From Nonlabens sp. MB-3u-79 (lineage in GTDB: Bacteria > Bacteroidota > Bacteroidia > Flavobacteriales > Flavobacteriaceae), in assembly GCF_002831625.1 (NCBI RefSeq), contig NZ_CP025116.1:2285501-2349500 (forward strand): a DNA stretch of 64,000 bases, written 5' to 3'. Positions 1 through 64,000 of the stretch are shown in pieces. Within the stretch, counting starts at the first letter, position 1. Each line of letters begins with the position of its first letter. Position numbers and translations under genes: made by a program. The notes below the pieces were generated by a model, which was not told where the DNA came from, searched no databases, and saw only the letters and a program-made list of their open reading frames with translations.

Positions 1-941
1 GATTTTGAAGAAGAAAAGCTAAGTATATAATTAGGATCCTTTACAGCAGACTTTACCTGAAGCGTCGGTTGATCTTGCTTATCTACATGTATATATAATC
101 CATGTGAGAAATTAGTTCTTTTAATCTTACCATTCAAAATAGGTTCGTGCTTTCTAACTTCTATAAATTCCTTTAGGATGGAAATTAATTCATTTCCAGT
201 TTTTTCAAAAGTAACATCGGCTACTTGCTTTTGAATTTCTTTAGATTTTTTATTAGAACCGGTAAAGAGTTGGGTTACTCTCTTCTTTATATTTTTACTT
301 TTTCCTATATAAATAATCTCTCTACTGGAGTTATAGATGTAAAATACTCCTGTAGTGTTGGGAACGCTTTCCAAGATTACTTTAAGATTTGCCTCTATTT
401 TTAAAGGTTTGAAATATTTTAAACTTTGAGAAATGATCTTTTTATCGACATCTTTTTGAAGTAATAATTGAAACAATTTCACGGTAGCAAGTGCGTCACC
501 GGTGGCTCTATGTCTATCGGTAATAGGAATTCCTAATGCTTTAGTCAGTTTGCCTAGATTAAAACTTTGTTGTTCTGGTAGAAGGCTCTGTGCTAATTCT
601 ACTGTGCAAAGTGTCGGGCGCATGTAATCAAAGCCTAACCTGTCAAACTCTAATCGCAACATACGGTGATCAAAATCGGCATTATGTGCCACTAGGGTGA
701 CCCCTTCGGTAATTTCTATAATTCTTTTTGCTACTTCATAGAATTTAGGAGCGCGTTTTAACATCGCGTTATTAATTCCAGTAAGTTTTACCACAAACGG
801 CTGAATTTCTTTTTCTGGATTTACTAAGCTTGCAAACTGATCTACTATTTCATGACCGTCAAATTTATAGATGGCGACCTCAGTAATACCCTCTTCATTA
901 TACTTTCCACCGGTGGTTTCTACATCTACTATTGCGTACAA
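1..941 (-). CDS. DnaQ-type 3'-5' exonuclease fused to a GIY-YIG nuclease domain (3' end cut by window edge)
   Basis: About 313 codons are visible; the C-terminus runs off the left edge. The N-terminal half has the DEDDh exonuclease motifs: DVETTGG (Asp6 and Glu8), HNADFDH about 80 residues later, and DRHRATGDA, which carries the general-base His and the last Asp. The second half has a UvrC/Cho-like GIY-YIG core (GVFYIYN, then EIIYIGKSKNIKKRV). The family joins a proofreading-type exonuclease to a structure-specific endonuclease and is thought to act in DNA repair. I chose the TTG at 941 because in-frame codons upstream reach a stop without an ATG and because relatives begin MYAI(I/V)D. It faces the same way as the acyl-CoA synthetase gene but is separated from it by a terminator. 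The fusion is clear; the exact start is less so. Confidence 0.85.
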   Translation of the reverse strand, partial: MYAIVDVETTGGKYNEEGITEVAIYKFDGHEIVDQFASLVNPEKEIQPFVVKLTGINNAMLKRAPKFYEVAKRIIEITEGVTLVAHNADFDHRMLRLEFDRLGFDYMRPTLCTVELAQSLLPEQQSFNLGKLTKALGIPITDRHRATGDALATVKLFQLLLQKDVDKKIISQSLKYFKPLKIEANLKVILESVPNTTGVFYIYNSSREIIYIGKSKNIKKRVTQLFTGSNKKSKEIQKQVADVTFEKTGNELISILKEFIEVRKHEPILNGKIKRTNFSHGLYIHVDKQDQPTLQVKSAVKDPNYILSFSSSK

Positions 942-993
942 TTCTCCATTTTTAAAAGACCATTAGATCTATTATTATTATGCGTAAGCTAAT

Positions 994-1020
994 AAAAAAA
1001 GCCGTGGTATAACACGGCTT
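994..1020 (-). terminator. Rho-independent terminator of the acyl-CoA synthetase gene
   Basis: The stem GCCGTG/CACGGC has a 6-base loop. Read on the minus strand it is followed by a run of seven T. It lies 24 bases past the stop of the gene at 1044-2822. Confidence 0.75.
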
Positions 1021-1043
1021 TAGGTAATTTATGCAAGGACTTA

Positions 1044-2822
1044 TTAAATCTTTGAACCATAGATCTTGATGTAAAGATCTTGGTAGCGTGCTTTAATATT
1101 TCTGCGTTTTAATTTTAGAGTAGGAGTGAGGTGTTCTGCCTGGATGGTCCACTCTTCTGGAGTGAGTTCAAAGGTTTTAACACGTTCCCATTTTCCAAAT
1201 TTCTGGTTGTGTTCTTCGACTTCTCTTTGATATCTAGCGATGACTCTTTCATTGCTACACAAATCTTTCCAATTTTCAAAAGCAATTCCTTTGTGTTTTG
1301 CCCAATCAGTAAGGAATTGAAAGTTAGGCTGTATAAAGGCTGCAGGCATTTTTTCTCCTTCACCTATCACCATAATCTGTTCGATAAAACGACTTTGTTT
1401 CATCATATTTTCAATTAGTTGTGGTGCCACATATTTCCCGCCAGAAGTTTTAAACATTTCTTTTTTACGATCTGTAATTTTAAGGAAGCCTTCAGAATCA
1501 ATTTCACCTATATCTCCCGTATGGAAATAACCATTTTCATCAATTGCTTCTTTTGTTTTTTCTTCATCCTTATAATAACCCATCATGCGTTGCGGTCCAT
1601 TTATCATAATTTCTCCATCTGCAGCGATGATGACATCGGTATCTGCTAGCATTTTACCTACGGTGCCAATTTTAAAACCACCATCTCTCATATCATTAAC
1701 AGAAATTACGGGACTTGTTTCAGTAAGTCCATAACCTTCCATTACAGGAACTCCCGCAGCATTAAATACTCTTGCTAATCTAGGCTGTAAAGCTGCACTA
1801 CCACTGGCAATAGCTTTTAAATTACCGCCTAGAGCTTCTTGCCATTTAGAAAAGATTATTTTCTTTGCCAGACCTAGTTTTTTCTCGTACCACCATCCGT
1901 TTGCCCCGTAAGGTTCCCATTCGAGACCTAGTTCAACAGCCCAAAAGAATAGTTTTTTCTTTATACCGGTAAGATCACTCCCTTTTGTTATTATTTTATC
2001 ATATACCTTTTCTAATAATCTAGGTACAGCGCTCATTACCTCAGGAGAGATTTCTTTTAGGTTATCTGAAATGGTTTCAAGTGACTCTGCAAAATAAATC
2101 CCAGTACCTGTGTAGGTGTACATATATTGAAGCATGCGCTCGTATATATGACAAACGGGTAAAAAACTTAAAGCTTTTGACTCACCTAATTCTAGAGGTA
2201 ACCTGCCAGCACTAGTCATGGCGTTACTAGAAATATTTTTATGAGATAGCATCACACCTTTAGGGCGTCCAGTTGTTCCAGAAGTATAGATTAAGGTAGC
2301 AAGATCTTCTACATCAATAGAAGCCATGATATCTTCTAACGCTGGTTGATTGCTATCGTCTTTTCCTAATTCTTTAAGATCTTTCCAGCTTTTACATCCT
2401 GAAATGTCTTCAAAGGAATACACCTCTATTAAAGAAGCCACTTGATCTTTAATTTTCATGACTTTATCATAAACCTCTTTGTCTGAAACAAAAACATATT
2501 TTGATTCACTGTGGTTCAAGACGTAAGCATAATCTTCTTCAGAAATAGTTGGATAGATAGGTACATCCTGGGCTCCAGTTTGCATAATTCCTATGTCCAT
2601 AATGTTCCACTCGGTTCTGTTAGTGGTAGAAATGATAGCTATTTTATCATTCTTCTGAACTCCTAATCTCAAAAGACCTCTAGAGACGGCATTTGCCTGC
2701 TCTACAAAGGACTGCGTAGAAGTTTTTATCCATTCACCATTTACTTTTGAAACTAGTGCATCTTCACGAGGGAATGTTTCTAGCTGATAATGAGGGAAAT
2801 CAAAAAGTCTTTTATACTGCAT
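1044..2822 (-). CDS. Long-chain acyl-CoA synthetase (AMP-forming)
   Basis: A 592-residue ANL-superfamily enzyme that activates fatty acids to acyl-AMP and then acyl-CoA at the inner face of the membrane. The P-loop signature YTSGTTGRPKG is at residues 179-189. GYGLTETSP, YFHTGDIG and DRKKEMFKTSGGKYVAP follow in order, the last carrying the family's C-terminal hinge region and catalytic Lys region. Length matches the FadD/long-chain class of about 600 residues. It starts at an ATG with no obvious ribosome binding site, as is usual in this phylum. It is a single-gene unit with a terminator on its 3' side and the clpB terminator on its 5' side. Substrate chain length cannot be read from the sequence. 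Confidence 0.92.
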   Translation of the reverse strand: MQYKRLFDFPHYQLETFPREDALVSKVNGEWIKTSTQSFVEQANAVSRGLLRLGVQKNDKIAIISTTNRTEWNIMDIGIMQTGAQDVPIYPTISEEDYAYVLNHSESKYVFVSDKEVYDKVMKIKDQVASLIEVYSFEDISGCKSWKDLKELGKDDSNQPALEDIMASIDVEDLATLIYTSGTTGRPKGVMLSHKNISSNAMTSAGRLPLELGESKALSFLPVCHIYERMLQYMYTYTGTGIYFAESLETISDNLKEISPEVMSAVPRLLEKVYDKIITKGSDLTGIKKKLFFWAVELGLEWEPYGANGWWYEKKLGLAKKIIFSKWQEALGGNLKAIASGSAALQPRLARVFNAAGVPVMEGYGLTETSPVISVNDMRDGGFKIGTVGKMLADTDVIIAADGEIMINGPQRMMGYYKDEEKTKEAIDENGYFHTGDIGEIDSEGFLKITDRKKEMFKTSGGKYVAPQLIENMMKQSRFIEQIMVIGEGEKMPAAFIQPNFQFLTDWAKHKGIAFENWKDLCSNERVIARYQREVEEHNQKFGKWERVKTFELTPEEWTIQAEHLTPTLKLKRRNIKARYQDLYIKIYGSKI

Positions 2823-2907
2823 GTTTAATTATTTCGTAGATGCAAAGTAGTGAAACATTGGGAATTTTCAAAAGCTCTTTTTACGATAATTATAATTTTA
2901 TGGGTCT

Positions 2908-2923
2908 CGCTTTCGCAAAAGCG
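2908..2923. repeat. Palindromic element, one mismatch
   Basis: CGCTTTCGCAAAAGCG differs from the perfect 16-mer CGCTTTCGCGAAAGCG at one base. It lies between the acyl-CoA synthetase start and the clpB terminator. Confidence 0.8.
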
Positions 2924-2947
2924 TAATTTTTAACAGCCTTATTCATT

Positions 2948-2983
2948 AAAAAAGCTCCTTCTTAACTAAGAAGGAGCTTTTTT
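2948..2983 (-). terminator. Terminator of clpB
   Basis: A long hairpin with stem AAAGCTCCTTCTT/AAGAAGGAGCTTT, a short loop, and A and T runs on either side. It is about 55 bases past the clpB stop and could work in both directions. Confidence 0.8.
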
Positions 2984-3039
2984 CATCTTTTTGTATTGGA
3001 AACTAATCTTTCAAAAGTAGTTGCTTAAATGGTTTATTT

Positions 3040-5646
3040 TTATACATCTACATTGTTCGTTTGGTTTATAAAAACCAATTCGTTTTCAAAAGCGTCTATG
3101 AGAACAATACTATCTGCAGATATGTTACCAGATAATATCTGTTTGGAGAGTTCGTTGAGAACATCTTTTTGAATCACTCGCTTTACCGGTCTCGCTCCGT
3201 ACTGCGGGTCATAACCTTTCTTTGCCAATAACTCAATAGCCTGCTCTGTTGCGTCAATAACAATCCCTTGTCCTTCAAGTAATTTAGTAATCCCTTTAAA
3301 TTGTAAACTTACTATTTCCTTGATTTCAGATTCATTGAGAGGTGTGAACATAACAATATCATCAATACGGTTGATGAATTCTGGACGCACGCGTTGTTTT
3401 AAAACCGCAAGGACTTCTTTTTTAGTCGTTTCAGTTAGTGTCGCCAAATCACTTTGGTAATTATCAAAATTTTCCTGTATGATATCTGATCCCATATTAG
3501 AAGTCATGATAATAATCGTGTTCTTAAAATCTGCTACACGACCTTTATTGTCTGTCAACCTTCCTTCATCGAGCACTTGCAACAAAATATTGAACGTATC
3601 TGGATGAGCCTTTTCAATTTCATCTAGTAGTACGACGCTATAAGGCTTTCTGCGTACTGCTTCTGTAAGTTGTCCACCTTCATCATAACCTACATACCCC
3701 GGAGGAGCACCGACTAATCGACTTACGCTATGACGTTCTTGATATTCACTCATATCAATACGCGTCATAGAATTTTCATCGTTAAAAAGGAATTCTGCTA
3801 GTGCTTTGGCAAGTTCTGTTTTACCAACTCCCGTAGTTCCTAAAAAAAGAAATGAACCAACGGGTTTTTTCTGATCTTGTAAACCTGCGCGACTTCTTCT
3901 TACAGCGTCGCTTACAGCTTGTATGGCTTCTTTTTGCCCTACAACCCTATGGTGAAGCTCGTCTTCTAGTTTTAAAAGTTTCTCGCGGTCACTTTGAAGC
4001 ATTTTAGTAACTGGAATTCCAGTCCATTTAGCAACGACTTCAGCGATGTCTTCATAAGTTACTTCTTCTTGAATCAAGTTGTTAGAATTGTCATTTGCTT
4101 CCATATCTGCGAGCAACTTGTCCAGTTCTTCTTGGGCTTGTTTGATTTTTCCATAACGCAACTCTGCTACTTTTCCATAATCTCCATCCCGCTCGGCGCG
4201 TTCCGCTTCGAGTTTGTAGTTTTCGATATCTGTTTTTGCGTTTTGGATATTATCGACTACGCTTTTTTCATTTTCCCATTGCGCGTTGAGTTCGTTGCGA
4301 GATTCTTTAAGATTAGCCAGTTCGGATCTTAGATTCTTTAGTTTAGACTCGTCATTTTCTCTTTTAATTGCTTCGTGTTCAATTTCTAACTGCATGATTT
4401 TGCGATCCAGCACATCGAGTTCTTCAGGCTTTGAATTGATTTCCATACGCAATTTTGCCGCTGCCTCATCCATAAGGTCAATGGCTTTATCTGGTAAAAA
4501 CCTATTGGTAATATAGCGCTGTGATAATTCTACAGCACCTATAATCGCCTCATCTTTGATTTGTACTTTATGATGTGTTTCATATTTATCTTTAATCCCT
4601 CTTAAGATAGAGATGGCACTTTCTGTATCTGGCTCATCGACCATTACTTTTTGAAAGCGACGTTCCAAAGCTTTGTCTTTTTCAAAATACTTTTGGTATT
4701 CGTCTAAAGTAGTTGCGCCTATTGCTCTCAGCTCACCACGAGCAAGAGCGGGTTTTAAAATATTTGCGGCATCCATTGCGCCTTGGCCGCCACCAGCTCC
4801 AACCAGCGTATGGATTTCATCAATAAAAAGAACAATGTTGCCGGCACTAGTAGTTACTTCTTTTATAACAGCCTTTAAACGCTCTTCAAACTCTCCTTTG
4901 TATTTGGCTCCTGCAATAAGCGCTCCCATATCCAGAGAAAAAATTTGCTTGTCTTTAAGATTGTCAGGAACATCACCAGCCACTATACGATGTGCGAGGC
5001 CTTCGGCAATGGCAGTTTTACCAACACCAGGCTCTCCAACAAGTATAGGGTTGTTTTTAGTACGTCTAGAAAGGATTTGTAAAATGCGGCGTATTTCTTC
5101 ATCTCGACCTATGACAGGGTCAAGTTTCCCTTGATCTGCTAGCTGATTGAGGTTTTTTGCGTATTTATTAAGGCTGTTATAAGTTTCTTCGGCACTTTGA
5201 GAAGAAACGTTATTTCCATTTCTCAATTCTTCAATAGCTAATTCTAGGTTTTTCTTAGAAATTCCTTGATCCTTTAACAGCTGTGCCGTCTTTGACTTTC
5301 CATCAAATATAGATAAGAGCAGGTGCTCAATACTCACGTACTCATCGTTCATCTTTGTAGCAAGGGTCATGGCTGCATTTAATACCCTATTAGTTTCCCG
5401 AGACATTTGCAACTCACCACCTTCAACTTTAGGTAGGGAATCAATCTGACTTTTAATTAACCTTAAGACCAGATCTAATTTTACATGAAGTTTTTTAAAT
5501 AAAAAAGGCAGCACATTTTCATCTACCATAGTTATTGCGAGAAATAAATGCGCGTTCTCTATTTGTTGCTGGCCATACTCTTGTACCAGTTGTTGCGCTT
5601 TTTGAAGCGCTTCTTGCGATTTTATAGTCAGTTTATTTGGATCCAT
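3040..5646 (-). CDS. clpB: ATP-dependent disaggregase ClpB
   Basis: An 868-residue Hsp100 chaperone that pulls polypeptides out of aggregates together with DnaK. Order: N-terminal repeat domain ([14 protein letters not shown] onward), first AAA+ domain with Walker A GEPGVGKT at 204-211 and Walker [10 protein letters not shown], a middle coiled coil of about residues 400-530 rich in E, K and N, then a second AAA+ domain with GTTGVGKT and [11 protein letters not shown]. The open frame continues 29 codons upstream, but relatives start at MDPN, so the start is set at 5646. The region upstream holds a sigma-54-like element and an inverted repeat shared in form with dnaK. The gene diverges from the YtxJ-like gene. 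Confidence 0.97.
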
Positions 5647-5667
5647 AATAGTGGTTTTTAAATTCTT

Positions 5668-5707
5668 TTCAATTGTTATACCTTTTATAAAAGTTGTCAA
5701 TAAGACA
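5668..5707 (-). promoter_or_regulatory. Candidate sigma-54-like promoter and inverted repeat upstream of clpB
   Basis: Read on the minus strand, AGGTATAACAATTGAA (from 5683 down to 5668) has GG and GA ten bases apart, the layout of a -24/-12 promoter, though the usual -12 GC is GA here. Just upstream lies TGTCAATAAGACA (5695-5707), an inverted repeat of TGTC and GACA with a 5-base spacer. The predicted transcript start would fall about 14 bases before the ATG. This is inference from motif shape, supported by similar arrangements at dnaK and lon. Confidence 0.4.
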
Positions 5708-5828
5708 GTTTGATCTGGTTTCGTAACAGACATTATGACATGTTTGTAAAAGCCTTGTAATTTTTGCTTATTGGGACTGGATATAGTTGTAATTTAGTAC
5801 TTTATAAGTAGGAATACTATTGATATTT

Positions 5829-5844
5829 CGCTTTCGCGAAAGCG
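5829..5844. repeat. Palindromic element, perfect copy
   Basis: A perfect CGCTTTCGCGAAAGCG whose symmetry extends three bases on each side. It sits 17 bases before the ATG of the YtxJ-like gene, probably inside its leader, and creates a spurious N-terminal extension of that reading frame. Confidence 0.9.
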
Positions 5845-5861
5845 AAACAAAAAAAAATACT

Positions 5862-6269
5862 ATGGGTTTTATGGATAAGCTGTTTAAAACACAGCAAAAT
5901 AGTGTAAATGAAGAACAAACCGGCATCCAATGGGAACCGCTAGAATCAGTGGATCAGTTAGATAATGTGATCAAAAACTCTACCTTAAAGCCAAAGGTTA
6001 TTTTTAAGCACAGCACAAGATGTGGTATTTCTAGAATGGTCCTAAGGCAGTTTGAAAACGGTTTTGAAAAAAACGATGACGAGGTGACCTTTTATTTTCT
6101 CGATTTATTAAACTATAAAGAGGTAAGTGCTGCCGTTGCCAGTAAGCTCAATGTGGTACACCAATCTCCACAAGTGATTATACTGTACAATAATGAGATT
6201 TTACACACAGAATCTCATCAAGGTATTGATATCAAAAAAGTTCAACAAATTGTGACTAATAAGAAATAG
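5862..6269 (+). CDS. ytxJ: YtxJ-like bacilliredoxin (bacillithiol system redox-active protein)
   Basis: A 135-residue thioredoxin-fold protein. The single active-site Cys is Cys54 in HSTRCGISRM, matching the (C)xIS signature of the YtxJ/BrxC family, which reduces bacillithiol-mixed disulfides in the cytoplasm. PQVIILYNNEI near the end is the expected cis-Pro segment. The open frame reaches back to a TTG at 5820, but those 14 codons are the palindromic element read through, so I start at ATG 5862. It ends 3 bases before the M48 peptidase gene and probably shares its transcript. Confidence 0.82.
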   Translation: MGFMDKLFKTQQNSVNEEQTGIQWEPLESVDQLDNVIKNSTLKPKVIFKHSTRCGISRMVLRQFENGFEKNDDEVTFYFLDLLNYKEVSAAVASKLNVVHQSPQVIILYNNEILHTESHQGIDIKKVQQIVTNKK

Positions 6270-6272
6270 ATC

Positions 6273-7097
6273 ATGCATCCTAATAAATATCTTTTAATAG
6301 CTGTAGTTTTTGTTTTATTTTCTTGTAAAACAAATGTATTTACTGGTAAAAAAACCTTGAACTTTGTGTCTGATAGCACTTTGTTTCCAATGGCTTTTAC
6401 TCAGTACGATCAGTTTCTAGGAGAAAACAAGGTAGTTACAGGGACTAAAGAGTCTGAAATGATCACTAGAGTTGGCCAAAAAATAAAAACAGCTGCTCAA
6501 CGTTGGTTAAATTCCATCGGTGAAGAAAAGTACTTAGCTAATTACCAGTGGGATTATAAATTGGTTCAAGATGAAACCGTAAATGCATGGTGTATGCCTG
6601 GTGGTAAAATTGTTTTTTACACAGGTATTTTACCTATTTGTCAAGGAGAAACGGGTGTTGCCATAGTGATGGGTCACGAGGTAGCTCATGCCTTAGCAAA
6701 CCACGGTGCACAGCGTATGAGTGCCTCACAAGTACAAGCATTAGGTGCTGTAGGAGTTGCTGTAGGTGGTCAAGCAGCTGGAGCAAGTCAAGAATCTCAA
6801 CAGCTCTTCAATCAGGCTTATGGTATAGGTTCTCAGGTAGGAGGTATGCTGCCATTCTCTAGAGCACATGAAACAGAAGCAGATAAAATAGGTCTTTACC
6901 TAGCTGCAATTGCAGGATATAACCCAGAAGAAGGTGCTCGATTATGGGAACGTATGAAATCCAATAGCGGAGGGCAAGCACCACCAGAGTTTTTGAGTAC
7001 GCACCCTTCTAATGACAGCCGTATTGCCAACTTAAAAAACCTCGCTCCTCAAGCAAAAGCAGAAGCTGCAAAATACGGAGTAACTTCTTTCCAATAA
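6273..7097 (+). CDS. M48 family metallopeptidase lipoprotein
   Basis: A 274-residue envelope protease. A lipoprotein signal peptide ends at VLFSC, making Cys18 the lipidated residue. The zinc site HEVAH spans 135-139, and the third ligand is in HETEAD near residue 202. Length and the GHEVAHALANHGAQRMS pattern place it with LoiP/YcaL-like peptidases that degrade or refold misassembled envelope proteins. It starts 3 bases after the YtxJ-like gene and is followed by a strong terminator, so the two form a short operon. Confidence 0.92.
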   Translation: MHPNKYLLIAVVFVLFSCKTNVFTGKKTLNFVSDSTLFPMAFTQYDQFLGENKVVTGTKESEMITRVGQKIKTAAQRWLNSIGEEKYLANYQWDYKLVQDETVNAWCMPGGKIVFYTGILPICQGETGVAIVMGHEVAHALANHGAQRMSASQVQALGAVGVAVGGQAAGASQESQQLFNQAYGIGSQVGGMLPFSRAHETEADKIGLYLAAIAGYNPEEGARLWERMKSNSGGQAPPEFLSTHPSNDSRIANLKNLAPQAKAEAAKYGVTSFQ

Positions 7098-7120
7098 TCG
7101 ATTAAAAAACACATACTTTT

Positions 7121-7147
7121 AAAGGGTTCTTAATGAACCCTTTTTTT
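7121..7147 (+). terminator. Terminator directly abutting the next start codon
   Basis: The stem AAAGGGTTC/GAACCCTTT has a 5-base loop and continues into a T run that ends at 7147, immediately before the ATG at 7148. It ends the ytxJ-M48 unit. Confidence 0.8.
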
Positions 7148-8482
7148 ATGAAACATATTCTACCTCGAGGCTCTAAAAAATTACTAAATGCATGGGCATT
7201 TTACGATTGGGCCAATTCCGTATATTCTCTAGTAATCAACAGTGCTATTTTTCCTATTTTTTATGCAGCGATTAGCATCAAAGCATTTGAAGAAGGAAAT
7301 GTACCCGAGATGCTTAAAGGAGTTAATAATGAATCCATCATTATCATAACCACAGCGATCGCTTTTTTAATCGTGAGTATTATTTCTCCTATTCTTTCTG
7401 GTATTGCTGACTACTCTGGGAAGAAAAAACGCTTTTTACAATTCTTCTGTTATTTAGGAGCTATTTGTTGTATGGGCTTGTCTCTATTTAGCTTTGATTA
7501 TTTGTGGATCAGTTTATTGATTTATTTACTGGCACTGGTTGGGTTTTGGGGAAGTCTGGTTTTTTACAATTCTTATCTTCCAGATATTGCATTTCCCGAT
7601 CAACAAGATGCTATTAGTGCTAAGGGCTTTTCTATGGGATACTTGGGGAGTGTATTGCTCCTTATAATCTGTCTCGCATTATTAGAAGGTGGTTTTTACC
7701 CAGAAGATGGTTTGTTGCCAGATAATGAGTATTTCAAACTCTATTCTTTTCAGCTTTCTTTTATTCTTGTAGGACTGTGGTGGATGGGTTTTGCTCAGTA
7801 CACCTATAAATACCTGCCTTTAGGAACTAAAAAGGATCGCAGTGATGTTAAAAATATTTTTACTAATGGTTTTAAAGAACTCAAAAAAATATGGAAAAGC
7901 CTATCGGCTAACTTACAGATGAAACGTTACTTAGGAGCCTTCTTTATCTATAGTATGGCGGTTCAAACAGTTATGTTAGTGGCCACCTATTTTGGTACAG
8001 AAGAGGTGCAATGGGAAGAGGACGGTGCTACCATGGGATTAATCATAAGTATTCTATTGATTCAGTTGGTAGCTATTTTTGGAGCTTGGTTGGCCAGTTT
8101 GCTTTCGCGAAAACTAGGTAACATCAAAACCCTGATCGTCATTAACATACTTTGGGCTGTTATATGTGTTTATGGATATTTTGTGGTAACTCCTATGCAA
8201 TTCTACATAACAGCAGGTTTTGTAGGCCTAGTTATGGGGTCCATACAATCTTTATCGCGCAGTACCTATTCTCAGATGATTCCTGATGGAAATCCGGACA
8301 CCGCTTCTTACTTCAGTTTCTACGATGTTGCAGAGAAAATAGGAATTGTTATAGGTATGCTCATTTTTGCTGTAGTAGGAGAATTAAGCGGTTCCATGAG
8401 AGAGCCTATTTTATTTTTAATCGTCTTCTTTATCGTCGGAATTATTTTACTTTCTAGAGTGCCAACTTTAAAAAGGGGGTAA
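7148..8482 (+). CDS. MFS transporter, UMF1 (Atg22-like) family
   Basis: A 444-residue, roughly 12-helix inner-membrane transporter. The N-terminal stretch NAWAFYDWANSVYSLVI is the hallmark of the UMF1/Atg22-like branch of the major facilitator superfamily, for which amino-acid efflux has been proposed; substrate is unknown here. An ATG five codons upstream lies inside the terminator stem, so I prefer ATG 7148. The 12-base core of the palindromic element (GCTTTCGCGAAA, 8101-8112) is read in frame here as LLSRKL in the loop around residue 318. If the upstream terminator works, expression relies on readthrough or a promoter I could not identify. Confidence 0.87.
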   Translation: MKHILPRGSKKLLNAWAFYDWANSVYSLVINSAIFPIFYAAISIKAFEEGNVPEMLKGVNNESIIIITTAIAFLIVSIISPILSGIADYSGKKKRFLQFFCYLGAICCMGLSLFSFDYLWISLLIYLLALVGFWGSLVFYNSYLPDIAFPDQQDAISAKGFSMGYLGSVLLLIICLALLEGGFYPEDGLLPDNEYFKLYSFQLSFILVGLWWMGFAQYTYKYLPLGTKKDRSDVKNIFTNGFKELKKIWKSLSANLQMKRYLGAFFIYSMAVQTVMLVATYFGTEEVQWEEDGATMGLIISILLIQLVAIFGAWLASLLSRKLGNIKTLIVINILWAVICVYGYFVVTPMQFYITAGFVGLVMGSIQSLSRSTYSQMIPDGNPDTASYFSFYDVAEKIGIVIGMLIFAVVGELSGSMREPILFLIVFFIVGIILLSRVPTLKRG

Positions 8483-8501
8483 CTAATTATAGATATAACA
8501 T

Positions 8502-8539
8502 ATGACATAATTAATAACGATAGTTTTTAGTTATGTCAT
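8502..8539. promoter_or_regulatory. Inverted repeat between the MFS gene and katG
   Basis: ATGACATAA (8502-8510) and TTATGTCAT (8531-8539) are exact inverted copies 20 bases apart, about 85 bases before the katG start. It may be an operator or a weak terminator of the MFS gene; there is no T run. Confidence 0.4.
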
Positions 8540-8603
8540 CGTAGTCAGAAATAATAAATGATATAGCATCAATCCTTTATTTTGTTTAACTTTATACCTA
8601 TAA

Positions 8604-10868
<2,265 letters not shown>

Positions 10869-10882
10869 ACACCTTTATTCTT

Positions 10883-10926
10883 GAAAAAAAAATCCCCAAA
10901 TCATTTTGTTGATTTGGGGGTTTTTC
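10883..10926. terminator. Bidirectional terminator between katG and the head-GIN gene
   Basis: The stem CCCCAAATCA/TGATTTGGGG is preceded by an A run and followed by a T run. It serves the convergent katG and the operon ending at 10947. Confidence 0.85.
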
Positions 10927-10946
10927 ATGTTATTTTATCGGGTACA

Positions 10947-11675
10947 TTACATTTTTGTAATATCACCACTACCCATAATGCTTTTTTTAATTTTGCTTGT
11001 AGTTCCTTTATATCTTAAATCTCCAGAACCTATTATGGAGGCTTGAAGTTCTCCACCATTGCAATAGACAGATACGTCACCACTACCAGCAATGGAAGCA
11101 TCTACATTATTTGCCTTAAGATTAAACGCAGAAATATCACCACTTCCAGCTACACTTGCATCAAGATGCTCGGTACGACCGCTCAATTTCACATCACCAC
11201 TTCCAGCAATGCTTACACGAAGTTTTTCTGAGGTTACTTCTACATCAATATCGCCGCTTCCAGCTATAGAAATATGCATACTTCTAGATTTGAGCTTTAC
11301 AAGGCTTCTAATATCTCCACTTCCAGCCATGCTCAAACTACTGATATTTTTTACAGGAACCCTAACTTGAATTCCTTTACGTGTATTGATATTGTAGCCA
11401 TCTTCAATTCCTATTTCTAGTCGGTCCCCTTTTACTTCAACTTCGAGGTGCTCCATGATATTAGATTCTGCCTCCACTGTTATAGTTCCTTCTTCACCTT
11501 CTACAAGGACAATGTTAAGACTGTTTCGGCCAGAGATTTTGTCGTAATCAGATGTATTAAATACTTTTGTTACGATTAGGCCATTTCCATCGATGCGTTT
11601 ATTACTGCTCCACCATTGGGCGTTTGCAGTATTGATTGCTAAAATAGCTATAAGTAGTAGGAGGATTTGTTTCAT
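10947..11675 (-). CDS. Head-GIN domain (DUF2807) secreted protein with GSGD repeats
   Basis: A 242-residue exported protein with a signal peptide ending near NANAQ. Residues about 40-100 match the start of the putative autotransporter-adhesin family. The rest is built from seven repeats of the form S(M/I/V)xGSGD(I/V/L) spaced about 19-21 residues apart, as expected for a right-handed beta-solenoid at the cell surface. It is the last gene of the sigma factor operon. Binding partner and function are unknown; adhesin is only the family label. Confidence 0.85.
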   Translation of the reverse strand: MKQILLLLIAILAINTANAQWWSSNKRIDGNGLIVTKVFNTSDYDKISGRNSLNIVLVEGEEGTITVEAESNIMEHLEVEVKGDRLEIGIEDGYNINTRKGIQVRVPVKNISSLSMAGSGDIRSLVKLKSRSMHISIAGSGDIDVEVTSEKLRVSIAGSGDVKLSGRTEHLDASVAGSGDISAFNLKANNVDASIAGSGDVSVYCNGGELQASIIGSGDLRYKGTTSKIKKSIMGSGDITKM

Positions 11676-11733
11676 GATATTGTCCTTTTTTAGTTTGTTA
11701 TCTTTTACTTAGTTTTTATTTTGAGTTCACTAA

Positions 11734-12834
11734 CTAGTTGACTTTCTTTAGAGTGACCCCGCCAAAGCTAGATCTAATATTTATTAATGCTGTGCCGCCT
11801 TTCTGACCACTATAACCAGATTTTTGCTTGTCGGTACTACCACTTTTAGAACTTGTTACCGTTAGATCATCAGAGAGTTTGATGCTGGAATACTCTGTGT
11901 CAATGTCAAATCTAAAAGAGGCCTCAGGATGATAGTTGATTTTTATTCCTGTGTATTCTGATTTAATAGTGACTTCTTTAAAATCACGTCCTAGCTCTGC
12001 AATACTTATGGATCCAAAGTCTGTATTTAAATTCACTAGCTCATTGATGTTTCCTATTTTTATGGTAGTATAATCTCCACGTCCCACTAGTTTGATCACC
12101 TCATCTATTAGTAATGTAGAAAAGTCTCCATTAAAATCAAGAATTTTCACATCGTGAAAGCTAGCTTTTGTATAATCACCTTCGTAAGTTACTTTTTCTG
12201 CTCCGTAAAGTTCGAAGCCACTAAAATCGGCTTTTATGTTTCCAGACTTCATATAATCTATGTGTGAGTTATTCGTATAATCAAATTTAAGATCATTATT
12301 TTCTGCTAGGAGTTGTCCTATGTCCAGTCTTCCAAAGTCACATTTGATCGTGGCACGACCTTTTAATCTATCGAGAATCACCGCGCCATAGTCGTTACTT
12401 AGATCTAGTGAAGCGGTAACCGGCATCTTAATGATGTAATCTATTTTCATATTAGAGCTTCGGTTGGAATCGCTACCAAATAATAAGTTCCATAAACCGC
12501 CACTGTTGTTAGAGTTGTGTTCAGCATCAGTTATAGCACTTACTTTAGAAGCACTAGCTTGAAAATCTACATCTATACCTTTGAGTTGATCGATAACGCG
12601 ATCTTCATTATCACCACTTACTTCAACAGTAATATCAATAGATACAATAGGAGAATCCCAGGTAGTAATGCTCACACTACCGAATTCGTTTTGAATAGCT
12701 ACCAGACAATTTTTGTTGACGTTAAAAGTTTTATTAATTTTTTTGGACTTGGTATATTTCCCGTCTTCAGGACCGGCTACAAGCAGTGCTGGAAGTAAAA
12801 ACAGCAGGATACTTAGTTTATATAAATGTTTCAT
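11734..12834 (-). CDS. DUF4097-type beta-solenoid envelope protein
   Basis: A 366-residue protein with an N-terminal signal peptide (LLFLLPALLVAG) and no lipobox Cys. The body is a long run of short beta-strand repeats (VAIQNEFGSVSITTWD, then similar strands such as YGAVILDRLKGRATI and FGSISIAELG), the pattern of the DUF4097 putative adhesins. A linker of about 30 residues near 320-350 is rich in S, G and K. Its start overlaps the upstream anti-sigma gene by 17 bases, so the two are probably translationally coupled. It is likely a target or an input of the sigma/anti-sigma pair. Confidence 0.8.
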   Translation of the reverse strand: MKHLYKLSILLFLLPALLVAGPEDGKYTKSKKINKTFNVNKNCLVAIQNEFGSVSITTWDSPIVSIDITVEVSGDNEDRVIDQLKGIDVDFQASASKVSAITDAEHNSNNSGGLWNLLFGSDSNRSSNMKIDYIIKMPVTASLDLSNDYGAVILDRLKGRATIKCDFGRLDIGQLLAENNDLKFDYTNNSHIDYMKSGNIKADFSGFELYGAEKVTYEGDYTKASFHDVKILDFNGDFSTLLIDEVIKLVGRGDYTTIKIGNINELVNLNTDFGSISIAELGRDFKEVTIKSEYTGIKINYHPEASFRFDIDTEYSSIKLSDDLTVTSSKSGSTDKQKSGYSGQKGGTALINIRSSFGGVTLKKVN

Positions 12835-13426
12835 CTTCTTGTTCTTTAAAATTTTTCAGTTGTTCTATTTGCTCCAGAGCAGTTTCTAATAAATCGATTC
12901 TATTTTGAAAATTTTGAATCATCGCAGCGATAACCGCTTTACTATCGTTGTTTATTTTAAAATCGGCCTTGATGGACTGGTAATCCAATTCTAATTTATT
13001 CAATGCGGTTTTAGTGTCGGCGATGATGCGCTCTGTATCTGGTGTTTGTTCTTTGTTAAGCTTTTCTAACTCTTCTTGGATAGTTGTTGTAAAAAAGTCT
13101 TGTGCTTGCGCCATTTCTGGTGACACACTAGAAAGTCCGTTATCTACTGCTGTGGTAGGAGCCAGGCGCATTCCTGTAAATCCTAATAAAACAGCCAGTC
13201 CGGCAACTAGCGACCACTTCAACCAGGAGTTTATAGGGATCACCTTTACATCTTTCTTAGCTTTATCAAAAGGGAGTGTTTCCATGAGGATCACGTCACT
13301 TTCTGGATTCCCTTTTTCTTCACAAGCTGCTTCCAGCTTTTCTAAAAATCTATTTCTGTGGCCGCTAGGCAATGATTCTGTGTTAAAATCTTGTTCTGCA
13401 AACCATTCTTTCATGTCCTTTTTCAT
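12818..13426 (-). CDS. Membrane-bound anti-sigma factor candidate
   Basis: 202 residues: a cytoplasmic N-terminus (MKEWFAEQDFNTESLPSGHRNRF), one transmembrane segment around residues 68-90 (SWLKWSLVAGLAVLLGFTG), then a periplasmic helical part with coiled-coil character. It lacks an obvious zinc-binding anti-sigma motif. The role is inferred from position: its start overlaps the sigma factor stop by 4 bases (ATGA), the usual arrangement of an ECF sigma factor and its membrane inhibitor. Either Met1 or Met5 could be the start. Confidence 0.7.
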   Translation of the reverse strand: MKKDMKEWFAEQDFNTESLPSGHRNRFLEKLEAACEEKGNPESDVILMETLPFDKAKKDVKVIPINSWLKWSLVAGLAVLLGFTGMRLAPTTAVDNGLSSVSPEMAQAQDFFTTTIQEELEKLNKEQTPDTERIIADTKTALNKLELDYQSIKADFKINNDSKAVIAAMIQNFQNRIDLLETALEQIEQLKNFKEQEDETFI

Positions 13427-13971
13427 ATCAGTTGCATTTTATTTCTCAGGCTTTCTTTTGCTCTTGAGATCGTGGTTCTGCACATGGCATTTGACATTCC
13501 CATAATCTCACATATTTCATCATTATCCATACCTTCAATTAGGCTTAGCGTTAAAACATGTCGGTAATTATCTTTTAGTAACTTCATGACTTGGAGTACT
13601 TTTTTAGCCGTCATTCCAGCAGCTTCCATATCGATTTGCACATCTGTTTGTTGTTCCATCTCGTAGGCGACATCATCATAAGTTATTTTAGGCATTTTTT
13701 TTACTTTCTTTAAGTGTGTCAGGCTATTGTTGACCACGATTCTTTTTAACCAGCAGCCGAAAGTCGCTTCACGGTTCCATTGTGACATCTTTGCAAAAGC
13801 TGTGATCATGCTGTCTTGCATAATATCTTCGGCTTGTGCGCTGTCTTTGACAATTCTAAACGCGACATGGTACATTCCCTTAGCATATTGATCATAGACA
13901 CGCATTTGTGCCTTGCGATCGCCTTGTTCACAGTGTTTATAAAGTTCTATTTCAGTTATTGTTAAAGTCAC
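13423..13971 (-). CDS. ECF-type RNA polymerase sigma factor
   Basis: 182 residues with sigma region 2 (YDQYAKGMYHVAFRIVKD, then AEDIMQDSMITAF) and region 4 (VLTLSLIEGMDNDEICEIMG, then TISRAKESLRNKM). There is no region 3, so it is an extracytoplasmic-function sigma factor. It is first in an operon of sigma factor, anti-sigma candidate, DUF4097 protein and head-GIN protein, all with overlapping or short junctions. The upstream region has two TGTTAC repeats that may be its own promoter elements. The signal sensed is unknown; envelope state is the likely candidate. Confidence 0.9.
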   Translation of the reverse strand: MTLTITEIELYKHCEQGDRKAQMRVYDQYAKGMYHVAFRIVKDSAQAEDIMQDSMITAFAKMSQWNREATFGCWLKRIVVNNSLTHLKKVKKMPKITYDDVAYEMEQQTDVQIDMEAAGMTAKKVLQVMKLLKDNYRHVLTLSLIEGMDNDEICEIMGMSNAMCRTTISRAKESLRNKMQLI

Positions 13972-13979
13972 TTGGTCAG

Positions 13980-14020
13980 TGTTACGCTTTAAAGATGCAA
14001 TTTATTCCAGTATGTTACAC
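13980..14020 (-). promoter_or_regulatory. Direct repeat of TGTTAC(G/A)C upstream of the sigma factor operon
   Basis: TGTTACGC at 13980-13987 and TGTTACAC at 14013-14020 are 33 bases apart start to start, about three helical turns. On the operon strand they read G(C/T)GTAACA; a GTAAC core is common in -35 boxes of ECF-dependent promoters. Autoregulation is an inference. Confidence 0.35.
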
Positions 14021-14024
14021 TTCA

Positions 14025-14040
14025 TGGCAAGGAATTTGAA
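14025..14040 (+). promoter_or_regulatory. Candidate sigma-54-like promoter of lon
   Basis: TGGCAAGGAATTTGAA keeps GG and GA ten bases apart, with TGGCA and TTG in -24/-12 positions. It would give a leader of about 170 bases containing a palindromic element. The same GG-N10-GA form precedes dnaK and clpB. Confidence 0.4.
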
Positions 14041-14143
14041 ATTTATTAGAGTAGTATGTAGTGGAATGTGTGGAATAGCTTTTTACTAGAGCCTATAAGA
14101 CTATTTAGTAGTTTGATAATGTGGCTTTTATGTGTTGTAATTC

Positions 14144-14159
14144 CGCTTTCGCGAAAGCG
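14144..14159. repeat. Palindromic element, perfect copy
   Basis: A perfect CGCTTTCGCGAAAGCG in the probable lon leader, 67 bases before the lon start. Confidence 0.9.
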
Positions 14160-14225
14160 AAACAGTTACAGACATCGTACAAAAATTAATTATTAAAAAT
14201 AAAAGCCAACAGTCTATATGACATT

Positions 14226-16697
14226 GTGGCGACTGAAAAAGATATGTTCAAACCAAAGAAATTTTCAATAGACAACTTGTCACTCCAAGAATTTGATCAA
14301 GATGCGGAGTTTATCCCTTTATTGAGCAGTGAGGACGAGGAAGAAATGAATAACGAAAACGTGCCAGAAACCTTATCCATATTGCCTTTGCGCAACATGG
14401 TGTTGTTTCCTGGTGTGGTAATTCCTATTACTGCAGGGCGAGATCGTTCCATTAAATTATTACAGGATGCCAATAAAAAAGGCATATCTATAGGGGTGGT
14501 AGCTCAAAAAGACGAAGATGTCGAAGAGCCTTCCATTGAAGACCTGCACACGACTGGAGTGGTAGCAAAAATTTTGAAGATCTTCAAAATGCCTGATGGT
14601 AATACGACTGTAATTATTCAAGGTAAAAAGCGTTTTGAAATGGGCGATATGGTTACAGAGCAACCCTTTATCACTGCTGTGGCTAAAGACCTTCCAGATG
14701 TACGGCCAGTAAAGGAAGACCCTGAATTCATTGCTATTATTGAAAAGATCAAGGAACTAGCTCTAGAAATCATCAAAGAAAGTCCCAATATTCCCAGTGA
14801 AGCATCTTTTGCTATTAAGAATATTGAGTCCGATTCTTTTTTAGTGAATTTTGTTTCTTCTAATATGAATCTGAAGGTAGAGGAAAAGCAAAAAGTACTT
14901 GAAATCAATGATTTAAAAGAGCGCGCACTGGAAACCTTGCGTTTTATGAATATTGAACGTCAAAAATTAGAGCTTAAAAACGATATACAGTCCAAAGTGC
15001 AGACTGATATCAATAAGCAACAAAGGGAATATTACTTGCATCAGCAAATGAAGACCATTCAAGATGAGTTGGGTGGCGGTGTTTCTTCTCATCAAGAAGT
15101 GGATGAGATGCGCCAGCGTGCTAAGAAAAAGAAATGGGATGATCATGTAAAGGAGCATTTTGAAAAGGAATTGGCTAAAATGCAACGTATGAATCCGCAA
15201 GTAGCAGAGTATTCCATACAGCGCAATTACTTGGACCTTATTCTCGATCTGCCATGGAATGAGTTTTCTAAGGACAACTTTGACTTGAAACGCGCCGTAA
15301 AAATTTTAGATCGGGATCATTACGGTCTAGACGAAGTAAAGAAACGCATCATTGAACACCTCGCTGTTTTGAAATTGCGTAATGATATGAAGTCACCTAT
15401 ACTTTGTTTATACGGACCTCCAGGAGTTGGTAAAACTTCTCTAGGTAAATCTATAGCAGAGGCGCTAGGACGAGAATACGTTCGTATTTCCTTAGGTGGA
15501 TTGAGAGATGAAGCTGAAATACGTGGTCACCGTAAAACCTATATAGGAGCGATGCCTGGACGTATTATACAAAGCATTAAAAAGGCCAAAACTTCAAATC
15601 CAGTTTTTGTACTGGATGAGATTGATAAATTGAGCAACTCCCATAATGGAGATCCTTCTAGTGCGATGCTGGAAGTATTAGATCCAGAGCAAAACAATTC
15701 CTTTTATGACAACTTCTTAGAAATGGGATTTGACTTAAGTAAAGTAATGTTTATTGCGACGAGTAATAGCTTAAATACCATACAACCTGCATTGCGTGAT
15801 CGTATGGAGATTATCAATGTGACGGGTTACACGATAGAAGAAAAGGTAGAAATAGGAAAAAAACATTTATTACCAAAGCAATTAAAGGAACATGGACTAG
15901 ACAAGTCCCATCTTAAGATTGCAATGCCACAGCTCGAAAAAATAGTGGAAGGTTACACACGTGAAAGTGGTGTGAGATCTCTTGACAAGCAAATTGCTAA
16001 AATGGTACGCTATGCAGCAAAAAGTATTGCTATGGAAGAAGATTACGATCTTAAAGTGACCAACGATACAGTTATTAAAGTATTGGGGTCCCCTAGAATG
16101 GAACGTGATAAGTATGAAAACAATGATGTTGCCGGTGTCGTTACAGGACTGGCATGGACTCAAGTAGGTGGGGATATTCTTTTTATTGAATCCATTCTTT
16201 CTAAAGGAAAAGGGACGCTTACCATAACAGGTAACCTCGGTAAAGTGATGAAGGAAAGCGCAACCATTGCGATGGAATACATCAAATCAAACTCCGAAGA
16301 ATTGGGAATAGACAGCTCGGTATTTGAAAAATACAACGTACATATTCATGTGCCTGAAGGAGCTACTCCTAAAGACGGTCCTAGTGCAGGGGTGAGCATG
16401 TTAACTTCATTAGTTTCCTTGTTTACACAACGTAAAGTGAAGAAAAGTCTAGCGATGACAGGAGAAATCACACTAAGAGGTAAGGTATTACCAGTAGGTG
16501 GTATCAAGGAAAAAATTCTTGCAGCAAAACGCGCTAGAATTAAAGAGATCCTGCTTTGTGAGCAAAACCGAAGAGATATTGAAGAAATCAAAGCCGATTA
16601 TATCAAAGGCTTGACCTTTCATTATGTAAGTGATATGAGCAATGTATTAGAACTAGCCCTTACTAAGCAAAAGGTAAAGAATGCAAAGAAATTGTAG
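14226..16697 (+). CDS. lon: ATP-dependent protease Lon
   Basis: An 823-residue LonA protease that degrades damaged and regulatory proteins in the cytoplasm. The N-terminal substrate-binding domain begins at [15 protein letters not shown] (about 54-68), a coiled-coil stretch follows, then the AAA+ domain with Walker A GPPGVGKT at 397-404 and Walker [11 protein letters not shown], and the protease domain with Ser720 in KDGPSAG and Lys763 in [10 protein letters not shown] as the catalytic pair. I give the GTG at 14226; ATG 14244 (MFKPKKFS) is an equally possible start. It is a single-gene unit with a terminator and a sigma-54-like element upstream. Confidence 0.97.
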
Positions 16698-16720
16698 TTA
16701 AAAATAATTTCTAATAGATT

Positions 16721-16753
16721 AAAAAGGTCGAGAAGCAATTCTCGACCTTTTTT
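16721..16753. terminator. Terminator of lon
   Basis: The stem AAAAAGGTCGAGAA/TTCTCGACCTTTTT has a 4-base loop and ends in a T run. It lies between lon and the convergent gene at 16817. Confidence 0.9.
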
Positions 16754-16816
16754 GATTTATATCATTAAGCATTAGGGCAGCATCGGGTAACCTTTTCCCT
16801 CTCACATAAAATCCTC

Positions 16817-17251
16817 TTACATCTTACTATAATCCACTACCAGCTTCTTGTACCATTTCCCTAAATCTCCGGGAATTTTTTTATAATTCTTAGTCAGTTC
16901 TGTTGCAAGTCTGGAGTTAGAACGTTCTTTTTCCGAAGGGTTTGCGGTCAGATAGCCTTGGAACTTCCCAACATCGTCTATAATTTTTGGAGCTTTGTTT
17001 GAAACGCTGTTCCATGGTGACAGGGGGTTATTAGGATCTCCATAATTATTTAAATCGTTCCATATGGAAGTCTTGCTAAAACTACTTCCGTAATCCCCAA
17101 AAGCATTCCAGATGGACTTGCTGTCAAATCTAGAACAATCCATACAGCCTAGATATTCGGTATAATCTGCGCCCCCATAGAGATGCAAGTTTTGAGAACT
17201 GGCGTAGGAACTGCTTGCAATTATAACTATCAAAAGGAGTGTGTTTTTCAT
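16817..17251 (-). CDS. Secreted protein with SIWN/YGS repeats, function unknown
   Basis: 144 residues with a signal peptide (MKNTLLLIVIIASSSYASSQ). After it comes YLGCMDC, then FDSKSIWNAFGDYGS, a second SIWN with NNYGD, and a third degenerate SPWN, so a repeat of about 20 residues with conserved S-(I/P)-W-N and (G/N)xYG(S/D). Similar Cys-x2-Cys plus SIWN/YGS arrays occur in other secreted bacterial proteins of unknown role, from memory. The C-terminal 60 residues are basic and helical. It stands alone between lon and the ABC transporter. Confidence 0.65.
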   Translation of the reverse strand: MKNTLLLIVIIASSSYASSQNLHLYGGADYTEYLGCMDCSRFDSKSIWNAFGDYGSSFSKTSIWNDLNNYGDPNNPLSPWNSVSNKAPKIIDDVGKFQGYLTANPSEKERSNSRLATELTKNYKKIPGDLGKWYKKLVVDYSKM

Positions 17252-17327
17252 TTTAATGGAGTGAAAGGTGTTCTATAAATTGAATTACATAAAAAATTGA
17301 GCAGCTATTCTTTAATAAAAGAACTGT

Positions 17328-19160
17328 TTATTGATAACCAGCAGCTTGTAAATTAAACAGCTGCTCATACAGCTGTGGAGCAGCCATGAGTTCTTCATGG
17401 GTTCCTATTTCAGCGACTTGACCATCTTCGAGTACTAAAATACGATCTGCCATACGTACTGTTGAGAATCGGTGTGAGATGATGATACTGGTTTTTCCTT
17501 TAGTAAGCCCAATAAAACGTTCAAAAACATCGTATTCGGCTTGTGCGTCTAGTGCACTGGTAGGCTCGTCGAGCACGACAACATCAGCATCCTTCATATA
17601 GGCACGAGCTAGGGCTACCTTTTGCCATTGTCCACCGCTCAATTCTTGACCTTTTGCAAAGCGTCTTCCTAACTGTTGATCGATACCGCCTTTCATTACG
17701 GCAACAACTTGATCTGCCAGGCTGCGTTGTGCGGCATCATTGATCATAGAATCATTAGAAAGCTCGTCTATATTTCCTACGGCTATGTTCTCGCGTAAGC
17801 TAAATTCATACTTAAAGAAGTCTTGGAAAATAACACCAAAACGTTTTCGGTATTCTTGCTTGTCAAATTGTGCAATGTTGACTCCATCGAGCAATATTTC
17901 TCCTTTTGTAGGTTCATAAAATCGCAAGATCAATTTGATCAATGTTGTTTTCCCTGCACCATTCTGTCCAACAAATGCTATTTTCTCTCCTGCTTTGATC
18001 TTAAAACTCACTCCTTTCAATACATCTGTGTCACTACCTGCATAACCAAAATGCACATTTTTAATTTCAAAGCCTTCTTGAATACGCTCGGGAAGTGGAG
18101 TAGTGGAGATTGCCTGATCTGTGACCTGTATATCTAAAAAGTCAAAGTAGTCTCTTAAATAAAGGGAACCTTCAGAAATGGCAGTAAATCTGGAAAAGAA
18201 CCCCTGAAGGTTATTTCGCAAACGGTTAAATGATCCAGATAAAAAGGTTAATTCTCCTATAGAAAGAGTCCCTGAAATTACCTTAAAAATAATAAAGATG
18301 TAAGCCCCATAATAAGACAAAATCCCTAAAATATTAAACAAGGAACCGTACAGACTTTGCTTTAAAGAAAGCTTTTTATTGATTTCATAGTAATCGCCAG
18401 ACAGCTTTTTAAATCGCGAGGCGATATAATCGGTCAGGCCAAAAAGCTTGACCTCTTTTGCTGTTTGATTATTGGCTCCTATAAAACGCAAATAATCCAG
18501 TTCACGACGCTCGGCGGTCCAGCTGCGAGCAACTGAATACCGGTGAGAACTAAATTTGGCTTCATTGATAAAGGACGGAATAATACTCAATACCAAAAGG
18601 ATGATCAATAAGGGTTCAAAATAGATCAAACCTGCGATTAAGGATCCTATGGAAATAACACTTTGAATCTGGCTTAAGGAAGCACTCATCAATCCTACGC
18701 GACCGCTGGTTTGCTGTCTGGCGCGTTCTAGTTTGTCATAAAAGTCAGGATCTTCTAATTGCTCTAAAGTCAGTTCGTTTGTTTTCCTAATGATTCTTTC
18801 TGAAGAGGCATTGGAATATAAATCACCTATCAATCCATCGGTAAGGTTGATCAATCTATTTAACAAATCGGCTAGGACAGCAACACTTAATTCGATCGCA
18901 ACATAAGTCCAGAGTTGGTTAAGGTCTTTTTCATCGAGTGAGATTTGTAAAATAACCTCATCAATGATCAGTTTTCCTACCCACAACAAGATAACAGGAC
19001 TCAGTGCAGTAAGGAGTCTAGCGATAAAGTTGGTCACAAAAAGCTTGGGACTGACACGCCAGATTTCTTTAAAGAATCTGGGTAAGGTTTTTAAGGCGCT
19101 GAAAGAGAATGTTTTTCCCTTTTTACTCTGTTCTTTTATAGATGCTGGAACTCTTGCCAC
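17328..19160 (-). CDS. ABC exporter, fused permease and ATPase
   Basis: A 610-residue half-transporter: about six membrane helices in residues 40-320, then an ATPase domain with Walker A GQNGAGKTT, signature LSGGQWQKVALARAY and Walker B VVVLDEPTSALD. Q-loop and H-loop (IIISHRFSTV) are intact. It probably works as a homodimer that exports a lipid, peptide or drug; substrate cannot be told. The start is GTG 19160, and a -7 box TACCTTTG sits 17 bases before it. It is a single-gene unit. Confidence 0.9.
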   Translation of the reverse strand: MARVPASIKEQSKKGKTFSFSALKTLPRFFKEIWRVSPKLFVTNFIARLLTALSPVILLWVGKLIIDEVILQISLDEKDLNQLWTYVAIELSVAVLADLLNRLINLTDGLIGDLYSNASSERIIRKTNELTLEQLEDPDFYDKLERARQQTSGRVGLMSASLSQIQSVISIGSLIAGLIYFEPLLIILLVLSIIPSFINEAKFSSHRYSVARSWTAERRELDYLRFIGANNQTAKEVKLFGLTDYIASRFKKLSGDYYEINKKLSLKQSLYGSLFNILGILSYYGAYIFIIFKVISGTLSIGELTFLSGSFNRLRNNLQGFFSRFTAISEGSLYLRDYFDFLDIQVTDQAISTTPLPERIQEGFEIKNVHFGYAGSDTDVLKGVSFKIKAGEKIAFVGQNGAGKTTLIKLILRFYEPTKGEILLDGVNIAQFDKQEYRKRFGVIFQDFFKYEFSLRENIAVGNIDELSNDSMINDAAQRSLADQVVAVMKGGIDQQLGRRFAKGQELSGGQWQKVALARAYMKDADVVVLDEPTSALDAQAEYDVFERFIGLTKGKTSIIISHRFSTVRMADRILVLEDGQVAEIGTHEELMAAPQLYEQLFNLQAAGYQ

Positions 19161-19177
19161 ATTTTTGATTTAGAAGA

Positions 19178-19185
19178 CAAAGGTA
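19178..19185 (-). promoter_or_regulatory. -7 box of the ABC exporter gene
   Basis: TACCTTTG on the minus strand matches the Bacteroidota TAnnTTTG box exactly. No -33 TTTG was seen at the usual distance. Confidence 0.45.
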
Positions 19186-19213
19186 CGATACAAGGAATTG
19201 TTTATGCTGTTCT

Positions 19214-19229
19214 CGCTTTCGCGAAAGCG
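19214..19229. repeat. Palindromic element, perfect copy
   Basis: A perfect CGCTTTCGCGAAAGCG about 54 bases upstream of the ABC exporter start. Confidence 0.9.
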
Positions 19230-19377
19230 GACTTTTAATAACCTCTTTTATCGGAATACAACTGAGAAGTAGGGAGGAAATGAATGGTCGTCATCAAGTG
19301 CGAGTATTCAAAAACTGCAACAGATTGCTTTAACGGCATTTAAAAGCCTTTAGTTTATAGGTTTCCTGAAACTTTTC

Positions 19378-20283
19378 CTAAGGCAATTCTTTACCCGTCG
19401 AAGCAATATAAATTTGAAACCATTGCTCTAGTGACATTTTAATTTGGAAGGAGTCTACGGCTGTTTGAATGCGCTCGATCTTACCAGTTCCCAATATGGG
19501 AATGATGCCAGATGGATGCATCAATAGCCATTGGTACAAGATTTGTTCCGTTTGGGAAACCCCTAGTTCTTGAGCTACTATTTTTACGGCTTGAAGCAGT
19601 CTGGCTCCTTTCTCGGTTTTGGGAGTTAGAAGTTCACCACCAGCAAGAGGCGACCAGGCCATAGGACGTATTTTTTTGGAGATCAGGTAATCTAGGTTTT
19701 GGTTTTCAAAATGCTCCAAAGAGTAAGCAGAAATCTCGATTTGGTTCGTGACCAGTGGTTCCTCCACATAGGCTTGCAAGGACTCCAATTGCAATGGGAG
19801 AAAATTAGAAACCCCAAAATGAAGCACTTTACCGCTAGACTTTAATTGATCAAAAGCTTTTGCCACTTCTTCAGGATTAAAAAAAGGTGATGGTCGGTGC
19901 AATAACAACACATCTATATAATCGGTTTGCAGGTTTTTAAGGGATTCTTCTACTTGAGAAACAATGTAAGAGGCGCTGTAATCGTAATATTTCACTTTGC
20001 GCTCTGGAAATTTACTGGTGTTGAGTTTGATGCCACATTTAGTAACCAGCTGCATTTGGTCGCGCAATGCGCTTTCATTTTTCATCACTTTTCCAAAAGC
20101 CGCTTCACATTCATGATTTCCATAAATATCAGCATGATCAAAAGTGCTTACTCCAGTTTCTATAGACTCTTGAATAAAAGAAAGTAATTCTTGATCGGTT
20201 TTATTCCAGTCGAGCAAACGCCACATTCCCAGAACGATTCTTGATACTTCTAAATTTGCGGCAAGCTTTGTCTTTATCTCCAT
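19378..20283 (-). CDS. Aldo/keto reductase, YdhF-like
   Basis: A 301-residue NADPH-dependent oxidoreductase with a TIM-barrel fold. The catalytic Asp and Tyr are in DHADIYG (about 49-55), Lys in VTKCGIK, and His in LLLHRPSPF. The C-terminal IPILGTGKIERIQTA segment binds the NADP phosphate. The sequence pattern fits the YdhF group. An ATG at 20292 exists, but it lies within the -7 box TAACTTTG, so ATG 20283 (MEIKTKL) is preferred; the mRNA may have almost no leader. Substrate unknown. Confidence 0.88.
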   Translation of the reverse strand: MEIKTKLAANLEVSRIVLGMWRLLDWNKTDQELLSFIQESIETGVSTFDHADIYGNHECEAAFGKVMKNESALRDQMQLVTKCGIKLNTSKFPERKVKYYDYSASYIVSQVEESLKNLQTDYIDVLLLHRPSPFFNPEEVAKAFDQLKSSGKVLHFGVSNFLPLQLESLQAYVEEPLVTNQIEISAYSLEHFENQNLDYLISKKIRPMAWSPLAGGELLTPKTEKGARLLQAVKIVAQELGVSQTEQILYQWLLMHPSGIIPILGTGKIERIQTAVDSFQIKMSLEQWFQIYIASTGKELP

Positions 20284-20289
20284 AGAGGT

Positions 20290-20297
20290 CAAAGTTA
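20290..20297 (-). promoter_or_regulatory. -7 box of the aldo/keto reductase gene
   Basis: TAACTTTG on the minus strand matches TAnnTTTG and ends 6 bases before the ATG, which would make the transcript nearly leaderless. No clear -33 element. Confidence 0.45.
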
Positions 20298-20335
20298 TTA
20301 TTGATTTTTAATTAAATTCTCCATAGTTAGACTAA

Positions 20336-21055
20336 CTACGGATTTGTGGACCAAAGAGAAGCAGCTTTAAGCATGGCTCTTCTAGGTAGTTTTAATCCTG
20401 CTACTACTAACTCGGCAAAATCTTCTGGTTGTAATACACTGTCTTCAGAATCTTTATCTGCTATTCCTAAATCTACCGCCATGTCTGTTGCAATGGTGCT
20501 AGGTGTAAGCGTACAAACTCTGATATTGTTTTTACGTACTTCTTTCATCAAGGATTCTGACATCCCGATTACTGCAAATTTAGAAGCCGAATAAGCCGAG
20601 GTACTGGCATTACCACTCAATCCTGCGGTAGAAGAAACGTTGATAATGTCACCGTGATTTTGATCGATCAAATAAGGCAGGACTTCTTTAGTGATATAAT
20701 ACATTCCCATAAGGTTGGTCTGTATGATCTGACTCCACCGGTCCACATCCATATCGTTGAGCGTACCAAAAGCCGCAATACCCGCATTGTTTACTAGAAT
20801 ATCTACACCACCCAAATCAGAAACTAAGGTTTTGATATGCTTTTGAACCTCTTTATAATTACCTAAATCAAACACGGCATAAGTGGCCTGGACACCTAGA
20901 TGTTCTAACTCGCTAACCGTTGCTTTTAAAGCTACTTCATCTCTACCAGTAATGGCTACGTTTATTCCCTCTTTAGCAAATGCTATTGCTGTAGCTTTTC
21001 CTAAACCACGGTTACCCCCTGTGATGATCGCATTTTTACCTTTTAAATCTTGCAT
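20336..21055 (-). CDS. Short-chain dehydrogenase/reductase, FabG-like
   Basis: A 239-residue NAD(P)-dependent reductase. The cofactor motif TGGNRGLG is at residues 13-20, NNAG follows, and the catalytic Ser, Tyr and Lys are in NVSSTAG and SAYSASK. It is of the 3-oxoacyl-ACP reductase type by sequence, but a stand-alone copy outside a fatty-acid cluster often has another ketone substrate. The open frame extends 61 codons upstream with low-complexity residues not seen in the family, so I start at ATG 21055 (MQDLKGKNAIITGG). Confidence 0.88.
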   Translation of the reverse strand: MQDLKGKNAIITGGNRGLGKATAIAFAKEGINVAITGRDEVALKATVSELEHLGVQATYAVFDLGNYKEVQKHIKTLVSDLGGVDILVNNAGIAAFGTLNDMDVDRWSQIIQTNLMGMYYITKEVLPYLIDQNHGDIINVSSTAGLSGNASTSAYSASKFAVIGMSESLMKEVRKNNIRVCTLTPSTIATDMAVDLGIADKDSEDSVLQPEDFAELVVAGLKLPRRAMLKAASLWSTNP

Positions 21056-21436
21056 GTATGTTGTATTAAAGTTGAAATGAATATGGATTATATGAAAGGA
21101 AAAGAATAAAAATAGTTCCTCTTTTGTCAAATAGCTTCGAGTAGTAAAATTAAAGTTTTTATATGGTTCTCCTGGGCGATGATGTCTTAATCCTTTGTGA
21201 AGAAACAGATAATACTTGTTTTTACAACTAGAGTACAAGTCTTAGTTGTTGGGTTCCGCTTTCGCGAAAGCTTAACTAATCAATGTTTTAAGGAATTAGC
21301 TTTATCTGATGTATTTAATTCATTAGCTATTTCTTTGAACCCTACTCTTTAAGGCTTTGCTCATTTGGTTCTAATTTATTAGGACTTATAAGAGGGCAAA
21401 TTTCGACATGTTTGGAAGAGTGGCATGAAATGAAAA
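21056..21436. other. Intergenic region, 381 bp
   Basis: No coding signal. It holds a near-perfect palindromic element (21257-21271) and an inverted repeat ACAACTA (21224-21230) / TAGTTGT (21243-21249). The SDR promoter should be at its left end, but no TAnnTTTG box was found. Confidence 0.5.
21257..21271. repeat. Palindromic element, last base differs
   Basis: CGCTTTCGCGAAAGC, followed by T in place of the final G. Confidence 0.8.
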
Positions 21437-21823
21437 TTAATTACTCTTCCAACTGGAAATAAATTCTAAAACATTTAGGGCAGGAGATGTTGCCAGACAG
21501 TCTTTACAGTTTTGGTAAGTCAGCAAACAGTCTACTAGATCTGTAAACATGTGGAAAAGGAGTCCGATTCCTAGAATGCGAAAAGGCTTGCGTAAAAACA
21601 ACAGTCCCACATAAAAGACCATAGCATAGTACGAATGTAAAGGGTGGAAATTAATACTGCATCTGTCAGCATCAAAAACCGGAGAGGTGAGAAGGTGGTC
21701 CAAATCTACCAGCATCGTTAGAAGTAAAAATAAGTAGGCTTTCTTCCATTCTTTATTAAAAAACACCAAAGCGATTCCCAATGGGAAAACAAGGTGTAAA
21801 AAATAATGGAGAAGTGTCTGCAT
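21437..21823 (-). CDS. DUF6122 family membrane protein
   Basis: A 128-residue protein with about four membrane helices. It carries LVDLDHLLTSPVFD, CSINFHPLHS and LLFHMFTDLVDC, a conserved set of Asp and His residues that I recognise from the DUF6122 family in Bacteroidota. The layout (DxDH and FHxxxDxxD) is reminiscent of membrane metal-dependent hydrolases, but no activity is known. No operon partner is evident. Confidence 0.75.
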   Translation of the reverse strand: MQTLLHYFLHLVFPLGIALVFFNKEWKKAYLFLLLTMLVDLDHLLTSPVFDADRCSINFHPLHSYYAMVFYVGLLFLRKPFRILGIGLLFHMFTDLVDCLLTYQNCKDCLATSPALNVLEFISSWKSN

Positions 21824-21973
21824 ACAGTTGATAAAACCAGTTTCTTATTACAAGAGCTAAATTACTGTTATTCTTGGTGAATAGTGCCATTGCCTTGAAG
21901 GTAACGGTTATACTTTTATGCGACTCTTTGTTAGGACGAATCACAATCAACGCATCTTTAAATAGGTAGAAAT

Positions 21974-22006
21974 AAAAAAGACCCTGAAATGAATCAGAGT
22001 CTTTCT
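21974..22006 (-). terminator. Terminator of dnaK
   Basis: An imperfect hairpin AAAGACCCTGA/TCAGAGTCTTT, read on the minus strand into a T run (aaaaaa on the plus strand). It lies about 40 bases past the dnaK stop. Confidence 0.7.
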
Positions 22007-22043
22007 TGATATAAAATTTTAACGGTTACTAAAAACTGTTAAC

Positions 22044-23951
22044 TTATTTTACTTCTTCAAAGTCTACATCTTCTACATCACTTGTAGAGTCTGAGTCGTC
22101 AGAAGTGTCAGCTCCAGCATCTGGGCCAGGTTGTCCACCTTGACCATCAGCTTGTGCTTTGTACATTTCTTCACTTGCAGCTGTCCAAACTTTATTTAGT
22201 TTTTCTAGTGCTGGATCGATTACTGCTAAGTCTTTAGACTCATAAGCAGCTTTCAATTCGTTAAGCGCTTCTTCGATAGGAGCTTTTTTGTCAGCAGGTA
22301 GCTTCTCGCCAAATTCTTCCAATTGTTGCTCTGTTTGGAAAATCATTTGATCTGCAGCGTTTAACTTATCTACAGTTTCTTTTGCTTTTTTATCAGCATC
22401 AGCATTAGCAGTAGCATCTTGCTTCATTTTCTCGATTTCTTCCTCGCTTAGTCCAGAAGAAGCTTCGATACGTACATCTTGTTTCTTTCCAGTCGCTTTA
22501 TCTTCAGCACTTACTTTTATGATACCGTTAGCATCAATATCAAAGGTTACCTCAATTTGTGGAGTACCTCTTCTTGATGGTGGAATATCTGATAAGTGGA
22601 ACCTACCGATGGTCTTGTTATCATTTGCCATAGCACGCTCTCCTTGGATCACATGAATCTCAACACTTGGTTGATTATCTGCAGCCGTAGAGAATACTTG
22701 AGACTTCTTAGTTGGGATGGTCGTGTTGGACTCAATTAATTTAGTCATCACACCACCCATAGTTTCAATACCTAAGGAAAGTGGAGTAACATCTAGTAAA
22801 AGAACGTCTTTTACATCACCTGTTAATACACCACCTTGAATAGCAGCACCTACAGCAACTACCTCATCAGGGTTTACTCCTTTTGATGGTTTCTTACCGA
22901 AGAATTTCTCAACAGCTTCCTGTACAGCAGGAATACGAGTAGATCCACCTACAAGAATAATCTCGTCAATGTCTCCAGTAGAAAGGCCAGCGTTTTTCAA
23001 TGCGGTCTGACATGGAGCGATAGTTCTTTTTACTAAGTCTGAGATCAATTTTTCAAAAGCAGACTTGGTCAATGTTTTTACAAGGTGCTTAGGTCCGCTA
23101 GCAGTAGCAGTTACATAAGGCAAGTTGATTTCAGTCTGTGCACTTGAAGAAAGCTCAATTTTAGCTTTTTCTGCAGCTTCTTTAAGACGCTGTAAAGCCA
23201 TTGGATCTTTTCTAAGATCGATGTCTTCAGCAGCCTTAAACTCATCAGCTAACCAGTCGATAATTTTTTGATCTACATCATCACCACCTAAGTGAGTATC
23301 ACCATCAGTTGAAAGTACTTCAAAAACTCCATCACCTAATTCTAGGATAGAAACATCATGTGTTCCACCACCAAAATCAAATACTACAATCTTCTGATCG
23401 GTATCTTTTTTATCTAATCCGTAAGCTAGTGCAGCAGCAGTAGGCTCATTGATTATACGTTCTACTTTAAGACCTGCGATCTCACCAGCTTCCTTAGTCG
23501 CTTGACGTTGAGAATCGTTAAAATAAGCCGGTACAGTAATTACTGCTCCAGTTACTTCGTATCCTAAATAATCTTCAGCGGTTTTCTTCATTTTTTGAAG
23601 AATCATTGCGCTTAATTCTTGTGGCGTGTAAAGACGGCCATCGATATCCACGCGTGGAGTATCGTTATCACCTTTTACTACTTTATAAGGTACACGTCCA
23701 GCTTCTTTTGTAGACTCGCTGTATTTGTTACCCATAAAACGCTTGATTGAAGCAACTGTTTTTGTTGGATTGGTTACCGCTTGTCTTTTTGCAGGATCAC
23801 CTACCTTAATCTCACCACCTTCTACAAAGGCGATAACTGATGGGGTAGTTCTTTTTCCTTCTGCGTTAGGTATTACTACAGGCTCGCTTCCTTCCATTAC
23901 AGAAACACAACTGTTAGTCGTACCTAAGTCTATTCCTATTATTTTACTCAT
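22044..23951 (-). CDS. dnaK: Molecular chaperone DnaK (Hsp70)
   Basis: A 635-residue Hsp70. The ATPase domain has [13 protein letters not shown] at residues 5-17, [14 protein letters not shown] and [13 protein letters not shown]. The substrate-binding domain and lid follow, and the tail ends in the acidic [11 protein letters not shown]. It binds exposed hydrophobic segments and works with DnaJ, GrpE and ClpB; dnaJ and grpE are not in this window. Upstream are a well-placed sigma-54-like element and several TGACA/TGTCA half-sites. No CIRCE element was seen. Confidence 0.98.
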
Positions 23952-23997
23952 TATAAATTATTTTAATTAAGATTCGATTTATTTACATTCTCGTTAA

Positions 23998-24050
23998 GTC
24001 AATGTTTGTGCCATGACAATTCTAATGACATGATGTCATTTTGACTGTCA
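23998..24050 (-). promoter_or_regulatory. Candidate sigma-54-like promoter and TGACA/TGTCA array of dnaK
   Basis: On the minus strand TGGCACAAACATTGAC (24013 down to 23998) matches the -24/-12 layout well except that the -12 GC is GA. The start of transcription would be about 37 bases before the ATG. Directly upstream lie the palindrome ATGACATGATGTCAT (24025-24039), TGTCATTTTGACT (24034-24046) and a further GTCA, which could bind an activator or repressor. Confidence 0.5.
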
Positions 24051-24095
24051 CAATCGTCATGATAGTAGTGTGGTAGACGCCTTTTATAATGGTTT

Positions 24096-24111
24096 CGCTT
24101 TCGCGAAAGCG
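24096..24111. repeat. Palindromic element, perfect copy
   Basis: A perfect CGCTTTCGCGAAAGCG upstream of the dnaK regulatory region. Confidence 0.9.
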
Positions 24112-24542
24112 AGATCAGGACAACCTATTTAGTTTACAGTCTCAACAGGCAGCAAGCAGGTTGACTGCTATCAGCAATTCAAATCTGAGCAGGCGGTAAA
24201 ATAATTATTATTGCAGGACTCAAAATAAATAAAGTCATAGGTTACCGCACCTCCTGGCGAAATTGCATAGAGTTCTTACAAAAGTTAATGGAATTGATTT
24301 TCCTTATCATGCATCTGTTTATGAGGGGATAGCCGAGAAGGAAGAATGCAAATTCATCCTTTGCGGAGCTTTTATTGATGTAAGGACAATAAGATTTCCC
24401 AGTTCTTTCGCAACAGATACGAGACTTAATTGTCATTCTGTTGAAGAGCAGAATCGATGACAAGCTTTCTTACTATTAGGTAGAATACTTTTATTTTCTA
24501 TATGCTTTATGTTTACTTTTACCGAGTTAATTTGGTATAATA
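24112..24542. other. Intergenic region between dnaK and the serine dehydratase gene
   Basis: 431 bp with short open frames on both strands (for example 24263-24460) that show no family resemblance. It should contain the serine dehydratase promoter; only an imperfect box (TAATTTGG, near 24529) was seen. Otherwise nothing. Confidence 0.4.
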
Positions 24543-25991
24543 ATGACACAAAATTCTCCTGCTAAAATTGAAGCCATCAGCGTGTTTGACATGCTTAAAA
24601 TAGGTGTTGGTCCCTCCAGTTCCCACACCTTAGGTCCGTGGCGTGCGGCGCGTCATTTTTTAGCCAAACTGAAAGACAAAAATAGATTGCAATTGGTGAA
24701 ATCCATAGAAGTGGACCTTTACGGCTCCTTATCCTTAACGGGTAAAGGACATGCCACAGATCTCGCTTGTATTTTAGGACTCACTAACGCAGATCCAGAG
24801 ACTTGTGCGATTGATGAAATCCCTGAAATTATAGATTATATAACCAATCAAAAGTTATTGCAACTCGACGGGGTTCATTTGATCTCCTTCGATCCTAAAA
24901 CACAGATTCATTTCCATCGTAACTTTCTTCCTTTCCATCCCAATGGATTTCGCTTTAAAGCCATCTTAAATGATGAAAAGGTTGTTTTTGAGACTTATTA
25001 CAGTATAGGAGGTGGTTTTTTTGTGCAAAAAGAGCGTAAAAGATCTGCAAAACAAGTGGCTCTTTTTGAGTGTTTCCCAAGACCTATTGAAAAGGCAAGC
25101 GAACTACTGGCTTATTGTGAACGTGATCAAATGTCAGTTTCACAGGTTGTTCTGCAAAATGAAGAATACCTTCGGAGCCCAGAAGAGATCGATGAGCTAT
25201 TTCGTAAAATTTGGGACGTCATGTTAGACTCTATATATACCGGTTGTCATACAGAAGGAATACTTCCTGGCGGTCTCAACGTACGAAGAAGGGCTTTTGA
25301 TACCCATGAGCGTTTGCAAAAGGGAACACCTTATACCAATAAAGAAGAGTGGGTAGAAGCCATACGCAATACAGAGGTGAAGTTTAGAGAAATTCTCAAA
25401 TGGGTTTCTTGTTTTGCCCTTGCTGTTAACGAGGTAAATGCCTCTTTAGGTCGTGTGGTTACCGCACCTACCAATGGAAGTGCCGGAGTAATTCCTGCCG
25501 TAATGATGTATTATATGACCATTGAAAATCACGATGCCAACTTTGATGACGTCAAGAAGTTTTTATTGGTTGCAGGGGAAATAGGTGCCCTTTTCAAAAA
25601 AGGAGCTACCATCAGTGCTGCAATGGGTGGCTGTCAAGCAGAGATAGGAGTGAGCAGTGCCATGGCTGCTGGCGCATTAACAGAGCTTATGGGTGGCACA
25701 CCAGCTCAAGTACTTATAGCTAGTGAAATCGCCATGGAACATCACCTAGGATTAACTTGTGATCCTATAGGTGGATTAGTCCAAATCCCTTGTATTGAAC
25801 GCAATGCGATGGGTGCTATTAAAGCGATCAATGCCTGTGAGATGGCACTAGATACAGATGCTAAAAATGCCAAAGTACCATTAGATAAAGTCATAGAAAC
25901 TATGTGGCAAACGGCACAAGACATGAATACTAAATATAAAGAAACCAGTGAAGGAGGACTTGCTGTTAATGTGGCACTTTCTGATTGTTGA
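24543..25991 (+). CDS. sdaA: L-serine ammonia-lyase (iron-sulfur type)
   Basis: 482 residues; converts L-serine to pyruvate and ammonia in the cytoplasm. The beta domain starts with [24 protein letters not shown]. The alpha domain has [28 protein letters not shown] and [19 protein letters not shown], whose Cys residues are the expected ligands of the oxygen-labile [4Fe-4S] cluster. Alpha and beta parts are fused, as in the E. coli SdaA type. It is a single-gene unit. Confidence 0.95.
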
Positions 25992-26160
25992 TTTTTTATA
26001 AATAGGACACGGATTGTAAAGGATACAGAAGCTTTTTCTTTTAAGGCTATTGTTGTGGTTTCCGCTTTTATTCTTTATTTTGAAATGAATAAAGTTAATA
26101 CTGCGCTTATTGCAGTGCGAAAGGTTAACTAGTAGTACATTTATACACTAACAAAGCATA

Positions 26161-26667
26161 ATGACAAACGATCAAATCCTCGCTGACCGATTACCGAACA
26201 TAGAAGAAGCTGATTTCCAAAAACATCCCAAAAGATTTTTAAACAAAAAACTGATCTCCAAAGTGATCTTTTTCTTGCCCTTGCTAGTGGGTGTAGGGGT
26301 GTTGTACTTTCTAGTAGAAGATAAAGCTTGGTTGTGGAAAGCAGCACTAGCAGCATGGTTATTCTTGTTCTTAACAACTGTTTTTTTAGCGTACAAAGAG
26401 TATTTTGTTAGGGGTTATGTATTGCGAGAACAAGATATTACTTACAAAAAAGGCTGGTTGTTCCACAGTCAAACGACCGTTCCTTTTAATAGAATTCAAC
26501 ATACAGAAATCAAACACGGTCCTATAGATCGCTTGTTTAAACTTTGTGAACTGGACATATTTACAGCCGGTGGAAGCGCCAGTGATTTGAGCATTAGTGG
26601 GCTGGACCCTGAAGACGCTGCAAAATTAAAGGACTATATTTCTGGAAAACTGTCGGTACATGCTTGA
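26161..26667 (+). CDS. Bacterial PH-domain membrane protein, YdbS-like
   Basis: 168 residues with two membrane helices (about residues 38-82) followed by one bacterial PH domain of the bPH2/DUF304 type (YVLREQDITYKKGWLFHSQTTVPF, split by family convention). Its last 8 bases overlap the next gene, a three-domain relative, so the pair forms a two-gene operon like ydbS-ydbT of Bacillus. In Bacillus that pair was linked to bacteriocin resistance; the role here is unknown. A 7-of-8 match to the -7 box, TACATTTA, lies at 26136-26143. Confidence 0.85.
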   Translation: MTNDQILADRLPNIEEADFQKHPKRFLNKKLISKVIFFLPLLVGVGVLYFLVEDKAWLWKAALAAWLFLFLTTVFLAYKEYFVRGYVLREQDITYKKGWLFHSQTTVPFNRIQHTEIKHGPIDRLFKLCELDIFTAGGSASDLSISGLDPEDAAKLKDYISGKLSVHA

Positions 26668-28237
26668 TTTAACTACACCCCAAAGGCAGAGCAAAAAGAT
26701 CATTCTATTCTACTTGTTCAAGAGTATAAAAGGCTTGATTCTTTACTTTTTGTTTGCCGCTATTGGAACGAAATCCATGGGAGAATATGGCTGGTACATG
26801 AACGCCTTTATCGCTTTTATTGCGGTGATGTCACTGCTATCTCCTGTTCTTAAATACCTTTATTTTACCTTTCACATAGAAGATGATGAATTGATTATTC
26901 AAAAAGGATTCTTGCAAAAGGAACGAAAAGCAATTCCTTTAGAACGCATTCAGTCTATCAATATCAATCAAAATGTGGTACAACGTATTTTAGGAATTGT
27001 TTCTCTAGAGGTAGATACGGCTGGATCCAAAACTAAGGAGTTGGAAATCCCAGGACTAGAGCGATCCTTTGCTAGCCAATTCAAGGAGCTGCTTCAAGAA
27101 CGCAAAGAGGAGATTGTTGAGGAAGTTAGTGAAGCAACTGCAAATGAGAGAAGTATTTTTAAACATACTTCTGAAGGAGAACAGGAATCCGATACAGAAG
27201 AGGGGCATTTAAGCGCTGCGTATGAACACTCCAACAAAACCTTACAAGACAAGACAGAAGTTGCGATTCTCCAATTGAGTATTTTTGATCTTTTAAAAGT
27301 AGGAATTACTCAAAATCATTTGAAAAGTGGAGGTCTCGCAATTGGAGTTGCCTTTGGTAGTTGGTACAAAATAAAAGATATAGTAGAACAATATTTTGGA
27401 GAATGGCTGCAGCAATTCTCTTTTGAAAATGTTGTTTCAGGAACAAGTATAGGACTTGCCGTTGCCGCTGTGATTTCTTTCTTGTTTTTCTCAGTGGTGA
27501 TCAGCATGTTATTGGCCATCAATAAATATTGGGATTTTAGTATTGTTAAAAAAGGAACCGATCTCGAAGTGAAAATGGGGCTCTTTAATAAAAATGAAAT
27601 TAAAATACCACTGAGTAAAGTTCAGATTTTAGAATTCCATTCCAATCCATTGAGAAAACTACTAAACTTTCAGACGGCTCAAATATATCAAGCACAATCT
27701 ACCGACAACAAGTTGGGCAGTGTTTCTGTACCCGCTTGTAAAGAAGAACATAGGGTTTTACTACAACATTTGATTTTTAAACAACCGGTGGAAGAAACGG
27801 AGCAAGAACTTCATTGCAATCCTTTTTCTTATGCTCGATTGGCGTTTTATGTCATTTCTGTAGTTGCAATACCACTAATAGGAGCTGGTGTTTATTTTGA
27901 AGCATATGCGGGAATAGGGCTGGTGATCGCTATTTCATTCTTTTTAGTTTTTGCAGCCTTCATGTATGGGAAGAATAGTAAAGTCATTAAAGATGATGAT
28001 TTTGTGGTTTTTAAGAAAGGATGGATTTTCCCGCAAATCATTATTTCACCAGTTTTTAAAACTCAAGCGGTAGAAAAATGGCGTAGTGTTTTTTTACAAC
28101 GCAGAAGAGAAGCACACTTTAAACTTCATAGTGCCGCTGGAACACGAGGTCTTAGATACCTGGAGGAAGTTGCCATAAATAAATTGATCAACACGATCAA
28201 TAATGAAGTGATTGGTAGTGAAGAGAAATGGATGTAG
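26660..28237 (+). CDS. Multi-bPH2-domain membrane protein, YdbT-like
   Basis: 525 residues with three copies of helix-pair plus bPH2 domain: helices near 15-70 and PH domain to about 150, a second unit about 235-370, and a third about 390-510. Each PH domain starts with a pattern like D(D/E)LIIQKGFLQKERKAIPL. It overlaps the YdbS-like gene by 8 bases, consistent with translational coupling and a membrane complex. Domains 1 and 2 are joined by an acidic linker (residues about 155-195). Confidence 0.87.
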   Translation: MLDLTTPQRQSKKIILFYLFKSIKGLILYFLFAAIGTKSMGEYGWYMNAFIAFIAVMSLLSPVLKYLYFTFHIEDDELIIQKGFLQKERKAIPLERIQSININQNVVQRILGIVSLEVDTAGSKTKELEIPGLERSFASQFKELLQERKEEIVEEVSEATANERSIFKHTSEGEQESDTEEGHLSAAYEHSNKTLQDKTEVAILQLSIFDLLKVGITQNHLKSGGLAIGVAFGSWYKIKDIVEQYFGEWLQQFSFENVVSGTSIGLAVAAVISFLFFSVVISMLLAINKYWDFSIVKKGTDLEVKMGLFNKNEIKIPLSKVQILEFHSNPLRKLLNFQTAQIYQAQSTDNKLGSVSVPACKEEHRVLLQHLIFKQPVEETEQELHCNPFSYARLAFYVISVVAIPLIGAGVYFEAYAGIGLVIAISFFLVFAAFMYGKNSKVIKDDDFVVFKKGWIFPQIIISPVFKTQAVEKWRSVFLQRRREAHFKLHSAAGTRGLRYLEEVAINKLINTINNEVIGSEEKWM

Positions 28238-28302
28238 CTCGTTGATCACATTCTTAAATGAGCTTTTATAGGGTTTCTTTATTCAATAAGCTGGAACTAT
28301 CT

Positions 28303-28318
28303 CGCTTTCGCGAAAGCG
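28303..28318. repeat. Palindromic element, perfect copy
   Basis: A perfect CGCTTTCGCGAAAGCG between the YdbT-like gene and the OhrR operon. Confidence 0.9.
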
Positions 28319-28431
28319 AAATAATTAAAAATTTGCTACACCTGATTCCATTAATCGCCAATAAAGCATAGCTGCTTCAAACTTTCACATTTATTAAACA
28401 CTTTAAATTCTTTAGGCGGGATCAAGTGTTA

Positions 28432-28453
28432 TACATTTGTATCGCACACGATA
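28432..28453 (+). promoter_or_regulatory. Promoter -7 box and probable OhrR operator
   Basis: TACATTTG (28432-28439) matches TAnnTTTG exactly. Immediately after it lies the inverted repeat TATCGCACACGATA (28440-28453), covering the expected transcription start and ending 10 bases before the regulator's ATG. This is where a MarR-family repressor would block its own operon. Confidence 0.6.
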
Positions 28454-28463
28454 TAAATAAAAG

Positions 28464-28922
28464 ATGAATAAGCAAGACCAATTAAAATTGAGCAGTCAGG
28501 TTTGTTTTCCGATCTATTCGGTTTCTAGATTATTGACTAAATCATACAAGCCTTATTTAGATAAAATGGGGATTACATATCCTCAATATTTGGTGCTGTT
28601 GGTACTTTGGGAAAATGATGAAGTGACCGTCAATCAAATCACTGATAAATTACTCTTAAATACCAATACGGTATCACCGTTATTAAAACGAATGCAGCAG
28701 TCTCATCTTATCGAACGACATCGTTGCACGAATGATGAACGTCGTGTGATTATTCAACTCACTGACAAAGGAAAAGAACTTAAAAAAGAAGCGATTCCTA
28801 TACCTGAAAAATTATTACAAACCTTGCTCACAGCAAATATAGAATTACCAGATATCATTAATTTAAAGGAATTATTGGAAGAATGGATTGGAATACTGGG
28901 AGAACAAAAACAAAAACAATAA
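28464..28922 (+). CDS. ohrR: MarR-family peroxide sensor, OhrR-type
   Basis: 152 residues with the winged-helix fold. It aligns closely with Bacillus OhrR: QVCFPIYSVSRLLTKSYKPYLDKMGITYPQYLVLLVLWE matches segment by segment (long match given only as landmarks: Cys14, the Tyr pair in ITYPQY, and the wing RHRCTNDERRVIIQLT). Cys14 corresponds to the reactive Cys15 that organic hydroperoxides oxidise, releasing the operator. There is no ohr gene here; the next gene is a nitroreductase-family enzyme and then a DJ-1-like protein, so the regulon is built differently. Confidence 0.88.
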   Translation: MNKQDQLKLSSQVCFPIYSVSRLLTKSYKPYLDKMGITYPQYLVLLVLWENDEVTVNQITDKLLLNTNTVSPLLKRMQQSHLIERHRCTNDERRVIIQLTDKGKELKKEAIPIPEKLLQTLLTANIELPDIINLKELLEEWIGILGEQKQKQ

Positions 28923-28927
28923 AAGAA

Positions 28928-29560
28928 ATGGAATTATTAGAAAGATTAGAGTGGCGCTACGCGGCAAAAGCTATGAGTGGAGAAAAAGTGCCACAAGAGA
29001 AAATAGATAACATACTAGAGGCGGCAAGACTTGCAGCAACATCTAGTGGATTACAACCTTTTGAAATTTATGTGGTAACCAACCAAGAAGTTAAAGAGAA
29101 AATTAGGCCTGTAGCTTGGAATCAGTCCACCGTAACCGATTGTTCTCATTTATTAGTTTTTGCAGCTTGGGATACCTACACAGCAGACCGTATCAATTAC
29201 ATGTTTGATTTAACCAATACAAAACGTGGTTTTAAAAATGAAGGATGGGAAAATTACCGCCAGCAACTTTTAAGCACTTACCCACAACAAGATGCTGAGG
29301 TAAACTTTAATCATGCGGCCAAACAGGCTTATATCGCTTTTTCACATGCCTTAATTGCTGCTGCTTTTGAAGAAGTAGATGCCACACCTATGGAAGGCTT
29401 TGATGCAGACGCCGTTGATGAGATTTTAGGATTGAGAGCAAAAGGCTTAAGATCTACAGTATTACTTCCTATAGGTTATAGAAAGCCATCAGAAGACTGG
29501 TTGGTCAACTTAGAAAAGGTAAGAAAGAGTACCGAAGAGATGGTTACCAACATAGACTAA
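28928..29560 (+). CDS. NAD(P)H-dependent nitroreductase-family oxidoreductase
   Basis: 210 residues; an FMN enzyme of the NfsB/nitroreductase fold, with the FMN-binding start WRYAAKAMSGEKV, the conserved ARLAATSSGLQPFEIYVV stretch and a C-terminal LGLRAKGLRSTVLLPIGYR. It reduces quinones, nitro compounds or reactive aldehydes with NAD(P)H. The frame opens 15 codons earlier, overlapping ohrR, but family members start at MELLERLEWRY, so ATG 28928 is used, 5 bases after the ohrR stop. Co-transcribed with ohrR. Confidence 0.9.
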   Translation: MELLERLEWRYAAKAMSGEKVPQEKIDNILEAARLAATSSGLQPFEIYVVTNQEVKEKIRPVAWNQSTVTDCSHLLVFAAWDTYTADRINYMFDLTNTKRGFKNEGWENYRQQLLSTYPQQDAEVNFNHAAKQAYIAFSHALIAAAFEEVDATPMEGFDADAVDEILGLRAKGLRSTVLLPIGYRKPSEDWLVNLEKVRKSTEEMVTNID

Positions 29561-29577
29561 TCTAACAAAATAAGCTA

Positions 29578-30381
29578 TTGAAAAAATTAAAATATACAGT
29601 TATTGTACTTGCCTTGTTTGCAGCAATAGGTTGTAAAGATCAAAACGAAAAGGCAACTAGTGCCGATTTAAATAATAGTAATAATCTTAAAAAAGAAAAC
29701 AATATGAAAGTTTTATTTGTATTAACATCACACGATCAACTAGGAGACACTGGTAAAAAAACAGGATTTTGGGTAGAAGAATTCGCAGGCCCATACTACA
29801 CCTTAAAAGATAAAGGTGTTGAAATTACATTAGCAACGCCTAAAGGTGGAAAAGCACCTATAGATCCAAGTAGTGATTCTCCAGATGCAGCAACAGAATT
29901 TACCAAGAGATTTGATAAAGACGAAGAAGCTCAAGAGCTCATCAATACCACACATCAACTAGCAGATGTCAATGCTGCAGATTATGACGCGGTATTTTAT
30001 CCTGGTGGACACGGACCTTTATGGGATCTTGCTAACGACGCAACATCTATCAAGTTGATCGAAACTTTTAACAGTCAAGAAAAACCAGTAGGCTTTGTAT
30101 GTCACGCTCCAGCAGCATTGAAAAGTGTTAAAGGAACTGATGGCAATCCATTAGTGAAAGGAAAGAAAGTAACTGGATTTACCAACACAGAAGAAGAAGC
30201 GGTGCAACTTACTGATGTAGTGCCATTTCTAGTAGAAGACATGCTTAAAGAAAACGGCGGTATTTATTCTAAAGGCGCTGACTGGTCAGCTTACGCATTA
30301 CAAGACGGTAATTTGATCACAGGGCAAAATCCTGCCTCCTCGGTATTGGTAGCAGAAAAACTATTTGCTGCGATCAAATAA
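29578..30381 (+). CDS. DJ-1/PfpI-type (Hsp31-like) protein with lipoprotein leader
   Basis: 267 residues from a TTG start. A lipoprotein signal (ALFAAIGC, Cys19) and a polar N-rich spacer precede the domain, which starts MKVLFVLTSHDQLG at residue 43. The nucleophile Cys is in GFVCHAPAAL and the glycine-rich turn in YPGGHGPLWDLA. Relatives act as glyoxalase III-like or protective chaperone-type proteins. ATG 29704 could give a 225-residue cytoplasmic form. It follows the nitroreductase by 17 bases and ends the OhrR operon, fitting a response to oxidants and reactive carbonyls. Confidence 0.85.
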   Translation: MKKLKYTVIVLALFAAIGCKDQNEKATSADLNNSNNLKKENNMKVLFVLTSHDQLGDTGKKTGFWVEEFAGPYYTLKDKGVEITLATPKGGKAPIDPSSDSPDAATEFTKRFDKDEEAQELINTTHQLADVNAADYDAVFYPGGHGPLWDLANDATSIKLIETFNSQEKPVGFVCHAPAALKSVKGTDGNPLVKGKKVTGFTNTEEEAVQLTDVVPFLVEDMLKENGGIYSKGADWSAYALQDGNLITGQNPASSVLVAEKLFAAIK

Positions 30382-30399
30382 TTGTATTTGAAAAGGAAT

Positions 30400-30435
30400 A
30401 AAAAAGCCCAAACCTTTATGGTTTGGGCTTTTTTT
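30400..30435 (+). terminator. Terminator of the OhrR operon
   Basis: The stem AAAAGCCCAAACC/GGTTTGGGCTTTT has a 5-base loop and a T run. Downstream to 30678 there is no coding signal. Confidence 0.9.
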
Positions 30436-30678
30436 ATGCGAAAAATTTATTCCCCAAATGATTTAGAAAATCAAACTTTGCCTGTTCTTTTACTCCCGCT
30501 GCTGATGAATTTGGTACATCAACTAGATTGCCAAAGAATTTCAGTTGCTATAGAAAGCCAGACTTTAAATTTTCTATGTCAAGTTTGTTAGGTCAAAGCT
30601 TCAAAAAGGAAGCAGTGGACCCATGCCTTACTATTGTAGGATTATATACTACTTTAGTAAAAAAACAGAACCCTTACT

Positions 30679-31503
30679 ATGAAGAATAAGAACTTGATTC
30701 CCATAACATTTATAGGTGTACTGATTCTTTTATTTTCGGTAAGCTGTGGGACAAAAAATACGGGTAATCAAGAAAGCTTACCAACCTCTGTTGCCTGTTC
30801 ATCCAGTTCAGAAAATGCTGCTACGCTGTCTATACCTGATGGCACATTTGAAGCAAAAAAAGCCACCGCACCAATACAAATTGATGGGTGTAGCAAAGAG
30901 GCTATTTGGGCTGACTTAGATTGGTATGGTTTGAACTATGTTTGGATGGGTGAACCTGTGGATGAGAATGATTATAACGGACGCTTCAAATTGGCTTGGG
31001 ACGCTGAGTATTTATATGTATTGGTAGAAGTAGTGGATGAATATTTAAACCCAACACTTAAAAATGGTATAGAAAACTATTGGAAAGGGGATTATGTAGA
31101 GGTATTTATTGACGAAGATCAATCCGGCGGAAATCATAAATTCAATCACCAAGCTTTTGCATATCATGTCTCTACTGAAGGACATGCTATTGATAAAAGC
31201 ACCTCAGAAGAAACTATTTTTTTAGATGAGCATATACAAGTTGCTAGGTCGCAAGAGGCTAACAAGCATATTTGGGAAATGGCCATCCGACTTTACGATC
31301 AAAGTTTTGATGAGAATTCATCCAAAAATATACCAGTTCCAATTTTAAAAAATAAACGCATCGGCTTTTCCATAGGCTATGGAGATAATGACGGCAATAA
31401 CAGCAGAGAAAATTTTATGGGCTCCAAGAAGAATCACGGAGTCACTAATGATGAAGGCTACATCAATGCTGATGTTTTTGGTAGTGTATTGTTTGTAGAG
31501 TAA
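30679..31503 (+). CDS. CBM9-like sugar-binding lipoprotein
   Basis: 274 residues. A lipoprotein signal ends at LLFSVSC (Cys23), followed by a Ser-rich spacer and a family 9 carbohydrate-binding-type beta-sandwich: IQIDGCSKEAIWADLDWY, LAWDAEYLYVLVEVVDE, DYVEVFIDEDQSGG and GFSIGYGDNDG are characteristic strands with calcium- and sugar-contact positions. No catalytic domain is attached. It stands alone, so whether it binds xylan-like glycans or another ligand is open. Confidence 0.85.
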   Translation: MKNKNLIPITFIGVLILLFSVSCGTKNTGNQESLPTSVACSSSSENAATLSIPDGTFEAKKATAPIQIDGCSKEAIWADLDWYGLNYVWMGEPVDENDYNGRFKLAWDAEYLYVLVEVVDEYLNPTLKNGIENYWKGDYVEVFIDEDQSGGNHKFNHQAFAYHVSTEGHAIDKSTSEETIFLDEHIQVARSQEANKHIWEMAIRLYDQSFDENSSKNIPVPILKNKRIGFSIGYGDNDGNNSRENFMGSKKNHGVTNDEGYINADVFGSVLFVE

Positions 31504-31534
31504 GCATTGTATCATTTTAAAACGTCTCCTATAA

Positions 31535-31564
31535 TAAAGCCACTTCAATTTGAAGTGGCTTTAT
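31535..31564. terminator. Bidirectional terminator between the CBM9 gene and fumC
   Basis: The hairpin AAAGCCACTTCA/TGAAGTGGCTTT has a short loop, with A/T-rich flanks on both sides. Confidence 0.75.
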
Positions 31565-31646
31565 AGTTATAATGGAAAGAAAGTCATGGTTCCTGAATAT
31601 TGGAGTGCAGCTTATGATTGCCTACTCCTTATTCCACACCATTAAT

Positions 31647-33041
31647 TTATCGGTGACCTACCATGTCTTCTGGTTTTACCCATTCGTCAAATTCTTCTGA
31701 AGTAACGTATTCTAAGGCTAGTGCAGCTGCTTTAAGTGTGGTGCCTTCTTCATGTGCTTTATTTGCTATTTCGGCAGCTTTATAATAGCCTATTTTGGTA
31801 TTTAAGGCGGTTACCAGCATTAAAGAGTTGTCGAGTAAGGATTTGATAGTCGCCTTGTTAGGCTCAATTCCTACCGCACAATTCTCGTCAAAACTTCTAC
31901 AAGCGTCGCCTATCAACTGCGCACTTTCTAGCACAGCTGCAGCCATAACTGGCTTAAATACGTTGAGTTCAAAATGTCCTTGCATACCACCTACCGTAAC
32001 TGTTGTGTCATTACCTATCACGCGAGCACATACCATAGTAATGGCTTCTGCTTGCGTAGGATTTACTTTTCCGGGCATGATAGAACTTCCAGGCTCATTT
32101 GCTGGAATGATCAATTCACCTATACCGCTGCGGGGACCACTAGCGAGCATTCTAATATCGTGAGTGATTTTATTTAAGGAAACAGCTACTTGCTTTAAGG
32201 CACCATGAGTTTCTACTAGAGCATCGTGAGCCGCCAAAGCTTCAAATTTATTATCGGCTGTTTTAAAAGGCAATTCGGTAAACTGTGCGATATACTCTGC
32301 TACTTTTACATCATAACCTTTAGGCGTATTGAGTCCAGTTCCTACGGCAGTTCCTCCCAGAGCCAGCTGGCTTAAGTGAGCTAGCGTATTTTCTAAAGCG
32401 ATGATTCCAAAATCCAGTTGGGATACATAACCAGAGAATTCTTGTCCTAAAGTGAGAGGTGTTGCATCCATCAAATGTGTGCGACCTATTTTTACAACAT
32501 CTGTAAATTCAACAGACTTATTATGCAGTGTATTGCGTAATTGTTTAATCCCTGGAATGGTGTTTTCTACTACTTTTTTATAACAAGCAATATGCATTCC
32601 TGTAGGAAAGGTATCGTTAGAAGATTGTGATTTATTCACGTCATCATTAGGCTGTATGGTCTTTTCACCTTCACCTACTGTTTTACCAGCGAGTTGCTGC
32701 GCACGGTTGGCGATTACCTCATTCACATTCATATTAGACTGCGTTCCAGAGCCTGTTTGCCAGATCACCAATGGAAATTGGTCATCGTGTTTTCCTTCTA
32801 ATATTTCATCACAAACTTGAGCAATTAAGTCGCGTTTTTCTTCTACAAGAACTCCTAGATCACAGTTAGTATACGCAGCAGCTTTCTTTAAATAGGCAAA
32901 TCCATAAATGATTTCTAGCGGCATACTAGCAGGTGCTCCTATTTTGAAATTCATACGGGAGCGCTGTGTTTGTGCACCCCAAAGCTTATCTGCTGGAACT
33001 TCTACGTTCCCCATCGTATCTTTTTCTATTCTGTATTCCAT
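31647..33041 (-). CDS. fumC: Class II fumarate hydratase
   Basis: 464 residues; hydrates fumarate to L-malate in the TCA cycle as an iron-free homotetramer. The superfamily signature [16 protein letters not shown] is complete, and [31 protein letters not shown] and [11 protein letters not shown] carry the active-site Thr, Asn and His positions. A -7 box TATATTTG lies 16 bases before the ATG. Single-gene unit. Confidence 0.96.
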
Positions 33042-33057
33042 GTGGTTGAATTTTTAA

Positions 33058-33065
33058 CAAATATA
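33058..33065 (-). promoter_or_regulatory. -7 box of fumC
   Basis: TATATTTG on the minus strand matches TAnnTTTG. No good -33 element. Confidence 0.45.
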
Positions 33066-33266
33066 AAACCTGCAGTTTGTTTAATCGTCTGATTATAGAT
33101 AATTATAACAAGATAGGATAGAGGTGTCGCCAGATACAGCAGGAGGTTATCCTTGGGTAGCTCAAGACGAAAGCAGGATTTTGAAAAGAAATTCTACGGA
33201 GTTACAGATGATTAAGACGTGAACTGGTCTTATAAACAGTTTTTTGTTAATAAATGCCTCCCAGTC

Positions 33267-33298
33267 TTTGAATTTTTAAGTTGTAGTCTCTATCTTTG
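33267..33298 (+). promoter_or_regulatory. Strong Bacteroidota-type promoter of the 60-residue membrane protein
   Basis: TTTG (33267-33270), 20 bases, then TATCTTTG (33291-33298). Both boxes match consensus. The transcript would start about 15-17 bases before the ATG at 33319. Confidence 0.75.
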
Positions 33299-33318
33299 CA
33301 ATCAAATATAGATAGACA

Positions 33319-33501
33319 ATGTTCGATTTTGATCAATACTTAGGCTTTTTAGCATTTTTAGGAATTCTAACATTAGGATTTTGGCTAATGATTTTCTTGA
33401 CTGCTATCATTCCATACTGGATAACAGGTTCATTATTAGAAAAAAGAAAATTAAAGCAACAAGCAAAGCTTAAAAAGCAAGAAGCAAACAGTTCTTTATA
33501 A
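33319..33501 (+). CDS. Small membrane protein (60 residues), function unknown
   Basis: MFDFDQYLGFLAFLG starts a protein with one long or two short membrane helices (about residues 8-38, ending near IIPYWITG) and a highly basic tail of K, R and Q. It has a consensus promoter upstream and a strong terminator downstream, so it is a dedicated transcription unit despite its size. I do not recognise a family. The positive tail points to the cytoplasm and could contact nucleic acid, ribosomes or lipid heads. Confidence 0.75.
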   Translation: MFDFDQYLGFLAFLGILTLGFWLMIFLTAIIPYWITGSLLEKRKLKQQAKLKKQEANSSL

Positions 33502-33532
33502 GGAATTGAGATACCATATTTTAAAAACCGTC

Positions 33533-33566
33533 TAGCGCTGCTAGACGGTTTTTTTATGGCTTCATT
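33533..33566 (+). terminator. Terminator of the small membrane protein gene
   Basis: The stem AAAACCGTCTAG/CTAGACGGTTTT has a 5-base loop and ends in a T run. Confidence 0.9.
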
Positions 33567-33981
33567 TTAGAAAAAAAATACATTGGTTTTTTGCTGTTTG
33601 GCTTGTTGGTGATGATCTACTTTCCAAAAAGCACGAGTTTTTAAAGAATAACTCGATTGAAAAATGACTAGTCACAACCATCATAAGTGCTTCTACTGTA
33701 GGAGGAGAATTTGCCACAAGGGTTATTGAAGGAATGTTTTTAGGCTGAGAGGCAACAATAATAAGTACGAGTGCTTTCAAATAGGAAGAGCATAATTGTT
33801 GACGCTTTTTGTTTACTAGAGACTTTCTAGGAAAAGCAATATGTATTATTTCAAATGACTTAAAAGAGACGTAAGCAATGCCAAGTTCCTTTTATTTTCA
33901 GAATATCATATAAATAATGCTAAGAGTTCTTAACAAAGCATTGCTAAATGCTGTTTTAAAGAGAGCTTTTTTTATTTTCTG
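33567..33981. other. Intergenic region with a possible gene relic
   Basis: One plus-strand frame, from about 33590 to 33780, reads as protein-like text (GDDLLSKKHEFLKNNSIEK, stop, then STVGGEFATRVIEGMFLG, stop) but has no start and two internal stops. I could not name the family. The rest shows nothing. Confidence 0.3.
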
Positions 33982-34012
33982 TTGTGAGCCTTGTCTCAAG
34001 ATTTTATATTTA
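33982..34012 (+). promoter_or_regulatory. Probable promoter of yebC
   Basis: TTG (33982-33984), 20 bases, then TATATTTA (34005-34012), one mismatch to TAnnTTTG. The ATG follows 25 bases later. Confidence 0.45.
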
Positions 34013-34037
34013 CACTTTAGAATTTTAAAGTATAGCA

Positions 34038-34790
34038 ATGGGTAGAGCATTTGAATTCCGCAAGGCGCGTAAAATGAAACGATGGAGTGCCATGTCTAAG
34101 GCCTTTACAAGAATAGGTAAAGACATAGTCATAGCAGTAAAAGAAGGTGGACCAGATCCTGATGTCAACTCTAGATTAAGAGCGGTCATACAAAATGCCA
34201 AGGCGGTCAATATGCCTAAAGTAAATGTGGAGCGCGCTATTAAAAAAGCAACCGATAAGGATACGGCCAACTATGAAACCGTTCTTTTTGAAGGGTATGC
34301 ACCTCATGGTATTGCAGTTCTTGTAGAAACCTCTACAGATAATAACAATAGAACGGTAGCAAACGTGCGCAGTTATTTTAATAAATGCGATGGTAATTTA
34401 GGCACCTCTGGATCGGTAGAATTTATGTTTGATCATAAATGTCATTTTAGAATCCCTGCAGGCGAATTAGATTTAGAAGAGCTGGAATTGGAATTGATAG
34501 ATTTTGGTGCTGAAGAGTTGTTCTTTGATGAAAAAGATGAAGAAGATAACAATTCTGTAGACGGGATCATGATTTATGCAGAATTTCAAAATTATGGAGC
34601 TTTGCAAAAAGCACTAGAAGAGATGAATATCGAGATCTTAAGTTCAGATTTTGAATATATTCCTACCATTCAAAAGGAAGTAACAGCAGAGCAAAAAGAG
34701 GACATCGATAAATTATTAGAGAAGTTAGATGATGATGATGATGTAAATAATGTTTACACCACTATAAAAGAAGAAGAGGAAGAGGAGTAA
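34038..34790 (+). CDS. yebC: YebC/PmpR family regulator or translation factor
   Basis: 250 residues. The family start MGRAFEFRKARKMKRW is followed by AFTRIGKDIVIAVKEGG, DVNSRLRAVIQNAKAVNMP and the central FEGYAPHGIAVLVE. These proteins have been described both as DNA-binding regulators and as factors that relieve ribosome stalling (the TACO1 branch). The C-terminus ends in an acidic run of D and E. Single gene. Confidence 0.93.
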   Translation: MGRAFEFRKARKMKRWSAMSKAFTRIGKDIVIAVKEGGPDPDVNSRLRAVIQNAKAVNMPKVNVERAIKKATDKDTANYETVLFEGYAPHGIAVLVETSTDNNNRTVANVRSYFNKCDGNLGTSGSVEFMFDHKCHFRIPAGELDLEELELELIDFGAEELFFDEKDEEDNNSVDGIMIYAEFQNYGALQKALEEMNIEILSSDFEYIPTIQKEVTAEQKEDIDKLLEKLDDDDDVNNVYTTIKEEEEEE

Positions 34791-34924
34791 CTAAAGATGT
34801 TGCTGCTTTTTCTGTATCAAGAGGTGTAGCATTTTTGATTTATTTGGAAATCACTTACATGTGATCATAAATGGAATTCATTAAACGGCAATTATGTAAA
34901 AGCCAATTAAAAACGAATATTAAC

Positions 34925-35302
34925 ATGGTAAAAGCAAAATATCAAAGCGTACTGGATTTAGGAGAAAAATTAAACATCCAAAACGAAGACATACAGGTAA
35001 ATGGAGATACATTAGAAATAAGGGGTACCGCTGCGACTCCCTATCATAAAAATTTATTGTGGGATGAAATCAAAAAAGCAGGGGGAGATAACCCATCAGA
35101 TCTAATGGCAGATATTAAAGTTGCTGATGATTCCATCTATGCAAAGCACACGGTAATAAGTGGAGAGTCTTTAAGTCTTATTGCAAAGCATTATTTTAAA
35201 GACCCAATGAATTACAAGCAAATTTTTGCAGCCAATATCGATATATTGAAAAATCCAGATTTGATAGATCCAGGTCAGGTATTAGTAATTCCTAATTTGT
35301 AA
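34925..35302 (+). CDS. LysM-domain protein, YgaU/Kbp-like
   Basis: 125 residues. The N-terminal half is a BON-like alpha/beta domain (VNGDTLEIRGTAATPYHKNLL), and the C-terminal 45 residues are a LysM domain (HTVISGESLSLIAKHYF to PGQVLVIPNL). No signal peptide, as in E. coli Kbp/YgaU, a cytoplasmic potassium-binding protein of the same architecture. The frame extends 18 codons upstream to 34871, but relatives start at M(V/I)KAKYQSVLDLG, so ATG 34925 is used. Confidence 0.82.
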   Translation: MVKAKYQSVLDLGEKLNIQNEDIQVNGDTLEIRGTAATPYHKNLLWDEIKKAGGDNPSDLMADIKVADDSIYAKHTVISGESLSLIAKHYFKDPMNYKQIFAANIDILKNPDLIDPGQVLVIPNL

Positions 35303-35316
35303 TCATCAACCTATTT

Positions 35317-35355
35317 AAAACAAAAAGCCTCGCAATTTGCGAGGCTTTTTGTTTT
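35317..35355. terminator. Long perfect terminator hairpin
   Basis: Arms of 18-19 bases (centre GCCTCGCAA/TTGCGAGGC, outer parts AAAACAAAAA and its complement). It can end the LysM gene and also transcription from the minus-strand relic side. Confidence 0.85.
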
Positions 35356-35383
35356 TTAGTGCGACTGACTTTCATAATTGCTT

Positions 35384-35596
35384 TTATCTTCTAAAAAGAT
35401 CATTGTTTACCTCTTTAAGAGGTAATTGAGAAGTGTCTATTAAATAGGAGTCAACATGATGCGCTGCCTCCCGACCTTCAGAAATCGTCCAAATGATCAA
35501 GGACTGACCGCGTTGCACATCTTCAGTTTTACCATCAGCGCTTACTATACATTGATGTTTAAAATATGGAAGGCTTAGCCCTTGTTTGTTAATCAA
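35384..35596 (-). pseudogene. Relic of glutamate synthase small subunit (gltD), C-terminal end only
   Basis: About 70 codons whose last 45 match the end of GltD: QRGQSLIIWTISEGREAAHHV then DSYLIDTSQLP (split here) correspond to the GltD tail that normally follows VFAAGDMRRGQS. The first 25 codons no longer match, the Gly-Asp of the FAD-binding ATG(G)D motif is disrupted (SADGKTEDVQ), and nothing upstream encodes the remaining 400 or so residues. A stop lies just before the fragment. There is no gltB nearby. It is probably left from a deletion. Confidence 0.7.
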
Positions 35597-35897
35597 AGCT
35601 GCTTTAGTGATATGGAATCAATGACAAGTAATGTTTATTTTATATGGTAAAAACCTATCACTAGCTGTTTATTTATTAGTAAACGGTCTACTTGGTTGCT
35701 TTTAAGACTAAAAAAGCTAGGTCAAACAAGTGGCTTTTTTTAGGATTTAACTTATTTAGGATCACCGTATGTAACTCTTGTCGTTTTTAAGAGCAAGAAG
35801 GCGGTAAGCAATTCCATATAAGAAGGTTCAGCGCTGGAAGGTGTTCAGTAGAGCTTTCTCTTTGGCGTTGAAGAATGTTAAGGGGCTGGAACAACAT
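35597..35897. other. Intergenic region between the gltD relic and the ybaB terminator
   Basis: About 300 bp with no coding signal. It contains only a weak stem AAAAAAGC/GCTTTTTT (around 35710-35740). Confidence 0.4.
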
Positions 35898-35931
35898 TAA
35901 AAGCCACTAATTTTTTGTTAGTGGCTTTTTA
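35898..35931 (-). terminator. Terminator of ybaB
   Basis: The stem AAAAGCCACTAA/TTAGTGGCTTTT sits about 85 bases past the ybaB stop. Confidence 0.75.
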
Positions 35932-36014
35932 TTAACTCATAGCTTTGTAAAGACGGCGAAGCGTTTAAAAAAAAAATAGGATCTTCTACTATGAATACTG
36001 TAATAACAACGGTG

Positions 36015-36329
36015 CTATTTAAACATATCCATTCCTGGGATATTTGGCATTCCATTTTTAGCAACGGCAGCAACTTCTGTATCGTAAATCCCTTCGGCTT
36101 TAGAAAGGGCATTGTTGGTTACGAGCACTAGATAATCTTCTAATTGTTCTTGGTCCTCCAAAAGTTCTTTTGCAATGGCGATGTTTTTAATTTTTCGGCT
36201 TGCTGTAACAGTCACTTTTAACAGTCCATCGCTAGATTGCTCATCTATCAATACCGTATCCATTCTCTTTTTAGTTTCTTCTACTTTTTGTTGGGTTTCT
36301 TTGAGTTTACCCATCATATCTCCGAACAT
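36015..36329 (-). CDS. ybaB: YbaB/EbfC nucleoid-associated protein
   Basis: 104 residues; starts [20 protein letters not shown], a coiled-coil helix, followed by a small beta sheet ([19 protein letters not shown]) and a C-terminal helix. These dimers bind DNA and shape the nucleoid; in many bacteria the gene sits beside dnaX-recR, which is not the case here. It diverges from the oligopeptidase gene across 148 bp containing a palindromic element. Confidence 0.9.
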
Positions 36330-36376
36330 AATTTTTATTTTTTATATGTATTGTTGTAAAGTGCTTGTGGTTATTC

Positions 36377-36392
36377 CGCTTTCGCGAAAGCG
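36377..36392. repeat. Palindromic element, perfect copy
   Basis: A perfect CGCTTTCGCGAAAGCG in the divergent region between ybaB and the oligopeptidase gene. Confidence 0.9.
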
Positions 36393-36477
36393 AGAACAAA
36401 ATTAACTATATCACAACGATAGTAACAAATGGATTGCAATTTTATATCTTGCGGCGCTTTTAAATTTAAAGAATTCT

Positions 36478-38529
36478 ATGGCTCATCAAGCTCCTATTGC
36501 AAAGAAATTAACACACGTTCATGATATGCATGGGCATCAAAGAATTGATAATTACCATTGGATGACAGAGCGTGATGCTCCAGAAGTTATTGATTATTTA
36601 AAAAAAGAAAATGAGTATTACGATGCAAGTACTCAGCATACAGACACTTTAAAAGAAGATCTTTTTAAGGAAATCAAGTCTCGCATTAAGGAAGATGATG
36701 AGTCTGTTCCTTACCTGTTAAATGGTTACTGGTACATCAGTAAAATGGAAACAGGTGAGAGTTACCCTTATTTTTACAGACGTAAAGACGGCAGTGAGGA
36801 GAAAGAATTGCTATTTAATGTCAATGAGATGGCGATAGGGCATGATTTTTATAAGCTTACTTCTTTAAATATATCACCAGATAATAAGCTGGTTGCCTAT
36901 GCTGTGGATACTAAAGGTAGAAGAGAATACACGATATATATAAAAAATCTAGAAACGGGTGAAATCTTTAAAAATAATTTAGAATTCACTGCTGGAGAAT
37001 CTGTATGGGCAAACGATAATAAAACACTCTTTTTTACTCGTAAAGATCAACAAACCCTACGGGCTAATAAAATTTTTAAATACGAAATAGGTCAGCCGGC
37101 TTCATCTAATCAGATGATCTTTGAGGAGAAAGACGAAATCTTTAATTGCTTTGTTTACAAGACCATGTCAGAGCGTTTTATCATGATTAAATCTTCTGCC
37201 ACTTTATCTGATGAAGTACGTTATATAGACGCAGATTTACCAGACAGTGACTTTAAGATGGTTCAAGAACGTCAGCAAAAATTGGAATACAGCGTGTCTC
37301 ATTATCAAGATAGTTTTTATATCATGACCAATAAAGACGAGGCCACTAATTTTAAAATCATGAGAACTCTCATAGCAACTCCAGAAATGGAAAACTGGGA
37401 GGATTTTATTGCTCATGATCCAGACGTGTTACTAGAAGATTTTGACCTTTTTGAGAAATATTTTGTTGTTTCCGATCGTTTTAACGGCTTGAATCGCATA
37501 AGAATCAAGGCTTGGGACCATACGGTAGATTATTTTTTACCATTTGATAATGAGACGTATACGGCTTTTACTAGTGCTAATTTTCAATTCAAGACCAATA
37601 AATTACGCTACAACTATAACTCGATGACCATGCCGCCATCGGTTATAGAGTTTGATATGGAAACTAGAGAAGAGGTGATCTTAAAAACGCAATCTATTGA
37701 GGATCCTAGTTTTGACCCAGAAAACTATATTTCTGAACGTGTATGGGCAACAGCTGCAGACGGTATGAAGGTGCCTATAAGCTTGGTTTATAAGAGGGAT
37801 ATGAAAAAACCTGAAGGGAATCCGTTGTTGCAATATGGCTATGGAAGTTATGGGAGCACTATTGATCCTTACTTTTCTATTTCTAGATTGAGTTTGCTGG
37901 ACCGTGGATTTATTTTTGCCATTGCACATGTCAGAGGTGGGGAATACTTAGGTAGGCAATGGTATGAAGGAGGAAAAATGTTTGAAAAGCGCAATACATT
38001 TACCGACTTTATAGCCTGTAGTGAATATTTAATTAAAGAAAAGTATACTTCATCCAACCACTTGTATGCTTCTGGAGGTAGTGCTGGCGGATTATTAATG
38101 GGGGCAATCATAAATATGGCTCCTCACTTATATAATGGGGTTTTAAGTGCTGTTCCTTTTGTAGATGTGGTAACGACCATGCTGGATGATAGCATACCAC
38201 TTACCACAGGAGAATATGATGAATGGGGAAATCCCAACACAAAAGAGAGTTATGATTATATGTTGAGTTACTCCCCTTACGATCAAGTAATTGCTCAGAA
38301 TTACCCGCATATTCTAGTGACAACGGGTTATCACGATTCTCAAGTACAGTATTGGGAGCCCGCAAAATGGGTAGCTAAGTTGAGAGAATTTAAAAAAGGC
38401 TCTAGTTTAGTACTATTTAAGACGGACCTTTCTAGCGGCCATAGTGGTGCTTCTGGAAGATATGAGGCCCTAAAAGAAGTAGCTATAGATTTCGCCTTTC
38501 TCTTAGACCTTGAAAATATCAGCAACTAG
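36478..38529 (+). CDS. Oligopeptidase B-like serine peptidase (S9 family)
   Basis: 683 residues. An N-terminal beta-propeller (about 70-400) precedes an alpha/beta-hydrolase domain. The nucleophile Ser is in GGSAGG (about residue 536), the Asp lies in the region DDSIPLTTGEYDEWGNP and the His in SSGHSGASGRYE near 654. Oligopeptidase B cuts short peptides after Lys or Arg in the cytoplasm; no signal peptide is seen here. Length fits the family. Confidence 0.9.
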   Translation: MAHQAPIAKKLTHVHDMHGHQRIDNYHWMTERDAPEVIDYLKKENEYYDASTQHTDTLKEDLFKEIKSRIKEDDESVPYLLNGYWYISKMETGESYPYFYRRKDGSEEKELLFNVNEMAIGHDFYKLTSLNISPDNKLVAYAVDTKGRREYTIYIKNLETGEIFKNNLEFTAGESVWANDNKTLFFTRKDQQTLRANKIFKYEIGQPASSNQMIFEEKDEIFNCFVYKTMSERFIMIKSSATLSDEVRYIDADLPDSDFKMVQERQQKLEYSVSHYQDSFYIMTNKDEATNFKIMRTLIATPEMENWEDFIAHDPDVLLEDFDLFEKYFVVSDRFNGLNRIRIKAWDHTVDYFLPFDNETYTAFTSANFQFKTNKLRYNYNSMTMPPSVIEFDMETREEVILKTQSIEDPSFDPENYISERVWATAADGMKVPISLVYKRDMKKPEGNPLLQYGYGSYGSTIDPYFSISRLSLLDRGFIFAIAHVRGGEYLGRQWYEGGKMFEKRNTFTDFIACSEYLIKEKYTSSNHLYASGGSAGGLLMGAIINMAPHLYNGVLSAVPFVDVVTTMLDDSIPLTTGEYDEWGNPNTKESYDYMLSYSPYDQVIAQNYPHILVTTGYHDSQVQYWEPAKWVAKLREFKKGSSLVLFKTDLSSGHSGASGRYEALKEVAIDFAFLLDLENISN

Positions 38530-38541
38530 TTTTTTTTTATG

Positions 38542-38549
38542 TAAATTTG
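38542..38549 (+). promoter_or_regulatory. -7 box upstream of the cysteate synthase-like gene
   Basis: TAAATTTG matches TAnnTTTG exactly, about 108 bases before the start codon. No clear -33 element. Confidence 0.4.
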
Positions 38550-38656
38550 CCAAGTTTTGTGCAAAAAAAAAGTGATGCACACAGGAACATTTTTAGTTGC
38601 TATCAGCTTTTTCAATATTTAAAGTAACACTAAAGGTTCCAAGCAAAAACCAACAT

Positions 38657-39697
38657 ATGAGCGACAACATTAAAGCGTACAATAATGTACTGGAATTAAT
38701 AGGAGAAACACCTTTAATAAAACTTTCTAAATCAGTAGAGACGTTTCCAGGTAATTATTATGCTAAAGTAGAGGCTTTTAATCCAGGGCATTCTTCAAAA
38801 GATCGTATAGCCCTTCATATCATTGAAGAGGCAGAACGCAAAGGAATTCTTAAGGCTGGCGATACTATAATAGAGACTACTTCTGGAAATACCGGCTTTA
38901 GCATTGCAATGGTAAGCCGTATCAAAGGTTACGACTGTATTCTTGCAGTAAGTTCAAAATCCAGTGCAGATAAAATAGACATGTTAAAGTCTATGGGAGC
39001 AAAGGTTTATGTTTGTCCTGCAAACGTAAGTGCTGATGATCCACGCAGTTATTATGAAGTAGCAAAACGTCTTCACAGTGAAATCAAGAACAGTATTTAT
39101 ATCAACCAGTATTTTAACGACTTGAATAAAGAGGCTCACTATTTATCTACTGGTCCTGAAATCTGGAATCAAACCGCTGGTGAAATCACACATTTAGTTG
39201 CTTGTAGTGGAACTGGAGGAACTATTTCAGGTATTGCTCGATTCTTAAAAGAGCAAAATCCAAAGGTTAAAATTCTCGGGGTAGATGCCTATGGTAGCGT
39301 TCTTAAGAAATATCATGAGACTCAAGAATTTGATAAAAATGAGATCTATCCTTACCGTATAGAGGGATTGGGTAAAAACTTGATTCCTACCGCGACAGAT
39401 TTTGATTTGATCGATAGTTTTACCAAGGTAAAGGATGAAGATGCTGCACATACCGCACGTCAAATTTCACAAACAGAAGGTTTATTTGCAGGTTATACCT
39501 GTGGAGCAGCAATGCAAGCGGTAAAACAACTAGTTGCTGCTGGGGAGTTTGATAAAAACTCTAAAGTGGTTGTTATTTTTCCAGACCATGGTTCCCGCTA
39601 TATGAGTAAGATTTATAACGATGAGTGGATGCAGGATCAAGGTTTTTTTGATTCAAAATCTACAGCTACCCAACAACATATAGAATATATTAAGTAG
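38657..39697 (+). CDS. PLP-dependent cysteine synthase-family enzyme, probable cysteate synthase (CapA-like)
   Basis: 346 residues of the fold type II PLP family. Lys48 in [11 protein letters not shown] binds PLP, TSGNTG (75-80) and SGTGGTISG (about 184-192) hold the cofactor phosphate. The usual NPxGSxKDR of cysteine and cystathionine synthases is NPGHSSKDR here. No heme domain and no CBS pair. The next gene is a serine palmitoyltransferase-like enzyme. In sulfonolipid makers, CapA forms cysteate from O-phosphoserine and sulfite and CapB condenses it with acyl-CoA; this adjacency is why I propose that role. An upstream in-frame ATG (38597) gives an extension unlike the family. Confidence 0.75.
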
Positions 39698-39722
39698 GTT
39701 AGACGAATATTTAACATTATAT

Positions 39723-39757
39723 AAACCGCTGTGTCACAGAAATATAGCGGTTTTTTT
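39723..39757 (+). terminator. Terminator between the two PLP enzyme genes
   Basis: The outer stem AAACCGCT/AGCGGTTT encloses a second small stem CTGTG/CACAG and leads into a T run. A degenerate palindromic element (39762-39777, four mismatches) follows. Confidence 0.65.
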
Positions 39758-39878
39758 ATACTGCTTTCGGGAAAGTAATATTCTTAATAACTCCTAACCA
39801 CCTATTTATCAACAGATTATTGTTACCAACTTGTTTATCATGTATACATAGTTAATAAACAAATTGTGATTAGAATTG

Positions 39879-39886
39879 TATCTTTG
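39879..39886 (+). promoter_or_regulatory. -7 box of the acyltransferase gene
   Basis: TATCTTTG matches consensus 18 bases before the ATG, giving a leader of about 15 bases. Confidence 0.6.
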
Positions 39887-39904
39887 TGCAATTATAACAT
39901 TCCT

Positions 39905-41161
39905 ATGAAAGATTTATTTGATAAAATTTATAAAGACAAAGGGCCGCTAGGTAAGTGGGCCAGTGTAGCTGAAGGATATTTTGTATTTCCAAAGCTAGAA
40001 GGACCTATCTCAAACAGGATGCAATTTAACGGTAGAGAAGTGATTACCTGGAGTGTCAATGACTACTTAGGCCTTGCAAATCATCCTGAGGTAAGAAAGG
40101 TAGATGCTGAGGCTGGAGTTCAATTTGGTAGTGCATATCCTATGGGAGCACGTATGATGAGCGGTCATACAGACTTACACGAACAACTTCAAAATGAGTT
40201 GGCAGAATTTGTCAATAAAGAAGCTTCTTATTTATTAAACTTCGGTTATCAAGGATGTATGTCTACAGTAGATGCCTTGGTTTCTAAAGATGACGTCATT
40301 GTTTACGATGTAGATGCACATGCTTGTATTATTGATGGTGTTCGTTTGCACCAAGGTAAGCGTTTTACCTACAAACATAACGATCTAGAAAGTATAGAAA
40401 AAAACTTACAACGTGCCACTAAAATAGCAGAACAAACTGGAGGAGGAATTCTATTAATTTCTGAAGGTGTTTTTGGAATGCGTGGTGAGCAAGGAAAATT
40501 AAAAGAAATAGTTGCTTTTAAGAAAAAGTACAATTTCCGTCTTTTTGTAGATGATGCACATGGTTTCGGTACATTAGGTAAAACTGGTGCTGGAGCAGGT
40601 GAGGAGCAAGGTGTACAAGATGATATTGATGTTTACTTTGCCACATTTGCAAAATCTCTTGCTAGTACAGGAGCTTTTATAGCAGCTGACAAAGAAATAA
40701 TAGATTATTTAAAGTACAATTTACGTTCTCAAATGTTTGCAAAATCACTGCAATCACAATTAGTAGTAGGTGCTTTAAAACGTCTTGATATGTTGCGTAC
40801 CATGCCCGAGCTTAGGGAAAAGCTTTGGGAAAACGTAAACGCATTACAAAACGGTTTAAAAGATCGTGGCTTTGATATAGGTACAACAAAATCTTGTGTA
40901 ACCCCAGTGTATTTGAAAGGAAGTATCCCAGAAGCGATGGCGCTAGTAAAAGACTTGCGTGAGAACTTTGGTGTATTTTGTTCTATTGTTGTGTATCCTG
41001 TAATACCTAAAGGTCTAATCCTATTAAGATTGATTCCTACAGCTTCTCATACAATGGAAGATATAGAGGAGACATTAACCGCATTTGAAGGAATTCGGGA
41101 ACGATTAGATAGTGGCGTTTATAAAAGATTAAGCGCTAGTGTAGCTGCTGCTTTTGCATAA
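39905..41161 (+). CDS. Serine palmitoyltransferase-like alpha-oxoamine synthase, probable cysteate acyltransferase (CapB-like)
   Basis: 419 residues of the alpha-oxoamine synthase family, which joins an amino acid to acyl-CoA with loss of CO2. DAHACIIDG carries the PLP-stacking His139, DDAHGFGTLG holds Asp217, and Lys250 in TFAKSLAS forms the PLP aldimine. The first step of sphingolipid synthesis (serine) and of sulfonolipid synthesis (cysteate) both use this fold. The preceding cysteate synthase-like gene favours cysteate, giving 3-ketocapnine. It has its own -7 box and terminator. A 13-codon upstream extension (39866) overlaps that promoter and was rejected. Confidence 0.8.
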   Translation: MKDLFDKIYKDKGPLGKWASVAEGYFVFPKLEGPISNRMQFNGREVITWSVNDYLGLANHPEVRKVDAEAGVQFGSAYPMGARMMSGHTDLHEQLQNELAEFVNKEASYLLNFGYQGCMSTVDALVSKDDVIVYDVDAHACIIDGVRLHQGKRFTYKHNDLESIEKNLQRATKIAEQTGGGILLISEGVFGMRGEQGKLKEIVAFKKKYNFRLFVDDAHGFGTLGKTGAGAGEEQGVQDDIDVYFATFAKSLASTGAFIAADKEIIDYLKYNLRSQMFAKSLQSQLVVGALKRLDMLRTMPELREKLWENVNALQNGLKDRGFDIGTTKSCVTPVYLKGSIPEAMALVKDLRENFGVFCSIVVYPVIPKGLILLRLIPTASHTMEDIEETLTAFEGIRERLDSGVYKRLSASVAAAFA

Positions 41162-41195
41162 GCCGATCACTGATTACTTATATAAATGATTAAAG

Positions 41196-41222
41196 AAAGC
41201 TCTGTTTTTACGGAGCTTTTTT
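41196..41222 (+). terminator. Terminator of the acyltransferase gene
   Basis: The stem AAAGCTC/GAGCTTT has a T-rich loop and a T run. Confidence 0.7.
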
Positions 41223-41299
41223 ATGTAAAATAGTAATGTCATTATTCTTTAGGTAACCTGTCCTGAGCTTATTGAAGTAAGTGACTTATATTCCTGGAT

Positions 41300-41860
41300 T
41301 TATTGAGCTAATTTATAAAGTGATGCTTGCTGCATGACACTTATGGGATAACTGCTGACTTGGTATCCTGCGGCCTCCCCTGTTTCTTCTTTATTCTTTA
41401 GCACCGACATGGTGATCATAAAATCCATGTGGTCTTTGTAAAAAACTTCGCTGTTCTGTAATAAATTACCAGCGACTTCATAAGTGCTGAATAAGGTGTT
41501 TTTAGAATAGGCTAGCGGAAGTAAAATGCCATTATTCTCATCCAGTTCATAAATATTAGGGTTTCCTGTCTGGATCAAGGTGTAGGCTCTTTCAGATCTT
41601 TCAGCTCCGTAGTATATTTTATAATCGTATTTAAAAGAATCAGATGTGGCGAGTAGATGGAACTCCATAGGAATGATTTCAACGCCATTGCTTGTAGTGT
41701 TCACTAGGTCTCCTTTATATATGCCTAAAAAGTCGTCTGGAAAGACAAGCTCTTTTTCAATCGCTTCAACAATAGACTCTGGGCTACTAGAAGGTTCTTT
41801 AGGCGGGGTTTTACAGTTTACTAAGAGCAGGAGAAGGGCAATTATGGTCCATTGTTTCAT
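41300..41860 (-). CDS. Lipoprotein, family not recognised
   Basis: 186 residues with a clear lipobox (LLLLLVNC, Cys16) and a Pro/Ser-rich spacer. The mature part looks like a small beta-barrel or lipocalin-like domain: FLGIYKGDLVNT, IPMEFHLLATSD, YDYKIYYGAERSERAYTLI and NIYELDENNGILLPLAY are alternating strands. No catalytic motif. A -7 box lies 4 bases before the ATG. Function unknown. Confidence 0.75.
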   Translation of the reverse strand: MKQWTIIALLLLLVNCKTPPKEPSSSPESIVEAIEKELVFPDDFLGIYKGDLVNTTSNGVEIIPMEFHLLATSDSFKYDYKIYYGAERSERAYTLIQTGNPNIYELDENNGILLPLAYSKNTLFSTYEVAGNLLQNSEVFYKDHMDFMITMSVLKNKEETGEAAGYQVSSYPISVMQQASLYKLAQ

Positions 41861-41864
41861 ACTT

Positions 41865-41872
41865 CAAAAATA
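41865..41872 (-). promoter_or_regulatory. -7 box touching the lipoprotein start
   Basis: TATTTTTG on the minus strand matches TAnnTTTG and ends 4 bases before the ATG, predicting a nearly leaderless transcript. No -33 element was seen. Confidence 0.35.
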
Positions 41873-41924
41873 GAAATTTATCTGGTTTGCTTGTCATTGA
41901 ATTTTAACTAATTCTCTAAAATAA

Positions 41925-41962
41925 GAAATCCCAAGTTGTCAAAGATGACACCTTAGGATTTC
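41925..41962. other. Imperfect hairpin in the gene-poor region
   Basis: The stem pairs GAAATCC with GGATTTC, AAG with CTT and TGTCA with TGACA, with two single mismatches and a 4-base loop. There is no T run, so it is not an ordinary terminator. Confidence 0.5.
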
Positions 41963-42041
41963 CAACTAACCAACCAAAATACTATTTGAAAATTACTCTT
42001 AATAACTTTATAATCAACTATATGCAATACCTATGCCAAAC

Positions 42042-42059
42042 TATTATGCGCGCATAATA
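42042..42059. promoter_or_regulatory. 18 bp perfect palindrome
   Basis: TATTATGCGCGCATAATA is self-complementary over its whole length. Its size and AT-rich arms suit a homodimeric regulator's operator, yet no gene begins close to it. Confidence 0.5.
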
Positions 42060-42620
42060 AATAACAGTAGATGTGTTTTTATTTTATCCATACGCTGTAG
42101 CTTTGTTCTGTTTTACCAGAAATCTTTAAGATATATCATACAAATATGAAGGCAGCCTTATGTTTTGGAGTAGATAAATGAGGTGTAATGAGGTTTGTAA
42201 TAGTGAATCGTATTATGTTAAATACTGATTACCAAGGGTTAATAAATGTTTTTATACTAAGTCATGAAGGGCATTTCATTTTAAGTTACACTTGTTGAAG
42301 CAACTAAGTCAATTAGGGAGTTGTAATTGCCGCAGTAGGAGTTGAGTAGGTCAGTTTGATGACACTCTGACATTAATTTTTATAGGAGTACTTGTCACTA
42401 AGTAAAGCTTAGAGTTTTGAAGTTCAGTTGATTTACTAAGATATTCCTTTGTAAATATGTATTGAAGCGGTCCATTAAATGCTGCATATATTATTAAGCG
42501 TGTCCTCTCCCTTTTCTGTTTTTGAGAGTATTTCAATGAAAATTACAGTACTATCGAAATTTGTAAAAGATAATCCTCTGTCGTATTAGCCTGTTTTGTT
42601 ATAGATCTAGGCATCTTTTT

Positions 42621-42673
42621 ATTATTGTTAACTACTAAGAATAGAAATTATTGTTAACTACTAAGAATAGAAA
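42621..42673. repeat. Tandem duplication of 26 bp downstream of corA
   Basis: Two exact head-to-tail copies of a 26 bp unit (ATTATTGTTAACTACTAAGA plus six bases), 36 bases from the corA stop. Confidence 0.85.
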
Positions 42674-42708
42674 AGAAGACTAAGAATTCACAGCAAGATA
42701 AACTCCAT

Positions 42709-43785
42709 TTAGATCCACTTTTTCCATTTAAAAATAATAATCAAACTTATAAAAATAACTATGTTCAACATCCAGAAATATTGATAACCATGTTCCCAAG
42801 TCAATTCTGGAATGTGTTCAAAATTCATCCCGTAAATTCCTGCCACAAATGTCATTGGAATAAATATCGAAGACACTATAGTGAGCACTTGCATGATCTG
42901 GTTCATTTTGTGACTGACACTAGAAAGGTACATGTCACGTAATCCAGCGTTGATCTCTCGGTAAGATTCTACCGTTTCAATGATTTGAATACAGTGGTCG
43001 TAAGCGTCTTGTAGATACGCATGAGTGCGGGTATCAATAAGATTACTATCTTCTTTTATGAGTCTAGATATCGATTCTCTTAATGGAAAAATAGCTCGGC
43101 GTAATTTTAATAACATCCTTTTGTTTTTCTGTGCTTTGTTTAAAGAATCCCTCTGAGGGTCTTCAAAGACTTCATCTTCCAATAAGTCTAGATAATCGCC
43201 TATTTGCTCAACGGCAATAAAATAATGATCTATAATACTATCAATTAGGGCATAGAATAGGTAATCACTTTTTACAGATCTAATACGACCACGGCTATTT
43301 TCTATACGTTCTCTAATGTTTTCAAAGACATCTCCAGTTTTTTCTTGAAAAGTGATGACAGCATCTTCTGTAAGGATAATACTCACTTGTTCCTCCGAGA
43401 GTTCATGATTGACTGCATCATAAGAAATCATTTTGATACATTGATAAATGTAATCACCGTAGAATTCAGTTTTGGGACGTTGGGTGGTGTTTGCTATGTC
43501 TTCCAGAAGTAAGTGGTGTAAATGGAATTTACTTCCTATTTTTTCCAATAAATCAATATCATGTACACCATCAATATTGAACCAGTTGACGCGATCTTCT
43601 TTCAACTGATCTAAAAAGATACCATCTTGTTTAGAAAAATGAGTTTCATCATACAGAATGGTTTCTGCGGTAACAACACCGGTTCTATCTTCTCCTACGT
43701 AAGAAATTGTTCCAGGTGGCTGGAACACGTTATTTCTGGACTTAGGAGCCGCCTTACGGCGCAATCTCAAATTAGGTTTTTTCAT
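42709..43785 (-). CDS. corA: CorA magnesium/cobalt channel
   Basis: 358 residues. A large cytoplasmic alpha/beta domain is followed by two membrane helices at the C-terminus; the signature YGMNFEH (GMN at 319-321) is at the pore entrance, and the protein ends in a basic KWKKWI. It forms a pentamer for Mg2+ uptake. A -7 box lies about 30 bases before the ATG. Single gene, upstream of which lies uvrA on the same strand. Confidence 0.95.
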   Translation of the reverse strand: MKKPNLRLRRKAAPKSRNNVFQPPGTISYVGEDRTGVVTAETILYDETHFSKQDGIFLDQLKEDRVNWFNIDGVHDIDLLEKIGSKFHLHHLLLEDIANTTQRPKTEFYGDYIYQCIKMISYDAVNHELSEEQVSIILTEDAVITFQEKTGDVFENIRERIENSRGRIRSVKSDYLFYALIDSIIDHYFIAVEQIGDYLDLLEDEVFEDPQRDSLNKAQKNKRMLLKLRRAIFPLRESISRLIKEDSNLIDTRTHAYLQDAYDHCIQIIETVESYREINAGLRDMYLSSVSHKMNQIMQVLTIVSSIFIPMTFVAGIYGMNFEHIPELTWEHGYQYFWMLNIVIFISLIIIFKWKKWI

Positions 43786-43814
43786 GAATTTATTGATAAG
43801 AATTCAATCTAGAT

Positions 43815-43822
43815 CAAATGTA
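43815..43822 (-). promoter_or_regulatory. -7 box of corA
   Basis: TACATTTG on the minus strand matches TAnnTTTG, 29 bases before the ATG. -33 not evident. Confidence 0.4.
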
Positions 43823-43895
43823 TGAAGTTTAAGTTGAACTATTTATGCTTATTGGGTAACTGCGACACCTTTATAGAATAAAGAGGCACCCCTTC

Positions 43896-46700
43896 TTACT
43901 TTAATTTTTCTGCGATGTATGGAGCAGTATAACAGTTTTTCACTTGAGCCACCTCTTCTGGAGTACCGCTAGCTACTAACTGACCACCAGCATCTCCACC
44001 TTCAGGTCCGAGATCAATAACGTAATCGGCACATTTTACCAAGTCCATATTGTGTTCTATAACAATCACTGAATGTCCTTTATCAATAAGTGCATTGAAA
44101 CTATCCAGTAATTTATTAATGTCATGAAAGTGCAACCCAGTAGTAGGCTCGTCAAATATGAATAAGGTCTTATCAGACGTTATTCCTTTTACTAAAAAGC
44201 TAGCGAGTTTGATACGTTGTGCTTCACCGCCTGAAAGGGTAGAAGAGCTTTGTCCTAATGTTACATACCCCAAACCTACGTCCTGAAGCGGTTGTAATTT
44301 TCTTGTAATTTTTGCTTCCTTGTTAGTGTCAAAAAATGCGATGGCATCATTGATGGTCAGGTTCAAAATATCATCGATGTTTTTATCGTGAAATTTCACT
44401 TCTAAGATTTCCTTTTTAAAACGTTTTCCATTACAAGTTTCACATTGCAAAGTCACATCTGCCATGAATTGCATCTCGATAGTTACCTCTCCATCTCCTT
44501 TACAAGTCTCACACCTACCTCCATCTACATTAAAAGAAAAGTGTTTGGGTTTATAGTTTCTAATTTTTGAGACTTTTTCATTAGCAAATAGGTTACGAAT
44601 GTCGTCATAAGCTTTGATGTAGGTCACAGGATTGGATCTTGAACTACGACCTATCGGATTTTGATCAATAAACTCTACTGTTTTTACATTTTCAAACTTT
44701 CCTTTTACTTCAGTAAACTGTCCTGCTTTTTTTCCATAGCCACCCAACTTTTTCAAGAGGGCAGGATATAAAATCTGCTTTACTAAAGTTGATTTTCCAC
44801 TACCTGAAACCCCGGTAACCATGGTCAGAACACCTAGAGGGAAACGCACGTCTATATTCTTAAGATTGTTCTGTCTTGCGCCTATAACGTCTATATAATA
44901 TTTGTGTGATCTGCGCTTTCGCGGAAGCGGAATTTCCATAGACCCATTCAGATACATAGCGGTAAGGCTGTCTGATTTCAAGATTTCAGCAAGTGTTCCG
45001 GCGGCAACCACTTCACCTCCATGAGTTCCTGCTTCTGGACCTATATCGATTATCTGATCAGCCGCTTGCATGATTTCTTCATCATGTTCTACAACGATCA
45101 CAGTATTTCCTAAATCGCGTAGATTTTTGAGTACTTTGATCAAACGCTTCGTATCTCGCGGATGCAATCCTATACTAGGCTCGTCTAGAATATACATACT
45201 ACCTACTAGGCTACTTCCCAGAGAGGTTGCTAGATTGATACGTTGCGACTCTCCACCAGAAAGACTGTTGGATTTGCGATTCAATGTCAAATAATCTAAG
45301 CCTACGTCAGATAAGAAAATGAGCCTGTTATTGATTTCAATAAGCAGTCTTTTAGCTATTTGTTGATCGTGTTCACTGAGTTTTAGATTTTCAAAAAAGA
45401 CCGTCAGTTCTTTGATAGGCAAGGTAACCAGATCTGTGATTGTGGTTTCGGCTATTTTAACATAGTTGGTTTCCTTTCTCAATCTTGCACCATTACAATT
45501 GCTGCACTTCGTTTTACCGCGGTACCTAGAAAGCATCACGCGATTTTGAATTTTATAAGCTTTCGCCTCGAGCTCATCAAAAAAGGAATGAATACCGTCA
45601 AAATATTTATTCCCGTCCCAAACCAGCTGTTTTTGCTTCACTGTTAATTCAAACCAAGGTCTGTGAATGGGAAAATCAAACTTGTCAGCGTTCTTTATAA
45701 GTTGGTTGTTATAATAAGACATGCTCTCGCCACGCCAAGGAAAAACCGCCTGTTCATAAACAGATAATGCGGTGTTAGGAATAACTAATTCGTCATCTAT
45801 ACCTATGACGTCACCGTAACCTTCACATTTAGGACAAGCACCATACGGATTGTTAAAACTAAATAAATGTGGATTAGGTTCTAAGAACTCTATGCCATCC
45901 AATTCAAATTTATTAGTAAACTCACGGACTTTACTGCCGTCCATGTGCTCTATAAAAGCGACACCTTTTCCTTCAAAGAAAGCCGTGTCAATGGCATCTG
46001 CTAGTCGGTTATAGAAATCTTCATCATCACGCACGATGATACGATCCACGACTATTTTCACTTCGTCTTTTTTAGAATAGGATAAATTTTCTTCATCCAT
46101 TCTATGAACGGTCTCGTTAATTTTGATACGAGTAAAGCCTTGTTGTTGCAGTACTTGTAATTGAGCCGCGATATCTCGCTTGCCTTTTACAATAAGCCTT
46201 GTGGTAAGCAATAACCTAGAACCTTCTTCTTGCTCTTTTACATAATTAACCACATCACTTACCGTATCTTTTTTTACTTCATCGCCAGAAATAGGCGAGT
46301 AGGTATGCCCTATACGTGCAAACAACAACTTGAGGTAGTCGTAAATCTCGGTGGTGGTTCCTACGGTTGATCGTGGATTTGTAGAATTCACCTTTTGTTC
46401 TATGGCTATTGCAGGCGCAATTCCTTTGATGTACTCTACTTTTGGTTTATTGAGACGTCCTAAAAACTGTCTGGCATAAGAAGAAAGACTCTCTACATAA
46501 CGACGTTGACCTTCAGCATAAAGTGTGTCAAAAGCAAGAGAAGACTTCCCACTTCCCGATAAACCGGTGATGACAACTAGTTTATTACGCGGGATGACAG
46601 CGTCTAGACTTTTGAGGTTGTGAAGTTCGGCACCTTTGATGAGGATATTCTTCTTAGGGCTCAATTGGTCTATATTGGCAAACAATTTTATTTCAGGCAT
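43896..46700 (-). CDS. uvrA: Excinuclease ABC subunit A
   Basis: 934 residues; the damage-recognition ATPase of nucleotide excision repair. Walker A of the first half is GLSGSGKS at 46-53; Cys pairs CPKC/CSNC and CETC/CETC form zinc fingers; two signatures LSGGE(S/A)QRI(N/K)LA and two Walker B segments are present. A palindromic element with one mismatch is read in frame as PLPRKRRS near residues 589-596, in the linker just before the second ABC half. The frame extends 11 codons upstream of ATG 46700; the promoter position favours 46700. Confidence 0.96.
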   Translation of the reverse strand: MPEIKLFANIDQLSPKKNILIKGAELHNLKSLDAVIPRNKLVVITGLSGSGKSSLAFDTLYAEGQRRYVESLSSYARQFLGRLNKPKVEYIKGIAPAIAIEQKVNSTNPRSTVGTTTEIYDYLKLLFARIGHTYSPISGDEVKKDTVSDVVNYVKEQEEGSRLLLTTRLIVKGKRDIAAQLQVLQQQGFTRIKINETVHRMDEENLSYSKKDEVKIVVDRIIVRDDEDFYNRLADAIDTAFFEGKGVAFIEHMDGSKVREFTNKFELDGIEFLEPNPHLFSFNNPYGACPKCEGYGDVIGIDDELVIPNTALSVYEQAVFPWRGESMSYYNNQLIKNADKFDFPIHRPWFELTVKQKQLVWDGNKYFDGIHSFFDELEAKAYKIQNRVMLSRYRGKTKCSNCNGARLRKETNYVKIAETTITDLVTLPIKELTVFFENLKLSEHDQQIAKRLLIEINNRLIFLSDVGLDYLTLNRKSNSLSGGESQRINLATSLGSSLVGSMYILDEPSIGLHPRDTKRLIKVLKNLRDLGNTVIVVEHDEEIMQAADQIIDIGPEAGTHGGEVVAAGTLAEILKSDSLTAMYLNGSMEIPLPRKRRSHKYYIDVIGARQNNLKNIDVRFPLGVLTMVTGVSGSGKSTLVKQILYPALLKKLGGYGKKAGQFTEVKGKFENVKTVEFIDQNPIGRSSRSNPVTYIKAYDDIRNLFANEKVSKIRNYKPKHFSFNVDGGRCETCKGDGEVTIEMQFMADVTLQCETCNGKRFKKEILEVKFHDKNIDDILNLTINDAIAFFDTNKEAKITRKLQPLQDVGLGYVTLGQSSSTLSGGEAQRIKLASFLVKGITSDKTLFIFDEPTTGLHFHDINKLLDSFNALIDKGHSVIVIEHNMDLVKCADYVIDLGPEGGDAGGQLVASGTPEEVAQVKNCYTAPYIAEKLK
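44914..44929. repeat. Palindromic element inside uvrA, one mismatch
   Basis: CGCTTTCGCGGAAGCG, read on the minus strand in the frame giving PLPRKR. It lies in the linker between the two ABC halves, where an insertion would be tolerated. Confidence 0.8.
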
Positions 46701-46705
46701 AAATA

Positions 46706-46734
46706 CAAATATAAGAGGGAGATCGCCCTTCAAA
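46706..46734 (-). promoter_or_regulatory. Promoter of uvrA, nearly leaderless
   Basis: On the minus strand TTTG (46734-46731), 17 bases, TATATTTG (46713-46706). The ATG begins 5 bases after the -7 box, so transcription would start one or two bases before it. Confidence 0.55.
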
Positions 46735-46906
46735 GAATCGTTTATTGTGATTTAAATGTTAAAAAACATTATTAGTTTTTGTGTATGTAGAATAAATGTT
46801 ACTATATTTAACCCGTAACAAACTCTAAACACTCTGCGTATACTATAACATTACTTTAAAAATCGATCAAAGGCTCCTGTTCTGAGGTCACCAAAGTTGT
46901 TATATT

Positions 46907-47491
46907 ATGAAATTAGAAAACGTACAAGATGCTGCACTGGTAAGGCAGTATATCGAGGGAAATGAAAAAGGTATAGAAATCCTTATTACCCGTCACAAAC
47001 AAAGAATCTACAGTTTTATTTTTTCCAAAGTACTCGATCGAGACATCACAGAAGATATTTTTCAGGATACCTTTATTAAGGTCATTCGCACGCTTAAAAG
47101 GGGGAAATATAATGAGGAAGGTAAATTTCTTCCATGGGTAATGCGTATTGCGCACAATCTAGTTATTGATCACTTCAGACGTAATAAGCGCATGCCTAAA
47201 TTTCAGTCTCGTAATGATTTTGACATCTTTGATGTGATCAGTGATGGAGAGGAAAGTATGGAATATGAAATGATTACTAGTCAGATGCATGAAGATGTAA
47301 GACGTCTGATAGAAGAGCTTCCAGAAGATCAAAAGGAAGTGCTTACCATGCGTATTTTTAAAGAAATGTCCTTTAAGGAAATAGCTACTGCCACTGATGT
47401 AAGTATCAATACGGCATTAGGGAGAATGCGTTATGCGCTTATTAATTTACGCAAGGTAATTGACAAGCATAATATCATATTAACAAGATAA
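46907..47491 (+). CDS. ECF-type RNA polymerase sigma factor (RpoE-like)
   Basis: 194 residues. Region 2 is YSFIFSKVLDRDITEDIFQDTF and its neighbour IKVIRTLKRGKY (given in parts), with FLPWVMRIAHNLVIDHFRR, and region 4 is LPEDQKEVLTMRIF then SFKEIATATDVSINTALGRM. No anti-sigma gene of normal size follows. Instead a 48-residue protein gene begins 75 bases later, followed by two hairpins. This sigma-plus-tiny-protein arrangement is one I have seen in flavobacteria. Confidence 0.92.
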   Translation: MKLENVQDAALVRQYIEGNEKGIEILITRHKQRIYSFIFSKVLDRDITEDIFQDTFIKVIRTLKRGKYNEEGKFLPWVMRIAHNLVIDHFRRNKRMPKFQSRNDFDIFDVISDGEESMEYEMITSQMHEDVRRLIEELPEDQKEVLTMRIFKEMSFKEIATATDVSINTALGRMRYALINLRKVIDKHNIILTR

Positions 47492-47566
47492 ATTTAGTTT
47501 TTTAGTTGATTCTTATAATATAGTCATAAAAAGTACGTTTAATTGAAAACTAAACTTACTTAAAAC

Positions 47567-47713
47567 ATGGCACAACTTTACAATGAATCATTTCCTGAGC
47601 CAGTGAAACCTACAGGTCCCAAAGAGGAGACGGTAAAATTTTTACTCGCCTTTTCAAAAGCATTAAGTGTTACACGATATAAGAACATGACGTTTGAAAC
47701 ACTTAACAATTGA
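47567..47713 (+). CDS. 48-residue protein downstream of the sigma factor
   Basis: ATG to TGA gives MAQLYNESFPEPVKPTGPKE then ETVKFLLAFSKALSVTRYKN and a short MTFETLNN tail (split). The core (K/P)xPxxETxxFLLxFSKAL is, from memory, conserved in short flavobacterial proteins encoded after ECF sigma factors. There is no membrane segment. It may be a mini anti-sigma factor or a leader for processing, but no function is known to me. A 9 bp stem hairpin overlaps its stop codon. Confidence 0.75.
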   Translation: MAQLYNESFPEPVKPTGPKEETVKFLLAFSKALSVTRYKNMTFETLNN

Positions 47714-47793
47714 TACCGTTCAGCCTGGTATCAATATTTGTTTTCAATTTGAAAATCCATTCTCAAAGCTACTGAGAATGGGTTTTCTTTTTT
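47709..47793 (+). terminator. Two successive hairpins after the 48-residue protein gene
   Basis: The first pairs ATTGATACC (47709-47717) with GGTATCAAT (47727-47735) and includes the stop codon. The second pairs AATCCATTCTCA with TGAGAATGGGTT and ends in a T run near 47793; this second one is the standard terminator. Confidence 0.75.
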
Positions 47794-48031
47794 ATGATGG
47801 TTTTGCTTGCGCGAAAGAGTGGCAAACAAAAACAGGAACTGTTTAATTCTAGGTCTGCAACACCTAACTCTTATCTTTTCTCAATGAAAGACGGGACTTT
47901 ATGAATTATATTACCATTTGGAGATAGCAAGGCATTTAGTTTTCCCTTTAGGAAAATGTTCAAAAGACAAAGGGTGTTAGCGTTTTACTATGTGCTTTTA
48001 AAACAAGCACGAGAAATAAGTTATCTTCAGA
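47794..48031. other. Intergenic region downstream of the sigma factor unit
   Basis: 238 bp holding only a decayed palindromic element (47804-47819, three mismatches). Nothing else seen. Confidence 0.4.
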
Positions 48032-48727
48032 TTAATAAGGAGAATTAATTTCTTTATAATCACCAAAAGGAATATCGATTAAGATAATTTTATTCCATTC
48101 TCTTGACTCTAAAATTTCTAAATTTTTAACCTTGTTAAGATTTAGATCTCCAGAAATTGATATTCCAATGGATATAATAAGCCACCTTTCATCAAAACTT
48201 CTTTTCCATTCTTTAATTTTTGACGATTTTGAATTTATGATAGGTTGCAACCATTCTTCAGTTAGATCGCTATAATCAGATGGAATGCTTAATATAAGGC
48301 GAGTAGGTAGTAAATCAGTTTTACGAATAGAAAATTTTCTGATATTAATTGATGATGGAATTACTTGTCCTTCATAAAAATAGGATTCAATATTATTGAT
48401 AACGGCTTGTACTTCCAATTTTATTGATGTTTTCTCAGTAGCTGCAAACTCATAATATATATCAAATACAAATCCCTTAGGATATTTGTCTAGTAGTTCT
48501 ATTCCTAGAGTTTTATGTAATTTTTTAATAAAACTTTCTCGTTTCTTCAGCTTAGACCCTGTAACGTCATAGTCAGGATAAAACTCTGTTATCTCACAAC
48601 CTATTTCATGACTTTCATTTTTTAATATAAAATCAGGAGATTCAAAATCAGTAATATCAAATAATTGATTAGAGCTATCAAGATATCTTTCAACAGCTTT
48701 CCTTTCTAATTCTTTTTGATTTAACAT
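48032..48727 (-). CDS. Orphan protein with PD-(D/E)xK nuclease-like start
   Basis: 231 residues, no signal peptide or membrane segment. Near residue 30 it reads SPDFILKNESHEIGCEITEF, a Pro-Asp followed 14 residues on by an Glu-Ile-Thr in a beta strand; this resembles the metal-binding core of PD-(D/E)xK endonucleases where Lys is replaced. I do not recognise the family further. The gene is visibly more AT-rich than its neighbours, ends beyond nth and begins 4 bases after the nth stop, so it is probably co-transcribed with nth. Acquisition by transfer is possible. Confidence 0.6.
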   Translation of the reverse strand: MLNQKELERKAVERYLDSSNQLFDITDFESPDFILKNESHEIGCEITEFYPDYDVTGSKLKKRESFIKKLHKTLGIELLDKYPKGFVFDIYYEFAATEKTSIKLEVQAVINNIESYFYEGQVIPSSINIRKFSIRKTDLLPTRLILSIPSDYSDLTEEWLQPIINSKSSKIKEWKRSFDERWLIISIGISISGDLNLNKVKNLEILESREWNKIILIDIPFGDYKEINSPY

Positions 48728-48731
48728 ACTT

Positions 48732-49391
48732 CTATTTCCTCAATTTCTTATAATAAGCATCCAACACGGTTTTTCTTCCTACCGTCTTGGTAATGATGTC
48801 CCTTTCTATATCCCAACCACGTGCAGGACTGTATTCACGGCCGTACCAGATGATTTGAAGATGCAAGTCGTTCCACGTTTCTTCTGGAAAGAGTCTTTTA
48901 GCATCTTTTTCTGTTTGTACGACGTTCTTTCCATTGGTGAGATTCCAGCGGTACATCAGTCTGTGAATATGTGTGTCTACTGGAAAAGTGGGTATTCCAA
49001 AGGATTGCGCCATGACAACAGCAGCGGTTTTGTGTCCTACAGCTGGGAACTCTTCTAATTCCTCGTAAGTTCTTGGGACGATACCCTTATGTTTGTCAAT
49101 CAAGATCTGAGAAAGGCCATGGATTCCTTTAGCTTTCATAGGAGAGAGTCCTACAGGTTTGATGATTTCACGTATTTCTTCTACGCTCAGTTTCACCATG
49201 TCATAGGGATTATTTGCTCTGTCAAACAGTAGCGGAGTAATCTTGTTGACTCGCACATCTGTGCTCTGTGCGCTCATTAAAACAGCAATTAATAAAGTAT
49301 ATGGATCGGTATGATCTAAGGGTATAGGAATTTCTGGATATAACTCTTCCAGTTTATTTATGATAAATGCAACTTTTTCTGATTTGTTCAT
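48732..49391 (-). CDS. nth: Endonuclease III lacking the Fe-S cluster cysteines
   Basis: 219 residues; a base-excision glycosylase/AP lyase for oxidised pyrimidines. The helix-hairpin-helix LEEFPAVGHKTAAVV contains catalytic Lys121, and Asp139 lies in FPVDTHIHR. The C-terminus, where most homologues carry four Cys for a [4Fe-4S] cluster, reads YGREYSPARGWDIERDII and has none of them. I believe this is usual for flavobacterial Nth. Start ATG 49391 has a -7 box TATTTTTG 25 bases upstream; it diverges from bcp. Confidence 0.92.
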   Translation of the reverse strand: MNKSEKVAFIINKLEELYPEIPIPLDHTDPYTLLIAVLMSAQSTDVRVNKITPLLFDRANNPYDMVKLSVEEIREIIKPVGLSPMKAKGIHGLSQILIDKHKGIVPRTYEELEEFPAVGHKTAAVVMAQSFGIPTFPVDTHIHRLMYRWNLTNGKNVVQTEKDAKRLFPEETWNDLHLQIIWYGREYSPARGWDIERDIITKTVGRKTVLDAYYKKLRK

Positions 49392-49416
49392 TCCTATCTT
49401 TATGCTTTAATTCATT

Positions 49417-49424
49417 CAAAAATA
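49417..49424 (-). promoter_or_regulatory. -7 box of nth
   Basis: TATTTTTG on the minus strand matches TAnnTTTG. It lies in the 37 bp divergent gap; a bcp box TATCTTTA (49395-49402, plus) is interleaved with it. Confidence 0.4.
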
Positions 49425-49428
49425 CGAT

Positions 49429-49878
49429 ATGACTTCATTAAAAGTAGGAGATAAGGCTCCAGATTTTTCAATTCTTAATCAAGAGGAACAAAGCGTTTCT
49501 TTGTCGGATTTTGCCGGTAAGAAGTTGGTTTTATTCTTTTACCCTAAAGCAAGTACACCGGGTTGTACCGCTGAGGCATGTAACTTAAGGGATAATGTAG
49601 ATCGTTTTCGCGCAAGCGGCTATGAGATCTTAGGCGCAAGTGCCGATAGTCCTAAACGACAAAAGAACTTTCAGACTAAATACGAACTTCCATACGATCT
49701 TCTTGCAGATGAAGATCATACCTTGTTAAATGCTTTTCAAGTTTGGGGTCCTAAAAAGTTTATGGGTAAAGAATACGACGGCATTCACCGTACGACTTTT
49801 GTGATTGATGAAAACGGCGTGATCACTGATGTGATCCAAAAGGTAAAAACCAAAGATCACGCAGCTCAAATTTTATAA
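49429..49878 (+). CDS. bcp: Thioredoxin-dependent peroxiredoxin (Bcp/PrxQ)
   Basis: 149 residues; reduces hydrogen and organic peroxides. The peroxidatic Cys46 and resolving Cys51 are in TPGCTAEACNLR, the standard atypical two-Cys pair of this class. A degenerate palindromic element (49603-49618, two mismatches) is read in frame as DRFRASG about residues 58-64, in place of a variable helix. The 3' end overlaps the convergent next gene by 6 bases. Confidence 0.94.
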   Translation: MTSLKVGDKAPDFSILNQEEQSVSLSDFAGKKLVLFFYPKASTPGCTAEACNLRDNVDRFRASGYEILGASADSPKRQKNFQTKYELPYDLLADEDHTLLNAFQVWGPKKFMGKEYDGIHRTTFVIDENGVITDVIQKVKTKDHAAQIL

Positions 49879-51360
49879 AGGTGCGTCCTCTGTATGAGAT
49901 GCTGCATCCTTCTTAGAGTTTTGCTCGTTATTGTTGCAACCGAAGAGATTCTCCTTTTCCATTAAAGCGGGAATTCCTTCGGGCAACATAGCCTTCCACC
50001 CATCCTCACCTGCATCGATCATTCTTAGTACTTCTCTTGAGAAAATATGAAGAATATCAGGATTGTAATCCTCTATATCTTTTAGTTTTCCATTGTATTT
50101 GAAGAATTTATAAAGCTCCTTCATGCGTGGATGTACTTTTAGGTTCTCGCTTGTTGTGAGTTCCCCAGTTTCAGCATTTAGCATTGGGTACAAATAAACT
50201 CTTAAGTCCTTAAAGAATAGTTTTCCGAAAGCTTCCAGAATCCCACCACTTAAGTGGGTGTAATATTTGGTATCAAAAATTTCAACTAGATTATTGACCC
50301 CCATTACAAGGCCTATACGTTCTTTAGTATAGTTATTAAAGTACTCTACCAACTTATAGTATTCTTTAAAGTTAGAAATCATAACGGTTTGTCCAAGGGA
50401 GCAAAGCAGCTCTGCTCGGTGCATGAAGTCTTTCTCATCTATTTCTCCACTGGCTCTTAAATTAGATAGTGTAATTTCAAATATGGTTTCTACATTTTCT
50501 TCTTTAACTGTGCCTGATTTTAAGAACCTGCGGCGAGCAGTTTCAAACATATCCATGTTTACTTTAGTTACCGGACGGAAACTACCTCGTAGTGCCAATA
50601 CATTTTTCTTATAAAGAATACGAGCACTTAAAATATTATTCCCATCAGGTCCGAACATTACAGCCTCCGTCATTCCGTGTTTAAGGAGTTGTAAACTCAT
50701 TAAACGATTATCTACTTGTTCAAAACGAGGACCAGCAAAATTGATCATGTCAATCTCGATCTTATCCTTATCTATATGATCGTATAGATATTCCAATAAT
50801 TTTCTTGGGTTATCATGCTTATAAAAAGCACCATATATCAAGTTAGTTCCCAGAATACCCAATGTAATTTGCTGTAATCTAGCGTCGCGTTCTTTAAAAC
50901 GCACATGTAATATAATTTCTGAATAATCCTCCTCAGGGGAAGCTTGGAATCTAATTCCTACCCAGCCATGACCTAAGTATCTCTTAGCAAAGTCAATGGT
51001 TGCAACAGTGTTAGCATAAGTAAAGAATAATTTTTCAGGATGTTTTTCTCTAGAAAGCCTTTCTTCAATAAGGTTGGACTCGTGATCCAGCATTTTTACT
51101 AATCTCGACTCTGTGACATAACGTCCGTCATCTTGAATACCATAAATAGAATCTGAGAAATCCTTGTCATAAGCACTCATTGCTTTTGCAATTGTACCAG
51201 AGGCGCCACCAGCTCTAAAAAATTGCCTAACCGTTTCTTGTCCGGCACCTATTTCGGCAAAGGTTCCGTAAATGTTACGATTCAAGTTAATTCTAAGGAC
51301 TTTGTTTTTTAGGGATGGAACAGATTCAAAATCGTGATCTCCTGGTAAGCTTAAACCCAT
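49873..51360 (-). CDS. Conserved uncharacterised cytoplasmic protein (often misnamed TonB-dependent receptor)
   Basis: 495 residues. I recognise the sequence family (VLRINLNRNIYGTFAEIGAG, FFRAGGASGTIAKAMSAYDK, LLCSLGQTVMISNF), which is widespread and very conserved in Bacteroidota and is often labelled TonB-dependent receptor. Nothing supports that: no signal peptide, no plug or barrel. AGGASGTIAKAMSAYDKDFSD and FGPDGNNILSARILYKKNVLALRGSFRP suggest an enzyme with a nucleotide or sugar-phosphate substrate, but I cannot name it. The C-terminal 20 residues are low complexity. It has a -7 box TACCTTTG 22 bases before the ATG. Confidence 0.85.
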   Translation of the reverse strand: MGLSLPGDHDFESVPSLKNKVLRINLNRNIYGTFAEIGAGQETVRQFFRAGGASGTIAKAMSAYDKDFSDSIYGIQDDGRYVTESRLVKMLDHESNLIEERLSREKHPEKLFFTYANTVATIDFAKRYLGHGWVGIRFQASPEEDYSEIILHVRFKERDARLQQITLGILGTNLIYGAFYKHDNPRKLLEYLYDHIDKDKIEIDMINFAGPRFEQVDNRLMSLQLLKHGMTEAVMFGPDGNNILSARILYKKNVLALRGSFRPVTKVNMDMFETARRRFLKSGTVKEENVETIFEITLSNLRASGEIDEKDFMHRAELLCSLGQTVMISNFKEYYKLVEYFNNYTKERIGLVMGVNNLVEIFDTKYYTHLSGGILEAFGKLFFKDLRVYLYPMLNAETGELTTSENLKVHPRMKELYKFFKYNGKLKDIEDYNPDILHIFSREVLRMIDAGEDGWKAMLPEGIPALMEKENLFGCNNNEQNSKKDAASHTEDAPL

Positions 51361-51382
51361 CTTGTATATTTTGGTGTTTATA

Positions 51383-51390
51383 CAAAGGTA
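51383..51390 (-). promoter_or_regulatory. -7 box of the conserved unknown gene
   Basis: TACCTTTG on the minus strand matches TAnnTTTG, 22 bases before the ATG at 51360. No -33 element at the right distance. Confidence 0.4.
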
Positions 51391-51441
51391 GCGAACAACC
51401 CTACTTTAATGAAAAAATATCAATACTTTTATAAAACAATT

Positions 51442-52212
51442 ATGGAAGTTAAAATTACGATTTTAGGAACTGGTACATCACAAGGAATTCCTGTTATAGG
51501 TAGCTCACATCCAGTGTGTTTGAGTGAGAATTCTAAGGATAAACGTCTTAGGGTGAGTGCTATGTTTGAAGTAAATGATAAGCGTTTTATCATCGATTGC
51601 GGTCCTGATTTCCGCCAGCAGATGCTCACACAAGAAGTTTCTGATATTAATGCTATGCTTTTTACCCATGAACATGCTGATCATACAGCAGGATTAGATG
51701 ATTTGAGACCGTTCTACTTTCGTCAGGGGAATCTGCATTGCTATATGACCTCTCGAGTTCATAAGGCACTTCAAGAACGCTTCAGTTATATTTTTACCAC
51801 AGTAAATAAATACCCTGGTGTAGCAACCTTAGACGTTCATGAATTTGAAAATGAGTCCTTTGAAATAGAAGGTATTCCCGTGACTCCTGTTTTGGCAGAC
51901 CATGGTTATATACCTGTGCATGGCTATAGAATAGGAGATGTTGCTTATATGACTGATGTGAAGACTATAGATTCCAGCGAAAAGGAGAAGCTTAAAAACC
52001 TAGATGTTCTGGTACTTAATATGCTGCGTATAGAAACTCATGCCACACACCTTAATCTAGAAGAAGCATTAGAATTAGTAAGGGAATTGCAACCTAAACG
52101 TACTTACTTTACACATATAAGTCATCACCTAGGTTTTCACGATGAAGTGCAAAAAACACTTCCTGAAAACGTGTTTTTGGCATACGATAACCTTAAAATC
52201 ATATCAAATTGA
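51442..52212 (+). CDS. MBL-fold metallo-hydrolase, PhnP-like
   Basis: 256 residues. The dinuclear metal site THEHADHTAG (His76, His78, Asp80, His81) is complete, as are the later His residues in ILADHGYIPVHG-like and THISHHLGFHD. It is of the PhnP/tRNase Z-like cyclic-phosphodiesterase branch (ILGTGTSQGIPVIG start). An 11-codon extension to 51409 lacks family resemblance, so ATG 51442 is used. The next gene starts inside its stop codon. Confidence 0.88.
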   Translation: MEVKITILGTGTSQGIPVIGSSHPVCLSENSKDKRLRVSAMFEVNDKRFIIDCGPDFRQQMLTQEVSDINAMLFTHEHADHTAGLDDLRPFYFRQGNLHCYMTSRVHKALQERFSYIFTTVNKYPGVATLDVHEFENESFEIEGIPVTPVLADHGYIPVHGYRIGDVAYMTDVKTIDSSEKEKLKNLDVLVLNMLRIETHATHLNLEEALELVRELQPKRTYFTHISHHLGFHDEVQKTLPENVFLAYDNLKIISN

Positions 52213-52727
52213 TAAAAAGTTTTTATTTATACCTGTTTATTTTTGCCTCTTTAATTGCACTAGTCATCTACGTTAATGGTAGGAAATACCAAGAAAAACT
52301 AGAAGGCCAAGTACAAAGTCTTAGAAAAGAGCTTTATGAAACAGATCAAGAGCGTAAAGAGGCACTGTCTATAGAAGTAAAAGCCGATTATGAAAATTCT
52401 GTTTTTTCCTTAAAAGGAAATCCTGAAGCAGAAAATTATTTGTACAACATAGGATTAGAACCTTCTGAAGTTGAGGCGATCGTTAGAGATCAATTGCTAG
52501 AACTCAATATCAAGGAAGGTGGTAATCCATTAGTTCCTTATATAGGTCAAGGTCGTGGTTTTAGAATCAACGATACCAAGTTTATCAATCATAAATGGGT
52601 GCTCGCTAACTTTACTGATAACGACCGCTGGGGTGATGTTATGATACGATATAACATCAATACGAAGAAAGAGGTAGAGATGGAAACGATTAAAGCATTG
52701 TTGTTTGATAAGAATACCAACAATTAA
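52209..52727 (+). CDS. Membrane-anchored coiled-coil protein, function unknown
   Basis: 172 residues from a TTG that overlaps the MBL gene's TGA (TTGA). One N-terminal membrane helix (about 4-23), a coiled coil rich in E, K and Q (24-60), then a globular domain (YLYNIGLEPSEVEAIVRDQL, GNPLVPYIGQGRGFRINDTK, NHKWVLANFTDNDRWGDVMI) exposed to the periplasm. Overlap implies co-translation with the MBL enzyme. Its 3' end overlaps the convergent helicase gene by 4 bases. Family not recognised. Confidence 0.75.
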   Translation: MIKSFYLYLFIFASLIALVIYVNGRKYQEKLEGQVQSLRKELYETDQERKEALSIEVKADYENSVFSLKGNPEAENYLYNIGLEPSEVEAIVRDQLLELNIKEGGNPLVPYIGQGRGFRINDTKFINHKWVLANFTDNDRWGDVMIRYNINTKKEVEMETIKALLFDKNTNN

Positions 52728-54040
52728 TCCAATCTGTAAATTCTAACCTTTCGCTTCTTAATTTTGCTATTATTAAGTTGCTGTGTTAAATCGTAAGCCT
52801 TTTCAAAAGGGACTGCGACAAAGGCACAATCTTGCTTTAATTCAATTTCGCCTAATTCGTTTTTGTCTAGATTTCCTTGTTTAAAGAACAGTCCCGCGAT
52901 GTCACCTTTAGAAATTTTATCTTTTCTACCGCCAGAAATAAATAATGTTTCCCACTTTTGTTGATGGTTGACTTTTAATCGCTCCGCATATTCTAAAGGT
53001 GTACTTTCTCCTATATAATCAGGAAGTGGGTGTTTCTTATTGTGTAAGATATAAGCGGTTCCATCAGCATGCATTCTAGCCGTACGACCGTTTCTATGGG
53101 TGAATTCTTCTTTGTGGAATGGAAGTTCGTAATGAATAATAAAATCCAATTCAGGCACGTCTATTCCACGAGCAGCCAGATCTGTTGCTAGTAATAGTTG
53201 GTGTGTACCATTTCTAAATTTGATCAAGGCACGCTCGCGATCTCGTTGTTCTAGCCCACCATAAAAAACAGAATGAGAAATATCTCGGCTTTTTAGAAAC
53301 TCGCTCACTTCTTCAATAGAATCTTTGAAATTGCAAAAAATGATCCCATTCCCGTTATCGGTACGCGCAATAATTTGCTCTAGATTGATAAAACGGTTCT
53401 TAGAGTCAGAAGCCATGGTTTTAATCTGAAGCACACTATCCGTCTTCTTCTCAAACTTCAACACTTGGGGATCCTTCAATCCTACAAAAACGGGAATGGC
53501 CACTTTAAAAGTAGCAGATGTAAGTATATTACGTCCTACATGAGGTAAAGAACCTACTATTTCCTTCATCTCTTTCTCAAATCCGGTCTCCAGAGATTTA
53601 TCAAATTCATCGAGAATTAAGGTCGTTATAAACGATGGGTCAAATGATTCCCTTCTTAAATGGTCAGCTATTCTTCCTGGAGTTCCTATTAGAATAGTAG
53701 GGGTGTGTTGTAAATCTTCTTTGTCTTTTGCCCCTGCGCGCCCGCCGTAAATAGCATTTGCTTTATAACCAGTCCCCATTTCTCTAATCACTTGCTCTAT
53801 CTGTATGGCAAGCTCGCGAGAAGGAACTAAAATTAAGGTTTGAACTTCTGTAAGCTCTGGATTTAATAATTCGATTACTGGAAGAAGAAATGCGAGTGTC
53901 TTTCCTGTACCTGTAGGTGAGATGATTACGGTATCTCTATGATTAGTTATGGCTTCATGCGCTTGCAATTGCATGTCGTTTAAAGAAACAATCCCTAGTT
54001 TATCCAGAATTTGTTGTTGAGATTTGATAGAATTGTTCAT
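52724..54040 (-). CDS. DEAD-box RNA helicase (DEFD variant)
   Basis: 438 residues. Motif I SPTGTGKT at 41-48, motif II is DEFD (LILDEFDKSLE) instead of DEAD, motif III SAT, motif VI HRNGRTARM. After the second RecA domain comes a C-terminal extension of about 75 residues (KGDIAGLFFKQGNLDKNEL and so on) of the DbpA RNA-binding type, which in E. coli DbpA recognises hairpin 92 of 23S rRNA. A role in ribosome assembly is likely. Confidence 0.9.
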   Translation of the reverse strand: MNNSIKSQQQILDKLGIVSLNDMQLQAHEAITNHRDTVIISPTGTGKTLAFLLPVIELLNPELTEVQTLILVPSRELAIQIEQVIREMGTGYKANAIYGGRAGAKDKEDLQHTPTILIGTPGRIADHLRRESFDPSFITTLILDEFDKSLETGFEKEMKEIVGSLPHVGRNILTSATFKVAIPVFVGLKDPQVLKFEKKTDSVLQIKTMASDSKNRFINLEQIIARTDNGNGIIFCNFKDSIEEVSEFLKSRDISHSVFYGGLEQRDRERALIKFRNGTHQLLLATDLAARGIDVPELDFIIHYELPFHKEEFTHRNGRTARMHADGTAYILHNKKHPLPDYIGESTPLEYAERLKVNHQQKWETLFISGGRKDKISKGDIAGLFFKQGNLDKNELGEIELKQDCAFVAVPFEKAYDLTQQLNNSKIKKRKVRIYRLD

Positions 54041-54066
54041 GGATCACATTTTAATTAACATCTAAA

Positions 54067-54741
54067 TTACTGGCCTAAAACTCGTTTCTCGAGCCACTCC
54101 TTCATGTCGTAGAAATTATCTCTAGAAATACCGTGTCCTATGGGATACTCTTTGAAGACATAATCGGCGTGGATTTTTTCCAGGAGCAGAGGGGCCTGTT
54201 TTGCCCATGCAAAAGGGATGACTTGATCTTGGGTTCCATGAGAAATGAAGTAGTTGGTTTTGATCTCGCTTTCGCGAAAGCGTGCTTCTAATCCATCTTT
54301 TCCTGCGATTAAATCTTCATTAATATAACCACTCATCGCGACTAGGTTACGCAATAATCCTGGATGAGAAAGGCTTAAGCCGTAAGCAAGAATAGCTCCT
54401 TGACTAAAACCTAGCACATTCATGTTATTAGGATCAATAGAGTAGGTAGCCTTCAATTCCTCTAAAAAACTAGTAATTTTTAACATACTTTCTCTAGCTT
54501 GATCGTCATCGCTAAACTTACCGCCAGAAGCATCAAAATTGATGGCATACCATGCAGCTCCTTGTGGAGGCATCTCGTAAGGGGCACGGGCTGAAACTAT
54601 AAAGATGTCTTCACTCAGCTCTGGCGCAAAGGAAAATAAGTCCTCTTCATTACTTCCATAACCGTGGAGCAGTAGGAGCAATGGAGCGTTTTCCTTGCGA
54701 GCAGGTCGCGTGATATGGGATAAAGTAAGTGATGTATGCAA
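54067..54741 (-). CDS. Phospholipase/carboxylesterase (alpha/beta-hydrolase)
   Basis: 224 residues. Nucleophile Ser113 in GFSQGAIL, His in YPIGHGISRD and oxyanion-hole residues in LLHGYGSNEED. A perfect palindromic element is read in frame as ARFRESEIK at about residues 153-161, in the loop before the strand NYFISHGTQDQVIP; other family members usually lack such a loop insert. It is last in the BatA-like/dihydroorotase-like/DUF4870/esterase operon, 5 bases after the DUF4870 gene. Confidence 0.88.
   Translation of the reverse strand: MHTSLTLSHITRPARKENAPLLLLLHGYGSNEEDLFSFAPELSEDIFIVSARAPYEMPPQGAAWYAINFDASGGKFSDDDQARESMLKITSFLEELKATYSIDPNNMNVLGFSQGAILAYGLSLSHPGLLRNLVAMSGYINEDLIAGKDGLEARFRESEIKTNYFISHGTQDQVIPFAWAKQAPLLLEKIHADYVFKEYPIGHGISRDNFYDMKEWLEKRVLGQ
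54267..54282. repeat. Palindromic element inside the esterase gene, perfect copy
   Basis: A perfect CGCTTTCGCGAAAGCG, translated RFRES in frame on the minus strand. Confidence 0.9.
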
Positions 54742-54746
54742 AGTAA

Positions 54747-55109
54747 TTATTTAATAAAAGTGAACCATTTCTGGAAGTATTTCCCTATAAATGGCAGTAA
54801 ATCTTGTTGATTGCGTAGGCTACTGATCAGGCCTAATAAGGCGAGCAACACCATTAAAGTAATGATAAGCAATGGTAGTAATAGTTGGTCTTTTGGAATG
54901 TTATCTGCAAATACAGAAACCACTACCGCAATGATAGCTATACCAAACATTTGACGGATATGGAAGCTGGCAAATTTGTTTCCTTTATTGTAATTGAGAA
55001 TGATAGCTACTCCAAAAACAGCAATGAAAACCATCAAGTGCAGGTATAAAAACACCGAACTGGCATAAGCAATAATCGCTATGTTTTTAGCAGGAGGGTT
55101 ATCTTTCAT
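54747..55109 (-). CDS. DUF4870-like small membrane protein
   Basis: 120 residues with three or four membrane helices. NKGNKFASFHIRQMFGIAI matches the conserved FxxFHxRQxxGI core of the DUF4870 family. The start overlaps the dihydroorotase-like gene by 11 bases. Function unknown; its place between a pyrimidine-type enzyme and an esterase does not suggest one. Confidence 0.75.
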   Translation of the reverse strand: MKDNPPAKNIAIIAYASSVFLYLHLMVFIAVFGVAIILNYNKGNKFASFHIRQMFGIAIIAVVVSVFADNIPKDQLLLPLLIITLMVLLALLGLISSLRNQQDLLPFIGKYFQKWFTFIK

Positions 55110-56352
55110 TCCAAATCACTTTTTTATTGTTAATGATTCCGATAACTGTTCCTTTCATGGGTTTTCCTAGAAATGCAGAGTTCTTAGAAGTAGAAACAAT
55201 ATGACGTTTTTCAAAGGTATAGCTTGTTTCTGGTTCAAAAAGGGTCAAATTAGCTATTTGTCCTTCTTTTATTTGAGGTGTTACTTGATTAAAGACTTGG
55301 TAACCATTGGTCAATAATTCAATAGTTGTGGCCAGATCTGTCAGTTGATTCAGAACACCAAATGCACTTTCTAAGCCTATGGTTCCTGCAGTTGCATGGT
55401 CAAATTCTAGGTCTTTATGTTCTATGGTTAGTGGTGTGTGATCACTGGTAACAACGTCGATCACTCCTGAAGTTAGAAATTTTTGAAGCTGTTTGACTTC
55501 TTTCTCATCTCGCAGCGGTGGCTGTATTTTAAAGTTCGCATCAAAAGTTTCTAGTTCATTACTTGATAGGGTCAAATGATGAATGGAAACACTGCAAGTC
55601 ACATTTTGAGCGGTCTTTTTATATTTTTTGATCAGTTTTAAACCTTCTACGGTGCTTACGGTAGGAATGTGTAATCTTCCTTTGGTATAGGTAGCGATTC
55701 TTAAATCTCTCGCTATTTGAAGCTCTTCGGCAAGGCTAGGCATGGACTTGATTCCTAGGTTAGTAGTTACGGGATCTTCATTGACCATTCCTTTTCCAGC
55801 GATGTCTTTATTTTGAGGAAATGACTGCACTACAGCGTTAAAGGAGGATGCGTATTGCAATCCTACTTTCAACAGGTTGGCATTAGTCACTTCCTGTTTG
55901 TAGTCGTAGAAGGAAACAGCACCAGCTTCTTGCATATCGTACAATTCGGCCAGGTGTTCCCCATTTTGATTTAAAGTAAAAGAGCCCACTGGCAAGATGC
56001 TTACTGCCTGATGTGCGGTTACGTTTTTCAAATATTTGATTCCCGATTGATCTTGCGGGTTAGGTTGATTGTTAGGATTCAACATGATGGTGGTAAAACC
56101 ACCTGCTGCGGCAGCTTTAACTCCATTTTCTAGTGTTTGGCGTTCTTCAAAGCCAGGTTCTCCAAGACTGACACTTGTATCGATCCATCCTTTGGAGACA
56201 TGCAAATTTGCAGTCTCAATGATTTTGGCATTTTCTTCTTTTAAAGAAACACCTATTTTTTCAATCTTCCCATTTTTAATGAGCAGATCTCTTTTTTTGC
56301 CGTTTAAATCAGAACTGGCATCGACGATAGTCACATTTTTAAGTAGTATCAT
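55099..56352 (-). CDS. Dihydroorotase-like protein lacking the metal-binding HxH
   Basis: 417 residues of the cyclic amidohydrolase fold. Where active dihydroorotases have HxH (as in DMHVHLREPG), this has DTSVSLGEPG, with Ser60 and Ser62 in place of both His. Later landmarks are kept: LSSN-like asparagine and TSDHTPL with its Asp. Such metal-free versions serve in some bacteria as structural partners of aspartate transcarbamoylase. So the protein may stabilise PyrB rather than form dihydroorotate. Overlaps the BatA-like gene by 4 bases (ATGA). Confidence 0.85.
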   Translation of the reverse strand: MILLKNVTIVDASSDLNGKKRDLLIKNGKIEKIGVSLKEENAKIIETANLHVSKGWIDTSVSLGEPGFEERQTLENGVKAAAAGGFTTIMLNPNNQPNPQDQSGIKYLKNVTAHQAVSILPVGSFTLNQNGEHLAELYDMQEAGAVSFYDYKQEVTNANLLKVGLQYASSFNAVVQSFPQNKDIAGKGMVNEDPVTTNLGIKSMPSLAEELQIARDLRIATYTKGRLHIPTVSTVEGLKLIKKYKKTAQNVTCSVSIHHLTLSSNELETFDANFKIQPPLRDEKEVKQLQKFLTSGVIDVVTSDHTPLTIEHKDLEFDHATAGTIGLESAFGVLNQLTDLATTIELLTNGYQVFNQVTPQIKEGQIANLTLFEPETSYTFEKRHIVSTSKNSAFLGKPMKGTVIGIINNKKVIWNER

Positions 56353-58247
56353 TTTACAAACTTTAAAATCAATAATTCACAAATTAGGAAGAATAAAGCT
56401 CCCATGACAAAAAACTTCCACAAAGAAAGGATATTTTCTTCCTGACTGAGTTTGTAAAGTAAATCATCAATAGATGCTGAAAGGTTATTACCTAAATCAG
56501 CATTTGAATAATATTCTAACTTGTTCTCTTGACGTTTTGCATTGAAGCTTAGTGTAGAGATTTTTTGTTCTTTAATTTTTACATTATAGTTTCCTGCAAT
56601 AGATAATTCATTTCCAGCAGTGACGAGCACATAACTATCAAAGGCTTGTTGTCTAGGAATCACTTCAGAGGAATCGTTGGAAAGGCTTAAAATATCGTCC
56701 TGATTTACGTTCGTATTTACAGCGATAGTGTTGTTGCTATCTAGCTCGTAATACAATTGAGGAATAGGCAAGGCATTTACAGCCATGTTATAAAAAACAG
56801 GAACAATAAGCGGCGAATTCTGAAAGTTACTGTTCTCTATATTGAGGCTTGCTGTAAAGAAATAAGTAGTGTTGTCTTTATATAGGAAGCTACTTCCATC
56901 GTCATATTTAAGTATAGGATCTATAGCGTTTGTAGTTTTTAAAACACTAGTAACATTAGGGTACTGGAAGTTGGAAACTTGTTTATTAAAAACACCTTTA
57001 AACAAAGGGTGATTGAAATTGATCTCTGTAATTTTTTTAGAAAAATCGTTGTATTCTAATCCGTTCAAGCCTATGTTTTGATATCCAGAAGGTTTTTTGG
57101 AAGGAATGACGACCATATAACCACCGTTGCTGGTTAATTTATTTAACTCTTCACTAAGACCGGTAGGAATGTTACTCATTTCATTAATGATAACGATGTT
57201 TTGATTTTTGATCAAATTATAATTGACATCCCTTTCTGCTACGCTGATGTACTCAAACTGTTCCCCTTTATAAAGTCGGTCTAGAAAACTAGAGTCGGCG
57301 CCATTGATACTTAAAACCTTGATTTTTTCCTTTTTACCCGTACTTATAAAAATCTCATTGTCCAATGAGATTCCTTTATCATCTATATAAATCCTTCCTT
57401 GAATAGGCTCATCAGTCTCTATTTCAAAATGAGCTGTTCCAGATTGATTTTCTAAAAGAACCGATGTTTTTGCCAATAAGATAGTGTTATTTTCAAAAGA
57501 TAAAGTTACAGGTTGCTCCACTTTATAATTAGCACTTAAGCCTACTTGAAGTTTTAAATTTTCACCAGATTGGCTCTCTATAAAAACGGTATCAATAGAT
57601 ATGTTATTGATTTCTTGTGGCTCTAACTTTACAAGTTCTCTTTTTACATTTTGTAAGGGCGCTGGAAATTGTTCTCCAGCACTATTTTGAAAATCGGAGA
57701 TGAAGATCATTTCTTTTACAGCATTCTTATTTTGAAGTAAGGAAGAGGCTTTAAGTTGTACTTGATCAAAGGGGAGTGCTACGGTAGAATAATTATTGGA
57801 AAGCAGCTCATTAGTAACTTGCTGTCTGTTGGTATTTGCAAAGACTTGATCATTTGTAAATAGGGTAAAGACTTTATCTGCTGGTATTTTTTCTAGAAGC
57901 TGACTGGTAGCGTTTTTATATAAGGCTCCGTTTTCACCTTTTAATTCCATGGAATAAGAATTATCAAGATAGATAGCGGTTTGCTTTTCTTGAGTAGCGG
58001 TGGTGCTTCCCGGTAAAAAGGGTTGTGCAAAAGCCATAACTATACAGGCAATAGCGGCACAACGAGCTAACAAAGTCAACCATTTTTTTAACTGACGACT
58101 TTTTCTAGTTTGAGTAATTAAAGGTTGGAGGAAAGCAACATTAGAAAAAGATACTTTATTAAACTTTCTAAGCTGAAAAAGATGAACAATAATAGGAACT
58201 ATAAGAAAAAATAGACCGTAAAGTATTATTGGGTTTTTAAATAACAT
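56349..58247 (-). CDS. BatA/VWA-like inner-membrane protein
   Basis: 632 residues. The N-terminus is the BatA domain (NPIILYGLFFLIVPIIVHLF) with two membrane helices around 5-25 and 60-80, followed by a degenerate von Willebrand A domain starting AIYLDNSYSM, where the metal site DxSxS is seen as DNSYS. A long beta-rich periplasmic part and a C-terminal helix (about 612-630) follow. It is first in a four-gene overlapping operon. Bat proteins are linked to oxygen tolerance in Bacteroides; direct function is unknown. Confidence 0.82.
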   Translation of the reverse strand: MLFKNPIILYGLFFLIVPIIVHLFQLRKFNKVSFSNVAFLQPLITQTRKSRQLKKWLTLLARCAAIACIVMAFAQPFLPGSTTATQEKQTAIYLDNSYSMELKGENGALYKNATSQLLEKIPADKVFTLFTNDQVFANTNRQQVTNELLSNNYSTVALPFDQVQLKASSLLQNKNAVKEMIFISDFQNSAGEQFPAPLQNVKRELVKLEPQEINNISIDTVFIESQSGENLKLQVGLSANYKVEQPVTLSFENNTILLAKTSVLLENQSGTAHFEIETDEPIQGRIYIDDKGISLDNEIFISTGKKEKIKVLSINGADSSFLDRLYKGEQFEYISVAERDVNYNLIKNQNIVIINEMSNIPTGLSEELNKLTSNGGYMVVIPSKKPSGYQNIGLNGLEYNDFSKKITEINFNHPLFKGVFNKQVSNFQYPNVTSVLKTTNAIDPILKYDDGSSFLYKDNTTYFFTASLNIENSNFQNSPLIVPVFYNMAVNALPIPQLYYELDSNNTIAVNTNVNQDDILSLSNDSSEVIPRQQAFDSYVLVTAGNELSIAGNYNVKIKEQKISTLSFNAKRQENKLEYYSNADLGNNLSASIDDLLYKLSQEENILSLWKFFVMGALFFLICELLILKFVK

Positions 58248-58294
58248 CTATCATAATTGCAGTCCAAAGATACTGCCTTTGCTTAAAAAAGCAC

Positions 58295-59494
58295 TTATTT
58301 TTTGACGGTAAATGTAAAAGTAGTTCCAGAGTTGATTTTGGAATCGCATTTGATGGTTCCACCCAGTTTGTCTACAAGAATTTTAACAGTAGAAAGCCCT
58401 ATACCGTTACCTTTTTTACCAGATCGATCTGTTTGATTTAATGTGGTAAATAATTTAAAAATATCTTCTTGTTTATCTTTTGGAATACCTATACCATTAT
58501 CTTTTACACTGATTTTATAATATTTAGGGGTTACAGCTGCTGTAACTTGAATAACAATAGTCTCTTGGTCGTTGTATTTAATACTGTTCCCTATAAGGTT
58601 TAATAAGACTTGTTCAATAGCAGCACTGTTACTGTTAATGATAAGATTATCTTCAGGAAACATGAGTTGTATATCATCCCTAAGCCCAACCATTTCTTCC
58701 ACTTTTTCAATAATAGAATTAATATCAAACTCTTCTTTGTCATCGATGGCTAATAGGTCACTTTCATAATAGCTTAAAATATTATCTATGTAATCACTCA
58801 TAGAAAAAGCCGTGTCTTTAATAGAATGAAGATAACGTTTACCATCAGTATCTAATCGACCGCTGTATTTTTCAGACAGAAGATCGGTCGTAAGAATCAT
58901 GCTTGCTAGGGGCATTTTCATGTCATGAGACACGACCCTAGCAAAGTTCTTGAGCATCTCATTATTTTCTTCTAACAACCTAGATTTTTCCTGGAGTTCT
59001 ATATTGGTCTTGTTGAGCATTAACTGCCTCATTATAAGGTCAGCGATCATCTCTAGAGATTTCTTCTGTTCTGTATTTAATGTATGTGGTTTATCATCGA
59101 GGACACAGACTGTTCCTAAAGGTAAATTATGCTCGTCTTTTAATTGCACACCTGCATAAAACCTAATATTGTCATCATTTTTTAAGTATGGATGGTCTTG
59201 AAGTTCCCTAGTTTTATAAACATCCTCTACGTAGAAAAAGTCATTATCATTTGCAGTCGCATGCGCACAAAAACTAAATTCTCTTGGGGAATTATCTAAT
59301 TGAAGTCCGCTTTGAGATTTGAACCATACCTCATCTTTATGGACAATAGAAATTAAACTTTTCGGTACATTAGTGAGCTTACAAGCTAACTCCGTGAGTT
59401 CATCAAGCACCTTTTCTCGTTTGGCATCGATATGAAATGATTCTAAATAAGCAAGACGCTCCACTTCACGAGGATGTAAGGAAACTTTGGCCAT
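58295..59494 (-). CDS. GAF-domain sensor histidine kinase
   Basis: 399 residues, soluble. The GAF domain spans about 20-160 (SLISIVHKDEVWFKSQSGLQ, FSFCAHATAND). A short coiled coil leads to the phospho-acceptor His190 in VSHDMKMPLASM, then the ATPase domain with N-box NLIGNSIKYND, G1 DNGIGIP and G2 GKKGNGIGLS. There is no response regulator next to it, so its partner is elsewhere. It starts 52 bases beyond the TIGR02757 gene in the same direction. Confidence 0.92.
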   Translation of the reverse strand: MAKVSLHPREVERLAYLESFHIDAKREKVLDELTELACKLTNVPKSLISIVHKDEVWFKSQSGLQLDNSPREFSFCAHATANDNDFFYVEDVYKTRELQDHPYLKNDDNIRFYAGVQLKDEHNLPLGTVCVLDDKPHTLNTEQKKSLEMIADLIMRQLMLNKTNIELQEKSRLLEENNEMLKNFARVVSHDMKMPLASMILTTDLLSEKYSGRLDTDGKRYLHSIKDTAFSMSDYIDNILSYYESDLLAIDDKEEFDINSIIEKVEEMVGLRDDIQLMFPEDNLIINSNSAAIEQVLLNLIGNSIKYNDQETIVIQVTAAVTPKYYKISVKDNGIGIPKDKQEDIFKLFTTLNQTDRSGKKGNGIGLSTVKILVDKLGGTIKCDSKINSGTTFTFTVKK

Positions 59495-59546
59495 TAGGGC
59501 ATTTTAATGTTTTCACAAAATTAACAAAAAAACTCTTAATTTTATG

Positions 59547-60314
59547 CTATAATTCTTTAAAAGCCCCTAATCCAAAAAGAGCAAAATCATATTTAATAGG
59601 ATCTTTAGGGTCAAAACTCCTAAGCACTTTGTCCAGTTCGGCAACGGCTTTGGCATCGTTTTGTTTGCGTTTAAGCAGTTTTAGTTTACGAGCGACATTC
59701 CCGGTGTGTACATCTAATGGTAGTGATAAAGCGCTCATAGGGATGGAGTTCCATATGCCAAAATCTACACCAGCATTGTCTTTTCTCACCATCCAGCGCA
59801 GGAACATGTTGATGCGTTTTGCACTACTATTTTTCATGGGGTCACTGACGTGTTTTTGGGTGCGTGGCAAGTGATCTACCTCAAAGAAGCTGGTTTTAAA
59901 TTGGGAGATGGCTTCTTGCAAATTTGCTTTTTCCTGATACGCTTTCGCGAAAGCGTGCTCTAAACCATCATGCTTCTTTTCTAAATGCTGCAAGGATCGC
60001 ATAAAGGTCTTGCAATCTTCACTGTTAAAAGTGCGGTGTACAAAACCATCAAATCTATCCAAGTCACTTTCTTCGTGGTTTCTTATAAAGTCTGCTGGAG
60101 ATTGATCTAGGAGCGTCATCAATTTATGAGCATTATTGATAATGGACTTGCGATTTCCCCAAGCAATGGTGGCTACAAGAAAGCTTGCTATTTCTATATC
60201 CTTTTTATCAGTAAAAAGATGCGGTATCTGAATAGGATCGTGAGGGATAAAATCTGGAGTGTTGTATTGCTCGACTTTTGCATCGAGAAATTCCTTAAGT
60301 TCTTTTCGGTTCAT
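59547..60314 (-). CDS. TIGR02757 family protein, function unknown
   Basis: 255 residues, predicted soluble and helical. FIPHDPIQIPHLFTDKKDIE, IATIAWGNRKSIINN-like ATIAWGNRKS, MNMFLRWMVRKDN-like RINMFLRWMVRKD and IPLDVHTGNVARKL are the conserved patches of the TIGR02757 family, which has a helix-hairpin-helix glycosylase-like look; activity is not known. A perfect palindromic element is read in frame as HAFAKAYQ around residues 119-125. It follows lolD by 29 bases. Confidence 0.82.
   Translation of the reverse strand: MNRKELKEFLDAKVEQYNTPDFIPHDPIQIPHLFTDKKDIEIASFLVATIAWGNRKSIINNAHKLMTLLDQSPADFIRNHEESDLDRFDGFVHRTFNSEDCKTFMRSLQHLEKKHDGLEHAFAKAYQEKANLQEAISQFKTSFFEVDHLPRTQKHVSDPMKNSSAKRINMFLRWMVRKDNAGVDFGIWNSIPMSALSLPLDVHTGNVARKLKLLKRKQNDAKAVAELDKVLRSFDPKDPIKYDFALFGLGAFKEL
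59940..59955. repeat. Palindromic element inside the TIGR02757 gene, perfect copy
   Basis: A perfect CGCTTTCGCGAAAGCG, translated AFAKA on the minus strand. Confidence 0.9.
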
Positions 60315-60343
60315 ATGAAACCTGTTTTATTTTAAACTAATGC

Positions 60344-61003
60344 TTACAGAAATTTACCATCACTCATTACCAGCTTGCGGTCTGCTAGGTCTGCGAGTTC
60401 TTCATTATGGGTAACAATAACAAAAGTCTGATTGAATTCTTTTCTCAATTGAAAAATCAATTCATGAAGGTCATGAGCTGTGGCGCTATCTAGGTTTCCT
60501 GTAGGTTCATCAGCAAAGATGACCTTGGGATTATTGATTAAAGCTCTTGCTACAGCAACGCGTTGTTGTTCACCACCAGAAAGCGCCCCAGGCTTGTGAT
60601 CCATACGATCAGATAATTTGAGATAGGAGAGGAGTTCTTTAGCTCGTTTATCAGCTACAGATTTATCAGTGTTTGCTATGTAAGCCGGGATGCAAACGTT
60701 TTCTAAAGCTGTAAACTCCGGTAATAATTGATGAAACTGGAATATAAAGCCAAGGGATTGATTTCTAAATTTATTAAGCTGTTTACCACTCAGTTTCATA
60801 ATATCGGTGCCATCTATTTCTAGGCTGCTGCCGGTTTTCATGTCTGGTTTTTCTAAGGTACCTAGAATGTGTAATAAGGTGGTCTTACCTGCGCCAGAAC
60901 TCCCTACAACACTAACTATTTCACCAGCTTTAATTTCTATATTTACGCCTTTAAGAACTTGTAAATCACCAAAACTTTTATAAATCTGTACTGCTTTAAT
61001 CAT
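60344..61003 (-). CDS. lolD: LolD-type ABC ATPase
   Basis: 219 residues; Walker [10 protein letters not shown] at about 35-43, signature [15 protein letters not shown] and Walker [13 protein letters not shown]. The LolD motif region [22 protein letters not shown] is present. It powers release of lipoproteins from the inner membrane or a MacB-like task; the permease partner is not adjacent. The gene lies 20 bases after the DUF5916 gene. Confidence 0.85.
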
Positions 61004-61023
61004 AATAACAAAGTAATGGGTTT

Positions 61024-63474
61024 TTAGGCTTTAAACCATCTTTTTGCATCATTAAAGTCAAGGAAATAAGTAACTCGTAAGGACAGATTGTGTCGAGATG
61101 GTTGAGTAAACAAGTCTTCCAGGCTGTCTTGAAAGGCTATATCTCCTTGATTATCAAAGTTAAATATGCTATTTCGGTATAGTAAAGTAGCTTCACTACC
61201 TGGGGCAAAACGCCATCGGTAGGAAAGGTCTAGATTCCAAACATTAAAATTAGCGTCTGGGTCAAAGTTGTTTGTCAAGGTGTAATCGGTTGGAATGGTA
61301 GTACCATTGGAATCGAGTTCTTTAAAATCTCGACTGAATGTTGCTCGAGACCAAAAATTTCTAAAAGACAAGCTCAGTGCTTGCTTGTTGTTAAAATTAT
61401 AGGTTCCAGACACTCTGTTTTCTACCGAGTGTGTATGACGTCTGCTTACTATAGGATTATTGTCTACGTCTTTATCCACATAGCTGATACGATTGTCATT
61501 TTTGTCCCATGACAGTCGATATACAAGCAAGAATTTATCTGAGAACCTATACCTAGGACTTATATTGAAATTATAACTTTCTTCTAAATCGTTAAATCGT
61601 TTTAACCAGCTCATTCTGATGTCGGTTGCAAATTTCTTACGATAATCTGTCGAGAAAGAACCTCCCGAATAATAGGCAGGTTCGTATCTCACGACTTGTC
61701 CTGTTTGACGAGCTTCAAATTGATTTAAATTTCTGGTAAAGAATTTGAAATCGCCACCGAATGCCAGACGTTCTCTAGTAGTGAAGGATGGGTTGATATT
61801 GTACTCACTATCTGTGTGTAAATCTGGATCGATCTGCCTTCTATGTCTTATTCTAAAGTCTACATCGTACCTGTTGAAAATACCAACAGGAGTAAATTGA
61901 TTGTAACTCAAGTCAGCGGCAAAGGTTTGTGTATTGTTTTGAAAATTACGTCCTAAATCGTTAGGATTCCAATTTTTATCCCGGTAGAAGTGTGCTAGAC
62001 TAGGTCTCCATCTGCCAGTGGTTTTACGCCATCTCGCTTCACTGGCCACACCAGTTTCAGTTCCCCTAGGAGTAAAACGATTACTCATTTTTAATTCTGC
62101 TCTGTAATTATTGGAAGCGTTTTTATCATTGTGATCGAGTACTAATGCATTAACTACCGCATCTGTAAAGCTTCCATTTCTCATCGTACTTGCTGTAGAT
62201 AATGCAATAGAACTGTTTTTACTGAATTGCTGGTCCAGAATAAACATGTTGTAATTCGTAAAGGGTTCTGTAATTTCTGTACGGCGCTCGTTATTGAGTA
62301 AGTTTTCTATAGTAGCTTCTGTCTTTCCGGTTATGGCATTTAAAAAACCTATGCCTAACCTATCTTTTGTTCTTCCCGTAATTTTCACAGCATTGAGCAA
62401 TTGTGCGCTATTGGGGTTATCTATAACGTCTTCATTTTCTAATAGAGCAAGGTTTCCAAAACCACTAGGTGTCTGTCCTATTCTACGTGAGAAGAAGATT
62501 CCTCCTTTATTAAACAAATCTATTCCTTCATTAAAAAAGGCTCTGTTTTCTCCAAAGGTTTGTTCAAAGGGCCCTAAATTAAGAACAACTTGATCAAAAG
62601 CCACTTGACCAAAATCTGGAATCAAAGTCGCGTCAAGAGTGAAGGCATCGTTGATCCCGTATTTAACATCCATTCCGGCACTGTACTTCGTTGTACTTAC
62701 TCCATTAAAATTATCATTAACTATGGTGGTGTACGGATAAAGATTTAATCGTAATGGCGGGTTGATCTTTTCTACGCCTGTCATCAAAGCATCGTATTGT
62801 GTGGCTATTCCTTTGGTAATGTCTATGAAGTCATAAGAGTACTCTTCATTCAAAGCACGTATTCTTCTAAAAATTTGAAAGCTCCAGTCTTGTTTTTCTA
62901 TTTCTGGAAATCTCAATGTTCTATAAGGAATTTTCATTTCCACAAACCACCCAAGTTTATTAATGCTCGTCTCTGATTTAAAAACAACATTATAACTAAA
63001 GTCATCTCGATTACCTTCAGTAATGGCATCACCTAACGCGTTGGCACTAGTGGCAAAAAACTTCGTTTGATTGATTTGGTTGTTATAAGTATTTAAATAA
63101 AACCCAAACACATCTGCTTGAGCATTTATTTCATCTCTTTGAGAAAATTGTCTCGGTATACTTTCTGGATTGTTGTCATAAAGAAATGCGGCAACATAAA
63201 GAGCATCATCATCATAAGCAATTTTAAACTCTGTTTTATGGGTGTCTCTTTCTTTTTGACCATTGGTAGGCTGGACCATCACAAAATTACCTCCTGTGGG
63301 AATAGCATCCCAAAACTTTTCAAATGGCTCCCCATCGATATCAGGTGCCGTACTTACTCGAGTAGCTTTATACACTTTTCTCTTGATATCAAGAGTGTCT
63401 TGAGCTATTTGTGATTCCGCTTTCGCGAAAGCGAGAACTAAAACCAACCAGGTGAAAATGAATTTAAATTGCAT
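61024..63474 (-). CDS. DUF5916 protein with CBM9-like N-terminal domain, probable outer-membrane beta-barrel
   Basis: 816 residues. A signal peptide at 1-21 includes FTWLVLVLAFAKAESQ, in which AFAKA is the translated palindromic element. Residues about 40-230 are a CBM9-like domain (STAPDIDGEPFEKFWDAIPT, FKIAYDDDALYVAAFLYD). The rest is DUF5916, with many amphipathic strands and a C-terminal aromatic residue, as in outer-membrane barrels. The frame starts 13 codons earlier, but ATG 63474 puts the signal peptide at the N-terminus. Forms an operon with lolD and TIGR02757. Confidence 0.87.
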   Translation of the reverse strand: MQFKFIFTWLVLVLAFAKAESQIAQDTLDIKRKVYKATRVSTAPDIDGEPFEKFWDAIPTGGNFVMVQPTNGQKERDTHKTEFKIAYDDDALYVAAFLYDNNPESIPRQFSQRDEINAQADVFGFYLNTYNNQINQTKFFATSANALGDAITEGNRDDFSYNVVFKSETSINKLGWFVEMKIPYRTLRFPEIEKQDWSFQIFRRIRALNEEYSYDFIDITKGIATQYDALMTGVEKINPPLRLNLYPYTTIVNDNFNGVSTTKYSAGMDVKYGINDAFTLDATLIPDFGQVAFDQVVLNLGPFEQTFGENRAFFNEGIDLFNKGGIFFSRRIGQTPSGFGNLALLENEDVIDNPNSAQLLNAVKITGRTKDRLGIGFLNAITGKTEATIENLLNNERRTEITEPFTNYNMFILDQQFSKNSSIALSTASTMRNGSFTDAVVNALVLDHNDKNASNNYRAELKMSNRFTPRGTETGVASEARWRKTTGRWRPSLAHFYRDKNWNPNDLGRNFQNNTQTFAADLSYNQFTPVGIFNRYDVDFRIRHRRQIDPDLHTDSEYNINPSFTTRERLAFGGDFKFFTRNLNQFEARQTGQVVRYEPAYYSGGSFSTDYRKKFATDIRMSWLKRFNDLEESYNFNISPRYRFSDKFLLVYRLSWDKNDNRISYVDKDVDNNPIVSRRHTHSVENRVSGTYNFNNKQALSLSFRNFWSRATFSRDFKELDSNGTTIPTDYTLTNNFDPDANFNVWNLDLSYRWRFAPGSEATLLYRNSIFNFDNQGDIAFQDSLEDLFTQPSRHNLSLRVTYFLDFNDAKRWFKA
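63418..63433. repeat. Palindromic element inside a signal-peptide-coding region, perfect copy
   Basis: A perfect CGCTTTCGCGAAAGCG translated AFAKA; the A-x-A form lies at or close to the expected signal peptidase I cleavage site. Confidence 0.9.
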
Positions 63475-63596
63475 AAAGAGATCTGAAAAAGGCAAAAATA
63501 ACTTGTTTAACAAACCATTTCATTAAAGGCATGTTAATTAAAAAAAAGATACATATATGTGGGTTAAATTGCTAAAAAAAAACAAAATGGACAAAG

Positions 63597-64000
63597 CAAT
63601 TTTTGCGGGAGGATGCTTCTGGTGCACAGAAGCGGTTTTCCAAAGAGTAAAAGGAGTAGAGCAAGTGAAATCAGGTTTTTGTGGTGGGCATATTAAAAAC
63701 CCTCCTTATAGAGAAGTATTGCAAGGAAGAACAGGTCATGCAGAAGCTATAGAGATCACCTATGATTCTGAAGTGGTATCCTATAAGGATTTAGTAGCTG
63801 TATTTATGGCAACTCATGATCCTACTACCTTAAATAGGCAAGGTTATGATGTGGGAACACATTATCGCAGTGCTATATTTTACCTTAATGATCAACAAGA
63901 AAATACGGCTAGAGATTATATTAAAAATCTAGAAGACAAAGGTGTTTATACAGAGCTATTAGTTACGGAGGTAGCTCCAGCAACGGTCTTTTATCCAGCA
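63597..64000 (+). CDS. msrA: Peptide methionine sulfoxide reductase A (3' end cut by window edge)
   Basis: 134 codons visible. MDKAIFAGGCFWCTEAVFQR has the catalytic Cys10 in GCFWC; GHAEAIEITYD and HDPTTLNRQGYDVGTHYRS are the next conserved blocks. It reduces the S-epimer of methionine sulfoxide. Too close to the edge to see the resolving Cys or a fused MsrB domain. It diverges from the DUF5916 gene. Confidence 0.93.

Follow-up and report, generated by a model that had tools for sequence, protein, structure and literature searches.

An exact palindrome repeated across the genome of Nonlabens, a possible DNA uptake sequence

The genome of Nonlabens sp. MB-3u-79 (3.18 Mb) carries 427 perfect copies of a palindrome whose conserved core of 14 bp, GCTTTCGCGAAAGC, is perfectly palindromic. 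The best explanation, because the patterns match what has been published on uptake sequences in Neisseriaceae and Pasteurellaceae, is that this word would be a DNA uptake or self-recognition sequence that has spread through biased uptake and through recombination, a reading to which we give close to, if a little under, an even chance. Two papers describe uptake sequences in these families (PMC7811141, PMC6776037). The preliminary description of this DNA did not consider an uptake sequence, which covers more of the data than the readings offered there. A literature search returned no paper with the 16-mer or the 14-mer and none linking Nonlabens with natural transformation.

Abundance and distribution

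The palindrome was found in 180-737 copies in each of the 23 genomes searched in the genus (23/23); across the family, where 395 genomes were searched, the count exceeded 13 in just two genomes from other genera. A 1.2-Mb sample of the genome held 158 perfect copies where 0.00016 were expected, and the overall density is about one site per 5-7 kb. The count is thus far from expectation, nor do distant genera share the sites as ordinary sequence; neither of the two outcomes that the preliminary description named as refuting it was seen. The palindrome marks DNA that has left the genus or its fellow carriers, such as the heavy-metal islands that carry sites in other genera. A search of 80 named Flavobacteriaceae loci for other repeated palindromes of at least 12 bp found three words twice in one locus and none of comparable density. 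Separately, a second, different palindrome in the sister species G010 looks inserted and clustered.

In the window (the whole 64-kb stretch analysed) a scan allowing up to three mismatches re-found all nine perfect 16-bp copies and the three with one mismatch (2908, 21257 and 44914), while the weaker copies were re-scored as having two mismatches (49603), three (8100 and 47804) or four (39762, outside the scan range and counted by eye). These amount to 15 matches at three mismatches or fewer against a mean of 0.10 in 100 dinucleotide-preserving shuffles of the window. The sites have no strand; the signs below are those of the genes.

2908..2923, one core mismatch, between an acyl-CoA ligase gene (1044-2822 -) and clpB (3040-5733 -)
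5829..5844, perfect copy whose symmetry is perfect over 22 bp, between clpB (-) and a ytxJ-like gene (+)
14144..14159, perfect copy, ahead of lon (14226-16697 +)
19214..19229, perfect copy, flanked by the genes for an ABC transporter (17328-19160 -) and an aldo/keto reductase (19378-20292 -)
21257..21272, 14-bp core intact and outermost base changed, between a short-chain dehydrogenase gene (20336-21238 -) and ORF 21437-21823 (-)
24096..24111, perfect copy, between dnaK (22044-23951 -) and the divergent serine dehydratase gene (24543-25991 +); in the sister species G010 this site is interrupted
28303..28318, perfect copy, flanked by the genes for a bacterial-PH-domain protein (26660-28237 +) and a MarR-type regulator (28464-28922 +)
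36377..36392, perfect copy, upstream of an oligopeptidase B-like gene (36478-38529 +)
44914..44929, one core mismatch, inside uvrA (43896-46733 -)
49603..49618, two mismatches, inside ORF 49429-49878 (+); core intact in 13/17 aligned orthologues (L254:977)
54267..54282, perfect copy encoding RFRES, inside an esterase-like gene (54067-54741 -); core in 18/21 aligned orthologues (L254:4328)
59940..59955, perfect copy encoding AFAKA, inside a TIGR02757 gene (59547-60314 -); core in 19/21 same-genus loci
63418..63433, perfect copy encoding AFAKA, in the signal-peptide-like N-terminal end of gene 61024-63513 (-)

The copies had been described as mostly intergenic. By our own gene caller this is true of the window, where six of the nine perfect copies lie between genes and those at 54267, 59940 and 63418 within them, but not of the genome, since 109 of the 220 core 14-mers in the 1.2-Mb sample fall in predicted genes. 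The copy at 5829 falls in a mechanical ORF (5820-6269, TTG start) whose YtxJ match begins only at residue 40, and it is therefore probably upstream of the true start of the ytxJ-like gene. The weak copies at 8100 and 47804 may be chance matches or remnants, because three-mismatch cores are hardly further from a perfect copy (median 1.9 kb) than random positions (1.5 kb).

The word and its flanks

Alongside its 158 perfect copies the 1.2-Mb sample held 74 with one mismatch, 57 of them at the outermost base, 14 with two and 14 with three. The weak symmetry of the flanks noted previously was borne out, with T at -3, a pyrimidine at -1 and -2 and C rare from -4 to -18 (5' side, either strand), the 5' flanks of the core being C-poor and T-rich. 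Beyond base composition, the 5' and 3' flanks show no pairing with each other; symmetric compensating changes were seen in 3/14 two-mismatch copies, all three at the outermost pair, and Rfam gave no match in the window. On these three grounds an RNA hairpin or intrinsic terminator was ruled out. Recognition of double-stranded DNA, the protein-binding option of the preliminary description, would fit both the non-pairing flanks and the conservation inside genes of the letters of the word, including its central bases.

It is very improbable that the palindrome is instead maintained by orphan DNA methyltransferases that act on sub-words within it. The model for this would be HIP1 of cyanobacteria, likewise a palindrome of very high frequency whose function is debated (PMC4390886). 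Fourteen bp is, however, long for a methyltransferase word, and neither the flank pattern nor the avoidance of near neighbours described below would be explained.

Sites inside genes

Inside genes the DNA word dictates the protein sequence, because the peptides that it encodes are nearly always written in site codons: AFAKA occurs in proteins 73 times with site codons and five times without them, where 0.3 were expected, and RFRES 19 times with and never without. Sites are held at tolerant places, namely intergenic DNA, the ends of signal peptides and tolerant protein segments. The syntenic comparison proposed earlier showed, among orthologues, sites that were gained by substitution and that persist at 55-98% protein identity. 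Gapless alignments to siteless orthologues were obtained for L254:977 (against G017 and G182) and L272:9730 (against 20 genomes), although two other G182 alignments show gaps at the site.

These alignments bear on the suggestion that the palindrome is a mobile element of the REP/MITE type inserted by a transposase. Such an element would account for the hundreds of identical copies and for the half that falls outside predicted genes, but an inserted 16-mer would shift the reading frame, copies within genes showed no gap against orthologues lacking the site in the cases above, and the copies keep apart and are not clustered. We rejected this explanation on the gapless orthologues and the mutual avoidance, and leave it next to no likelihood; of the two options in the preliminary description, sequence-specific recognition of double-stranded DNA fits the data and the mobile repeat is not supported.

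Spacing along the chromosome

Sites strongly avoid one another. In the 1.2-Mb sample only 2/161 gaps between cores were below 1 kb, against about 32 expected, and 15/161 below 2 kb, against 59 expected; in relatives (45 loci, 137 gaps) the corresponding figures were 1 against 29 and 7 against 53. For one-mismatch cores the median distance to a perfect copy is 2.8 kb, compared with 1.5 kb for random positions, and decayed copies thus also keep the spacing. Gaps in G001 were closer to random (CV 0.87), yet still included two below 1 kb where 16 were expected. Mapping relative to origin and terminus, as had been suggested, showed no clear dependence on the distance to the origin (rho -0.24, P 0.07) and, close to the terminus inferred from skew, one stretch poor in sites. 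Since this stretch is an integron-like cassette array, an avoidance of the terminus of the nucleoid-occlusion kind was rejected.

Such regularity raises the doubtful, though not negligible, alternative of a chromosome-organising lattice, in which a dimeric nucleoid protein would bind anchor points every 5-7 kb and selection would keep about one site per interval; variants of it invoke supercoiling domains, or condensin or replication-linked anchoring. The two-fold symmetry with its extended flanks would suit a dimer, and the even spacing, the scarcity of near neighbours and the lack of a clear trend with respect to the origin are all consistent with it. Against this, known nucleoid and partition protein binding sites tolerate mismatches whereas the sites here are almost all exact, the site-poor region coincides with the cassette array and not with the terminus as such, and the binding protein is purely putative. 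In its full form we hold it unlikely: a dedicated dimeric protein, specific to the genus plus two other genera, would require the exact 14-bp palindrome every 5-7 kb as an anchor lattice, very seldom with a second one inside 1-2 kb, and the sites would be supplied by selection that rewrites host proteins and signal peptides. No nucleoid system known to us has sites of such exactness and even spacing inside genes.

The parS site of ParB (a TGTTTCACGTGAAACA-type word near the origin) was also rejected, as the word differs, the sites are spread over the chromosome and the genome has two separate parS-like sites, in L058 near the skew-inferred origin. These came from a scan of the 1.2-Mb sample for parS, Noc and matS words (at most two mismatches, one of three 4-base anchors required, and so able to miss matches), which otherwise gave three chance-like matches to the Noc and matS words.

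Acquired DNA and phages

The four 20-kb stretches of the cassette array hold 0, 0, 1 and 1 core sites, against a mean of 3.7; this test of acquired DNA is narrow, comprising a single array from a single genome. For control, a stretch at 2,756 kb has five core sites and is largely collinear in G010. In the stretch L046 there is one core and not a single perfect copy, yet its genes are ordinary, and site poverty is therefore not only a matter of foreign DNA. Uptake sequences would be expected to build up in temperate phages and to be lacking from lytic ones. Two related Nonlabens phages, which we take to be lytic, have no site, and that they manage without one also speaks against an anchor lattice. 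Some phage contigs do carry flanked sites; biased uptake would explain these only if the phages are long resident, as they may be.

Rarity in acquired DNA and the exactness of the word, together with a density of about one per 5-7 kb, would also fit an orientation-free recombination hotspot resembling Chi, at which a helicase-nuclease of the RecBCD/AddAB type would read the palindrome on either strand and one site would serve breaks from both sides. The Chi word of E. coli is about as dense, but known Chi words are 5-8 bp long, directional and not palindromic, and long flanks and near-neighbour avoidance would be unexpected. We consider this explanation improbable.

A candidate uptake sequence

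Among the features expected of an uptake sequence are an exact short word far above genome-wide expectation, a relatively even spread (less so in G001) over conserved, permissive positions, and rarity in recently acquired DNA (seen in a single cassette array, while the heavy-metal islands of other genera carry sites); these three were observed here. Under the uptake reading, a symmetric and probably dimeric receptor of the competence machinery would prefer site-bearing DNA. As this preferred DNA would then recombine with the chromosome, alleles with a site would be copied oftener than alleles without one, a form of molecular drive. One site per taken-up fragment would suffice, and because a second site close by would bring no gain, near neighbours would be avoided.

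It has been reported that Riemerella columbina, placed by its authors in the Flavobacteriaceae, preferentially takes up its own DNA (PMC7965970) and that the DUF5689 family is essential for transformation in Riemerella (PMC8459023). DUF5689, the single candidate family examined, was rejected as the specificity factor, since neither its presence (45/45 genomes tested, carriers and non-carriers) nor its tree, which does not group carriers, follows the palindrome.

Known uptake sequences are 9-12 bp long (for part of these sizes see PMC7811141) and not palindromic, and to our knowledge no family beyond the Neisseriaceae and Pasteurellaceae has them. If the uptake reading is true, a palindromic uptake sequence in Bacteroidota would add one more case, of independent origin. 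It would also supply a specific ligand for probing the poorly known transformation machinery of Flavobacteriaceae and would let one ask whether uptake bias alone can spread a word through a genome and write it into the encoded proteins. Anchor sites, should that be their role, would expose a previously unknown chromosome-spacing system.

Comparison with known systems

The parS sites of ParB and the binding sites of Noc are, like the Nonlabens word, palindromes of 14-16 bp with TTTC..GAAA arms, but their spacer and word are different and the Nonlabens palindrome has far more copies. Chi resembles it in the density of the exact word and differs in being short, directional and non-palindromic. 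HIP1 (GCGATCGC) is also a palindrome strongly over-represented across the genome (PMC4390886); it is 8 bp long against 14 bp, and only the Nonlabens word has long flanks and avoids near neighbours. From the DUS of Neisseriaceae and the USS of Pasteurellaceae the Nonlabens sites differ in their palindromic 14-bp core, in being 5 to 10 times sparser, in strongly avoiding neighbours within 1-2 kb and in belonging to a different phylum, and their uptake role is putative. They share with both an exact word whose copies number in the hundreds to thousands and that lies partly in genes at tolerant places, is conserved, relatively even in its spread, rare in acquired DNA and present in some phages, and with USS also the AT-rich flanks.

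Abundance and exactness of the palindrome

The nine perfect copies of the 16-bp palindrome and the three with one mismatch that the preliminary description had placed in the window were all recovered by a scan of the sequence. The single contig of this genome (3,184,776 bp) carries the perfect 16-mer 427 times, and the reversed control word is absent from it. The comparison with a Markov model that had been proposed as a check bore out the excess: a 1.2-Mb sample, made up of 60 stretches of 20 kb spread evenly over the genome, contained 158 perfect copies where a 4th-order model predicts 0.00016. The outermost base was the sole difference in 57 of the 74 one-mismatch copies in this sample, so that the conserved core is the inner 14-mer GCTTTCGCGAAAGC, present there in 220 copies. 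No other palindromic 14-mer occurred more than 2x in the sample, about 6.5 kb of which was masked. Two more over-represented words, GGTGATTAGG and CTCGAACTCG, were tandem-repeat-like.

Spacing

The gaps between the first 100 copies have a mean of 7.3 kb and a CV of 0.69, lower than in all 5,000 exponential simulations, and none is shorter than 1 kb where 12.7 were expected. Between cores in the 1.2-Mb sample, 2 of 161 gaps are below 1 kb (32 expected) and 15 below 2 kb (59 expected); the figures for 45 loci of relatives are 1 of 137 (29 expected) and 7 of 137 (53 expected). Site numbers in the 20-kb stretches of this genome are under-dispersed (variance/mean 0.59, P 0.005) and correlate positively with the GC content of the stretch (rho 0.41, P 0.001). 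Cores with one or two mismatches (n = 26 and 15) lie a median of 2.8 kb from a perfect core, compared with 1.5 kb for random positions, and three-mismatch words (n = 38; 1.9 kb) are hardly set apart from the same random value. Strict exclusion is argued against by close pairs of 259 and 489 bp in this genome and 121 bp in the relative G196, and by the less even gaps of another relative, G001 (CV 0.87; 2 of 93 below 1 kb, 16 expected).

Coding context and flanking sequence

Predicted genes contain 109 of the 220 core copies in the sample, as called by a simple gene caller whose coding fraction of 73% is probably too low. The peptide AFAKA was encoded 73 times by site codons and 5 times by others (0.33 expected by composition), RFRES 19 times and never (0.08 expected) and LSRK 16 and 10 times (4.2 expected). 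In 29 cases AFAKA lies among the first 40 residues, and at least 12 of these N-termini are signal-peptide-like by eye. The palindrome was often seen as the AFAKA that closes such N-termini (the copy at window 63418 and up to 29 sample genes), and from this position the DNA word seems to provide exported proteins with their AxA motif.

On either strand the 5' flank prefers T, chiefly at -3 (intergenic copies, 0.86) and more weakly at -6, -9 and -12, avoids G at -1 and -2 and is poor in C from -4 to -18, a pattern alike in intergenic and genic copies. Pairing of flank letters across the site was not found beyond that expected from composition. The flank in G196 is likewise C-poor but with different preferred letters, and in the relative G182 (GC 0.45) this feature is weak.

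Conservation and origin of the sites

The site at window 59940, inside a TIGR02757 gene, retains 16 of 16 letters in 17 of 21 same-genus loci and the core in 19, at protein identities of 73-98%; no match for the gene was found in G013, of the same genus. C is the last base of the codon ahead of the core in 20 of the 21 loci, although the encoded residue varies (H, S, N, F or Y; A in G007). Some other sites are species-private, such as that at L258:11765, present in 1 of 17. Four of ten window cores could be aligned over 600 bp with the sister species G010, where two are exact, one has a single change and one is split by an insertion that bears a different palindrome.

Siteless orthologues of the window 59940 gene (in G196) and of the gene at L254:977 (in G017 and G182) are ungapped at the site, and a site private to G182 (L272:9730) lies where the aligned segment of 20 relatives is ordinary sequence without a gap. 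Sites thus come about by substitution. Gaps at the site in two G182 alignments are contrary cases, and for many site genes beyond the window the orthologues were too few for a judgement.

A second dispersed palindrome, CCTGCCGGCAGG (L233:11108 in G010), has the look of an inserted and in part clustered element, with 24 copies in G010, 13 in G182, 17 in G196 and 0-2 in each of the remaining five of eight genomes; one copy interrupts a G010 site upstream of dnaK.

Distribution among genomes and in acquired DNA

All 23 searched genomes of the genus contain 180-737 copies. In a survey of the family, 54 of 395 genomes (203 genera) had at least one copy, and more than 13 were found only in four genomes of this genus and in one each of the genera g161 (153) and g175 (630). 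Across the phylum, 10 of 296 genomes had any copy and only this genome more than two. The trait is patchy across taxa: in a DnaK tree the g161 and g175 carriers fall outside this genus, adjoining Ulvibacter-like records, and no perfect copy was found around DnaK in 80 named loci. The proteorhodopsin of this genome matches PDB chains 9jou and 9jov (473 bits over 241 residues), which we take to be a Nonlabens protein, and the genus is on this ground probably Nonlabens.

Stray copies were sampled in ten stretches from genomes with few copies, and in nine, L403 being the exception, the sites lie in recurring peptides at recurring spacings. A protein-family search covered ten proteins from three of the stretches (L394, L402 and L403): L394 and L402 encode RND pumps, outer-membrane efflux proteins, an HlyD-type protein, P-type ATPases and a multicopper oxidase, whereas the content of L403 differs from this metal-efflux set. 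Heavy-metal islands therefore seem to be the vehicle of most stray copies. The palindrome's presence in recurring peptides of such islands (L394-L402) in several non-carrier genera points to transfer out of a carrier genome.

The site-poorest region of this genome, 2.60-2.69 Mb, lies near the skew-inferred terminus and has 0, 0, 1 and 1 cores in four 20-kb stretches (mean 3.7). Its genes, mostly oriented in one direction, are separated by numerous 120-220 bp repeats, whose likeness to attC was judged by eye; in six relatives matches to the region are short and scattered, and the repeats recur in all six. A tyrosine recombinase at 2,572 kb matches an integron integrase model with a score under the cut-off, and so do genes in 14 of 14 control genomes. 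We read 2.572-2.69 Mb as a putative integron-like cassette array. Another stretch, L046, has no perfect copy and one core, yet ordinary gene content. Near the skew-inferred origin (about 0.96 Mb) two parS-like sites were seen (L058:7579 and L058:9472), of which one is exact and the other has a single mismatch.

The Nonlabens phages P12024S and L, which we take to be lytic, have no copies within two mismatches (about 6 expected at host density); being related, they count as about one case. IMG/VR gave at least 133 core matches in at least 120 stretches. Among the matches listed, five of six flank letters were present in 0 of 81 from stretches with GC of at least 0.44 and in 16 of 52 from lower-GC stretches. 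Low-GC contigs encode portal and major head proteins (L359), a tape measure protein (L308), a head protease (L325) and a transposase (L317, with three cores, each with four of six flank letters). Two site-bearing phage contigs, with mirrored positions, are probably one phage.

Comparison with DNA uptake sequences

Published accounts describe uptake sequences as exact words, evenly spaced, at positions that are conserved yet permissive, and with few copies in acquired DNA (PMC2397512, PMC7811141). The patterns described here match these features, so a palindromic DNA uptake sequence appears the likeliest reading, if a tentative one, the step from sequence patterns to uptake being one that we infer. 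Many of the same patterns would also be produced by an anchor lattice, which we consider rather unlikely, or by a Chi-like site, which is less probable again. The one candidate competence protein analysed, DUF5689, does not follow the palindrome: it is present in 45 of 45 genomes, and carriers are not grouped together in a tree of 35 genomes.

Uptake sequences are also described as accumulating in temperate phages of Pasteurellaceae (PMC6776037) and as having dialects that vary from genus to genus (PMC3630211). Transformation of R. anatipestifer is described as requiring proteins of unknown function (PMC8459023). Riemerella columbina prefers its own DNA in uptake; the k-mer table of that article has A-rich words, without the palindrome of this genome (PMC7965970).
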